A DNA stretch of 46,403 nucleotides from Rhodocyclaceae bacterium (GTDB lineage: Bacteria > Pseudomonadota > Gammaproteobacteria > Burkholderiales > Rhodocyclaceae): NCBI GenBank assembly GCA_020445665.1, contig JAGRGD010000106.1:1-46403 (forward strand). Reading direction: 5' to 3'. Positions within the stretch are counted from its first letter, which is position 1. Every line of letters begins with the position of its first letter. Shown one piece after another: positions 1 through 46,403 of this stretch. Made by a program: the position numbers and the translations under genes. Under the pieces are notes generated by a model that worked only from the letters and a program-made list of their open reading frames with translations, did not search any database and was not told the DNA's origin.

Positions 1-33
1 CTGCTGGGCCCGTTGACCGCGTTACGCCTCCTT

Positions 34-52
34 GCCTGGGGGCCACCCAGGC
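34..52. other. perfect hairpin near left edge
   Basis: Seven-base arms (34-40 and 46-52) are perfectly complementary around a 5-base loop. It lies about 70 bases past the stop of the leftward lipoprotein gene and has no T-run on either side. It could be a weak terminator for that gene, but a GC-rich genome gives such hairpins by chance. Confidence 0.25.
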
Positions 53-121
53 CGCGTCGGCGCGCCTTGTCCTCGAACCCAGCAGACCACAGCGCGACCG
101 CCATACAAATGTCCACAGACC

Positions 122-334
122 CTAGCGAGCCGCCCCCTCCGGCAGCTCGCGCTTGTAGTCCTCGTAGCTCCGGTCGGCATCGCTGAGGCAGGAGTTTCGA
201 TCGGCCTCGTCCGCGAGCCGATGGCATTGCTGGCGCTGATACGACTGGCCGGTGGCATAGAGCTGCTGCGAACTGCACGCCGCACCGCCCAGCAGGGCTG
301 CGACGGCCACGGTGAACCGGATGTGTGTCTGCAT
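122..334 (-). CDS. small hypothetical lipoprotein (70 aa)
   Basis: A 70-residue exported protein of unknown function. Residues 1-20 form a short signal peptide with a hydrophobic core ending in GGAAC, so Cys20 would be the lipidated residue. The lipobox is loose (Gly at -3). The mature part is polar and tyrosine-rich, with two further cysteines near 37 and 49 and a charged C-terminus (SYEDYKRE). Small betaproteobacterial and Pseudomonas lipoproteins with a similar Cys...Cys...SYxxYxRE pattern are known to me only as hypotheticals. I chose the ATG at 334 because GGGGAGG lies just upstream and it places the signal peptide at the N-terminus. A longer frame continues upstream but looks non-coding. 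It is transcribed away from the NRPS locus and probably is not part of it. Confidence 0.6.
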   Translation of the reverse strand: MQTHIRFTVAVAALLGGAACSSQQLYATGQSYQRQQCHRLADEADRNSCLSDADRSYEDYKRELPEGAAR

Positions 335-821
335 GGTGCGCCCTCCCCTGGCATGGGCTGGACAACCTCCACGCCAGCAGGCGCATCCGGTTTCCGATCC
401 CTCGCCAGAAGCATATGCCAATCCCGGCGGCCGGACCACGGCAGCGATCAACGCAGGCATCGACGCGCCAAGGCAGGCGGCGAGGCCACCCCTGCGATGG
501 CCCCATTGCGTGGCCGACCCGGGGCCCCCGACGCGATTGGATCGCGCGCCATCGCCTTCGAAGGGCCCACCGGCGTCCCGGCGCCGAATGGCGTCAGAGC
601 ACAGGCAGCGAGCCAACGCGGAGCCAGAAAGCGGCAGGACACAATGAAGATCGCATCGCCCGGCGCCACGGGCGGGTGTGCCACCCGGCACCGGATCGGG
701 TTCAGATTCGCTCGCAATGGCAGCATCGATGGGCCCGGCGGGGTGCCGGGTCGGCCGCGGCAGGAACGAGTGCACAGGGAGATGGCGCGTAGTCGAATAC
801 GCTAGAGTGCAATCTGAAACC
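335..821. other. intergenic region, no convincing gene
   Basis: About 490 bases between the leftward lipoprotein gene and the leader of the rightward NRPS operon. Several open frames cross it on both strands, but they are Arg/Pro/Ala-rich, match no family I know, and lack good ribosome binding sites. Promoters for both divergent genes must lie here. I could not pick a -35/-10 pair with confidence. Confidence 0.5.
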
Positions 822-852
822 GGAGGCCGCGGCGCCTCCTCTCGTGGAGGCG
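822..852 (+). promoter_or_regulatory. candidate SD-sequestering leader with two exclusive hairpins
   Basis: The hexamer GGAGGC occurs at 822-827 and again at 846-851. Its exact complement GCCTCC lies between them at 834-839. The middle copy can pair with either flank. Pairing with 846-852 gives a 7-bp stem (833-839/846-852) that buries the Shine-Dalgarno GGAGG five to six bases before the ATG at 857. Pairing with 822-827 would free it. This layout is that of a translational switch or attenuator for the first gene of the operon. The repeats are seen directly. The switching function is inferred, and no ligand domain is recognisable. Confidence 0.4.
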
Positions 853-856
853 GTTC

Positions 857-2017
857 ATGAAGATGGTCGTTCTGGGTGCCGGGAGGCAGGGCTGTGCGGC
901 GGCATTCGATCTCGCGAGAAGCCCTCTGGTGGAAGATGTCACCCTGGTCGACCTCGGGCTCGACGAGTTGCCAGCGTTCCTGCGTGGAGACGCCAAGGTT
1001 CGCCTGCTACGCTCCGACGTCAATGACCTGCTGCGCGCAAGAGAACTGATTGCCCCGGCGACGGTGGTCTGCAGTGCCTTGCCATACCACATGAATTTCC
1101 GCGTGGCGGAGCTGGCCCTGGAGTGCGGCACGCACTATTGCGATCTGGGCGGCAACACCGAGATTGTCAAGCAGCAGCGCGGGCTCGACGCGGCTGCGGT
1201 CGAGGCCGGGGTCAGCCTGGTTCCTGACTGCGGTCTGGCGCCCGGCCTGGTGAACATTCTGGCCGCGTCGGGTATTCGCAGTCTCGATTCCGTGGACTCG
1301 GTCAGGATTCGCGTTGGCGGTCTGCCGCAGAAGCCGCTACCGCCCTTGCACTATGGCATCGTCTATTCGCTCGAGGGCCTGCTCGACTACTACACCACCA
1401 ACTCGGTCGTGCTACGCAATGGTGTCCCGCAGTGGGTGGACGCGCTCAGTGGCCTCGAGACGTGCAAGTTTCCGGCCCCGGTTGGCGAACTGGAAGCGTT
1501 TCACACAGCTGGCGGCATCTCGAGCCTGGCCGAGCGCTACGCTGGACAGGTGCGCGAAATGGACTACAAGACCCTCAGGTTCCCGGGCCATGCGGCGATC
1601 ATGAAGGCGGTGCGCGACCTTGGCCTGCTGGGCCTGGACCCCGTCAGGGTCGGCGCGCACTCGGTGGTTCCGCGGGAGGCATTCGCGGCAATCGTGACGC
1701 CTCACCTGTCGGGCGTCAGTCTGGACTTCGTGGTTGCCCGCGTGACCGTCGCCGGCCTGCTCGACGGCAAGCCTCACGCCCTCGAGTGGGAAATGATCGA
1801 TTACTGCGACGAACAGAACGGCATCACCGCAATGATGCGCACGACCGGCTACTCGCTGGCGATCACGGCGCTGCTACAGGCCACCGGAGCGATCCCGGCC
1901 GGCGTCAGGACGCCGGACGAGGGCGTACCGGTCGATGCCTTCCTGGGAGAACTGGCCGCCCGCGGTATCGAGGTTGGCGCGAAGGCCGTTGAACTGCCGG
2001 TGCACAGCCAGGGGTGA
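857..2017 (+). CDS. lysine 6-dehydrogenase / saccharopine dehydrogenase-like oxidoreductase
   Basis: A 386-residue NAD(P)-dependent enzyme of the saccharopine dehydrogenase fold. A Rossmann motif VVLGAGRQG sits at residues 4-12. Downstream blocks PDCGLAPGLVNIL, YSLEGLLDYYT, LEAFHTAGG and DYKTLRFPGHA match those of bacterial lysine 6-dehydrogenase, as does the total length. That enzyme oxidises L-lysine at the epsilon carbon to aminoadipate semialdehyde, which cyclises to delta-1-piperideine-6-carboxylate. As first gene of the rightward NRPS operon it probably supplies a precursor (a cyclic imino acid or the semialdehyde) rather than serving lysine catabolism. No separate catabolic genes are nearby. 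The ATG at 857 has GGAGG six bases upstream, inside a possible regulatory hairpin. The exact substrate is inferred; saccharopine or a polyamine precursor is possible. Confidence 0.8.
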   Translation: MKMVVLGAGRQGCAAAFDLARSPLVEDVTLVDLGLDELPAFLRGDAKVRLLRSDVNDLLRARELIAPATVVCSALPYHMNFRVAELALECGTHYCDLGGNTEIVKQQRGLDAAAVEAGVSLVPDCGLAPGLVNILAASGIRSLDSVDSVRIRVGGLPQKPLPPLHYGIVYSLEGLLDYYTTNSVVLRNGVPQWVDALSGLETCKFPAPVGELEAFHTAGGISSLAERYAGQVREMDYKTLRFPGHAAIMKAVRDLGLLGLDPVRVGAHSVVPREAFAAIVTPHLSGVSLDFVVARVTVAGLLDGKPHALEWEMIDYCDEQNGITAMMRTTGYSLAITALLQATGAIPAGVRTPDEGVPVDAFLGELAARGIEVGAKAVELPVHSQG

Positions 2018-2149
2018 CGCCTCGGGCCGCTTCGTGCGATGTCGCGGCCGGGTGGCGGCGAGGCCGGCACCGCGCCGGGCGAACATCCACCACGTGCCGT
2101 ACGCCGTGGCGCCGTGTCGGCTGCGGCACCTGACGCAGGAGAGCCATTC

Positions 2150-4018
2150 TTGGACCCCTTCAAGCCGTGGGAGCAATTGCGCCGGGTGCTGGTTCGCGAA
2201 GACTGGACGCGGATGCTGCGGCTGTTGCTGGCAATGGTGGTGGTGATGGTGCTGCAGGTGACCGGTGTGGCGTCGATCCTGCCCTTCATGCAACTGGTGG
2301 CACAGCCCGGGGTCGTCGAGCAGAGCCACTGGATGAAGTGGATCTACGACACCGCCGGCTTCGAATCCGAGCGCCAGATGTTGCTGTGGACCGGCGCCGC
2401 GGTTTTCTGCCTGTTCACGCTCTCGGTGCTGTTGACCGCCCTGCTCAACTGGCAGATGCAGCGTTCGCTGGCGCAAACCGCGCATTGCCTGAGCATCCGC
2501 CAGTTGCAGACCTTCATGGAGCTTCCCTACGAGTACTTCGTTGCCAACAGTTCGTCGGAGCTGTTGCGGCGAACGGTCGCCGACATCAATACCCTGTTGA
2601 TCGACGTGCTGCTTGCCGGCAGCCAGATCATCGCCCAGACGCTGCTTGCGGTGGGCCTGCTGGCACTGATGTTCTTCATGCACGCCGGCGTCGCCCTTGC
2701 CGCGATCACTGTCTTCGCCGGCGCCTACTCGGCGATCCATCTGCTGCGCCACGCCTATGCCGTGCGCCTCGGCAAGATGCGCATCGATGCCGACCAGCAG
2801 CGATACGCCACCTTCGTCGATGCGATCACCGGCATGAAGTCGATTCGCGTCGCCAACGCATCGGCATATTTCGCGTCGCGCTTCGACAAGGCTTCGGAAG
2901 CCTACTCGCGCATCTACCCCCGTCTCCATCTGGTGATGGCGCTTCCCCGTCACCTGATGGAGATTCTCGCGTTCGGCGGCATTCTTCTTGCCGTGCTGAT
3001 CCTGGTCGGCGCCGGCGGCGATTTCTCGGAGGTCGTGCCGCTGCTGAGCTTCTTCGCGCTGGCGACCTACCGCTTGATGCCGGCGCTGCACACCATCTTC
3101 GATGGCGCCGGCCGCTTCAGCAGCAGTCTGCCAGTGATCGACGCCATTGCCCGCGACCTGGTGCCCCGCCCTGCGGATGCAGTCACGGGCCAGGCATCGG
3201 CGGCGCCGCGCAGCACCGCGTCGGCGGTCGATGCGCGGCCCTCGGACGCTGCCCTGAGCTTCGAGCGCGAGATCTGCCTCAACCGCGTCAGCTTCCGTTA
3301 CCGCGGCGCCGAGGCACCGACGCTGCGCGACGTCGAGTTGCGCGTCGAGAAGGGGGCGCGGGTTGCGCTCGTGGGCACCACGGGTGCCGGCAAGACGACC
3401 CTGGTGGACCTGGCCGTCGGCCTCCTGCTGCCGACCTCCGGTGCGTTGACCGTCGATGACACGCCGATCGACGCCGTCAGGCTCGCCCAGTGGCGGAAGC
3501 ACATCGCCTATGTACCGCAGGACGTCTTCCTGTTCGACGCATCGATCGCCGCCAACATTGCCTTCGGCAGCGCCGACATCGACTTCGCGCGCATGCGGAC
3601 CGCCGCGCGGATCGCCCAGATCGACGACTTCATCGTCAACGAACTCGACGGCGGCTACGACTTCCTCGTCGGCGAGCGCGGCGTACGCCTCAGTGGCGGT
3701 CAGCGCCAGCGTATCGGCATTGCCCGCGCGCTCTACCGGGACCCCGATGTCCTGCTGCTGGACGAGGCGACGAATGGTCTGGACAATGTCACCGAGGCCG
3801 CGGTCATGGCGGCGCTGCAACGCCAGGTGCCCGATCTGACCGTGATCGCCATTGCGCATCGGCTGTCGACGATCCGTTCGTTCGATCGCATCTACCTGAT
3901 CGACGGTGGGCGGGTTTCCGACCGGGGCAGCTTTGAGGATCTCTATCGTCGCAACGACCGCTTCCAGCGCATGGTCGATGCGAGCAGCGATGCCGGCACA
4001 GGGCCGGCGACCAAGTGA
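2150..4018 (+). CDS. ABC exporter, fused permease-ATPase
   Basis: A half-size type IV ABC exporter of about 622 residues (MsbA/peptide-exporter type) in the inner membrane, presumably secreting the NRPS product. The N-terminal 300 or so residues carry the hydrophobic ABC transmembrane segments. The nucleotide-binding domain follows, with Walker A GTTGAGKTT near residue 409, signature LSGGQRQRIGIARAL, Walker B DVLLLDEATNGLD and switch histidine AIAHRLST. LDEATNGLD replaces the common LDEATSALD, but the catalytic Glu is kept. I chose the TTG at 2150 because AGGAG lies eight bases upstream and the protein then starts just before the first helix. An in-frame ATG at 2039 would add 37 low-complexity residues. 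It sits between the dehydrogenase and the methyltransferase/NRPS genes of the same operon. Confidence 0.85.
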   Translation: MDPFKPWEQLRRVLVREDWTRMLRLLLAMVVVMVLQVTGVASILPFMQLVAQPGVVEQSHWMKWIYDTAGFESERQMLLWTGAAVFCLFTLSVLLTALLNWQMQRSLAQTAHCLSIRQLQTFMELPYEYFVANSSSELLRRTVADINTLLIDVLLAGSQIIAQTLLAVGLLALMFFMHAGVALAAITVFAGAYSAIHLLRHAYAVRLGKMRIDADQQRYATFVDAITGMKSIRVANASAYFASRFDKASEAYSRIYPRLHLVMALPRHLMEILAFGGILLAVLILVGAGGDFSEVVPLLSFFALATYRLMPALHTIFDGAGRFSSSLPVIDAIARDLVPRPADAVTGQASAAPRSTASAVDARPSDAALSFEREICLNRVSFRYRGAEAPTLRDVELRVEKGARVALVGTTGAGKTTLVDLAVGLLLPTSGALTVDDTPIDAVRLAQWRKHIAYVPQDVFLFDASIAANIAFGSADIDFARMRTAARIAQIDDFIVNELDGGYDFLVGERGVRLSGGQRQRIGIARALYRDPDVLLLDEATNGLDNVTEAAVMAALQRQVPDLTVIAIAHRLSTIRSFDRIYLIDGGRVSDRGSFEDLYRRNDRFQRMVDASSDAGTGPATK

Positions 4019-4067
4019 GGCGGGCAACTGACGTGAGAGGCGATTCCGTTGTGGAGATCTGGCGGCG

Positions 4068-4916
4068 GTGACGGAGGGCCTGCCTCCCGCCGCGGCGCGC
4101 CACGAACCGGCCGTCTCGGGCTGGCGTACCGCCCTGGCCCGGCACTCGGAACTGCTGACCCGCCCGGCCGAGATGCTGATGCGTCTCTCGGTGCTGGTCC
4201 GCGAGGCGGTGCCCGTTGGCCTGCTCCGCCGGCACGAGATCCTTCACGCCGTCCGGCAGGCCTATCGCGGGGCGCCGGATTTCTACGACCCTGACGTCTA
4301 TCGCCTGCGCTTCGAAGCCGACCTGTTGCCGCTTCTGGAGAGGCACGCTGGCGGCAGGCGCCTGCTCGACCTGTACTGCGGTCAGGGGCGGGAGGCCGCG
4401 ATCTTCAGCGAAGCAGGCTACGAAGTGCTGGGCGTCGACGAGGACGCCAGCTCGGTCGCCAAGGCACGCGCCCACCTCGCGCGTCGCGGCTACGGCGCCG
4501 AATTCGTCGCCGCCGACGTCGATCGCTGGCAGCCGTCGGACGGCGCGTTCGATGTCGTGTACAGCTCGCTGTGGATGTATTCCTGCATTCCGGATCGGGC
4601 AGCGCGCGTCGCCTGGCTGGAGCGGGTCGCCGGGTGGATGGGGGAAGGCGGCGTGATGGTGATCTCGGTCACCCCGCGTCGCTCGCCACGCTCCGCGCGT
4701 GCCCGCCACCTCGTCGCGCGCTCGCTGTCGATGCTGACGGGGAATCGTCGCCGGCCGGAACTGGGAGACCGGTTCCATACCCGCCTGTTCTGGCATGACT
4801 TCGTCAATGCCGAGGTCGAGGCCGAACTCGCACAAGCGGGCCTGTCCGTGCGCGAGGTGCACGAAATCGGCGGCTTTACTGCCTGCACCTTCTTCATCGT
4901 GGGGCGCCATGGCTGA
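4068..4916 (+). CDS. class I SAM-dependent methyltransferase
   Basis: A 282-residue cytoplasmic methyltransferase. Motif I (LLDLYCGQGREA, from residue 99) is the SAM-binding glycine loop. It is followed by the acidic ribose-binding strand end GYEVLGVDED and by AADVDRW as motif II. The first 95 residues are a family-unspecific extension. Start at GTG 4068, with GGAG twelve bases upstream. The last 8 bases overlap the start of the NRPS gene at 4909, so translation is probably coupled. The position suggests a tailoring N-, O- or C-methylation of the peptide or a building block. The acceptor cannot be read from sequence. Confidence 0.75.
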   Translation: MTEGLPPAAARHEPAVSGWRTALARHSELLTRPAEMLMRLSVLVREAVPVGLLRRHEILHAVRQAYRGAPDFYDPDVYRLRFEADLLPLLERHAGGRRLLDLYCGQGREAAIFSEAGYEVLGVDEDASSVAKARAHLARRGYGAEFVAADVDRWQPSDGAFDVVYSSLWMYSCIPDRAARVAWLERVAGWMGEGGVMVISVTPRRSPRSARARHLVARSLSMLTGNRRRPELGDRFHTRLFWHDFVNAEVEAELAQAGLSVREVHEIGGFTACTFFIVGRHG

Positions 4917-7900
4917 CTGGCGCACCAACCTGACCCGCAGCCAGCAGCTGGTATGGCTCGGCCAGCAGCAATACCCGGCAGCGCCCCTGTACAACATGGC
5001 GCTCACGTTCGAGCTGAACGGCAACCTCGATGCGGCATGTTTCGAGCTGGCGTTCCGCGCCTGCGTGGCCGAATGCGATGCCTTGCGCTCGATCTTCGAG
5101 TCGCAGGCCGGGCAACCGCGACGCCGGGTTCTTGAGCGCGTGGAGTTCGCGTTCCCGCGGGTCGACCTGCGGCGCCAAGAAGATCCGCGTTCCGCGTGTC
5201 ACGACTGGCTGGCCGAGCGCATGCGCCAGCCATTCGACCTCGGCCGGCGCGCCTTCGATACCGCCTTGCTCCAGCTCGCCGACGATCACTTCGTGTGGTT
5301 TCTGAATCAGCACCACATCATCAGCGACGGCCGCTCGGTGGGTCTGATCTTCGACGCCATCGCGGCGCGCTACGCCGGCCTCGTCGGCCGGCCGAACGCA
5401 GCGCCGGCAGCGCCGATTGCGGCATTCGAGGACTACGCCGCCCACGAACATCGGCTCGATCAGGAAGGTCGCAACCGGCAGGAGAAAGCCTACTGGGCGG
5501 CGCGTGCCCAGGCATGGCAGTCGCGGGAAGCGCTGAGCTTCTACGGCAATCCGCCGCGGCACCCGACGACTGCCAGCGAGCGGGTTCCGGTCGTCATCGG
5601 GATCACGCGTGAGGAAAAGCTGCGGCGGCTCGCCGCCAGCGACGAGTTCGCGGCGGTGACCTCGGATGCCGCCCTGTTCCAGATCCTGCAGACCGTATTT
5701 TTCGCCTATCTGTACCGCGCCAGCGGCCAGCGATCGCTGACGGTCGGCGTGCCGAGTGCCAATCGCGCCGGCCGGAGGCACCGGAATACGATCGGACTGC
5801 TGATGCAGCTTTTCTCGCTTCAGCTGGAAGTCGAAGACGGAGAGACCTTTGCCTCGCTCCATGACAAGGTTCGAACCGAGACGCTCGAATTCCTCCGTCA
5901 CGCGGCGCCCGGCGCCTCGACCCCGGCAGCAGCGGCCGCGTTCAATGTCGTCTTCAACTACATCCCGATTGCGGGCAGCACGATTGCCGGCGTGGCGGCC
6001 CGGCAGCGTTTCCATCATGCCGGTCACGGCGAAGCGCACCATCTGCTGCGGCTCCAGGTCCAGGACTATGACGGTGCCGAACTGGAAGCCGCGCTGGACT
6101 TGAATCGCGCCGCGTTCGGCAGCGTCGACGCAGCAACGGTCGCCGGACACTTCCTCGTCATGCTCGACGCCTTTCTGGACGATCGCTCGATGCAGCTCGA
6201 TGCGGTCGACATGCTGGCGCCGCGTGAACGCCGCCTTCTGCTCGAAGAGTTCAACCGTACCGGCGCCGACTACGACGCAGCCAGCCGGCTGGAAGCGCGC
6301 TTCGAGGCCGCCGCCGCAGCCGGCCCGGAGCGTCCGGCGGTCGTCGCGGAACACGCGGCGCTCAGTTACGGCGCGCTCGATCGACGCGCGGACACCCTGG
6401 CCGCAGCCCTCACCGAGGCCGGCGTCATTGACGGGCAGATCGTCGGTCTGCAGCTCGACCGCGGCATCGACTTCGTGGTCGGCGTGCTGGCGGTGCTCAA
6501 GGCGGGCGCCGTCTTCATGCCGCTGCCGAGCGATCTGCCGCCGGCGCGCCGCAACACCATGCTCGACCTGGCCGGGGCGGAGGTCGTGATCGTTGCCGAC
6601 GCGACGCCCGCAGACGCGGTTCCGGAACGGCGCTCCGTCGTGCGCATGGGCGCAGCCGAATGCTCCGCGTGCGGGCTGCCGGAGCGCGCGCGCTCCGGTA
6701 GCAACGCAGCCGCCTACGTCCTGTTTACTTCGGGCTCGAGTGGCGAGCCCAAGGGCGTTGTGTGCAGTCACCGGGCCGTCGCCAACCTGCTCGCCGATTT
6801 CGAGCGCCGCCATCGGCTGTCGGGCAGCGCGCGGTGTTCGTGGTGGACCAGCCCTTCGTTCGACGTCTCGATCTACGAACTCTTCTCGGCGCTTGCCTTC
6901 GGACGCACGCTGTACGTCGCGCCCGAGCCGGTTCGCGCTGATGCCCGGCGCATGCTCGACTGGCTTTGCGAACAAGGCATACACAGCGCCTATCTGCCGC
7001 CCTTCATGCTGAATGATGTGCGTGAACAGATCGAACTTCGCAAGGCACGGCCGGTGCTGCGGCGCCTGCTGGTCGGCGTCGAGCCGATCGACGAGCCGTG
7101 CCTGGCTGCGATGGCCACTGCGCTGCCAGAGCTCTGCATCATCAACGGGTACGGGCCGACGGAGGCGACTGTCTGCGCGACGCTCTACCCGGTCGCCCCG
7201 GGACCGGCACCGGAACGCAATACCCCGATCGGCAGGCCAGTCGGGAACAATCGCGTCTACCTGCTCGACGACGCCCGGCGGGTGGTGCCGTTCGGCGCTG
7301 TCGGCGAGATCTACATCGGCGGAGACGGACTTTCCCTGGGCTACCTGAACCGCCCCGGTGAAACCGCCGAGCGGTTCGTGCCGAGCCCGGTCGAACAGGA
7401 TCGCGGTGCGCTGCTGTACCGCACCGGCGATCTCGCGCGCTACCTGCCCGACGGCAATCTGATGTTCGTCGGCCGTGCCGACGACCAGATCAAGTTCAGG
7501 GGTCAGCGGATCGAGCCTGGCGAGGTCGAGCGAGCCCTGGGTCAGCACCCGGACGTCCGTGAAGCGCTGGTGATGGCGAGGCCGATTGACGGTGAAACGC
7601 GGCTGGTCGCCTATCTGGCCACGGGTCACGGCGGGCGACGGTCGGCGTCCGAGTGGGCCCGGTGGCTGGCAACCCGGCTTCCGCGCGCCCTGGTTCCGAC
7701 GGTCTTCATCGAGATCGAAGCATTCCCCTTGACCGTCAGCGGCAAGATCGATCGTCGCGCGCTACCGCAGGCGCCATCCGGCGAGAGCCGGCACGCAGCG
7801 GCCGGGCGACCGGCCGGGACGACCCTCGAGAAGCAGCTCGCGGCACTGTTCGGCGATGTGCTGGAGATGACGCAGGTGGACATCGGGACCCATTTCCTCG

Positions 7901-8145
7901 ACATGGGCGGCGACTCGATCCGGGCGATGCTGATCGCCGCCAGGGCGAACGAACTGGGCCTCACGCTGGCTCCGCGCGAGATCTTCGAGCACGGAACGGT
8001 CGAGTCGCTGGCGCGCGCCATCGAAGCGCGTGGTTCGGTCCGTGAGTGCGGCGACGCCTCGCCGGCGAGCGGGTTGACCGAAGCCGAACTGCAGCAGGTG
8101 CTGACGGAGTTCGGCGAGGATCCGGACATCGACGACGCACCATGA
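4909..8145 (+). CDS. nonribosomal peptide synthetase, C-A-T module
   Basis: A one-module NRPS of 1,078 residues. The condensation domain (about 1-430) carries HHIISDG at 135-141, a complete HHxxxDG. Its N-terminal motif (LTRSQQLVWLGQQ, then PLYNMA) looks more like an L-L or starter C domain than the TPMQEG type. The adenylation domain (about 460-960) has A3 YVLFTSGSSGEPKG at 603, INGYGPTEATVC, LYRTGDLARYLPDG, and Lys in SGKIDRRAL. By manual alignment to GrsA I read the ten-residue specificity code as D-V-Y-Y-L-G-G-V-C-K, which I cannot assign to an amino acid. The carrier domain has GGDSI with Ser1003 as the phosphopantetheine site. The protein ends in a short acidic helix (LTEAELQQVL) that may be a docking element. 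I start it at ATG 4909, overlapping the methyltransferase. No epimerase domain is present. Confidence 0.92.
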   Translation: MADWRTNLTRSQQLVWLGQQQYPAAPLYNMALTFELNGNLDAACFELAFRACVAECDALRSIFESQAGQPRRRVLERVEFAFPRVDLRRQEDPRSACHDWLAERMRQPFDLGRRAFDTALLQLADDHFVWFLNQHHIISDGRSVGLIFDAIAARYAGLVGRPNAAPAAPIAAFEDYAAHEHRLDQEGRNRQEKAYWAARAQAWQSREALSFYGNPPRHPTTASERVPVVIGITREEKLRRLAASDEFAAVTSDAALFQILQTVFFAYLYRASGQRSLTVGVPSANRAGRRHRNTIGLLMQLFSLQLEVEDGETFASLHDKVRTETLEFLRHAAPGASTPAAAAAFNVVFNYIPIAGSTIAGVAARQRFHHAGHGEAHHLLRLQVQDYDGAELEAALDLNRAAFGSVDAATVAGHFLVMLDAFLDDRSMQLDAVDMLAPRERRLLLEEFNRTGADYDAASRLEARFEAAAAAGPERPAVVAEHAALSYGALDRRADTLAAALTEAGVIDGQIVGLQLDRGIDFVVGVLAVLKAGAVFMPLPSDLPPARRNTMLDLAGAEVVIVADATPADAVPERRSVVRMGAAECSACGLPERARSGSNAAAYVLFTSGSSGEPKGVVCSHRAVANLLADFERRHRLSGSARCSWWTSPSFDVSIYELFSALAFGRTLYVAPEPVRADARRMLDWLCEQGIHSAYLPPFMLNDVREQIELRKARPVLRRLLVGVEPIDEPCLAAMATALPELCIINGYGPTEATVCATLYPVAPGPAPERNTPIGRPVGNNRVYLLDDARRVVPFGAVGEIYIGGDGLSLGYLNRPGETAERFVPSPVEQDRGALLYRTGDLARYLPDGNLMFVGRADDQIKFRGQRIEPGEVERALGQHPDVREALVMARPIDGETRLVAYLATGHGGRRSASEWARWLATRLPRALVPTVFIEIEAFPLTVSGKIDRRALPQAPSGESRHAAAGRPAGTTLEKQLAALFGDVLEMTQVDIGTHFLDMGGDSIRAMLIAARANELGLTLAPREIFEHGTVESLARAIEARGSVRECGDASPASGLTEAELQQVLTEFGEDPDIDDAP

Positions 8146-8188
8146 CGCCGGATCCATTCACGATGAATCGCCCCGCGGGACATTCCCG

Positions 8189-10675
8189 ATGAGTCTCGAC
8201 AACGTCGCCGACATCTATCCGCTGACGCCGATGCAGCGGCTGATGCTGATGCACAGCCTGCGTTCACCGGGCAGCTCGACACTGGTCAATCAGTTCCGTT
8301 TCCGATTGCTCAGGCCGCTCGACACCGAGCGTTTCGCCAGCGCCTGGCGGCAGGTCCTGTCGCGGCACGACGTGCTGCGCACGGCCTTCATCTGGGATGA
8401 TGTACCGCAGCCCCTGCAGGTGGTACGGCAGCAAGTGGCGCTGCCGTTCGACATCGTCGACCTGAGCGAACAGCCCGCGGCCGACCGATCGGCGCGCCGC
8501 GAGTCCGTGCTCCGCGCCGATCGCGAAGCCGGGTTCGACCTGCGGCGGGCGCCGCTGATGAGACTGACCCTCATCCATGAAGGCGATGACACCCACCTGT
8601 TCGTACTGAGCCGCCACCACCTGATTCTCGACCTGTGGTCGGCGCAGATCGTCTTCGACGAGGTGTTCGCTCTGTACCGGGCCTCAGGGGCGTCCGTGCT
8701 GCCCGCAGCGGGCCGCTTCCGGAGCTATCTGGCGTGGCTCGAATCACAGGACGGCAAGCGCGCCGAGGCCTACTGGCGTCACTATCTCGACGGATTCGAC
8801 ACGCCATCGCTGCTGTTCGGGCCGCACGCCACCAGAAGCCGCTGGACTGCCGAGGGGCAGTCCAGCGTCGAGCGCACGCTCGAACCAGAGGTCGCGGCCG
8901 CGCTCGAACAGCGGGCGAGGGCGCTAGGGCTGACCAGCGCGACCTTGCTGGAGGGGGCTCTCGCGCTGGTGATCTCCATCCTGTGCGACAAACGCGACGT
9001 GGCCTTTGGCCTCGCGGTGTCCGGCCGCCCCGCGCAGATTGACGATGTCGAGCGCATCGTCGGCTCCTTCATCAACAACGTACCGCTTCGAGCGGTCGTT
9101 GACGACGAGGCGAACAGCGTCGAGTGGCTCGGGCAGCTCCAGCGGGTGCACAGCGAGCGGGCAGACTTCGAGCATGTGTCGCCGATCGACCTGCACGGCT
9201 GGAGCGGCCTGCCAGCAGACTCGGCGCTGTTCGACCTCCTGGTTCTGCTGCAGGCGCCGATCAGCGGTGCGTCGAGCCTCGGGGCCGGCCTGGTCGTCGA
9301 GCCCCTCAGGGGTCCGATGGACTCCGCGTTTCCGATCACGCTGGCGGTCGAAACCGCTGCCGGCGATTGCCGGCTGACCGCCGTCCACGGAGCAACTGAT
9401 GTCGTTGCAGACGTGGCCGGGCGGCTCGTCGAGGCGCTCGCGGCTGCGATCGGTATCGTCTCGCAGGGCGTGCCCGAAAGGCTTGGTGATCTGCGCCACC
9501 GCATTGCTGCCGCGTGTCCGCCGCCGGCGACCGACTCCGCTCGTCGGGTCGCTGCCCTGCCGGAGGCCTGCGCCCGGACGCCTTCCGACGCGCCGGCCTC
9601 GGCCGATGCGACCCGGTTGCTCGAGATCTTCCGCCGTGCGATCGGCAACCCGGCCATCGGTCTTGATGACGACTTCTTCGCCGTTGGCGGGACATCGATC
9701 CAGGCGGCAGCGGCGTTCGCCCGGATCGAGCAGGAATTCGGCAAGCCGCTCCCTCTGTCGACCCTGTTCTCGGCCGGCAGCGTGCGAAGGCTGATGCAGG
9801 TGCTCGAACTACCGCCGGCGCCGGCGTCGTCGCTGGTCAGCATCCAGCGATTCGGTCGGCGACCGCCGATCGTCGCGGTGTCCGGCATCGGCGGCAATGT
9901 CGTCGGCCTGGCCGGACTGGCCCGGGCGCTGGGAGACGACCAGCCCCTGTTCGGCCTGCAGCCGAGGGCGCTCGACAGCGACGCGCGCCCGCCGACCCGG
10001 ATCGAGGAAATCGCCGCCGCCTACGTCGCGGAAGCCAAGGGCCTCGGCAACCGGCCGCTGGTCTTGCTCGGCGTGTGTTTCGGCGCCAACGTGGCCATCG
10101 AGATGGCCCACCAGCTCGAGGCGGGAGGGCAAAGGCCGGCGTTGGTGGTGGTCCTCGATCCAGCCTTCGAGGAGCCCACCGGCGGCAGCGCTGCGCGGCG
10201 ACCGGCGACCGAGACAAAGCTCGATTTCGTCGGCCATCGCCTGGCACGCATGGTGCGCGGCTTCCGCCAGCTGGAGGGTGCGCAGCGGCGCGCCTGGCTG
10301 CGCCAGAAATGGTCGACCCTGCTGGACAAGATCCGCCATCGCGACCTGTTCTACGGCGATCACCGCGAACTGCGCCAGCGTCGGGTCGAGGCGGCCAACC
10401 TGGCGGCCGCACGGAGCTACCGTCCACGCCCCTATGGCGGCGCCATCGAGGTGCTGCTGACGCGGGACCGCGACGTTCAGGGACCTGTCGACCCACGCGA
10501 CGCCTGGCGCGAAACCATGCGCCTCGAAATCCCGCCGGTGAGCGTGCCTGGCGCCGACACCGGCGATGCGCTGAGCCGCCATCCGGTGGCGCTCGCGCAG
10601 CAGTTGCGGCGCTGGATCGACCGGGTCGGCAAGCGCCGCCAGGAAGCCCGGGACGGCGTCACGAACGACGCCTGA
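8189..10675 (+). CDS. A-domain-less NRPS, C-T-TE, with Cys-type thioesterase
   Basis: An 828-residue terminal NRPS lacking any adenylation domain. The condensation domain begins with PLTPMQRLMLMH. Its active site at 143-149 reads HHLILDL, so both His and the Asp are present but the last Gly of HHxxxDG is Leu. After about residue 430 a linker leads to a carrier domain (GGTSI, Ser503) that must be loaded in trans. A type I thioesterase follows from about 550. Its nucleophile motif is GVCFG, giving Cys630 where GxSxG normally has Ser. Asp657 is 27 residues later, the same spacing as Ser80-Asp107 in surfactin TE. The usual VPGDH histidine position reads VPGAD (Asp790). The nearest His is 798. The ATG at 8189 follows the preceding NRPS by 43 bases. 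It should release, cyclise or transfer the product. Confidence 0.9.
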   Translation: MSLDNVADIYPLTPMQRLMLMHSLRSPGSSTLVNQFRFRLLRPLDTERFASAWRQVLSRHDVLRTAFIWDDVPQPLQVVRQQVALPFDIVDLSEQPAADRSARRESVLRADREAGFDLRRAPLMRLTLIHEGDDTHLFVLSRHHLILDLWSAQIVFDEVFALYRASGASVLPAAGRFRSYLAWLESQDGKRAEAYWRHYLDGFDTPSLLFGPHATRSRWTAEGQSSVERTLEPEVAAALEQRARALGLTSATLLEGALALVISILCDKRDVAFGLAVSGRPAQIDDVERIVGSFINNVPLRAVVDDEANSVEWLGQLQRVHSERADFEHVSPIDLHGWSGLPADSALFDLLVLLQAPISGASSLGAGLVVEPLRGPMDSAFPITLAVETAAGDCRLTAVHGATDVVADVAGRLVEALAAAIGIVSQGVPERLGDLRHRIAAACPPPATDSARRVAALPEACARTPSDAPASADATRLLEIFRRAIGNPAIGLDDDFFAVGGTSIQAAAAFARIEQEFGKPLPLSTLFSAGSVRRLMQVLELPPAPASSLVSIQRFGRRPPIVAVSGIGGNVVGLAGLARALGDDQPLFGLQPRALDSDARPPTRIEEIAAAYVAEAKGLGNRPLVLLGVCFGANVAIEMAHQLEAGGQRPALVVVLDPAFEEPTGGSAARRPATETKLDFVGHRLARMVRGFRQLEGAQRRAWLRQKWSTLLDKIRHRDLFYGDHRELRQRRVEAANLAAARSYRPRPYGGAIEVLLTRDRDVQGPVDPRDAWRETMRLEIPPVSVPGADTGDALSRHPVALAQQLRRWIDRVGKRRQEARDGVTNDA

Positions 10676-10690
10676 CCGCCTCGCGGTCAG
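10672..10690. terminator. hairpin between convergent NRPS arms
   Basis: Perfect 8-bp arms CTGACCGC (10,672-10,679) and GCGGTCAG (10,683-10,690) flank a 3-base loop. The arms contain the TGA stop of the rightward NRPS (10,673-10,675) and, on the other strand, the TGA stop of the leftward methyltransferase (10,687-10,689). No U-tract follows on either side, so it may act as a bidirectional barrier or mRNA 3' end rather than a classical intrinsic terminator. Confidence 0.45.
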
Positions 10691-11742
10691 CGCCAGAGGT
10701 GGGCCACGGTGAGCGCGCAATCGCCGATCAGCGGAGCGCTGCGATCCGGCGCGACGACCTCCCCCAGCGCCACCTGCTCATGGGCGATGATGCGACCGGA
10801 AGGCGCGAGCTTCGGCAGCATCTCGGGGACCAGGATGGACAAGGCGCGGACCGGAACGAACAGGAAGATCACGGTCGCCTCCGAGCCGTCGAAGCCCCTG
10901 CTGTCGTCGTGACGGATCTGAATGCGGTCGCCGAGCCCCGCCTCGGAGATCCGCTCGCGGGCCACAGCGCACAGCCCCGCCTGGGCCTCGATGCCGATGC
11001 CGCGGCAGCCGACGCGCCGAGCCGCCTCGATGAGCACTCGCCCGTCGCCGCAGCCGATGTCGACGACGACATCCTCAGGCCGCAATGCCGCAAACTCGAA
11101 CAGCGCGGGCATCAAGGCGCGCGGCGTTCCGCGAAGCTCGCCGAGCGACACGGTGTCGATGGCCGGCGGCGGCCGCTGACGGACCCGGCGCAGCAGGCTG
11201 CGCAAAGCCTTGAGGGGATAGCGCAGGGCGAGGGCACGGCCGGCCTTCCGGCTCGCTTGCCAGCGCAGGCGCAGGCAGCTAGAGGCGTCGTCCAGTCGGC
11301 ACATCGTCAGTTCGCTGTTGCGCAGCCTGAACGACTCCCAATGCAGGGTATCGGTTGACGCCGGACACCAGAAGCCGGCGGACTTGAGCCAGTCCACCGC
11401 GCCGGTAGGATCGTCGCCGGCCAGCGAGAGCGTGCAGAGGTGGTATTGCAAGGCCCGCGATTCCGCAACTTCCACGGCGCAGGGGATCGATGCATCCCGC
11501 AGCCCGTCGGCGACCGAATGGGCGAGCGCGAGCGACTGCTCGCCGATGCGCAGACACGCCCGCCGCGCGGCATCCACCAACAGCGCGTCGTCCGGGTGCA
11601 GCCGGCCGGCAGCGGCCAGCAACGTCTCGGCGACTTCATACAGGCGGTCGTCGTGAATCGCCGCGCGGAGCGCGTCGTCGATGGCGGCGTCATGTGCCCG
11701 GGGATGGATGGCTGGGCGGGTCACCGTTGACCTTGCCGGCAC
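10687..11742 (-). CDS. SAM-dependent methyltransferase with long N-terminal extension
   Basis: A 351-residue protein whose C-terminal half is a class I methyltransferase. VVDIGCGDGRVL places motif I around Asp228, followed by GIGIE and the strand IFLFVPV. About 200 N-terminal residues (helical, Ala/Arg-rich, three Cys) match nothing I recognise and may bind the acceptor or a carrier protein. It is the last gene of the leftward arm, nine bases after the NRPS stop, and its stop faces the rightward NRPS stop. GTG 11,742 gives the longest frame. GTG 11,724 has a better ribosome site (AAGG six bases upstream) and may be the true start. Role: probable tailoring methylation of the peptide; acceptor unknown. 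Confidence 0.72.
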   Translation of the reverse strand: MPARSTVTRPAIHPRAHDAAIDDALRAAIHDDRLYEVAETLLAAAGRLHPDDALLVDAARRACLRIGEQSLALAHSVADGLRDASIPCAVEVAESRALQYHLCTLSLAGDDPTGAVDWLKSAGFWCPASTDTLHWESFRLRNSELTMCRLDDASSCLRLRWQASRKAGRALALRYPLKALRSLLRRVRQRPPPAIDTVSLGELRGTPRALMPALFEFAALRPEDVVVDIGCGDGRVLIEAARRVGCRGIGIEAQAGLCAVARERISEAGLGDRIQIRHDDSRGFDGSEATVIFLFVPVRALSILVPEMLPKLAPSGRIIAHEQVALGEVVAPDRSAPLIGDCALTVAHLWR

Positions 11743-11751
11743 GCGTCGGCG

Positions 11752-14700
11752 CTAGCCTTCGGGGCCGCGCTCATCGGCGGCCTTAAGCTGGCGGGCGATC
11801 GCCTTCAGCGCGTCCGCGTCCAGCTTCGCCAGCGCGAAGGGCTCGGCCGCAGCCTCGGGCGCTGCCGGCTCGCCTCGGGCGTCGGCGGCCTCTGCGGGAA
11901 CGGCGACCGCGGCGGCCTGCCCGGCGACGGTCGGGTGCGCGAAGAAATCGGCCGAGCTGATCTCGTAACCTGCACGGTTGGCCCTCGCGAGCACGCGAAT
12001 GCTGAGCAGCGAATCTCCACCGAGCTGAAAGAAGTTGTCGTCGATGCCCACGCGCGAGACCCCCAGTGCCTCCTTCCAGATGCGCGCCAGAGTGCGTTCG
12101 ATTTCATTGCGCGGCGCCCGGTAGTCGCTCGCCGCGGCGGCGGCGGCATCGCGCGCGCGGAGCGCGTTGCGATCGATCTTGCCGCCCGGCGCGCGCGGCA
12201 GCGAGGCCAGCACGACGAATCCGTTGGGAACCATGTACTCGGGCAGCCGCTCGCCCAGCGCCGCCCGGAGTTCGGCGACCTCGGGGGTACGGCCATCCCC
12301 TTCGAGGTAGGCCATCAGCGGCGCGGACAGCCGGGCGCCGCCCGCACTGGCCTGCCCGCGGTCGGCAAGCACCACGGCCGCGGCTCGGACTCCCGGCTGC
12401 TGCAGAAGGATCTGCTCGATCTCCTGTGGCTCGACGCGATGACCGCGCACCTTGATTTGCTCATCGACCCTGCCCAGGAAGCTCAACTCCCCATTGTCCT
12501 CGAAGCGCACCCGGTCGCCGGATCGATACAGCCGAGCCCCACCGCGCTCGTCGAACGGACTGGGAACGAACCGCTCACCGGTCAGCTGCGGGCTGTTCAG
12601 ATAGCCACGTGCGACGCCGGCGCCGCCGATGTAGAGCTCGCCGGCCAGGCCAGCAGGCCGAGGCCGCCGGTCCCGCCCCAGCACGTACACCTGCCAGCCG
12701 CAAATCGGCCGCCCGATCGGGGGCGTGTCGAAATCATCGACGCGCCTGTCCAGGCGGGCGAAGGTACTCCATACGCAGGCCTCCGAGGGGCCGTACTCAT
12801 TGAAAAGCGCGGTCTGCGGCAGCGTCTGCCGGTGGCGCTCGACCAGCTCCCGAGGGCACGCTTCTCCGGCGACGATGACGCAGCGCAGGCCGGACAGGCG
12901 CTGCCCCGCGTCGTCCTCGAGCAGCAGCTGGTGGATCGACGGCAGGCACAACAGGTGGCTCGCCCGACGCGTAGCGATAATGTCGGCGATCTCGGCAAGG
13001 GATTGCTCCTGGCGGGTGCGTGGCAGGACCAGCGTCCCGCCCGCGGACAACGTCCAGAAGATGCCGGCCACCGAGCTGTCGCTTGCCAGCGATGACAGCA
13101 GGACGAATCGGCTCGGCGGCTCGTGGTAATGGATTTTCCGTGCCGCGGTCGATGCGGCCAGATTGCCGTGGCTGACCATCACACCTTTCGGCCGGCCGGT
13201 CGAGCCGGACGTGTACATCAGGTAGGCCAGCGCATCCGGGGCGCAAGTGTGCCCTTCCGGCACGCGCGATGCGCCCACCGGCGGACGGTCGACGATGACC
13301 GTGCCCAGCGCATGCGGCGGCAAGCGCTCCGACAGGGCGGTATCGGTCAGCACCAGAGCACAAGCTCCGTCTCGCTGCGCGGCTGCGATATCGGCCAGCA
13401 CCGCCTCGGTGCGCGCCGCGGGAAAGGCCGGATCCAGCGCGACGTACGCAGCGCCAGACTTGAGCACGGCGAGAATGGCGGCGATCGCGCGTGGTCCGCG
13501 CTCGAGGAAGATCGCGCCGATGCCGCGTGCCCCCATGCCCGCATGGCACAGCGTCGCGGCCAGGCGGTCGACCTGCTCGAGCAGCTCCCGGTAGCTCAGG
13601 CTGCTCCCGTCCTGCTCGAGCGCGATCGCGTCCGGCGTGCGACTGCCGACCCGGGCAATGGTCTCGTGCAATGCCTCGAATCCGGAGGCGGTCCCGCCGT
13701 CGGCGCCGCTCCAGTCCCGAAGCAGCTGGCGGCGCTCCCGATCCGACAGGAGATCGACGCTGGCGAGAGGCTGCTCGGCGCTGGAGATCAGCGTGGCGAG
13801 GCACTGTTCGAAATGGTGCAACAGCCGACTGGCCGCACTGCGGGAGACGCGCGCCCGATCATGGACGGCGGTCAGCACGAAGGGGTCCCCGGGGCGCACC
13901 AGCAGGGCCAGCGGATAGTTGCCGTATTCGACGAAAGACTCGTCCTCGACCTGCCAGGGCTGACTCGCAGCGCCCCCCTCCGGCACAGACTGATGGACAA
14001 GCAGGGTCTCGAACAGGGGCTGCCCGGGCGCCAGCGCGCTGAGGCGCTGTGCGTCGGCGAGCGACATGTGCTGGTGCTCGCCGGCCGCCAGCTGATCCTG
14101 CTGCAGCGCGCGCAACCAGTCGCCGACCTGTCTCTCCGGCGGGAGCTTGCTGCGCACCGCGACGGTGTTGATGAACATGCCGACGGTGCGATCGACATCG
14201 ACCAGCTCGGCCGGCCTCCCGGCCTGCGCGGTGCCGAATACCACGTCGGGCGTGTCGGAATAGCGGGCGAGCAGCAGCGCCCAGGCGCCGACGAACAGCG
14301 TACTGCGGGTGACACGCTGCTGGCGCGCGAACCGGTCGATACCCGCCAGCGCGTCGGACGCGAGCCGATGGGCGACCGCATCGAAGCCGCGCGCCGGGCG
14401 CGCCGGGTCGGCGACCGGTCGTGGCAGGGACAGGTCGGTGGGGGCGGTGACGTCCCCGAGCACGCTGCGCCAGTATTGCTCGTCGCGGGACCGGTCGCGC
14501 GACGCCAGCCACTTGACATACCCTTCGAAGCGTCCGGCGGCCGGCAGGGATTCGGCCATGCCGGACGCGAGCCCCGCATAGAGACGGCCGACCTCGTCGA
14601 GCAGCAGGCGAAGCGACCAGCCGTCGAACAGAAGGTGGTGATACGTGAACAGGAAGCGGTGCACGTCGGCGGCGGTTCTGACCAGCAACAATCCGAACAG

Positions 14701-15069
14701 CGGCGCCCTGTCGAGTTCGACACCCTGCGCCCGTTGCGCCTCGACCACCGTGCGCCAGCGCGTCTGGGGATCACCGCTGGCGTCGCGCCAGTCTTCGAAG
14801 CGCCACGGCAGCGCGACTCGCTCGCGGACGATCTGCAAGGGCCGCTGTTCCTGGCGCCGCCACGCGAACAGCGTGCGCAGGGCGCCATGGCGCTCCACGA
14901 CCCGCTCCCACGCCTGCCGCAGAAGGTCCGGCTCGAGCGGGCCGCGCAGGGTCGCCGAGTACTGCCCAAGATAGGTCCCGGGGTCGTCGCTGCGCAGGCA
15001 GTGGTAGAGGATGCCTTCCTGCAGCGGGGTCAGCCCGAAGACCGACTCGATGTTCCGCTTGTCCGTCAT
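11752..15069 (-). CDS. nonribosomal peptide synthetase, C-A-T module
   Basis: A 1,105-residue one-module NRPS on the strand opposite the other two. The C domain starts LTPLQEGILYH, a motif common in D-C-L-type domains, and has intact HHLLFDG at 144-150. The A domain has A3 YLMYTSGSTGRPKG at 616, core ASDSSVAGIFW, FNEYGPSEACVW, LYRSGDRVRF and Lys in GGKIDRNAL. My manual specificity reading is D-S-A-C-I-A-E-V-W-K, which I do not recognise. The carrier site is GGDSL, Ser1020. About 60 Ala/Glu-rich residues follow and end in a helix (LAKLDADALKAIARQL) that resembles C-terminal docking helices. ATG at 15,069 lies 18 bases after the HupE-like gene. No epimerase or thioesterase domain is present, so its product must move to another subunit. 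Confidence 0.92.
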   Translation of the reverse strand: MTDKRNIESVFGLTPLQEGILYHCLRSDDPGTYLGQYSATLRGPLEPDLLRQAWERVVERHGALRTLFAWRRQEQRPLQIVRERVALPWRFEDWRDASGDPQTRWRTVVEAQRAQGVELDRAPLFGLLLVRTAADVHRFLFTYHHLLFDGWSLRLLLDEVGRLYAGLASGMAESLPAAGRFEGYVKWLASRDRSRDEQYWRSVLGDVTAPTDLSLPRPVADPARPARGFDAVAHRLASDALAGIDRFARQQRVTRSTLFVGAWALLLARYSDTPDVVFGTAQAGRPAELVDVDRTVGMFINTVAVRSKLPPERQVGDWLRALQQDQLAAGEHQHMSLADAQRLSALAPGQPLFETLLVHQSVPEGGAASQPWQVEDESFVEYGNYPLALLVRPGDPFVLTAVHDRARVSRSAASRLLHHFEQCLATLISSAEQPLASVDLLSDRERRQLLRDWSGADGGTASGFEALHETIARVGSRTPDAIALEQDGSSLSYRELLEQVDRLAATLCHAGMGARGIGAIFLERGPRAIAAILAVLKSGAAYVALDPAFPAARTEAVLADIAAAQRDGACALVLTDTALSERLPPHALGTVIVDRPPVGASRVPEGHTCAPDALAYLMYTSGSTGRPKGVMVSHGNLAASTAARKIHYHEPPSRFVLLSSLASDSSVAGIFWTLSAGGTLVLPRTRQEQSLAEIADIIATRRASHLLCLPSIHQLLLEDDAGQRLSGLRCVIVAGEACPRELVERHRQTLPQTALFNEYGPSEACVWSTFARLDRRVDDFDTPPIGRPICGWQVYVLGRDRRPRPAGLAGELYIGGAGVARGYLNSPQLTGERFVPSPFDERGGARLYRSGDRVRFEDNGELSFLGRVDEQIKVRGHRVEPQEIEQILLQQPGVRAAAVVLADRGQASAGGARLSAPLMAYLEGDGRTPEVAELRAALGERLPEYMVPNGFVVLASLPRAPGGKIDRNALRARDAAAAAASDYRAPRNEIERTLARIWKEALGVSRVGIDDNFFQLGGDSLLSIRVLARANRAGYEISSADFFAHPTVAGQAAAVAVPAEAADARGEPAAPEAAAEPFALAKLDADALKAIARQLKAADERGPEG

Positions 15070-15087
15070 GCCGTGCCGGCCCGTACG

Positions 15088-16392
15088 TCAGACCAGGAAG
15101 GCGAGCAGGCGCTGGGCATACTCGCCGGCGGGCAGGTCGACATCGAAGGCGCGCTCGATGAACCAGTAGCTGGCGACCAGGATCAGGCAGGAAGCCGCTC
15201 CCTGGATGCCGAAGCGCAGGTAGGTCCAGTGCGAGCGGATCAGGAACAGCAGCGGAAAGAAGACCAGCAGGATGATGATCTGGCCGAGCTCGACGCCCAG
15301 GTTGAAGCCGAGCAGGGTCAGCGGCAGGTAGTCGCCGTGGATGTTCATGTCGAGCAGGATGCCGGCGAAGCCCGCGCCGTGAAAGAGGCCGAAGGCGAAC
15401 ACCACCAGCGTGAGTCTCGAGCGAAATATCGGGACGAACACCTCGAGGGCCGCGATCGCTATCGACGCTGCGATGACCGATTCGACGATGCGACTGTCGA
15501 TGGCCAGCGTCTCGAGGGTGGTCAGGCTCAGCGTGATCGAATGGGCGACGGTGAACACGGTGACCACCTTGAGCACGTTCCAGGCGGCGCTGCGGAAGTC
15601 GGCGACCCCCCGCCAGCGGCCGTTCTCGCGCTGCACGACCGAGGTCAGCAGGAGCGCGAAGAGGAACATCACATGATCGATGCCTTCGATGATGTGATGC
15701 ATGCCGAGCAGCGCCATGCTCCACATGCCGCTCAGCAGCGTGGAGCCGGAGAGGTCGAGGCGCTGTGTCGAGGCATCTCCGGCAAAGGTCAGGGCCACGC
15801 TGGCTTCGTTTGCGAAGGTGCCTGCACGCCAGCTGTTCTCGATCAGCACCAGGCCCTGTTGCTTGGGGTCCACTTCGAACATCACGCCGTAGGCGACATC
15901 GATGTACTCCGGCGGGCCGCCGGGCAGCGCCACGGTGAACTCGCTCAGGATGTACTGCGCCAGCTTGGGGCTGCGCAGCGTCGTCGACGCCGTTTCCAGC
16001 CGTGCGGGCTCGCCGCCCGGCGCCAGTGTCACCTTGCTGCGCAGATAGTCCGCGATGCGCTCCTGGTACGGTTCCACCTGCGCCGTGGTGAGGCTGCCGT
16101 CGGTGGCCAGATCGAGACCCAGCGCGGCGTTGAGGTCACTGGCGGTGACTTCGAAGCGTGCCGTCAGCTGCGTCTCCGTGAAGCTCAGATACAGGTAGGT
16201 CTGGCCCAGCGAGTGGGCGAAGCCGCTGGCGCTCATCAACATGCCCGCCAGGATCAGCACCAGCCGTGCGGCTCGCGCCACGACGGGCGTGATCGAAAGC
16301 GACCGCAAATGCTTCAGGCATCCCGTCGCGCGCCAGCATCGAGCGTCCAAGGCGCCAGGCTGCCGGCAGCGAGAGGTGGTGAGGGTCGACAT
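15088..16392 (-). CDS. HupE/UreJ-like membrane protein with large periplasmic domain
   Basis: A 434-residue inner-membrane protein. A signal peptide (hydrophobic stretch VLILAGMLMSASGFAHS) precedes a periplasmic domain of about 180 residues starting GQTYLYLSFTE. Then come six or so membrane helices with the family motifs HHIIEGIDHVMFL and FGLFHGAGFAG. HupE/UreJ proteins are linked to nickel/cobalt handling, but many members with this layout are uncharacterised. ATG 16,392 has AAGGAG nine bases upstream. GTG 16,281 would give a more standard signal peptide but no clear ribosome site. The N-terminal coding sequence overlaps the upstream acyltransferase frame. It lies 18 bases before the NRPS at 15,069, so it is transcribed with the cluster. 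It may import or export a metal or product, or be a bystander. Confidence 0.75.
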   Translation of the reverse strand: MSTLTTSRCRQPGALDARCWRATGCLKHLRSLSITPVVARAARLVLILAGMLMSASGFAHSLGQTYLYLSFTETQLTARFEVTASDLNAALGLDLATDGSLTTAQVEPYQERIADYLRSKVTLAPGGEPARLETASTTLRSPKLAQYILSEFTVALPGGPPEYIDVAYGVMFEVDPKQQGLVLIENSWRAGTFANEASVALTFAGDASTQRLDLSGSTLLSGMWSMALLGMHHIIEGIDHVMFLFALLLTSVVQRENGRWRGVADFRSAAWNVLKVVTVFTVAHSITLSLTTLETLAIDSRIVESVIAASIAIAALEVFVPIFRSRLTLVVFAFGLFHGAGFAGILLDMNIHGDYLPLTLLGFNLGVELGQIIILLVFFPLLFLIRSHWTYLRFGIQGAASCLILVASYWFIERAFDVDLPAGEYAQRLLAFLV

Positions 16393-18141
16393 AGAGGCTC
16401 TCTCCTTGTTCGTCGAAGGCAGCACAGAGCTGGTTCCGGCAGAGCGCGTCGGTGAGGTCGAAGTATCCCACTTCGGTGTGACCCTCAGCGAACTGTCGCA
16501 GGCGCGCGTTGATCGATTTCACGTCGTCATCCAATTGTGCCGGCGCGACCGCACAATCGACGCCCGGGAAGCGCGCGGCCTTGAGCGCGCAGCGGCGGTC
16601 GACGCCATTCTGGACCGGGGCCTTGCCGATCAGAACGACATGCTTTCCCCGGCCGACCAGAGCCAGTACGGTCTCCGTGAGCCTGTCGACGAAGCCTTCA
16701 GCTGCCGCCGCATAACCCGGCCACGACGCGGCCAGCACGATGACCGCGTAGCGATCGATATGTGCGCGAACGGCCTCGATCGAGGCAATGCAGTTGGCAC
16801 GGTCGCGGTCGAAGAGGTAGGGCACAGGATCACCGAAGATCGGCGGGCAGGACTGGTTTTCGGCATTTCGGAAACGGGCGCCGGCCTGCGCCGCAAAAGC
16901 GCCCACGATGCCGACGTAGTGGGAGGCATTCGAATCGCCCCACAACAGAATCGCCGGCTCTCCCTCTCCGGGGGCCCCGACCACGCACTCCGGGTCCCGC
17001 AGGTCGGCCGGCGTGAGCCGGCCTCGCTGACAGATGTAGCGGAAGCCGTAGGCCGGGCGCTGGCGCTCCCGGGCGTTGTCCAGAGCCAGTCGATAGTCGG
17101 GCGAGAAGGCGTGCATTCCGTAGCCGCCGGTGGCCATGACGAAGGCCGAGAGGGCGCCGACCAGGGCCGCCGGCAGCAGGTAGAAGCGTGTCAGCACGAC
17201 GCCGAACGGCGCATCGCTGCGCCGGGCAGGCTGCTCGATGAAGCGCCAGCTGAGTGCCGAGAGCGCGAGAATCGCCGCCGCGGCCCACCACGCGGCGGTG
17301 GCGTCCAGCGGCCCATGGCCGTAGCGCAGGTACGCCAGGATCGGCCAGTGCCAGAGGTAGGCCGAGTATGAGAGCAGTCCGCACCATCGCAGGGGCGCGA
17401 CCGCCAGGAGACGCGAAACCGGGTTCGGGCGGATCTGGCCGGCGGCCAGAAGGGCGACCGTGCCGGCCACCGGCAGCAGGGCGGGCGACAGCGGATCCGG
17501 CCGTCGCCCGCCACTGCCAGCATGGCGCCGGCCATCAGTTCGCCGGCGCGGGTCGGCAGCATGTAGAACACGAACCGGGGCGCCGCGTCGAACAGCCACT
17601 CGGCGAGTCCGAAGGAGAGCAGCGCGCCGACCAGCAGGGCGGCCGCGACGCGCAACGCGGGGTGACGCGCCAGCAGACAGAGCAGCAGCGGCCACAGCAG
17701 GTAGAACTGCTCTTCAACGCCCAGCGACCACACGTGCAGCAAGGGCGTTTCCCGGCTGTCGGGCGCGAAATAGCCAGTGTCCTGAAACAGCCAGAAGTAG
17801 ATGTTGGCCGCGCCCGCCACGGCCGCTACCGCAGCGCGGGCAGTGAGCTGCGCGTCCTCGGGGAGCAGCAGCCATTGCGCCGCCACCACGGTGACTGCGA
17901 GGACGAACAGCAACACCGGTGCGATGCGCCGAATCCGTCGGCGATAGAACTCTTTCAGCGAGAACGAGCCAGCCCGGATACTTGCCAGCAATTGGCCGGT
18001 GATCAGGAAACCGGAGAGGACGAAGAAGATGTCGACGCCGACGAAACCGCCGCGCAGACGGGCAGGCACCATGTGATAGACGATCACCGCGAGTACCGCC
18101 ACACCGCGCAGCCCGTCGATGTCGGGCCGGTGGTGTGGCAT
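16136..18141 (-). pseudogene. AT3/SGNH acyltransferase, interrupted by a frameshift
   Basis: Two overlapping reading frames together encode one OafA/YrhL-type protein. The first (18,141 to about 17,500) has the acyltransferase-3 start RPDIDGLRGVAVLAV and VDIFFVLSGFLITG, then FYRRRIRRI and HVWSLGVEEQFYLLWP, and breaks off after AGAMLAVAGDGR. The second frame, offset by one base, resumes at PLSPALLPVAG and continues through SYSAYLWHWPILAYLRYG and RFIEQPARR. It then enters a periplasmic SGNH domain (LLWGDSNASHYVG; DPHHLS). The frame change lies near 17,490-17,505. The second frame runs to 16,136, about 250 bases into the HupE-like gene, so the natural end may be earlier. Intact proteins O-acylate glycans or secondary metabolites at the membrane. 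It is either a real pseudogene or a one-base sequencing error. The start could also be GTG 18,165; neither start has a good ribosome site. Confidence 0.75.
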
Positions 18142-18255
18142 GGCGAACGCGGGCCGGGCCGCCACGTCGTAGCGCGCTATCGGAGGGCGTCGGGAGCCGT
18201 CGCCGGGGCGCGCGGAATGCTCACGCCGTGACCGGCCCGTTTGCGCCCGGGCCGG

Positions 18256-18510
18256 TCAGACCAGCTGGTCGCCATTGCGGCGCGCGGTCACATAGGAATC
18301 GATGCGTCGAAGCGTGCTGAAATGCTCCAGTGTGACGTCCTGGGGCGGGATCTTGAATCCACAGCTTTGCTCGAGATGCGTCACCAGGCGCATGACGTCC
18401 ATCGAATCGAGCACCTGATTCATCATCAGGTCTTCGTCGGCCTCGATGGACACGGTTTCGTCGTCGAGAATCTCGACCCGGATGTACTGGCGAATGGCAT
18501 CGATGCTCAT
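18256..18510 (-). CDS. discrete peptidyl carrier protein (PltL-like)
   Basis: An 84-residue carrier protein. The phosphopantetheine site is LDSMDV with Ser36, matching NSM/DSM in the pyrrole-forming carrier proteins such as PltL. The C-terminal half (GFKIPPQDVTLEHFSTL) also follows the PltL pattern GVSIPSTHITGKYF. It should hold the aminoacyl group loaded by the ligase encoded just upstream, be oxidised by the dehydrogenase at 21,162-22,322, and present it to an NRPS condensation domain. Its ATG overlaps the ligase stop as ATGA, so the two are translationally coupled. The PPTase gene in the same arm would activate it. Confidence 0.88.
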   Translation of the reverse strand: MSIDAIRQYIRVEILDDETVSIEADEDLMMNQVLDSMDVMRLVTHLEQSCGFKIPPQDVTLEHFSTLRRIDSYVTARRNGDQLV

Positions 18511-20090
18511 GATTCGGTTCCGTGGGCGGGCTGTCCCGCGTTCGTGGCGGCCAGCTGCCGGCGATCGATCTTGCCGCTGCTGGTCCTGGGCAGATCGTCG
18601 GCGACGTCGAGGTGGCGCGGCAGCGCGTAAGCCGGGATCTTGGTCCGCGCATGGCGCATCAGCACCGCGGCGTCGGCCCGGGCGCCGTCGCAGAGGGTCA
18701 CGCAGGCATGGATCTGCTTGCTGCCGTGGGCGTCCGGCACGACAAATGCTGCGGCCTCGGATACCGCCGGATGGCTGGCCAGCGCAGCCTCGACCTCGTC
18801 CAGCTCGACCCGATGGCCACGGGTCTTGACCATGCGATCCTTGCGGCCGAGGTAGCGCAGCAGTCCATCAGGGTGGCGGACGACATAGTCGCCCGTGCGG
18901 AAGTAGATGTCGGGGAAATGCCCGTACGACGGCCTCTCGAAAAAGACCCGCTGGTTCAGATCGGGTCGCTTCCAGTAGCCTCTGGTCAGCGTCGAGCTGC
19001 GAATGCACAGCTCGCCTGCCTCGCCATCTGCGCACTCCCCGTCGTCGTCATCGAGGATCAGGTCATCGGAGTTGCAGGACACCGTTCCGATCGGGATCGG
19101 CTGGTCGTCGTCGTCGGCCAAGGGCGGGACGTCGTAACAGGTGCATGACGGCGCCTCGGCCGGACCATACACGTTGGTGAATCGGGCGTTCGGCAGCGCA
19201 GCCATAAGCGCCCGCAGGTGTTTCGGTGGATAGGGCTCGCCGCCGAAGAGGATCCAGCGCAGCGAGGACAGGTCGCGCTGCTCGATCGCGCCGCGCTGCA
19301 TCATTTCGATCAGCGTGAAGGGCACGGTGAATACGACGCTGATCCGTTCGCTCTCGATGTACTGCGTCCAGCTAGCCGGAAACTTGGTCACTTGTTCGGG
19401 CACCAGGACGACCGTCGCACCGGCCTGGGCCGTCGAGAAGAAGTCGAAGATGCTCAGGTCGAAATGCAGCGGAGCGTGACTTGCCACGCGATCCCCGGCG
19501 GTCAGGCCGACATGCGATCGTCCCCAGCGGGCGTAGGTGATGCTGCCCAGATGCGAATGCATCATTCCCTTCGGGTTCCCGGTCGAGCCGGAGGTGTACA
19601 TGATGTAGCCGAGATCCTGATCGATCAGCCATACATCCGGCGCAGACGCCGGTTCCGCGTCGATCTGCGACCACGAAACACTCGCCAGGCCGGTTTCGAC
19701 GCCGACTCCGAAGACGGTGAGCGGGCGTGTCGGCTCAAGCTGCTTCAGTGCGCCTGCCATGCCATCGGCGCTGACCAGGTGGCCGATCTCGCAATCGTCG
19801 AGAATGAAGCCGAGACGCTCGACCGGCATGAACGGGTCCAGGGGCACGAACACCCCGCCCGCCTTCAGGATGCCGTAGATCGCGACGCCGAGACTCAATG
19901 CCTTGTGCATGAAGATGCCGACCCGGCCCTGCCTCTTCAGGCCGGACGAGATCAGCGCATGGGCGAGCCGGTTGCTCGCCGCATCGAGGGCGGCATAGCT
20001 CATCTCGTGGCCCGCGAAACTCAGCGCAGCTTGCTGAGGTGTCACGCGCGCGTAGTGGGCGACGGGAGAGTGGATCAGGAAATCGGTCAT
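18507..20090 (-). CDS. stand-alone adenylation enzyme, L-prolyl-PCP ligase-like
   Basis: A 527-residue AMP-forming ligase that activates an amino acid and transfers it to a separate PCP. A3 is YIMYTSGSTGNPKG. Later motifs are NVYGPAEAPSCTCYD, YFRTGDYV, YLGRKDRMVKTRG and SSGKIDRRQL with the catalytic Lys. The stretch after YGP (SCTCY) resembles NVCTYY of PltF/RedM-type prolyl ligases. My manual code is D-L-F-F-L-G-V-S-C-K, close to the prolyl-ligase type D-L-(L/F)-Y-L-A-L-V-C-K as I remember it but not identical, so proline or a ring-size analogue such as pipecolate fits. I start at ATG 20,090; the frame continues upstream without stop into the PPTase gene on another frame. It overlaps the PCP gene by 4 bases. 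Confidence 0.85.
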   Translation of the reverse strand: MTDFLIHSPVAHYARVTPQQAALSFAGHEMSYAALDAASNRLAHALISSGLKRQGRVGIFMHKALSLGVAIYGILKAGGVFVPLDPFMPVERLGFILDDCEIGHLVSADGMAGALKQLEPTRPLTVFGVGVETGLASVSWSQIDAEPASAPDVWLIDQDLGYIMYTSGSTGNPKGMMHSHLGSITYARWGRSHVGLTAGDRVASHAPLHFDLSIFDFFSTAQAGATVVLVPEQVTKFPASWTQYIESERISVVFTVPFTLIEMMQRGAIEQRDLSSLRWILFGGEPYPPKHLRALMAALPNARFTNVYGPAEAPSCTCYDVPPLADDDDQPIPIGTVSCNSDDLILDDDDGECADGEAGELCIRSSTLTRGYWKRPDLNQRVFFERPSYGHFPDIYFRTGDYVVRHPDGLLRYLGRKDRMVKTRGHRVELDEVEAALASHPAVSEAAAFVVPDAHGSKQIHACVTLCDGARADAAVLMRHARTKIPAYALPRHLDVADDLPRTSSGKIDRRQLAATNAGQPAHGTES

Positions 20091-20230
20091 GGGCTTGCCA
20101 CTCGCTCCGTAAATCGGGTTGCCACGCACTCGGGAATCGAACGGCACAAGGCCGTCCCTCGCGGTCGCATTGATGTCGGTGCCCCGCGCCTGGCCGACAT
20201 GGGCAAGACCAAGCAAAGCCGATTTTGGCC

Positions 20231-21046
20231 CTAGAGTTCGCCGCGAGGCAATCCGGGCGGGCCGGCCTCCGGCACGGGAATGGCGCCGTCGACCATGGTG
20301 TCCTCCTGGCGGGCCCGCATCCGCACCGCAAGCCGATCGCCTTCCAGCGCCACACAAGCAGCATGGTGCGGGCTGACCGCGACCATCTGCAGGGTCCATC
20401 TCGAGGGCGCAGGCGAATCGGCATCGGTGAGCGACCAGCGGCGCCTCGCCGGATCCGGCGCGACGTCGTGGCGGGCGAATGTGTCCGCGCGCGACAGGCC
20501 TTCGCCGGTCGCCTTCAGGAAAGCCTCCTTGCGCGTCCATATCCCGAAGAAGGCCCGCAGCCGGGCTGGGCCGGCATCGAGCGCTTCGAGACAGGCGCGC
20601 TCGTGCCGGCCAAAGTATCGTGTCACGATCAGGTCCATGTCCGGCAGCGGCCGGATACCTTCGATATCGACGCCCACCCGCGCCCGGTTCGCCACCGCGA
20701 TCAGCGCGCGGCCTGCGCTGTGGGCGAGATTGAACTGCAGCGCAGAGGCGTGGGCGTGGGCGTGGGCGAGGAGCGGCTTGCCCGTGTTCTCTGCAGCGAA
20801 GCGGACCTCGTGCGCGTCGATGCCGAGGTAGGCGGCCAGCGTCACCCTGAGCGACGCCCGCGAGGCGATGGCGTGGTGCCGGAGCGCTGCGCTGGCGAAC
20901 GCGTCTGCGCGACGCCGTTCGCCGGGCTCGAGCAGTGTCGCCGCAGACGCCGGGACCGCGTCGAGGTCGAACTGCCACAGATCCACCTCGCCCGCGCCCG
21001 GGAGCGCGCACCGGTGCGGCCGCCATTGCGCGTCAGATGCAGTCAC
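20231..21046 (-). CDS. Sfp-type 4'-phosphopantetheinyl transferase
   Basis: A 271-residue enzyme that moves phosphopantetheine from CoA to the Ser of carrier domains. Family motifs are in order: NTGKPLL, LQFNLAHSAG, VGVDIEGI with the Mg-binding acidic residues, and FFGIWTRKEAFLKATGEGL. Total length exceeds Sfp (224 aa) because of a C-terminal tail of about 30 Pro/Gly-rich residues. Start at GTG 21,046 with GGAG seven bases upstream. It lies between the dehydrogenase and ligase genes and most likely activates the discrete PCP and the three NRPS carrier domains. Its presence argues that the locus is self-sufficient. Confidence 0.93.
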   Translation of the reverse strand: MTASDAQWRPHRCALPGAGEVDLWQFDLDAVPASAATLLEPGERRRADAFASAALRHHAIASRASLRVTLAAYLGIDAHEVRFAAENTGKPLLAHAHAHASALQFNLAHSAGRALIAVANRARVGVDIEGIRPLPDMDLIVTRYFGRHERACLEALDAGPARLRAFFGIWTRKEAFLKATGEGLSRADTFARHDVAPDPARRRWSLTDADSPAPSRWTLQMVAVSPHHAACVALEGDRLAVRMRARQEDTMVDGAIPVPEAGPPGLPRGEL

Positions 21047-21161
21047 GTTCGATCTCCGACGATTTGATCCTCCCTCGGTCGAGACGGCCTTTTCGCCGAT
21101 GCGGCGGGCTCATGGCGGAGAGCGGCCCACGCTTTCCGGGTCGACCGTGGGAGGCCGAATT

Positions 21162-22322
21162 TCAGTTCCTGGTCTTCAGCCCGAGATTGCGGGCGATGAT
21201 CAGCCGCTGGATCTCCGATGTCCCCGAATACAGCTTGCCCCCGATGGCGTCCCGCAACTCGCGCTCGGCGCCGTATTCCGTCATGTAGCCATAGCCTCCA
21301 CGCACCTGGATCGCATCCATCGCCGACTGCACGGCGGCTTCGCTGATGTAGAGCTTGGCCAGCGCGCCGTCCATCGCGCTCATGCCACCCTGCCGCGCCT
21401 GGCTCCAGGCGCTTCGATACAGCAGCAGGCGGGAGGTCTCCAGGCGGAGCTTCATGTCCACGATGCGCGAGGCGACCAACTGGTAGCTTCCGACAGGCTT
21501 GCCGAACTGATGGCGCTGCTTCGCGTATTCGATGCTTGCCTCGAGCTGGCGCTGCATGGCGCCGACGTCGCTGGCAAGGATGCAGCTGCGTTCCCAACCC
21601 ATGGCGTGATTGAAGATCATCGCGCCCGTGCCTTCCCCGCCCAGCAGATTGGCCGCCGGTACATGGCAATTGTCGAGGTACACCTCCGACATGGGCGAGG
21701 TGGTCAGTCCCATCTTGGCGATCGGCTTGCCCACCGAGAGCCCTTCCGTGTCGCGCTCGACCAGAAAGGCGCTGACGCCCCACATGCCACGCTCGCGATC
21801 GGCCGTGGCGAAGATCAGGAACAGATCCGCTTCGGGCGCGTTGGTGACGAACATCTTGCTGCCGTTGAGCACGTAGTGCTCGCCCTGGCGGAGTGCCCGG
21901 GTTCGCATGGAGAAGGCGTCCGACCCCGAATCCGGCTCGCTCATCGCATGGGCGCCGAGCAGGCTGCCATCGCACAGGCCAGGCAGGTAGCGGCGCTTCT
22001 GCTCGTCGGTGCCGAAGGCGAGGATCGGCATCTCGACGGTCCAGATGTGCGCATGGAGCGAGAACAGCAGCCCCCGGTCGGGGCAACCATAACCCAGTGC
22101 CTCCATGACCAGCATCGCGGTCAGAGCGTCCTCATCCGATCCGCCGTACTGCTCCGGCATCGGGAGGCCCTGAATACCGAAGTCGGCACATTTTCGCCAC
22201 AGTTCACGCGCGAAAGCGCCCGTCTTCTCCCGCTCCCCGGGATCCTCGCCGAGGTGCTTGAGCGCGAACTGCCTTGCTGCCTCGCACATCTCGAGCTGCT
22301 CGGTACTCCAGGAAAAGTCCAT
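21162..22322 (-). CDS. acyl-CoA dehydrogenase family, L-prolyl-PCP dehydrogenase-like
   Basis: A 386-residue flavoenzyme with the complete acyl-CoA dehydrogenase fold. It has GAHAMSEPDSGSD, YVLNGSKMFVTNAPEADLF, the KMGLTTSPMSEVYLD block, and C-terminal GGYGYMTEYGAEREL and SGTSEIQR. The medium-chain catalytic Glu position (YEGT) is Ser here (LYSGT). The isovaleryl-CoA dehydrogenase-type Glu is present instead as GWER, Glu244. This arrangement and the HAMSEPDSGSDAFS block fit the PltE/RedW/CloN3 class that oxidises prolyl-S-PCP to pyrrolyl-2-carboxyl-S-PCP. It is the first gene of the leftward arm, with ligase and PCP downstream. ATG 22,322 is preceded by GAGG. A role in ordinary fatty-acid oxidation is unlikely, as no beta-oxidation genes are nearby. 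Confidence 0.85.
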   Translation of the reverse strand: MDFSWSTEQLEMCEAARQFALKHLGEDPGEREKTGAFARELWRKCADFGIQGLPMPEQYGGSDEDALTAMLVMEALGYGCPDRGLLFSLHAHIWTVEMPILAFGTDEQKRRYLPGLCDGSLLGAHAMSEPDSGSDAFSMRTRALRQGEHYVLNGSKMFVTNAPEADLFLIFATADRERGMWGVSAFLVERDTEGLSVGKPIAKMGLTTSPMSEVYLDNCHVPAANLLGGEGTGAMIFNHAMGWERSCILASDVGAMQRQLEASIEYAKQRHQFGKPVGSYQLVASRIVDMKLRLETSRLLLYRSAWSQARQGGMSAMDGALAKLYISEAAVQSAMDAIQVRGGYGYMTEYGAERELRDAIGGKLYSGTSEIQRLIIARNLGLKTRN

Positions 22323-22812
22323 CTTCGCGCCTCGCTCTAATGGGGAATAGCACCTCGCTCGGCAAGCGGCATGGCCACGCGCACCCGGACTCGGGCGCCG
22401 GGCCCGGGTCGCGCTTCACCTCGCTCACAGAGCCGGCCGAGGCTTCGGTGGCCATCGTTGACGGGCGCACCGCATCGCGCGCCCACCGGGGGACGCCCGG
22501 GCTATTCTGGCATGAACAGGGGCCGGTCGCCGAAGCGCGCCGTGCAGTCCGATCCGTGTCGGCTCGAGAGACGACCGGGAGCCAGCCTGGTCATCCGCGA
22601 GCCCACGCCTGAGTGCAGGTGGTCGCGCCTCGGCTCGAATGCCTCGAACAGATCGGGAAGCTGCAGCGGAAGGCCATGGCGCAAGAATGGCCGTCGAGCC
22701 GCACCCGGGCGCCATCGAGCGCGCGATGCGGGGTGAGCCGGGCGGTGCCGATTCCCGATGAACCTTGCGTGCACGACCGTCCAGACGATCGGATCCGGGC
22801 CCGGTCCGGACC
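22323..22812. other. intergenic region upstream of leftward NRPS arm
   Basis: About 490 bases between the start of the dehydrogenase gene and the tRNA terminator. Frames on both strands (for example 22,425-22,715 minus and 22,613-22,846 plus) are open only because the DNA is GC-rich. Their products are Arg/Pro-rich and unrecognised, and no ribosome sites support them. The promoter of the leftward arm should be here. I see no inverted repeat strong enough to call an operator. Confidence 0.5.
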
Positions 22813-22849
22813 GAAAAAAGAAACGGGTCAGACCGATATGGCCTAACCC
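22813..22849 (-). terminator. intrinsic terminator of tRNA-Arg
   Basis: Read on the minus strand, a 10-bp stem (22,849-22,840 with 22,834-22,825; eight Watson-Crick and two G-U pairs) with a 5-base loop is followed by a T-rich run GTTTCTTTTTT. It begins 11 bases after the encoded CCA of the tRNA. This is the clearest intrinsic terminator in the window. It separates tRNA transcription from the NRPS locus. Confidence 0.85.
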
Positions 22850-22859
22850 ATTGATGTTC

Positions 22860-22936
22860 TGGCGCGCCCGAGACGATTCGAACGTCCGACCCCTGCCTTC
22901 GGAGGGCAGTACTCTATCCAGCTGAGCTACGGGCGC
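22860..22936 (-). tRNA. tRNA-Arg (anticodon CCG)
   Basis: Complete cloverleaf on the minus strand from 22,936. The acceptor GCGCCCG pairs with CGGGCGC at the 3' end. The D-arm region is AGCTCAGCTGGATAGAG, the anticodon stem CTGCC/GGCAG encloses loop CTCCGAA, so the anticodon is CCG, and the T-arm includes GTTCGAATC. Discriminator G and CCA are encoded (22,863-22,860). It reads CGG codons. It is monocistronic, with its own terminator downstream. Confidence 0.96.
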
Positions 22937-23085
22937 CTGGCCAGCCCTGTTGCCAGAGCGGCGAACTCCTACCCGTCCGGAATCCGGCAGGCAGAAGGGC
23001 GTGGAGCATACCGGGTTTTTGGCGGCTCGTCCATTTCCCGGGCCGGTATACTGGGGACCATCCCCCCAACAACAGAGAGATCACA

Positions 23086-23514
23086 ATGCACCTCCCCAAT
23101 ACGCCCCATGCCGTGCTGGCTGCTGCCGCCTTCGCCCTGCTGCTGTCTGCCTGTGGCAAGGCACCCCAGGCCGACCCGGAAGAGACCGCCCGCGCCATCC
23201 TGCCGGTGGGCCAGGTGGCGATCGAGAAGGTCAAGGTCGAGCCCGGCAAGCGCACCGGCGAGGAGATCGTCACGGCGGTCTGTGGCGCGTGCCACAGCAG
23301 CGGCGCCCTGAACGCGCCGAAGACCGGCGACAAGGAAGCCTGGGCGCCGCGCATCGCGCAGGGCTTCGATGCGCTGGTGCAGGCCGCCATCAATGGCAAG
23401 AACCAGATGCCGGCCCGCGGTGGCGCGGCGGATCTGACCGACGAGGAGGTGGCCCGCGCCGTGGCCTACCTGGCCAACCAGTCGGGCGCCAGCTTCGAGG
23501 CCCCGGCCCCCTGA
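23086..23514 (+). CDS. cytochrome c5-like lipoprotein
   Basis: A 142-residue exported monohaem cytochrome c. The signal peptide ends LLLSAC, a good lipobox, so it is probably anchored to a membrane on the periplasmic side. The haem site is CGACH (Cys66, Cys69, His70). The Met ligand is likely in the block NGKNQMPARGG, which with DLTDEEVARAVAYLANQSG is typical of the c5 family. It would shuttle electrons in a respiratory chain. AGAGAG lies upstream of the ATG. It stands alone between tRNA-Arg and rep and is convergent with rep. Confidence 0.88.
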   Translation: MHLPNTPHAVLAAAAFALLLSACGKAPQADPEETARAILPVGQVAIEKVKVEPGKRTGEEIVTAVCGACHSSGALNAPKTGDKEAWAPRIAQGFDALVQAAINGKNQMPARGGAADLTDEEVARAVAYLANQSGASFEAPAP

Positions 23515-23544
23515 TGCACCGCGTGCCTGCCGGGCGGGCGGCGC

Positions 23545-25530
<1,986 letters not shown>

Positions 25531-25602
25531 GGCTGGAGCGGGTCCGGAAAGCAAAGCGCCGCCCGCAGGCGGCAAGTTGCATTCTACCCAAGTCCCGGAG
25601 GC

Positions 25603-26280
25603 TCAGAGGGCGCCGAAGACCTTGCGCGCGAGGGCACCGGCAGCGCCGACCGGATCCTTGCGGATGGCCTTCTCCTGCTCGGCGATCATGAGGTAGAGGC
25701 CGTCGAGGGCCTTGCGGGTGACGTAGCCCTCGACTCGCGCATCCTCGGCCTTGAGCAAACCGAAGCCGGCGCCGGTGCCGGCCAGCTTGTTGTAGGTCTT
25801 GGACACGGCGAGGCTGTCGGTCTGCGCCTTGACCATCGGCTCGAACAGGGTGACCAGCTGGCCTTCGGTCTTCTCCTGGAAGTAGCGTGTCACCGAGTCG
25901 TCGCCACCCGAGAGAATCTGCTTGGCGTCCTCGACGGTCATGGCCTGCACGGCCTCCATGAGGAGCGGCTTGGCCTGGGGCACGGCCTGCTCGGCGGCGC
26001 GGTTCATCGTCGAGACGAGCTTGTCGAGATCCTTGCCCTTGCCCATCGTGCGCAGCAGCGGCTCGGTCTTGGCGAGCACCTCGGGCAGCGGGATCTTCAC
26101 CTTCGGGTTGCCGAGGAAGCCGTCCTCCCTGCCCAGCAGTTCGACCGCCTTGCCGGCGCCCTGGGCAAGGGCCTCCTTGAGGCCGCCTGCCGCCTCGCGC
26201 TGGCTGAGGTCAGCAAGATCGAGGGCCCACGCGGGTCCGGCGAGGCCGAGTACCAGCAGGATGCTCAGAAAGCGTTTCAT
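25603..26280 (-). CDS. DUF4197 exported protein
   Basis: A 225-residue periplasmic protein of unknown function. A signal peptide (residues 1-19, cut after PAWA) precedes a mostly helical domain. The domain starts DLSQREAAGGLKEALAQGA and ends KALDGLYLMIAEQEKAIRKDP followed by ALARKVFGAL, which are the recurrent blocks of DUF4197. It lies 72 bases upstream of rep on the same strand and is divergent from the DinB-family gene. The family is widespread in Proteobacteria and no catalytic residues are evident. Confidence 0.82.
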   Translation of the reverse strand: MKRFLSILLVLGLAGPAWALDLADLSQREAAGGLKEALAQGAGKAVELLGREDGFLGNPKVKIPLPEVLAKTEPLLRTMGKGKDLDKLVSTMNRAAEQAVPQAKPLLMEAVQAMTVEDAKQILSGGDDSVTRYFQEKTEGQLVTLFEPMVKAQTDSLAVSKTYNKLAGTGAGFGLLKAEDARVEGYVTRKALDGLYLMIAEQEKAIRKDPVGAAGALARKVFGAL

Positions 26281-26452
26281 GGCGGCGGACCCTCATCTGT
26301 CTCGGGCCATCAGACTACCATCGACGACGCACACGGCCGCCACCCGGTACACCCTGTTTCAAGCATTCGGCATCGACGCTGTGTGCCAGGCCAGCAAAGT
26401 GGCATCATGTGTCAACGACGCGCGAGCGTTGCCGGATCCACGGGAGGCAAGC

Positions 26453-26974
26453 ATGAACTGGCGGCAGCATTTCCGTACGCAGGTGGACTACCAGCTGTGG
26501 GCCAATCAGGTCCTTTTCGAGAGCCTGTCCGGGCTCTCGGCCGAGGCACTGACCCGGCCGGAGGGCCTGTTCTTTCCGAGTATCCACCACACGGTGGACC
26601 ACATGCATGTGGTCGCGGACATCTGGTTTGCCCGCCTCGAGGGGCGCCACATCGAGGCGGATTTCTCGCACATCCGCACCCCGGACTGGCACACACTCAA
26701 GCACGACCTGCAGCAGTCGATCCGCCAGCTCGGCCACTGGCTGGAGTCAAGGGACGAGGCCCTGTTCGGCCAGACGATCACCTACCGGCGCCTGGGTGGC
26801 GCCCAGTCGGCCACGACCGCAAGCGACATCCTGACGCACCTGATGGGCCACTTCAGCCATCACCGGGGCCAGATCTCGGCGGTGGCCACCCGCCTGGGCG
26901 CGCCCGCGCCGGAAATGGACTATCTGTACTTCCTGCGCGACCTGGAGGCAGCGGAAACCCGCATGCGCGGCTAG
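26453..26974 (+). CDS. DinB-family putative metal-dependent protein
   Basis: A 173-residue four-helix-bundle protein. FRTQVDYQLWANQVLFESLSGL is the family start. The three His expected for a metal site are present: HHTVDHMHVVADIWFARL in the second helix and HLMGHFSHHRGQISAVATRLG in the fourth. DinB/YfiT proteins include thiol transferases and many of unknown role. GGGAGG lies upstream of ATG 26,453. The frame extends upstream without stop but that part has no family similarity. It stands alone, divergent from the DUF4197 gene. Confidence 0.85.
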   Translation: MNWRQHFRTQVDYQLWANQVLFESLSGLSAEALTRPEGLFFPSIHHTVDHMHVVADIWFARLEGRHIEADFSHIRTPDWHTLKHDLQQSIRQLGHWLESRDEALFGQTITYRRLGGAQSATTASDILTHLMGHFSHHRGQISAVATRLGAPAPEMDYLYFLRDLEAAETRMRG

Positions 26975-27025
26975 GGTCTGGGGGCATTTGAATGGCGGTT
27001 CGCCAGACTAAGTGCCCGCAGACCC
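26974..27025. terminator. long hairpin between dinB-like gene and diguanylate cyclase
   Basis: Thirteen-base arms (26,974-26,986 and 27,013-27,025) pair with a single G-G mismatch. Inside the 26-base loop a second hairpin forms (TGGCG 26,993-26,997 with CGCCA 27,001-27,005). The first arm starts at the last base of the upstream stop codon. It lies between convergent genes, so a bidirectional terminator is likely. No U-tract is present. Confidence 0.5.
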
Positions 27026-27050
27026 CAGGCGCCACCGCCGCCGGCCGCCG

Positions 27051-27969
<919 letters not shown>

Positions 27970-27980
<11 letters not shown>

Positions 27981-30750
27981 CCAGAGTCTCCCCGTTGGTG
28001 CGGCTCAGCTCCGCCGCCAATTCGTCGACGATGCGCTCGGCCATTTCGAAATCGAAGGCATGTACCCGCTCGGTCAGACGCGAAAAGCAGTCTGCGGCGC
28101 GCCCGTCGAGGGAAATCTCGAGGGGGTCGAGCAGGGAGACGGCGCTGAAGCTGCCCGCCTGCACGGCTGCGCGCAGGGTGTCGATGCGCGCCTGGAGCTG
28201 CGAGCGCTCGGCCGGCGTCGCGGCTGCGCCCGGAGCGGCTGCCGGACCGAGCCCCCGAACCGCCTGCACGAGGCGCAGGAACTCGGCCTCGGCCAAGGCG
28301 ACCGCGCGGCCTGCCCCGCCGCCGCTGTCGAGGGCGCGCTCGATCTCGCCGACCCGCTGGGTCAGCGCTGTGGCGCCGAGGTTGGCGGCGCTCCCCTTCA
28401 GGTTGTGGGCGACTCGGCCGGCGGAGGCGATGTCGCCCTCGGCGATCTGGCGCCGCAACTGCTCGAAGGACTGGGCATGATCGTCGCAGAACTCGACGAG
28501 CAGGCGCTGATAGAGGTCCTGCTTGCCGCCCACCCTGGCCACGCCACCCGCCACATCGAGACCGGCCAGTTCGAGCGGCACGCGGGGGCTCGCGACATCG
28601 GACGGCGCGTCCGTCTGCGGGCGACCGGCGTGCCCGATCCAGCGCTCGATGCAGCCCGCGAGCAGGTCGGGATCAACCGGCTTGGTGAGATGATCGTTCA
28701 TGCCGGCGGCGAGGCACTGCTCCCGATCCTCGGGCCGGCTGTGTGCCGTCAGCGCGACGATCGGCAGGCTGAGACGGTCGTGGTGCTCGCGAATTCTCGC
28801 GGTGGCCTGGTAGCCGTCCATGCGCGGCATCTGCAGGTCCATCAGGACCAGGTCCACCGGCTGCGTCGCCAGACGCTCGATCGCCTCGACGCCGTCCACC
28901 GCGTCCACCACCTCGAGCCCGAAGCCGACGAGCATCTCGCGCATGATGCGCAGGTTGATCGGGTTGTCGTCCACGACGAGAACACGGCCACCGTTCGGCC
29001 AGTGGAGCTGCGCCCGTGCCGGCTCAGGCGGCGTGCCGGGCCCCTCCGACGCGGGTCGCTCGGCGATCCCCAGCAGGATCGTGAAGTGGAATGTGCTGCC
29101 CTTGCCGGGCTGGCTCGTCACACCGATCTGCCCCCCCATCAGCTCCACCAGGCTGCGGCAGATCGCCAGCCCGAGGCCCGTGCCGCCATAGCGCCGCGTG
29201 GTGGAACTGTCCGCCTGGGAGAAGGACTCGAAGAGCCGTGGCACGGCCTCCGGCTCGATGCCGATGCCGCTGTCCGACACCTCGATACGCAGTTCGAAGG
29301 CGTCGGGGCGGGCATCCGCCAACCGGGCGACCAGGCGCACCGTGCCCTGGTCCGTGAACTTGATGGCATTGCCGACCAGGTTGACCAGAATCTGGCGGAG
29401 CCGATGCGGATCGCCCTCCGCCCACTCGGGAATCGAATCGCCAACCTCGACGGAAATCGCCAGCCCCTTGCGCTGCGCGAGCGGCGTGAACAGTTCGCCC
29501 ACGTCCTTTAGCACGTCATCCGGGCAAAACACGATCTGCTCCAGTTCAAGCCGCTGCGCCTCGAGCTTGGAGTAGTCGAGGAGACCATTGATGACGTCGA
29601 GCAGGGCGTCGGTCGCCTTCCGGATATTGGTCAGATAGTTGCGCTGCCGGTCATCGAGCGAGGTCTGCTCCGCCAGATGGCAGAAGCCGAGCACCGCATT
29701 GAGCGGCGTGCGGATCTCGTGGCTCATATTGGCGAGGAACAGGCTCTTGACCCGCGTGGCCTCTTCCGCGGCGTCGCGCGCCACGATGAGCTCGCGTTGC
29801 ACGTCCTTGAGCGGGGTCACGTCGGCGTAGCTGAGGATCTGCGCCGGCGTGCCGAGGAACTCGACCGCCCGCGACGAGGCCAGCACCCAGTGGCGCCGGC
29901 CGTCCTGGCCCTCGATCTCGACCTCCCGCGCACCGGGTTCGGCGTCGTCCCGACCCGGCGGCCCCAGCAGCGGGGTCCGGCCCTGTTGCTCCCGCTGCAG
30001 TTCACGCGCCACCAGACCCGGCAGGCCGGTCTCCTTGACCCCAAAGAGTTCGGCCGCCGCGCGATTCCCCTGCAGCACGACCCCGTCGCCACGACGCACC
30101 AGGGCCATCGGCAGGGGCGCCGCGTCGAAGATCGCCCGCAGGTTGCGCTCGCTCGCCGCGATATTGCGCAGGAGGCTCACCACCGACCACCAGATGCCAC
30201 CGATGACGACCATCAGCAGCGCCGCGCCGAACCACAGCTTGTCGCGGACGTCGGCCTTGATGTCCTCCATGAACTGCATGTTGGCGCGGAAGTGGGCAAT
30301 ACCCAGCAGCTCGGGCGAATCGCGTCCGAACAGGGGCACATCCACCGGCAGGCAGTCGGTGCAGGCGACGCGGCCCTTGGCCAGGTTGAACACCCCCCGC
30401 GGGACGGCCAGCACCTCGTAGTCGAACTCGACCGAGAGGCCGACGAAGAGCTGCTCGCCGGAGGTCGGTTCGCGGGCGATGAGGATCTCGTCCATGACCC
30501 CGGAGAGTCGCCGGTGGCCGGCGTCCGGGTCCGTCAGGTCGATCGCATCGGCCAGCAACTGCGCCTGGGAATTCGCCAGTGCCCGGGCGCTGGCCTGGGC
30601 ATTAGCGTCGAGCTGGGGGGCCAGCACCGCGAACCAGTAGTAGGCGATCAGGACCCCCAGGCTCACCGCCAGGCCCAGGAACAGCGGCGTCACCGCCACA
30701 CCGGCCGGTAGACGACGACGCCAGGAGAATCGCGGCTCAGTGCGTTTCAT
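27970..30750 (-). CDS. hybrid sensor histidine kinase (TM-PAS-HK-REC-HPt)
   Basis: A 926-residue inner-membrane sensor. Two transmembrane helices (about 20-42 and 170-192) bracket a periplasmic domain of some 125 residues, which holds a CxxC (ACTDC). A PAS domain follows (FDAAPLPMALVRRGDG). The kinase core has His344 in MSHEIRTPLN, an N-box NLVGNAIKFT, G1 DSGIGI and YGGTGLGLAI. A receiver domain (VLVVDDNPIN, Asp638 in LMDLQMPRMDG) and a C-terminal HPt domain (His782 in AHNLKGSAANLG) complete a His-Asp-His relay. The final Asp is probably in the downstream GGDEF regulator. The start overlaps the YfiR-like gene by 14 bases, suggesting joint function with that exported protein. Confidence 0.93.
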
Positions 30751-31339
30751 AACGCTCCGCGATCTTCAGGAAGAAGGGCTTGATGCGCAGGCCGGTCGCC
30801 TCGACCGCATCGATGTTGAGGTAGGGCAGGACCCGGTCGCTGACCACCATGCCGGCCGTGATCCCCCGCTCCACGTCCCCTTCGAAGGGAGAGAAACTGA
30901 GGCGCCGGTGCCGCTGGCTGAAGGCCCGGATCGACACCAGATCGTCGCCCAGCCGCTGGACCACGAATACGCCGGCCGCCTGCGCGCCCGGATAGCTGGC
31001 GAGTTCGCCGACCGTCAGGATCTCGACCGCGATCGGCATGTCGCGGATGCGTCCCCGGTCGTTCAGCATCGCCGCCAGGCGCTCGGCCAGGGCAGCCTCG
31101 TCGCGATGCACCAGGAGTAATTTCAGGACGCCGTCCGAGGGCAGCTTGTCGCCGATGTCCTGGTCGGCGGCAAGCACCGCCGGGAAGAGCTTGATGCCCA
31201 CCGCGACGCGGCGCGCATCCGCCTCGTCGGCCGCGATCGCGCCCAGCCAGGGGGAGCCGAGGACAAGCGCCGCCGCAGCCATGCCGGCCACCATGCGCTT
31301 CAGTCTTCGGCCAAACCCCTGTGCCACTTCAATCCCCAT
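30737..31339 (-). CDS. exported YfiR-like (DUF4154-like) protein
   Basis: A 200-residue protein with an N-terminal signal peptide (hydrophobic VAGMAAAALVLGSPWLGAIA, cut about residue 37). The mature part has alternating beta/alpha character. Its end, VSDRVLPYLNIDAVEATGLRIKPFFLKIAERY, resembles the C-terminus of YfiR-type DUF4154 proteins, which are periplasmic regulators of membrane diguanylate cyclases. The similarity is weak and judged by eye. The setting supports it: the gene overlaps a sensor kinase and sits in an operon with a TonB-dependent receptor and a GGDEF protein. It could instead be a substrate-binding-like sensor partner. A shorter start at Met16 is possible. Confidence 0.5.
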   Translation of the reverse strand: MGIEVAQGFGRRLKRMVAGMAAAALVLGSPWLGAIAADEADARRVAVGIKLFPAVLAADQDIGDKLPSDGVLKLLLVHRDEAALAERLAAMLNDRGRIRDMPIAVEILTVGELASYPGAQAAGVFVVQRLGDDLVSIRAFSQRHRRLSFSPFEGDVERGITAGMVVSDRVLPYLNIDAVEATGLRIKPFFLKIAERYETH

Positions 31340-31374
31340 TTGCCTCGCCGGACCGAGAAGGCCCGCCGGGCCGC

Positions 31375-33321
31375 TCAGCTCCGGCCGAGGGTGCCCTCCA
31401 CACCCCGGCAGAAGCCATTCAGCTCCACATACGCGCGCCCGCCGACGGCGCCGCTGACGCTGGACGCGCCTTCCCAGTATTCAGGCCCGGCCCAGAAGCC
31501 GTGCTTGGCCCGCAGCTCCTGGTCCCGCACCATCGGCTGCACGTCGAAGACCTCACCATTGACCGTCACACGCCAGCCCGACGGGTAGGTGCAGCCGGTA
31601 TGCGGACTCTTCCACTGCCCCAGCACCTCGACGGCAAACTCGTGCCCCGCCAGCGGACGGGTCCGACCCTGGGCATCGGTGATCGAGCCCGACCGCTCCA
31701 CTTCATTCGCCTTGCCGAGGATGTCGTAGAGCATCATCTGGCGACCGTCGTCGAGTTCGATCGCGAACCACTGCCAGCCCTTGACGATCGCCTGGTAGAG
31801 CTCGCCATACTGACGATCAAACCAGCTGCTACCACTTACGGTGTAGGTCTTGCCATCGACCGTGATGGTACCCCGAGTCTTCATGTTCACCCGTGAGTAG
31901 TAGTACGTGTAGCCACCAAATCGATAGGGGTGGGCATCGCCGCCGTAGTGCATCGCTACCGGCTTGCTCGCCTCGAGTTCGAGATCGAGGACGTAGCCGC
32001 CCACCTCGCTGTGGAGATGGTCGCGGGCGTTGTCGCCCACGGCACGGATGATGTCGCCGGGCCCGGCCGCCAGCTCGAACCGGTTCCGGGTGCTGGCCGG
32101 CAGGTGAAACTTGAGGTGCTCGGCAAAGTGGAAGCTGTCGTTCTCGACATCGGTGATCGCCACCTGGGTCAGCTGGTCGCGCATGAAGAGGAAGCTGTCG
32201 AAGGTGAAGAAGACCACTTCGAAACCGAACTTGCGGCCTTCCTCGGTCTCGAGATGTCCGGTCCAGTACCACCACTGCACGTCCTGACTCGGCAGGAAGG
32301 CGTCGTCGGCCGGCAGGTCCACCGGACCGATGAGCCCCTTGTCCGGCACCAGCGCCACCGCCGCCGCACCGGCCAGCCCGGCCGCCAGCAGTAGGCCTGC
32401 AAGGGCGCGACGCGAGAGCTGGATGCCGGAAGCCACCACGTCGCCAATGCGGCGCAGGCCCGGCCCGAAGCGATAGGCCCACAGGAAACCCGCCATGCCG
32501 AGCAGCGTGAAACCGGGCAGGACGATGGCGAGTTCCGGCGTCTGACGATGCAGGTCGCCGGCGAAAAGGATCAGCAGCGAGGCGCCGTAGATGAACAGGG
32601 GTGCGGCCAGGCTCGCCAGCGACAGGGGTCGGTTGCCAGCGAACTGCCGCAGCCGCGCAAGCACCGGAAGCAGCGCGAGCCCGAACAGGGTGGCCACCAG
32701 CACCGTGTCGTCGACGAAGGCGCGGGACTCGAGCCACAGGTAGCCCAGCATCACCGCCACGAAGCAGCCAAAAGCCAGCGGAATGGCGAACCAGGGTGCC
32801 GCGGCCTGGAACCAGGTCGCGTTGGGTCCGTATCGCTGCAGGAGCCCGAGCCACGCCGTGAAGCACGCGACAATGACGAACCAGCCCACATAGTTCGTCC
32901 AGGGAATGCCGAACCACGCGCCGGGCAGTTCCCAGACCCAGAAGCCGAGCGACACGAAGGCCGGGTCCGAGACGAAGTCGAGCGCAGCAGCCAGCAGGGC
33001 CGCGACGATGGGCGCCAGCCACGGGCGCACATCGAGGGCGCGAACCGTCGCCAGCACCGCGTACAGGATGGTGCCCCAACTGAGCACCACCCCCAGCGGC
33101 ACCGGACCGGGCAGCGCCACCAGCGCCTGGGTGTAGTGGTACGGCGCCGCGGCCTTCGACACCTGCGAGAACTCGATCAGGTAGCCGTAGGCGATGGCCG
33201 CCGGCATGACCCAGAAGAGCTTGCGATCGTGGCGCCAGACGTGAACCAGCAGCACGAGCGTCAGCAGGTAGTTGGCTGCCTGCAGCGCAATGAAGCCGTC
33301 GGACGGATTCAGGGACGTCAT
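31375..33321 (-). CDS. fusion: CruF-like carotenoid membrane domain + AttH/CrtC-like lipocalin domain
   Basis: A 648-residue two-part protein. Residues 1 to about 315 are a multi-pass membrane domain. The first 170 residues (YLLTLVLLVHVWRH; DFVSDPAFVSLGFWVWELPG; WFGIPWTNYVGWF) match the CruF/DUF422 carotenoid-biosynthesis family. After a last helix (LAGLLLAAGLAGAAAVALV) a soluble domain of about 320 residues begins with DVQWWYWTGHLETEEG, the start typical of AttH/CrtC-like carotenoid 1,2-hydratase proteins, and runs to the C-terminus. CruF and CrtC both add water to carotenoid ends, but no other carotenoid gene is nearby, so the substrate is unknown. ATG 33,321. It lies in an operon with the TonB-dependent receptor upstream and signalling genes downstream. 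Confidence 0.75.
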   Translation of the reverse strand: MTSLNPSDGFIALQAANYLLTLVLLVHVWRHDRKLFWVMPAAIAYGYLIEFSQVSKAAAPYHYTQALVALPGPVPLGVVLSWGTILYAVLATVRALDVRPWLAPIVAALLAAALDFVSDPAFVSLGFWVWELPGAWFGIPWTNYVGWFVIVACFTAWLGLLQRYGPNATWFQAAAPWFAIPLAFGCFVAVMLGYLWLESRAFVDDTVLVATLFGLALLPVLARLRQFAGNRPLSLASLAAPLFIYGASLLILFAGDLHRQTPELAIVLPGFTLLGMAGFLWAYRFGPGLRRIGDVVASGIQLSRRALAGLLLAAGLAGAAAVALVPDKGLIGPVDLPADDAFLPSQDVQWWYWTGHLETEEGRKFGFEVVFFTFDSFLFMRDQLTQVAITDVENDSFHFAEHLKFHLPASTRNRFELAAGPGDIIRAVGDNARDHLHSEVGGYVLDLELEASKPVAMHYGGDAHPYRFGGYTYYYSRVNMKTRGTITVDGKTYTVSGSSWFDRQYGELYQAIVKGWQWFAIELDDGRQMMLYDILGKANEVERSGSITDAQGRTRPLAGHEFAVEVLGQWKSPHTGCTYPSGWRVTVNGEVFDVQPMVRDQELRAKHGFWAGPEYWEGASSVSGAVGGRAYVELNGFCRGVEGTLGRS

Positions 33322-33385
33322 CGGGGCTGACCTCGTATTGTTGTTATGGGTGGTGCTGAGCGCCGCGGGTTACGGCGCCCGGGGC

Positions 33386-35515
33386 CTACATCCGGTAGCT
33401 CAGCTGCAGCCACACAGCCCGCCCCGCCTGACGGTAGTCGCCAGGATACGAGACGAAAGGCTGACCGATGATGTCGAGGGTCAGGAAGGCCGGATGGCGG
33501 ACCGTCTCGTCGAACAGGTTGCTGACGCCGAGCCGCAGGGTCAGCCCCGGCACGCCCAGATCGCGCATGGATGCCGCCAGGTCCACCGTCTCATAGCCGT
33601 CGAGGGCCTCCCGCCCGTCGCCGGTCTCCCGTTCGCGCTCACCGACATGGCGCAACCACAGCGCGACCGAGCGCTTCGAGTCGGGCTGATACCACAGCAC
33701 CAGGTTGGCAAGGCGGTCGGCCGCACCGGCCACCGAGTCGCCGCTGCCGTCCTGGGCGGTGTCGGAGAGGGTCAGGTTGCCCTCGAGCTTGAAGCTGTCG
33801 CCGAGGCGATGCATGGCCTCGACCTCGACGCCCCGGGTGCGCACCCCATCGACATTGACGAAGCCCAGGATGCCGCTATCGACGATCAGGTCGTCGAGCC
33901 TCGAGTGGAAGCCGGTCAACCGGAACTCGGCGCTGTCCGACTTGAAGATGTAGGCCAGTTCGCTGGTGCGGATGGTTTCGGGCGCGAGTTCGGGCGTGCG
34001 TGTCAGCGCCGGCGCCTGCTCGCTGGAGAATGCGGCCTCATAGAAGGTCGGCGGCCGGAAGGCCTCGGCATACTGGGCCTTGACGACGTTGCGATGGTCG
34101 AGGCGCCACACCGCGGCGAGGCGTGGGGAGGTGTTGTCGCCAAAATCATCGTAGTCGTCGTAGCGCACGCCGGCGGTGAGCGTCACCGACTCGACCGGAC
34201 GGTATTCATCCTGCAGCGTGAGGCTCAGGATGCGGCGGTCGGTGTCCTCGGACACCCAGGGAACGCCCTCCTCGAGGCCCACCCGGACCGGCGTGGCAAC
34301 CGGCTCGAGGGTCTGGGGATGGACGTTGTTGAGCTGCCACGAGTCACCGACCGAGATCCGTGCGATGCCGATCCCGGCGAGAATGCGGTGATCCTGCCAG
34401 CCCTCCCAGACCAGGTCCCCGTTGGCGGAAAGCCGGTGCTCCTCGTAATAGCCCTCCGAGAGGTAGCCATTCGGCAGCAGGGTGGGCTGGAAGGCGGCAT
34501 TCAGCCAGGTGAAGTTGGCTGGCAGCAAGCGGATGCCGAAGTGGTTCTCGTAGTACTGCCAGCCCAGGTCCAGCGAGGCGTGGAGATCGTCGGCGACGGA
34601 CCAGTCGGCCTTGCCGTTCAGCATCAGGTAGCGGTTGCGATAGTCGATGCCCCGCTCGTCGGCCGCGTCGAGCACGTTGATGGTGCCGTAGTGGTCGCCG
34701 TTGCCGTCCTCGAGGTAGCTGAACGACAGGGACAGGGCCTCGTGATAGAGGTCGAAGAGGAAGCTGCGCTGCTCCATCGTGTCGTCCACCGGGCCCGGCG
34801 CATTCGACAACACCTGCTGGGGCGCATTGTTGCCCCCGTGAAGCGCGTCCCGCCCGCTGTCGACGCCAGCGCCGCCTGTCTGCCAGCCGCCAAGGCTGAC
34901 ACTGCCGCCACTGCGCGGCCCGTTCGACCAGTGGGCGAAGCCACCGGCGCCGTAGGTATCGAAACGTCCGGCGCGCACGAAGACCCCGTCCGATTCCTTG
35001 CGGGTGACCACGTTGAGCACCCCGGCATAGGCAAACTCCCCGTGCACCGCAGACCCTGGCCCGCGCACGACCTCCAGCCGGGCGACCTGCTCGAGCGGCA
35101 TGTTCAGGACCGGGTTGGCGTTCGCCGACAGGGCGGAGTTCATGGCCCGGCCGTTGAGGAGAATCTTCATGTTGCCGGACGCGAAGGAGCCGCCGACACC
35201 ACGGACCAGGGTCTGGCGACCGCCGATCTGGTCGGTGGAGGGCTCGACACCCGGCACCAGGCGCAGGGCCTCCCAGACCGTGCGCGCCCCGATCGCCTCC
35301 ATTTCATCCCCATGCAGGACCGTCACCAGGCCAGGCACGTAGTCGGCGTTGAGCCGCGTCTTGGTCGCGATCTCGGTCTGCTCCTCGAGCACGGCCAGCA
35401 GGTCCTGCAACTCCTCGGCCTCGCTGGTTGCGGCACATGCAGAACCCGCAGCGGCCCCCGCCGCCACGAGCCAGGCGCCCGCAAGGCGATGCGCAAATCG
35501 GAAATTCGTTCTCAT
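33386..35515 (-). CDS. TonB-dependent outer-membrane receptor
   Basis: A 709-residue outer-membrane protein with a signal peptide (cut about ACAA, residue 30) and a plug domain. The plug contains LVTVLHGDEMEAIGARTVWEALRLVPGV, RQTLVRGVGG and the RLEVVRGPGSAVHG block that ends it. The rest is beta-barrel with alternating aromatic strands, ending LQLSYRM; the last residue is Met rather than the usual Phe. ATG 35,515 is preceded by AAGGGGGG. The barrel is in the vitamin B12/siderophore/colicin-receptor size class, but the ligand cannot be told. No anti-sigma signalling extension is seen. As first gene of the operon it may feed a signal to the YfiR-like protein and sensor kinase, or simply be co-regulated. 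Confidence 0.9.
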   Translation of the reverse strand: MRTNFRFAHRLAGAWLVAAGAAAGSACAATSEAEELQDLLAVLEEQTEIATKTRLNADYVPGLVTVLHGDEMEAIGARTVWEALRLVPGVEPSTDQIGGRQTLVRGVGGSFASGNMKILLNGRAMNSALSANANPVLNMPLEQVARLEVVRGPGSAVHGEFAYAGVLNVVTRKESDGVFVRAGRFDTYGAGGFAHWSNGPRSGGSVSLGGWQTGGAGVDSGRDALHGGNNAPQQVLSNAPGPVDDTMEQRSFLFDLYHEALSLSFSYLEDGNGDHYGTINVLDAADERGIDYRNRYLMLNGKADWSVADDLHASLDLGWQYYENHFGIRLLPANFTWLNAAFQPTLLPNGYLSEGYYEEHRLSANGDLVWEGWQDHRILAGIGIARISVGDSWQLNNVHPQTLEPVATPVRVGLEEGVPWVSEDTDRRILSLTLQDEYRPVESVTLTAGVRYDDYDDFGDNTSPRLAAVWRLDHRNVVKAQYAEAFRPPTFYEAAFSSEQAPALTRTPELAPETIRTSELAYIFKSDSAEFRLTGFHSRLDDLIVDSGILGFVNVDGVRTRGVEVEAMHRLGDSFKLEGNLTLSDTAQDGSGDSVAGAADRLANLVLWYQPDSKRSVALWLRHVGERERETGDGREALDGYETVDLAASMRDLGVPGLTLRLGVSNLFDETVRHPAFLTLDIIGQPFVSYPGDYRQAGRAVWLQLSYRM

Positions 35516-35575
35516 TACCCCCCCTTGCAACCGTTTCTGGTTCTCCCCTGCCCTATCATTCCAGTCGACACGGGA

Positions 35576-35595
35576 CGGCGTCATTTACGACGCCG
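35576..35595. promoter_or_regulatory. palindrome in divergent receptor/flavin-reductase promoter region
   Basis: Perfect 7-bp arms CGGCGTC (35,576-35,582) and GACGCCG (35,589-35,595) are separated by 6 bases. It lies midway in the 158-bp gap between the receptor gene (leftward) and the flavin-reductase gene (rightward). Spacing suits an operator for a dimeric regulator, but no regulator gene is adjacent. It could also be a leader hairpin. Confidence 0.3.
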
Positions 35596-35673
35596 CAGCG
35601 CATAACCTTAGCCGTAGGCCGGTCCGCATAGCCACCCGATGGCGGCACGCCGCCACGCAGCCCCCTTCACCCG

Positions 35674-36294
35674 ATGACTGACACGCGCCACTTCTACCGC
35701 CCGCGCGATGGCCATGGCCTCGCCCACGACCCGTTCAATGCCATCGTCGGACCGCGGCCGATCGGCTGGATCTCGACCCGCAGCCCGGACGGAATCGACA
35801 ACCTCGCGCCCTACAGCTTCTTCAATGCCTTCAACTACACGCCACCGATCATCGGGTTCGCGTCGTTGGGCTACAAGGACAGCGTGCGGAATATCGAGGC
35901 CACCGGGGAGTTCGTCTGGAACCTCGTCACCGAGCACCTCGCCGAAGCGATGAACACCAGTTGCGCCGCCGTCGCACCGGAAGTGAGCGAGTTCGAACTG
36001 GCCGGTCTGGCCGGGGTGCCTTCGCGTCTGGTCGCGCCGAAGCGCGTCGCGGAGAGCCCCGTCAACTTCGAGTGCCGGCTCAGCCAGCTGCTACGGCTTG
36101 AGACAGCAGGCGGCACCGCACTGGAAACCTGGCTGGTGCTCGGTGAGGTGATCGGCGTGCATCTGGCGCCCGACCTGATCCGTGACGGCATCTACGACAC
36201 GGCCGGCGCCCGCCACGTCCTGCGCGGAGGGGGTCCGGCCGACTATTTCACGATCGGGCCGGCCCAGCGTTTCCGCATGACCCGACCCGACTGA
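35674..36294 (+). CDS. flavin reductase-like FMN-binding protein
   Basis: A 206-residue protein of the flavin-reductase-like split-barrel family. FNAIVGPRPIGWISTRSPDGIDNLAPYSFFNAF is the typical FMN-binding start. GEFVWNLVTEHLAEAMN and VNFECRLSQLL are further family blocks. Members reduce FMN/FAD or support partner oxygenases; a specific partner is not visible here. ATG 35,674. It is divergent from the TonB receptor and ends 4 bases from the end of lipA on the opposite strand. Confidence 0.87.
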   Translation: MTDTRHFYRPRDGHGLAHDPFNAIVGPRPIGWISTRSPDGIDNLAPYSFFNAFNYTPPIIGFASLGYKDSVRNIEATGEFVWNLVTEHLAEAMNTSCAAVAPEVSEFELAGLAGVPSRLVAPKRVAESPVNFECRLSQLLRLETAGGTALETWLVLGEVIGVHLAPDLIRDGIYDTAGARHVLRGGGPADYFTIGPAQRFRMTRPD

Positions 36295-36298
36295 CGCC

Positions 36299-37246
36299 TC
36301 AGACGACGCCGGCGCCGTGGGCCTGCATGTCGGCCCAGTAGCTGGAGCGCACCATCGGTCCACAGGCGGCGTTCTTGAAGCCCATCGCCAGCGCCTCTGT
36401 CTCGAAGTGCTTGAAGGTGTCCGGATGCACGTAGCGCAGGACCGGCAGGTGGCCGCCGGAAGGCTGCAGATACTGCCCGATGGTGAGCATTTCCACGTCA
36501 TGGGCGCGCAGGTCGCGCATCACCTCGAGGATCTCGTCGTCGGTCTCGCCCAGGCCCACCATCAGGCCGGACTTGGTCGGTACGTCGGGGTTGCGGGCCT
36601 TGAACTGCTTGAGCAGGTCGAGGGAGTACTGGTAGTCGGAGCCGGGGCGGGCCTGCTTGTAGAGGCGCGGGACCGTTTCCAGGTTGTGGTTGAGCACGTC
36701 CGGTGGCGCCTGGTCGAAGATCTCGAGGGCGATCTCCATCCGTCCGCGGAAGTCCGGCACCAGCACCTCGATGCGCGTCTTCGGTGAGGCGGCGCGGGTT
36801 TCCCGGATGCAATCGACAAAGTGCTGGGCGCCACCGTCGCGCAGATCGTCCCGGTCCACCGAGGTGATGACCACGTAGTTGAGGCGCATCGCGGCGATGG
36901 TCCCCGCCATATCCCGCGGCTCGTCGGCGTTCAGCGGCTCCGGCCGACCGTGCCCGACGTCGCAGAACGGGCATCGGCGGGTGCAGATGTCACCCATGAT
37001 CATGAAGGTGGCCGTGCCCTTGCCGAAGCACTCATGGATGTTCGGGCAGGACGCCTCCTCGCAGACGGTGTGCAGCTTGTGATCGCGCAGGGTCGCCTTG
37101 ATCTCGTTGAAGCGCTCGGCCTCCTCGCCGGCCCCCAGCTTGATGCGGATCCACTCGGGCTTCTTGAGCCGCTCGGCGGGCACGATCTTGATCGGGATGC
37201 GGGCGGTCTTCTCGGCACCGCGCTGCTTGCGCGAAGGTCCTTCCAT
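36299..37246 (-). CDS. lipA: lipoyl synthase
   Basis: A 315-residue radical-SAM enzyme that inserts two sulfurs into octanoyl groups on lipoyl domains. The auxiliary cluster motif [12 protein letters not shown] (Cx4Cx5C) and the radical-SAM motif CTRRCPFC are both complete, followed by VGHGRPEPL and [26 protein letters not shown] and the C-terminal [13 protein letters not shown] plus SSYWAD (with the distal RSS serine) are all present. It is co-directional with lipB, 33 bases downstream of it, and follows the common betaproteobacterial order ybeD-lipB-lipA. Confidence 0.97.
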
Positions 37247-37279
37247 CGAAATGCTCCGTGTTCTCGGTGAGGCCGGCCT

Positions 37280-37897
37280 TCAGCCGTCGATGCAGTCCGA
37301 GGGGAACTGCACCAGCAACTGGTCGAGCAGGCGGCTAGCCACCGTATCGACGTCGTCGCGCACGCCGAAGTCCTTGAGTTGTATGGTTTTCAACCCACTA
37401 TAGCCGCAGGGGTTGATCCACGTAAATGGGGCAAGATCCATATCGACGTTGAGGGCCAGGCCGTGGTAGGAGCAGCCGTTGCGCACCCGCAGGCCGAGGG
37501 CCGCGATCTTGTCTTCACCGATGTAGACACCCGGCGCGCCGTCCTTGCGCCGGGCGGCGAGGCCGTAGCCGGCCAGGCAGTCGATCAGGGCCTGCTCGAT
37601 CCGCTGCACCATCTCGCGCACCTTGAGGTTGCGGCGGCGCAGGTCGAGCATCAGGTAGCCCACCACCTGACCGGGTCCGTGGTAGGTGATCTGCCCGCCC
37701 CGGTCGATCTTGACCACCGGGATGTCGGTGTCCCGCAGCAGGTGTTCGCGCTTGCCGGCCTGCCCCAGGGTGTAGGTCGGCGGGTGCTGGACCAGCCAGC
37801 ACTCGTCGGGGCTGTCCGGGCCCCGCTCGCCGGTGTAGGCCTGCATTGCCTGCCAGACGGGCTCGTAGGGCACCAGCCCGAGCCGTCGCACGACCAT
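37280..37897 (-). CDS. lipB: octanoyl-ACP:protein N-octanoyltransferase
   Basis: A 205-residue transferase that moves octanoyl from ACP to lipoyl domains for LipA. QHPPTYTLGQAGK and DRGGQITYHGPGQVVGYLMLDLRR are the family signature. The catalytic Lys is in EDKIAALGLRV, and the catalytic Cys is Cys164 in INPCGY. I chose ATG 37,897 because family proteins begin close to this point. The longer frame upstream runs into ybeD in another frame. It is 14 bases after ybeD. Confidence 0.95.
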   Translation of the reverse strand: MVVRRLGLVPYEPVWQAMQAYTGERGPDSPDECWLVQHPPTYTLGQAGKREHLLRDTDIPVVKIDRGGQITYHGPGQVVGYLMLDLRRRNLKVREMVQRIEQALIDCLAGYGLAARRKDGAPGVYIGEDKIAALGLRVRNGCSYHGLALNVDMDLAPFTWINPCGYSGLKTIQLKDFGVRDDVDTVASRLLDQLLVQFPSDCIDG

Positions 37898-37911
37898 GGG
37901 CGGGGCAGGGC

Positions 37912-38187
37912 TCAAAGCACCACCTTGACCATCGGATGCGACGACAGCTCGCGGTACAGCGCGTCGAGCTGTGCCTGCGAGGTGGCGCGGACGGTGCAGG
38001 TGAGCGACAGGTAGTTGCCCTTGCTCGAGGGGCGCATCTCCATCGAATTGCCATCGAAATCCGGCGCGTGCCGGAGCACCACCTCGAGGATCCCCTGGGC
38101 AAACTCGTCGCACCGCACCCCCATCACCTTGATCGGGAAATCGCTCGGAAACTCGATCAGTGAATCCTTCCCACGCTCAGCCACCAC
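37912..38187 (-). CDS. ybeD: YbeD/DUF493 family protein
   Basis: A 91-residue ACT-like domain protein of the YbeD (DUF493) family, usually found beside lipB. IEFPSDFPIKVMGVRCDEFAQGI and SSKGNYLSLTCTVRATSQAQLDALYREL are characteristic, and the C-terminus VKVVL ends the domain. A regulatory role in lipoate metabolism has been suggested from gene context only. The start overlaps the aminotransferase stop by 11 bases. Confidence 0.92.
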   Translation of the reverse strand: MVAERGKDSLIEFPSDFPIKVMGVRCDEFAQGILEVVLRHAPDFDGNSMEMRPSSKGNYLSLTCTVRATSQAQLDALYRELSSHPMVKVVL

Positions 38188-39037
38188 GCATCACCTTCGT
38201 CTTGTAGTCCTGGTACCAGCCCATCATCCGCCGGGCTACCGGCCCCGGGCGGCCATCGCCGACAGGGCGGTCGTCGAGCCGCGTCACCGGCAGCACCTCT
38301 TTCGTCGACGAGGTCATCCAGATTTCGTCCGCGGAACGCAGTTCGTCCTCGAGGATCTCGCGCACCATGAAGGGCTGTCCATACGCCTCGGCCAGTTCGA
38401 GCACCACGTCGTAGGTGATGCCGGGCAGCATCAGGTGGCTCTTCGGCGGCGTCGTCATGACCCCGTCGCGGACAATGAAGATGTTGGACGCCGAGCCCTC
38501 GGTCAGGAAGCCATCGCGCAGCAAAATGGCTTCGACACAGCCGGCCTTGACCGCGGCGTTGCGCAGCAGGCAGTTGGCCAGCAGGGCCGTGGTCTTGAGG
38601 TCGCAGCGCAGCCAGCGGAAGTCGGCCGCGGTGATCGCCGCGACACCGGATTCACGCTGCGCCTCCGGCACAGTGACCAGCGCCTCGCTCATCATGAACA
38701 CGGTCGGCCGGACGCCCTCCGGAAACGCGTGATTGCGACGCGAATCGGCGCCGCGGGTGACCTGCAGATAGATCGACTGGTCTTCCCAGGCATTGCGTTC
38801 GATCAGCGCCTTCACGAGGCCTTGCCAGGTGGCGAGGTCGTGAGGATTCTCAAGCTCGAGGGCGGCCAGTGTGTTGGCCAGCCGGCCAAGATGCTCATCG
38901 AGCCGGAAGGGTCGGCGCGAGTAGACGGGAATGACCTCGTAGGCGCCGTCGCCGAACAGGAAGCCCCGGTCCATCGGCGAGACCCGGGCCTCGGCGAGGG
39001 GCAGGAAGCTTCCGTCGAGCAGGCAGATGGCACTCAT
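38177..39037 (-). CDS. dat: D-amino acid aminotransferase (class IV PLP)
   Basis: A 286-residue fold-type IV aminotransferase. VSPMDRGFLFGDGAYEVIPVY is the family start, and SIYLQVTRGADSRRNH the substrate-side block. The catalytic Lys is in DLKTTALLANCL, followed by AILLRDGFLTEGSASNIFIV. It is of the D-alanine transaminase group, supplying D-Ala/D-Glu for peptidoglycan or acting on branched substrates. Start ATG 39,037, seven bases after dacC. In this block it probably links wall synthesis to the neighbouring D,D-carboxypeptidase. Confidence 0.9.
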   Translation of the reverse strand: MSAICLLDGSFLPLAEARVSPMDRGFLFGDGAYEVIPVYSRRPFRLDEHLGRLANTLAALELENPHDLATWQGLVKALIERNAWEDQSIYLQVTRGADSRRNHAFPEGVRPTVFMMSEALVTVPEAQRESGVAAITAADFRWLRCDLKTTALLANCLLRNAAVKAGCVEAILLRDGFLTEGSASNIFIVRDGVMTTPPKSHLMLPGITYDVVLELAEAYGQPFMVREILEDELRSADEIWMTSSTKEVLPVTRLDDRPVGDGRPGPVARRMMGWYQDYKTKVMRGG

Positions 39038-39044
39038 GGGTGCC

Positions 39045-40172
39045 TCACAGGCTCTTGATCCACAGCCGCAGGGCGTCCCAGGTGCGACCGAACCAGCCCG
39101 CCAGCGGCACATCCTGCAGTGCAACCACCGGGTATTTGCCCAGTTCGCGACCGTCCAGGGAGACCGTCAGCGTGCCCACCTGCTGGCCCTTCTGCACCGG
39201 CGCGGTGACCGGCTGCATGCTGGCGAGGTCGAACTTCAGGTTTTCGGCCTGCGCCTTTGGCACCGACATCACCAGATCGCTCAGAAAACCGGTCTGCAGG
39301 GTGTCGGTCTCGCCTTTCCAGACCGGCATCTCGGAGACCGACCGGCCGGCCTCGTAGAGGCGCACCGTGTCGAAGAACAGGAAACCGTGGTTGAGCAGCT
39401 TGAGCGACTCCTCGGCACGGGATGCCTCGCTGCTGGCGCCGGTCACCACCGAAATCAGGCGGCGCTCGCCGCGCTTGGCCGACGAGATGAGGCAGTAGCC
39501 GGCACTGTCGGTATGGCCCGTCTTGACCCCATCGACGGTCGGATCGAGCCACAGCAGGCGGTTGCGGTTCGACTGCTTGATCTCGTTGTAGGTGAACTCC
39601 TTCTGCGAGTAGATCGGGTAGTACTCGGGGAAGTCACGCATGATCGCGCTGGTCAGCAACGCGAGATCGCGGCCGGTGGTCAGGTGCTGCGGGTCTGGCA
39701 GACCGGTGGCGTTCATGAAGCGGGTGTCCCGCATGCCCAGGCGCTCCGCCTCCTGGTTCATCAGCTGGACGAAGCCCTCTTCGGAGCCTGCGATCAGTTC
39801 GGCAAGCGCCACGCAAGCGTCGTTGCCGGACTGGACAATGACGCCCCGCACGAGTTCGTCGACGGTGACCGGCCGGCGCGGCTCGATGAACATCCGAGAG
39901 CCGATCATCTTCCAGGCCTTCTCCGACACCGGCACCTGCTGGTCGCCGGTAATGCGCCCCTCCTTGAGGGCAGCGAAAGTCAGGTAGGCCGTCATCAGCT
40001 TGGTCAGCGAGGCAGGCTCGATTCGCCGCCCGGCGTCGTGCTCGATCAGGGGCTGGCCGGTGGCCACATCGACCAGCAACCAGGTGTCGGCCGCAATCTG
40101 GGGCGGTGCCGAGCCCTGGGCAAAGGCGAGCTGGGCAGTGAGGAACAGGAACAGGAAGGTGACAATGCGCAT
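39045..40172 (-). CDS. dacC: D-alanyl-D-alanine carboxypeptidase (PBP5/6 family)
   Basis: A 375-residue periplasmic peptidase that trims the terminal D-Ala from peptidoglycan stems. It has a signal peptide (residues 1-19, FLFLFLTAQLAFA), the active-site SxxK as SLTK with Ser55, SGN in VQSGNDACVAL and KTG in VKTGHTDSAG. A C-terminal beta domain ends in a short amphipathic helix (GRTWDALRLWIKSL), the membrane anchor of this class. It is 7 bases before dat. The gene symbol could equally be dacA. Confidence 0.93.
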   Translation of the reverse strand: MRIVTFLFLFLTAQLAFAQGSAPPQIAADTWLLVDVATGQPLIEHDAGRRIEPASLTKLMTAYLTFAALKEGRITGDQQVPVSEKAWKMIGSRMFIEPRRPVTVDELVRGVIVQSGNDACVALAELIAGSEEGFVQLMNQEAERLGMRDTRFMNATGLPDPQHLTTGRDLALLTSAIMRDFPEYYPIYSQKEFTYNEIKQSNRNRLLWLDPTVDGVKTGHTDSAGYCLISSAKRGERRLISVVTGASSEASRAEESLKLLNHGFLFFDTVRLYEAGRSVSEMPVWKGETDTLQTGFLSDLVMSVPKAQAENLKFDLASMQPVTAPVQKGQQVGTLTVSLDGRELGKYPVVALQDVPLAGWFGRTWDALRLWIKSL

Positions 40173-40261
40173 GGATCGGGACTTCTGTGGCTTCTGGGGT
40201 AGGACGGGCCACGGCGCGACCGGCGCCGTAGCGGGACAGGGCCGGGCCGTGGGCGAGTGCG

Positions 40262-41383
40262 TCAGCGGGACACGGCGAAGGCCTTGATCTTCAAGGTGGC
40301 GCCGACGGTTTCAGCGCGCTTGCGGGCTTCCTCCACGGTAGCATAGGGGCCGAGATGGAGTCGAAAGCGCAGGCCGATCGGCACCACCTGAAGACGCTCG
40401 ACCGGCTCGCCGAGTTCCCCGGCGGCCATGGTTCGAAAATCTTCCGCATTGGCGCGGCTGCTGAACGCGCCGAGCTGGACAAAATGCTGCTCGGCCGTTG
40501 GCGAGGCGGCGGCCGGCGCGATGGGGGCATCGCCCCCCGCAGCGACGGCCGGCGTCGGGGCAGGCGCGGTGTCGACCAGCGGGGCCTCACCGGGCTTGCC
40601 CGCCGACGCTTCGCCCCCCTCCCCTGCAACCGATGCGGCAACACCCGCCGCGGTATCGAGCGGCGCGGCAGGGAGCGGCAGCGCTTCGATGGCGCTCGCC
40701 TCGGGCAGGGACGGCAGGGCGACTGCGGCACTCTCGACCACCGCCACGCCGGGACGGCGCAGCGGGGGCACGGCGCGCCCGGACGCCATCTCGACCTCGT
40801 CACCCGGCACGATCGACATCACCTCGACCGCGGCACTGCCCTGCTCGATGTAACCGAGCCGGTAGGCCGCCGCGTAGGACAGGTCGATGACCCGCCCCCT
40901 CAGGAAGGGGCCCCGGTCATTGACCCGCACGACCACGCTGCGTCCGTTGCCGAGGTTGGTCACCCGGGCGTAGCTTGGGATCGGCAGCGTCGGGTGGGCC
41001 GCCGTCATCTTGTACATGTCGTAGACCTCGCCGCTGGCGGTGCGCTTGCCGTGGAACTTGCGCCCGTACCAGCTGGCCTTGCCCCTCTGGGTGAAGGGTG
41101 CGACCTGGGTCTGGGGCGTGAATGACTGGCCCAGCGCCTCGTAGGGGCGGTTGGCGAAGCGGTGCAGGGGCTCCTCGCGGGGCACCGCATCGGGCACCGC
41201 CGCAAGATCGGCCGGCGGGTTGGCGTGGGGGCCGTCATCCTGGTAATAGCCGCCGGGTCGTTCATCGGGCACCCGCTCCGGCCCGGACGGGATCGGCGTC
41301 GAACCACAGCCGGCCAGCAGGCCGAGCGCGAACAGCATGGCGAAGATCGTCAACAGGCGGTGGCGCGGCCAGCTCATCGTCAT
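40262..41383 (-). CDS. rlpA: septal ring lytic transglycosylase RlpA
   Basis: A 373-residue outer-membrane lipoprotein. The signal peptide ends LLAGCGS, a standard lipobox. The double-psi beta-barrel domain has the RlpA core GKASWYGRKFHGKRTASGEVYD with catalytic Glu/Asp, and VVRVNDRGPF. An Ala/Pro-rich linker of about 100 residues leads to a C-terminal SPOR domain (FVQLGAFSSRANAEDF) that binds denuded septal glycan. ATG at 41,383; Met three residues later is an alternative. It follows rodA by 10 bases. Confidence 0.94.
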   Translation of the reverse strand: MTMSWPRHRLLTIFAMLFALGLLAGCGSTPIPSGPERVPDERPGGYYQDDGPHANPPADLAAVPDAVPREEPLHRFANRPYEALGQSFTPQTQVAPFTQRGKASWYGRKFHGKRTASGEVYDMYKMTAAHPTLPIPSYARVTNLGNGRSVVVRVNDRGPFLRGRVIDLSYAAAYRLGYIEQGSAAVEVMSIVPGDEVEMASGRAVPPLRRPGVAVVESAAVALPSLPEASAIEALPLPAAPLDTAAGVAASVAGEGGEASAGKPGEAPLVDTAPAPTPAVAAGGDAPIAPAAASPTAEQHFVQLGAFSSRANAEDFRTMAAGELGEPVERLQVVPIGLRFRLHLGPYATVEEARKRAETVGATLKIKAFAVSR

Positions 41384-41393
41384 CGTCGGTACC

Positions 41394-42536
41394 TCATTTC
41401 TGCGTCAGGAAGCGCGCCCGCTGCACGCTCATCAGGATGCCCAGCCCGAGGCACAGCGTCACCAGCGCCGTGCCACCGTAGCTGACAAAGGGCAGAGGCA
41501 CGCCCACCACCGGCAGGATGCCACTGACCATGCCCATGTTAACGAAGGCATAGGTGAAGAAGATCATGCTGACGGCGCCGGCCAGCAGGCGGGACGCCAG
41601 GGTGGGTGCCGCCATCGCGATGATGAAACCGCGCGCGATCAGGGCAATGTACAGGAACACCAGCAGGCAGGCGCCGACGAAGCCGAACTCCTCGCCGAGC
41701 ACCGCGAAGATGAAGTCGGTATGGCGCTCGGGGATGAAGGCCAGGTGGGTCTGGGTGCCATCGCGCCAGCCCTTGCCGGCCATGCCACCGGAGCCGATCG
41801 CAATCGTCGACTGGATGATGTGGAAGCCCTTGCCGAGCGGGTCGGAGCTGGGATCGAGCAGCGTACACACCCGATTCTTCTGGTAACCGTGCAGCACCAC
41901 CCAGTCCACCTCGGGCTGGCAGATCCGGTCGCCGAAGCCGACGATCGAGCCGATGCCGACAATCGCCGCAAGCGCTACCGGGGCGATCAGCTTCCAGGAG
42001 AGGCCCGCGAAGAAGAGCACGAAGAAACCCGCCGCCGCGACAAGCAGCGCCGTTCCGAGGTCCGGCTGCTTGACGATCAGCCCGACCGGCACCAGCAGCA
42101 GCACGAAGGCCACGACAAAATCGCGCGCGCCGATGGCGCCTTCCCGTTGCTGGAAGTACCAGGCCAGCATCAACGGCACGGCAATCTTCATGATCTCGGA
42201 GGGCTGGATGCGGGAGATTCCGACGTTGAGCCAGCGCTGGGCCCCCTTCGAGGTTTCACCGAACAGGGCCACGGCGATCAGCAGCAGTACGCCGACCAGG
42301 TAAAGGGGCACGGCGGTCGCAAGAATCCGCTGCACCGGCATCCGGGCGGCCACCCACATCACCCCGACCGCCACGCCGGTGTTGATCATCTGCGACTCCA
42401 TGCGCACCGGCGAGGCGCTCGCCATCAGCACGAAGGCATAGCCGAGCAGCAGGCTGACGAGGACGAGCAGGATCGGGTCCATCGGCTCGAGCAGACCCAC
42501 CAGCAGGCGGCGCGGATCGAAGCGGCGGCCGGTCAT
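41394..42536 (-). CDS. rodA: peptidoglycan glycosyltransferase RodA (SEDS)
   Basis: A 380-residue SEDS polymerase with about ten membrane segments. WLNVGISRIQPSEIMKIAVPL, LIVKQPDLGTALL and the C-terminal GMVSGILPVVGVPLPFVSYGG are the family signatures, including the catalytic Asp of the QPDLGT block. It polymerises lipid II for elongation with PBP2. ATG 42,536 overlaps the mrdA stop as ATGA, so it is translationally coupled. The frame reaches further upstream but overlaps mrdA. Confidence 0.96.
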   Translation of the reverse strand: MTGRRFDPRRLLVGLLEPMDPILLVLVSLLLGYAFVLMASASPVRMESQMINTGVAVGVMWVAARMPVQRILATAVPLYLVGVLLLIAVALFGETSKGAQRWLNVGISRIQPSEIMKIAVPLMLAWYFQQREGAIGARDFVVAFVLLLVPVGLIVKQPDLGTALLVAAAGFFVLFFAGLSWKLIAPVALAAIVGIGSIVGFGDRICQPEVDWVVLHGYQKNRVCTLLDPSSDPLGKGFHIIQSTIAIGSGGMAGKGWRDGTQTHLAFIPERHTDFIFAVLGEEFGFVGACLLVFLYIALIARGFIIAMAAPTLASRLLAGAVSMIFFTYAFVNMGMVSGILPVVGVPLPFVSYGGTALVTLCLGLGILMSVQRARFLTQK

Positions 42537-44470
42537 GGCGTGTCTCCCGTGCGAGGCTGGGGCGCCCCTGCCGGCCGCGGCGACGCAACCGCGTCGCTGG
42601 CGTCCTCGTCGGCCTCGGCCTCGCCGGCAGGGCGGATGCCGAGGAGATAGTAGTCGAGCAACTGGCGGGCGATCGGGGCGGCCGCCTGGGAGCCGAATCC
42701 GCCGTTCTCCACCAGTACCGCCAGCGCGATCCGCGGCGCCTCGACCGGCGCAAAGGCCACGTACAGCGAATGATCGCGCAGGCGCTCCTTGACGTCCTTG
42801 GCCCGATAGGTCGCGCCCCGCAGCGAGAAGACCTGGGCCGTGCCGGTCTTGCCGGCCACCCGGTAGGGTACGTTGGCGAAGGCCCGCCGTCCGGTACCCT
42901 CGATGTTCACCCCTTCCATCGCCTGCTTGATGAAGTCCACATGGGTCTTGGCCAGGGGCAGCCGGTCGAGGGGCTCGGGCTCGATGACCCGGCGCGCACC
43001 GGTCGATACATCCTCGACGTAACGCACCACGTGGGGTCGGAAGCGCACCCCGTCGGCGGCCAGGGTCGCCACCGCACTGGCCAGCTGGATCGGCGTATAG
43101 GCGTTGTAGCCCTGCCCGATGCCCACCGAGATGGTCTCGCCGGCAAACCACTTCTTCTGTTCGGCACGTCGGAAGCGCTGGCGCTTCCACTCCGGTGAAG
43201 GCAGCACCCCGCTCGATTCCCCCTCGATGTCGACGCCGGTCTTCGAGCCGAGGCCGAAGCGCCCCATGAACTCGGCGATCTGCTCGATGCCCAGGTCGGC
43301 GGCCAGGCGGTAATAGTAGGTGTTGCAGGAGAAGGCGATCGAATCGTACATGTCGACCATGCCGTGGCCACCCACCTTGTCGTCGCGGAAGCGGTGGCCG
43401 CCGAAGTCAAAGTAGCCCGGATCCGAAATGGCCTGCTCGGGCGTCCGCTTGCCGGTTGTCAGGGCCGCCAGCGCCATGAACGGCTTGAAGGTCGAGCCGG
43501 GTGGATTGGCGCTGGATAGCGCCCGGTTCAGCAGGGGATGGTCCGGCGAGTTGTTGAGGGCATCCCAGTCCTGGGTCGAGATGCCATCGACGAAGAGGTT
43601 CGGATCGTAGGACGGCGCCGAAACCATCGCCAGCACGCCGCCGCTCGACGGCTCGATCGCCACCAGCGCGCCGCGGCGCTCGCCGAAGGCCGCCTCGGCC
43701 ACCTGCTGCAGACCCCGATCGAGGGTCAGCACCAGGTTGTTGCCCGAGGTCGGCGGCGTGCGGCGCAGCTGACGCACCGCGCGGCCGCCAGCGTCCACCT
43801 CGACTTCCTCGACGCCGGTGATCCCGTGCAGTTCCCCCTCGTAGCTCTGCTCCAGGCCGACCTTGCCGATATGTTCGGTGCCCCGGTAGTTGGCCTCCTG
43901 GTCACGCGCCTCGATGCGAGTCAGATCTCGGTCGTTGATGCGTCCGATGTAGCCGATCACGTGGGCCGCCAGCGCGCCGTTGGGGTAGTCGCGGAACAGC
44001 CGGGCCTTGACCTCGACCTCCGGAAACTCGAAGCGCCGCGCAACGAAGCGTGCCACCTCGGCATCCGACAGTCGGGTGCGAATCGGCACGCTGTCGAAAT
44101 TGCGGCTTTCTTCCAGGATCTTGCGGTAGCGGCGACGGTCCCGCTGGGTGATCTCGACCACGGTCTGCAGGCGGTCGAAGATGGCGTCGGCCTCGCGGAA
44201 GTGGCCGGGCAGCACCTCCAGCGTATAGGCGGCATAGTTGCGCGCCAGCACCTCGCCGTTGCGGTCAACGATCAGCCCGCGGTTGGGCACGATGGGCACC
44301 AGCGCAATGCGGTTGTCCTCGGCGCGGGTGTGGTAGTAGTCGTAGCGGCTGATCTGCAACCAGCCGAAGCGCGCCACCAGCACCGCGAAGCACACCAGCA
44401 TGAACCCGCCGGCGATCAGCAGGCGACGCCGGAAATGCTGCAGTTCCTGCTCGGGCGCGTCGAAGGTCAT
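42533..44470 (-). CDS. mrdA: penicillin-binding protein 2 (elongation transpeptidase)
   Basis: A 645-residue class B PBP. One N-terminal membrane helix (LLIAGGFMLVCFAVLVARFGWLQI) precedes the dimerisation domain and then the transpeptidase domain. The domain has Ser326 in GSTFKPF, SCN in FSCNTYYY and KTG in VAGKTGTAQ. It cross-links new peptidoglycan during rod elongation. Sixteen bases separate it from mreD. The C-terminal tail (about 30 residues, Ala/Glu/Pro-rich) is not conserved in the family. Confidence 0.96.
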   Translation of the reverse strand: MTFDAPEQELQHFRRRLLIAGGFMLVCFAVLVARFGWLQISRYDYYHTRAEDNRIALVPIVPNRGLIVDRNGEVLARNYAAYTLEVLPGHFREADAIFDRLQTVVEITQRDRRRYRKILEESRNFDSVPIRTRLSDAEVARFVARRFEFPEVEVKARLFRDYPNGALAAHVIGYIGRINDRDLTRIEARDQEANYRGTEHIGKVGLEQSYEGELHGITGVEEVEVDAGGRAVRQLRRTPPTSGNNLVLTLDRGLQQVAEAAFGERRGALVAIEPSSGGVLAMVSAPSYDPNLFVDGISTQDWDALNNSPDHPLLNRALSSANPPGSTFKPFMALAALTTGKRTPEQAISDPGYFDFGGHRFRDDKVGGHGMVDMYDSIAFSCNTYYYRLAADLGIEQIAEFMGRFGLGSKTGVDIEGESSGVLPSPEWKRQRFRRAEQKKWFAGETISVGIGQGYNAYTPIQLASAVATLAADGVRFRPHVVRYVEDVSTGARRVIEPEPLDRLPLAKTHVDFIKQAMEGVNIEGTGRRAFANVPYRVAGKTGTAQVFSLRGATYRAKDVKERLRDHSLYVAFAPVEAPRIALAVLVENGGFGSQAAAPIARQLLDYYLLGIRPAGEAEADEDASDAVASPRPAGAPQPRTGDTP

Positions 44471-44486
44471 CGGGCGTCGCGGCGGC

Positions 44487-45008
44487 TCAAATCGGCCGGT
44501 TGTCGTCCCGCTCGGTCGGGCGGAACTGGGGCAGGAGAAGTACGAAGTGCAACGGCACCCACAGCAGAGCGGCGGTGAAGCTGCCGGTGAAGTACCACCA
44601 GCCCGGGAAATCGGCGCCAGCGAGCATCCGGATCGCCACCATCACGACGTGGATGAGCAGCAGCAGGGGCAGGATGTGCAGTGCCTGCTCGATCGGCGAG
44701 AACCACAGCACCCGCCGCGACAGCGCGTTGGCCCCGTACGCCAGCAGAACGTAGGCCAACGCGTGCTGGCCGAGGGCAGCGCCGTGCCCGACATCGACCA
44801 GCAGACCGAAGACGAAGCCGGTGCCCAGGCCAATACGCAAGGGCTCGCGCACACACCAGAAGGCCAGCACCAGGGCCAGCCAGTCCGGCACGCCCGGGAG
44901 ATGCCCGGTGGGGATCAGCGTCATCGCGAACGCCACCAGCAGCGACAGGTAGAGGTACCACTGCTTGACCGGCTGGAGGATCCGGCGGGACCGGTTGGTC
45001 GGCTGCAT
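44487..45008 (-). CDS. mreD: rod shape-determining protein MreD
   Basis: A 173-residue inner-membrane protein with about five helices. FVFGLLVDVGHGAALGQHALAYVLLAYGAN carries the usual FxxGLLxDxxxxxxLGxxAL pattern. It is the membrane part of the elongasome between MreC and PBP2/RodA. The start overlaps the mreC stop (TGATG). Confidence 0.92.
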   Translation of the reverse strand: MQPTNRSRRILQPVKQWYLYLSLLVAFAMTLIPTGHLPGVPDWLALVLAFWCVREPLRIGLGTGFVFGLLVDVGHGAALGQHALAYVLLAYGANALSRRVLWFSPIEQALHILPLLLLIHVVMVAIRMLAGADFPGWWYFTGSFTAALLWVPLHFVLLLPQFRPTERDDNRPI

Positions 45009-45898
45009 CAGCGCGCCCCTCCCGAAACCTCGGCAGAGGCCTCGCTCATTGGCGGCGGCGGCAGTTCGAGCCGCCCCATCACCAGCACCTGGGTGCTCTG
45101 CTCGACGCCGCCGATCGGCAGGCAGAAGATCCGTGCGAAGGCCTGGGTGTCCCGGTCCACGCGAATCACCCGGGCCACCGGCAGGCCCGGCAGATAGAGG
45201 CCATCGAGCCCCGAGGTGACCAGCGTGTCGCCCGGCTGCACATCTGCGGTGGCCGGCAGGTAGCGCAACTCCAGCTGCCCGGCACCGGCGCCGAACACCA
45301 CGCCGCGCAGGCCATTGCGCTGCACGGCAATCGGGATGGCCTGTTCCTTGTCTGTCAGCAGCGTCACCTCGGCCTGGATCGGGTGTATCCGCGTAATCTG
45401 TCCGATCACGCCGCGGGCGTCCACGACCGCGTCGCCGAGCACGATACCGTGAGTCGATCCCCGATCAAGAATGACTTTGCGGGTAAACGGGTCGTGGGCC
45501 GCGTACAGGACGTCGGCCGCCACCGAGCGGGCCGGCAGGTCGGTGCGCATGCCCAGCAGGGTGCGCAGGCGGGAGTTTTCCTGCGCCAGCTGATCGTGGC
45601 GCATCAGCTGTTCGGCCATCCGCAGCTGCTGCCGGCGCAGCAGGCCGTTCTCCTTCTGCACCTTCGCCAGGGTGGCGAAGTAGGTCGCGGCGTTGAGGAC
45701 CACGTCGGCCGGCGTCGCCGCCGCACGCTCGACCGGATAGAGCACCACCGCGACGGCCTGACGCATCACTTCGAGGTAGCGAAACTTGAGGTCGGTGACC
45801 AGCAGCGCCAGTGCGGCGGACACATACAGCATCAGGCGCACGGTCGGCGCGGGACCGCGCTTGAAGATGGGCGGGGCGTTGTGACCGATCAGCGACAT
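45008..45898 (-). CDS. mreC: rod shape-determining protein MreC
   Basis: A 296-residue periplasmic scaffold with one N-terminal membrane helix (about 22-40). A coiled-coil follows (FATLAKVQKENGLLRRQQLRMAEQL), then a two-lobed beta domain with DRGSTHGIVLGDAVVDARGVIGQI and GDTLVTSGLDGLYLPGLPVARV. It ties MreB filaments to PBP2. Start ATG 45,898, 64 bases after mreB. Confidence 0.95.
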   Translation of the reverse strand: MSLIGHNAPPIFKRGPAPTVRLMLYVSAALALLVTDLKFRYLEVMRQAVAVVLYPVERAAATPADVVLNAATYFATLAKVQKENGLLRRQQLRMAEQLMRHDQLAQENSRLRTLLGMRTDLPARSVAADVLYAAHDPFTRKVILDRGSTHGIVLGDAVVDARGVIGQITRIHPIQAEVTLLTDKEQAIPIAVQRNGLRGVVFGAGAGQLELRYLPATADVQPGDTLVTSGLDGLYLPGLPVARVIRVDRDTQAFARIFCLPIGGVEQSTQVLVMGRLELPPPPMSEASAEVSGGAR

Positions 45899-45962
45899 GG
45901 GCTCGTTAACGGCAACGCGGCCGCCCGGTACTCCTCGCGGCCGCGCAGGAGAGGCGCATCAA

Positions 45963-46403
45963 TTATTCGGACGTGAAGATGGAGCCCAGCTTGTCCATCT
46001 TCTCGAGCGCCATGCCCGAGCCGCGAGCGACGCAGGTCAGCGGATCCTCGGCGACGATCACGGGCAGGCCGGTCTCTTCCATCAGCAGACGATCGAGGTC
46101 GCGCAGCAGGGCTCCACCACCGGTCAGCACCATGCCCCGCTCGGCGATGTCGGCGCCCAGTTCGGGCGGCGTCTGCTCGAGGGCGATCTTGACCGCCGAG
46201 ACGATCTGGTTGAGCGGCTCGGCCAGGGCCTCGAGGATCTCGTTGGAGGAGATCGTGAAGCTGCGCGGGATGCCCTCGGCGAGGTTGCGACCCTTGACCT
46301 CGATCTCCTTGACCTCGGAGCCCGGGAAGGCCGAGCCGATCTCGGTCTTGATGTTCTCGGCGGTGGTGTCGCCGATCAGCATGCCGTAGTTGCGGCGGAT
46401 GTA
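45963..46403 (-). CDS. mreB: rod shape-determining protein MreB (C-terminal part, cut by window)
   Basis: About 146 residues of the actin-like filament protein that guides wall elongation. The frame is open to the right edge ([19 protein letters not shown]) and continues with [22 protein letters not shown]. The adenosine-site block [17 protein letters not shown] and [19 protein letters not shown] follow, all typical of MreB. The N-terminal roughly 200 residues lie outside the window. It is the first gene of the mre-mrd-lip operon in reading direction. Confidence 0.96.

Follow-up and report, generated by a model that had tools for sequence, protein, structure and literature searches.

Here, we describe a nonribosomal peptide synthetase (NRPS) locus in a 46,403-nucleotide contig of a Rhodocyclaceae bacterium (the whole contig is hereafter called the window). 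It is best read as a new variant of a trans-started NRPS, and its product is probably a short modified peptide with histidine. By sequence, the locus has relatives: a homologous cluster lies in another genome of the genus (G001), and related cassettes are carried by two plasmids of marine Rhodobacterales. The locus thus appears to belong to a family, with at least three divergent members, that combines a HupE/UreJ protein, a variant prolyl-type adenylation (A) enzyme, a free carrier protein (PCP), a dehydrogenase and a second module with a histidine code. The best homologues of the window proteins share only about 30–57% identity with them. A search of open-access papers found no described pathway with the same gene set, as a preliminary description of this DNA had claimed.

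Results

Gene content and borders of the locus

The enzymes listed in the preliminary description are all present, in the layout it gave, as judged from Pfam, NCBIfam and PDB matches (Table 1). Pfam scores for these families reach 274 bits, far beyond chance, and the NRPS proteins have C, A and T domains (Pfam) as well as HHxxxD, SGS[TS]G and GG[DT]S motifs in their translations. The plus-strand operon encodes, in order, the lysine-dehydrogenase-like enzyme, the ABC exporter, methyltransferase 1 (MT1), C-A-T1 and C-T-TE. The minus-strand set, read from 22322 to 10687, encodes the dehydrogenase, PPTase, free A enzyme, PCP, AT3-SGNH, HupE, C-A-T2 and methyltransferase 2 (MT2). Neighboring genes in both operons are spaced by at most 140 bases.

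Table 1. Features of the locus, with positions in the window
Feature	Position	Strand	Evidence
Saccharopine/lysine-dehydrogenase-like enzyme	857-2017	plus	Pfam Sacchrp_dh_C 125.9 bits, Sacchrp_dh_NADP 47.4 bits
ABC exporter (TM + ATPase), PglK/MsbA-like	2039-4018	plus	Pfam ABC_tran 104.7 bits
Methyltransferase 1 (class I SAM)	4068-4916	plus	Pfam Methyltransf_25 50.3 bits
NRPS C-A-T1	4909-8145	plus	Pfam C, A, T
NRPS C-T-TE, no A domain	8189-10675	plus	Pfam; alignment to AB3403 4zxh
Methyltransferase 2, N-terminal extension	10687-11742	minus	Pfam Methyltransf_25 37.4 bits
NRPS C-A-T2	11752-15069	minus	Pfam C, A, T
HupE/UreJ_2 membrane protein	15088-16344 (start uncertain; ORF opens 16425)	minus	Pfam PF13795 135 bits
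SGNH half of AT3-SGNH acyltransferase	16136-17695	minus	Pfam SGNH 137.1 bits; frame differs from AT3 half
AT3 half of AT3-SGNH acyltransferase	17191-18165	minus	Pfam Acyl_transf_3 84.3 bits, profile 3-200
Free peptidyl carrier protein	18256-18510	minus	Pfam PP-binding 31.8 bits, cut-off 20.8; Ser in LDSMD
Free adenylation enzyme	18507-20090	minus	Pfam AMP-binding 274 bits
4'-Phosphopantetheinyl transferase (PPTase)	20231-21046	minus	Pfam ACPS 62.4 bits; NCBIfam HetI 136.5 bits, below cut-off 370
Aminoacyl-PCP dehydrogenase, AnaB/PigA/Bmp3 type, acyl-CoA-dehydrogenase fold (ACAD)	21162-22322	minus	PDB 4irn 442 bits
tRNA-Arg(ccg)	22860-22936	minus	ARAGORN; edge of conserved flank versus variable region

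DNA shared with the congeners G002, G003 and G005 ends at 22821, just past tRNA-Arg, which places the locus in a variable region. As the window spans the whole contig, the border is seen on the tRNA-Arg side only. The same pairing of tRNA-Arg with an adjoining helicase occurs in G002–G005 (4 of the 5 loci scanned) and is absent from G014.

The lysine-dehydrogenase-like enzyme matches no NCBIfam model; its best PDB sequence is PH1688 (3abi, 102 bits), which we take to be a lysine dehydrogenase. The ABC exporter scores 284 bits against the NCBIfam PglK model and 279 bits against MsbA, both under the cut-offs. Two genes were absent from the earlier gene list. One encodes the HupE/UreJ_2 protein, found in all three distinct loci and belonging to a family that is presumably nickel-linked; it is 50% identical to its G001 counterpart and 36% to that of Roseovarius, and H44, H217, D223, H224, H268 and H322 are invariant across the three. 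The other is the AT3-SGNH acyltransferase gene, whose halves lie in two overlapping frames, which points to either a disrupted gene or an indel error in the contig.

NRPS proteins and substrate codes

As previously outlined, there are three one-module NRPS proteins, each opening with a C domain, of composition C-A-T, C-T-TE and C-A-T. Code columns were taken from an alignment to a GrsA region; position 331 was gap-shifted for C-A-T2, the three G001 NRPS proteins and Roseovarius A1 and A2, and its letter was read by hand after YGPxE. C-A-T1 reads DVYYLGGVC (the last letter is A in one alignment and C in another; C was adopted), one letter off DVFYLGGVC, which is listed for Met in the available part of PMC12283262. 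C-A-T2 reads DSALIAEVW, given there as a published histidine signature, and the same code occupies the second extension module in all three distinct loci (window, G001 and Roseovarius). Arginine had been considered for C-A-T2, prompted by a guanidinoacetate-methyltransferase-like protein encoded in G001, and was replaced by the published histidine code.

In the C-domain tree, C-A-T1, G001 NRPS1 and the first C of Roseovarius form one group (support 1.000). C-A-T2 pairs with G001 NRPS2 (0.947), and the C domain of C-T-TE stands beside those two (0.967), whereas the second C of Roseovarius joins G001 NRPS3 weakly (0.757) and not C-A-T2. In the A-domain trees, C-A-T1 groups with G001 NRPS3 rather than NRPS1, and module 1 is therefore no simple orthologue.

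The third NRPS protein, C-T-TE, has unusual or degenerate features. It lacks an A domain; its C motif reads HHLILDL and its T-domain Ser is present. In its TE, Cys and Asp replace the usual Ser and His: Cys630 lies in GVCFG, and Asp790 takes the His position, GAD standing opposite GDH in the AB3403 alignment. Asp657 matches the AB3403 Asp (position I). Compared with Cys-thioesterases of the beta-lactone/beta-lactam type, it has the Cys nucleophile but neither the position II Asp nor an intact His. Without the usual TE His and an A domain, the final step could be inactive.

The starter cassette

The preliminary description proposed a pyrrole-type starter. The dehydrogenase fits this proposal, but the code of the free A enzyme does not. 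That code is DLFFLGVSC (F278, G301) versus the canonical prolyl DL[FL]YLALVC, and 4 of 9 positions differ from DLFYLALVC. Its relatives read DLFFVGMGV (G001) and DIFFIGSMC (Roseovarius), both again with F278 and G301. Of 15 other cassettes (seven plus eight PCP-A-ACAD triads; Mycetohabitans, whose A is split into two annotated parts, and Pseudoalteromonas, whose stretch has no A, are out), 13 retain the canonical code, Y278 and A301 included, a count that assumes each A serves its nearby dehydrogenase. The free A enzymes of the window, G001 and Roseovarius form one clade (1.000), sister to a prolyl-code enzyme of S. clavuligerus (0.944).

The dehydrogenase has the catalytic Glu244, and the locus thus pairs a free carrier with an ACAD-fold enzyme bearing the Glu, as prolyl-to-pyrrole cassettes do. 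Its nearest relatives are dehydrogenases that partner canonical prolyl A enzymes (57% for Microvirga, 55% for S. clavuligerus). It matches PDB 5zw0 (340 bits) and 6cxt (327 bits) in addition to 4irn, and scores 464.8 bits against the NCBIfam PigA model, under the cut-off of 500. The best match, 4irn, is AnaB, which we take to be a pyrroline former. However, AnaB is named with pyrrole formation in the available part of PMC11177257. We found no sequence feature by which pyrrole and pyrroline formers could be told apart.

F278 and G301 resemble a pipecolate code of FkbP. A pipecolate starter made via the lysine-dehydrogenase-like gene was left unranked, because such a gene is unmatched in the G001 stretch and unannotated in Roseovarius.

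A homologous cluster in the same genus

Contig C147 of G001 carries, on one strand and in order, HupE, ACAD, A, PCP, NRPS1, NRPS2 and NRPS3. Besides HupE, identity to the window is 56% for ACAD, 47% for A and about 40% for PCP. The two clusters share a first C domain of the same clade, the His code in the second module and a TE in last place. The G001 PCP gene directly precedes NRPS1, whose C domain groups with C-A-T1. This arrangement supports the earlier suggestion that the free PCP supplies the starter; in the window it appears to be the only starter carrier. The first module of G001 is Asn-type with a WbuX-like insert, and NRPS1 closes with a domain of the C family, interpreted as E, which C-A-T1 lacks; the third module has its own A domain (DAWFLGHVV, one letter off a Leu code), and the NRPS3 TE keeps Ser and His by eye, unlike the window protein. 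The gene set of the window locus is only partly shared: MT1, MT2, the exporter, the lysine-dehydrogenase-like enzyme (perhaps accessory) and AT3-SGNH have no homologue in 50 kb of G001, while MT2 has one in the plasmid cassette. G001 came up at 35% in the search for C-T-TE relatives (26 of 121 genomes matched). This match was first read as a generic C domain, a reading overturned by the shared His code.

Plasmid cassettes and wider searches

Plasmids of Roseovarius pelagicus (NZ_CP106737.1) and Pseudohalocynthiibacter (NZ_CP049039.1) carry HupE-PCP-ACAD-MT-A beside NRPS genes, those of the latter being unannotated and detected by tblastn. The two count as one locus, since their PCP, ACAD, MT and A share protein accessions. 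Among 72,556 plasmid records, the HupE, MT2 and free A queries each rank these plasmids first and second (MT2 matched 10 records), and the ACAD query ranks them fifth and sixth; they are not among the best 25 of 108 rows for the lysine-dehydrogenase-like query or the best 15 of 2,392 for C-A-T2. The Roseovarius cassette resembles the window in its variant free A, its MT2 homologue (full-length, 36% identity), the His code of its second module and a Cys TE, which by eye keeps the His that is replaced in the window. It differs in that its NRPS is one 2682-aa protein (C-A-T-C-A-T-TE), whereas the window splits its modules over three; in its Asn-type first module, with a WbuX-like insert in A1; and in its placement among polysaccharide genes. 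Neither a lysine-dehydrogenase-like gene nor AT3-SGNH is annotated in the 48 kb Roseovarius stretch. HupE/UreJ_2, free PCP, ACAD and a free A with F278/G301 are clustered in all three distinct loci, from which the HupE-associated family was itself drawn, so that this count is a description and not an independent test.

MT2 as a single sequence matched 199 of 369 genomes of the class and, as an alignment, 85 of 399 of the order, none of the listed matches spanning both halves of the protein outside the window's own genome; the alignment also matched 11 of 398 genomes of the phylum at 1e-12, with none spanning both halves listed; and 0 of 385 of another class of the phylum at 1e-28. With about five candidates scored per genome and no cassette-bearing control, this absence carries little weight. 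Nearly all listed matches lie within the methyltransferase domain, apart from one weak N-terminal match in G264 (24.7 bits). A pattern scan for C-T-TE over 84,980 species (six 8-residue patterns, 41 candidate stretches), which can miss anything except close relatives, gave one distant match, an A-less C-T-TE of Sulfitobacter (23%).

Nine weaker matches were first read as exosortase-associated ligases; all eight with loci proved to be prolyl PCP-A-ACAD triads, and the A code is canonical in all eight. In Microvirga and in 6 of 6 same-family stretches, the triad adjoins a large membrane protein; a relative of this protein matches GDSL/SGNH weakly at its C terminus. Searched with C-T-TE, none of these seven stretches yielded a C domain, and HupE is missing from the six. 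An MBOAT label, given by eye to the triad protein of about 845 aa, was unsupported by Pfam at E up to 5 or by a PDB profile search. Polysaccharide genes occur in the Microvirga, Roseovarius and Sulfitobacter comparison loci.

Discussion

We consider it rather likely that the locus encodes a split, trans-started NRPS line that makes a short peptide, starter-Met-His(-X). The PPTase would arm the carriers. The free A enzyme would load a proline-like cyclic amino acid onto the free PCP, where the dehydrogenase would oxidize it; C-A-T1, probably Met-specific, would accept the oxidized starter, and C-A-T2 would add histidine. C-T-TE would finish the chain. Its T domain would have to receive its amino acid in trans, and the most likely donor is the A domain of C-A-T2, given that the C domain of C-T-TE resembles the C-A-T2 type. 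CmnI, a module that lacks an A domain and is loaded by CmnA-A1, sets a precedent (available part of PMC12400406). A methyltransferase may decorate the chain, and the ABC protein may export the product. The module order had been thought unreadable. This holds for the window alone, but comparison with G001 and Roseovarius partly lifts the limit: the relatives suggest the order free PCP, C-A-T1, C-A-T2, C-T-TE, with which most C-domain groupings agree. The sequence itself shows the parts, the family, the matching codes and the gene order in G001; for this scheme, substrates, order of action in the window, trans-loading, methylation and export are all inferred.

One alternative is nested in this scheme and differs in the starter only: the free A enzyme might activate L-proline despite its changed pocket, giving pyrrole-2-carboxyl-PCP as in prodigiosin and pyoluteorin. 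We give this a substantial chance, somewhat short of even. Glu244, the PigA score, the kinship of the dehydrogenase with partners of canonical prolyl A enzymes and the sister position of the S. clavuligerus enzyme all speak for it, whereas the F278/G301 code shared by the three loci, the AnaB match and the unreached PigA cut-off speak against it. It is also conceivable that the locus is decaying and makes no finished product, which we regard as unlikely. C-T-TE without an A domain, the TE His replaced by Asp and the split AT3-SGNH would fit decay, as would the A domain and TE residues kept by G001 NRPS3. Yet the other eleven genes are open and match their families, the three NRPS genes (~9 kb) have no internal stops, a single frameshift may stem from misassembly of the draft contig, and Roseovarius also has a Cys TE. 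Finally, PCP, A and ACAD might serve AT3-SGNH, passing an oxidized acyl group to a surface glycan and not to the NRPS. AT3-SGNH directly follows PCP, prolyl triads adjoin a large membrane protein without a nearby C domain, and polysaccharide genes recur in the comparison loci. But AT3-SGNH is broken in the window, not found in the G001 stretch and not annotated in that of Roseovarius, NRPS genes adjoin the cassette in Roseovarius, and the triads carry the other A code and, in six stretches, no HupE; we therefore judge this explanation very improbable.

Returning to the trans-started NRPS, the locus links a free-PCP starter cassette to the unexplained HupE/UreJ_2 membrane family, in Rhodobacterales as well as in the genus of the window. 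It also yields concrete predictions of building blocks, namely Met or Asn for the first extension module and His for the second. Since a starter-X-His start is predicted in all three loci, an ATCUN-like Cu/Ni site could form, in which Cu(II) or Ni(II) would be bound in square-planar geometry by the imidazole, two backbone amides and the ring nitrogen at the N terminus. On a speculative view, to which we attach a low probability, the three loci would make up a new family of NRPS lines that produce metallophores, with the HupE/UreJ-type protein moving the metal or its complex. If so, they would lead to chelators of nickel or copper that searches aimed at classical siderophores might overlook.

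Among known systems, thiotemplated pyrrole cassettes (which we take to include PltF/PltL/PltE, PigI/PigG/PigA, Bmp and ChmJ/I/H) have, like the window, a free A enzyme, a free PCP and an ACAD-fold dehydrogenase with the Glu, but with the canonical A code. Capreomycin CmnI likewise lacks its own A domain; in the available part of PMC12400406, it is described with T and C domains, no TE is mentioned, and its loading enzyme is known, whereas C-T-TE ends in a TE and its loading enzyme is predicted. The TEs of ObiF (beta-lactone) and SulM (monobactam) carry a Cys nucleophile, according to the available parts of PMC6668435 and PMC11298585, as does that of the window, which differs from them in having its Asp at position I and its His replaced.

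Results

The locus is not an orphan: it belongs to a HupE-associated NRPS family with at least three divergent members. The window is one complete contig of a 4.79 Mb draft genome, and every enzyme in the preliminary description was located within the two convergent operons at 857-22322: three NRPS proteins, C-A-T, C-T-TE and C-A-T (C-A-T1 on the forward strand, C-A-T2 on the reverse), together with a free A enzyme, a free PCP, an acyl-CoA-dehydrogenase-fold enzyme (ACAD), a PPTase, an ABC exporter, two methyltransferases (MT1, MT2) and a saccharopine/lysine-dehydrogenase-like enzyme. That description omits two genes, one for a membrane protein of the HupE/UreJ_2 family and one for an AT3-SGNH acyltransferase; the frame break in the latter is either genuine or introduced during assembly. 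The locus had also been called undescribed, and indeed no description was found in the open-access papers searched. DNA common to the window and three comparison genomes (G002, G003, G005) stops at 22821, which places the locus in a variable region. The pairing of tRNA-Arg and helicase genes is kept in four of five scanned loci (G002-G005, not G014). No exact border repeat of at least 13 bases was found in 1-22700, and no Rfam RNA in 1-23000.

Features and their coordinates
Feature	Sequence	Position	Strand	Remarks
AT3-SGNH acyltransferase gene	window	16136-18165	-	halves in different overlapping frames; adjoins free PCP
tRNA-Arg gene	window	22860-22936		adjacent to helicase gene
Phage-type integrase gene	L130 (G001)	10935-12113		C147 277935-279113; adjoins G001 cluster
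Guanidinoacetate-N-methyltransferase-like protein	L129 (G001)	9678-10463	-	between NRPS2 and NRPS3; E 4e-24 to PDB enzyme
WbuX-like (TIGR03573) insert	L129 (G001 NRPS1)	15236-16243		118 bits, cut-off 203
WbuX-like (TIGR03573) insert	L090 (Roseovarius NRPS)	24125-25093		100 bits, cut-off 203
A-less C-T-TE protein	L029 (Sulfitobacter sabulilitoris)	9980-12487		23% identity; Cys at TE nucleophile
PCP-A-ACAD triad	L030 (Microvirga plasmid)	9877-16152		canonical prolyl code

Six window proteins (HupE, MT2, free A, ACAD, lysine-dehydrogenase-like, C-A-T2) were searched against 72,556 plasmid records. Two Rhodobacterales plasmids, from Roseovarius (NZ_CP106737.1) and Pseudohalocynthiibacter (NZ_CP049039.1), ranked first and second with HupE, MT2 and free A, and fifth and sixth with ACAD; they were not among the best 25 of 108 records for the lysine-dehydrogenase-like query or the best 15 of 2,392 for C-A-T2. 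HupE-PCP-ACAD-MT-A are contiguous on both. A 2682-aa NRPS begins beside HupE in Roseovarius, running in the opposite direction, and NRPS-like frames occupy the corresponding place in Pseudohalocynthiibacter (tblastn). Since the PCP, ACAD, MT and A accessions are common to both plasmids, we count them as one locus. The same-genus genome G001 carries a further cluster, with HupE (50% identity to the window), ACAD (56%), A (47%), PCP (about 40%) and three NRPS genes all on one strand and a PPTase gene nearby on the other; in the 50 kb read there, no homologue of the lysine-dehydrogenase-like, exporter, MT1, MT2 or AT3-SGNH genes was found. An integrase gene adjoins this cluster and two tRNA-Val genes lie near the contig end, a context possibly that of an island.

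HupE is present in all three distinct loci, with H44, H217, D223, H224, H268 and H322 invariant. Near other plasmid-borne HupE genes (5 of 20 records examined), no PCP, A or ACAD was found within 8-12 kb; the HupE family is wider than the NRPS-linked loci.

When 281 genomes of the family were searched with a profile of the three variant free A enzymes, 11 matched at 1e-105 or better. The window genome and G001, both in the profile, scored about 990 bits, and the remaining nine scored 389 to 464 bits. Eight of these nine were examined (G005, G014, G029, G1539, G1554, G1589, G1594, G1645; stretches L134-L141 and L142-L147), and each has a PCP-A-ACAD triad whose A enzyme carries the canonical prolyl code (8/8). 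A Microvirga plasmid has such a triad as well. A multi-pass membrane protein of about 845 aa adjoins the triads in all six fetched 20-kb stretches and in Microvirga; its N-terminal part is MBOAT-like by eye only, and in L142 and L030 it gives weak C-terminal GDSL matches under the Pfam cut-off. L142 and L144 also hold a second AMP-binding enzyme. In the six stretches, no C domain was found with the C-T-TE query, and no HupE was found.

Discussion

The preliminary description proposed a pyrrole-type starter, and the ACAD fits that proposal. Its Glu244 aligns by motif with the catalytic Glu, and the PDB sequence closest to it is 4irn (442 bits), a prolyl-ACP dehydrogenase by its entry and presumably AnaB, ahead of 5zw0 (340 bits), presumably PigA. 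The third PDB match, 6cxt (327 bits), is named Bmp3 in PMC11177257. Against the PigA model the window ACAD scores 464.8, under the cut-off of 500. The free A enzyme, on the other hand, departs from the prolyl code, DL[FL]YLALVC, found in 5/7 other cassettes of one set and 8/8 of a second (exceptions: S. xanthii, DLLQVTLDS; Streptomyces NBC_00557, DLFFLCLVC). Its pocket reads DLFFLGVSC, that of G001 DLFFVGMGV and that of Roseovarius DIFFIGSMC; F278 also occurs in NBC_00557 and so is not by itself exclusive to the variant enzymes. The three form one clade (support 1.000), sister to an S. clavuligerus prolyl-code enzyme (0.944). Given these codes, we do not class the locus as a prolyl-pyrrole cassette. 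Taken together, the ACAD matches and the free A codes and tree make a proline-like starter ring, oxidised on the PCP, likely; pyrrole-2-carboxyl is possible, and another ring may be used instead.

Module order had been thought unreadable from gene order, yet comparison with G001 and Roseovarius lets a likely one emerge. G001 genes run HupE, ACAD, A, PCP, NRPS1, NRPS2, NRPS3. In the C-domain tree, C-A-T1 groups with G001 NRPS1 and Roseovarius module 1 (1.000), and C-A-T2 with G001 NRPS2 (0.947), with C-T-TE beside these two (0.967). On this basis the starter on the free PCP would most likely pass to C-A-T1, then C-A-T2, then C-T-TE. A simple one-to-one module match appears to be contradicted by the second Roseovarius C domain, which groups weakly with G001 NRPS3 (0.757), by the C-A-T1 A domain, which groups with that of G001 NRPS3, and by the C-family domain (read as E, by eye) that terminates G001 NRPS1 and is missing from C-A-T1. 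The A domain of G001 module 2 is seemingly divided between NRPS2 and NRPS3, between which a methyltransferase-like protein is encoded.

C-A-T2, G001 NRPS2 and Roseovarius A2 share the nine-position code DSALIAEVW (final letter assigned by hand in all three), and of the 44 A domains whose codes could be read in the loci compared, no other matches it at more than four positions. A survey of 2051 A domains (PMC12283262) gives DSALIAEVWK as a histidine signature, lists DVFYLGGVCK for methionine incorporation amid Ala-type codes, and places DLTKIGEVG, the G001 NRPS1 code, among Asp/Asn codes, compatible with beta-cyano-alanine. From its resemblance to DVFYLGGVCK, the C-A-T1 code DVYYLGGVC makes Met the likely substrate, although it may be Ala instead. 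G001 NRPS3 (DAWFLGHVV) matches the Leu code DAWFLGNVV at all but one position. The predicted backbones are starter-Met-His(-X) for the window, starter-Asn-His-Leu for G001 and starter-Asn-His for Roseovarius. G001 NRPS1 and the Roseovarius NRPS align over 1589 residues at 36% identity, and in both the Asn-type A domain contains an insert resembling the N-acetyl sugar amidotransferase WbuX; we know of no precedent for such an insert in an A domain, and the papers retrieved by a literature search do not mention an amidotransferase. The HupE/UreJ_2 family is nickel-linked, and ATCUN metal sites have the form X-X-His. The predicted peptides, in which His comes third, would have this form; metal binding by them is a speculative possibility and the boldest reading of the locus.

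C-T-TE lacks an A domain, whereas G001 NRPS3, which occupies the corresponding place, has one. Given the closeness of their C domains, the A domain of C-A-T2 would be the likeliest loader of C-T-TE in trans; PMC12400406 describes CmnI as an A-less module served by the A domain of another module. The TE has Cys630 within GVCFG and, aligned to AB3403, Asp657 at the AB3403 Asp and Asp790 at the AB3403 His; inspection by eye gives Cys and His for Roseovarius, and Ser and His for G001. The beta-lactone/beta-lactam enzymes ObiF and SulM likewise have a Cys nucleophile in the TE (PMC6668435, PMC11298585), but their Asp lies at a different position, which does not match the C-T-TE arrangement. The C-T-TE thioesterase is possibly impaired, or atypical. 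An A-less C-T-TE protein also occurs in Sulfitobacter sabulilitoris, among polysaccharide export genes and adjoining a large protein in which PKS-, aminotransferase- and NRPS-like parts can be discerned by eye.

The prolyl triads resemble Dlt in layout (ligase, carrier, membrane acyltransferase), and may place pyrrole-2-carboxyl on a surface glycan. The predicted working of the locus itself is like that of other trans-started NRPS lines.
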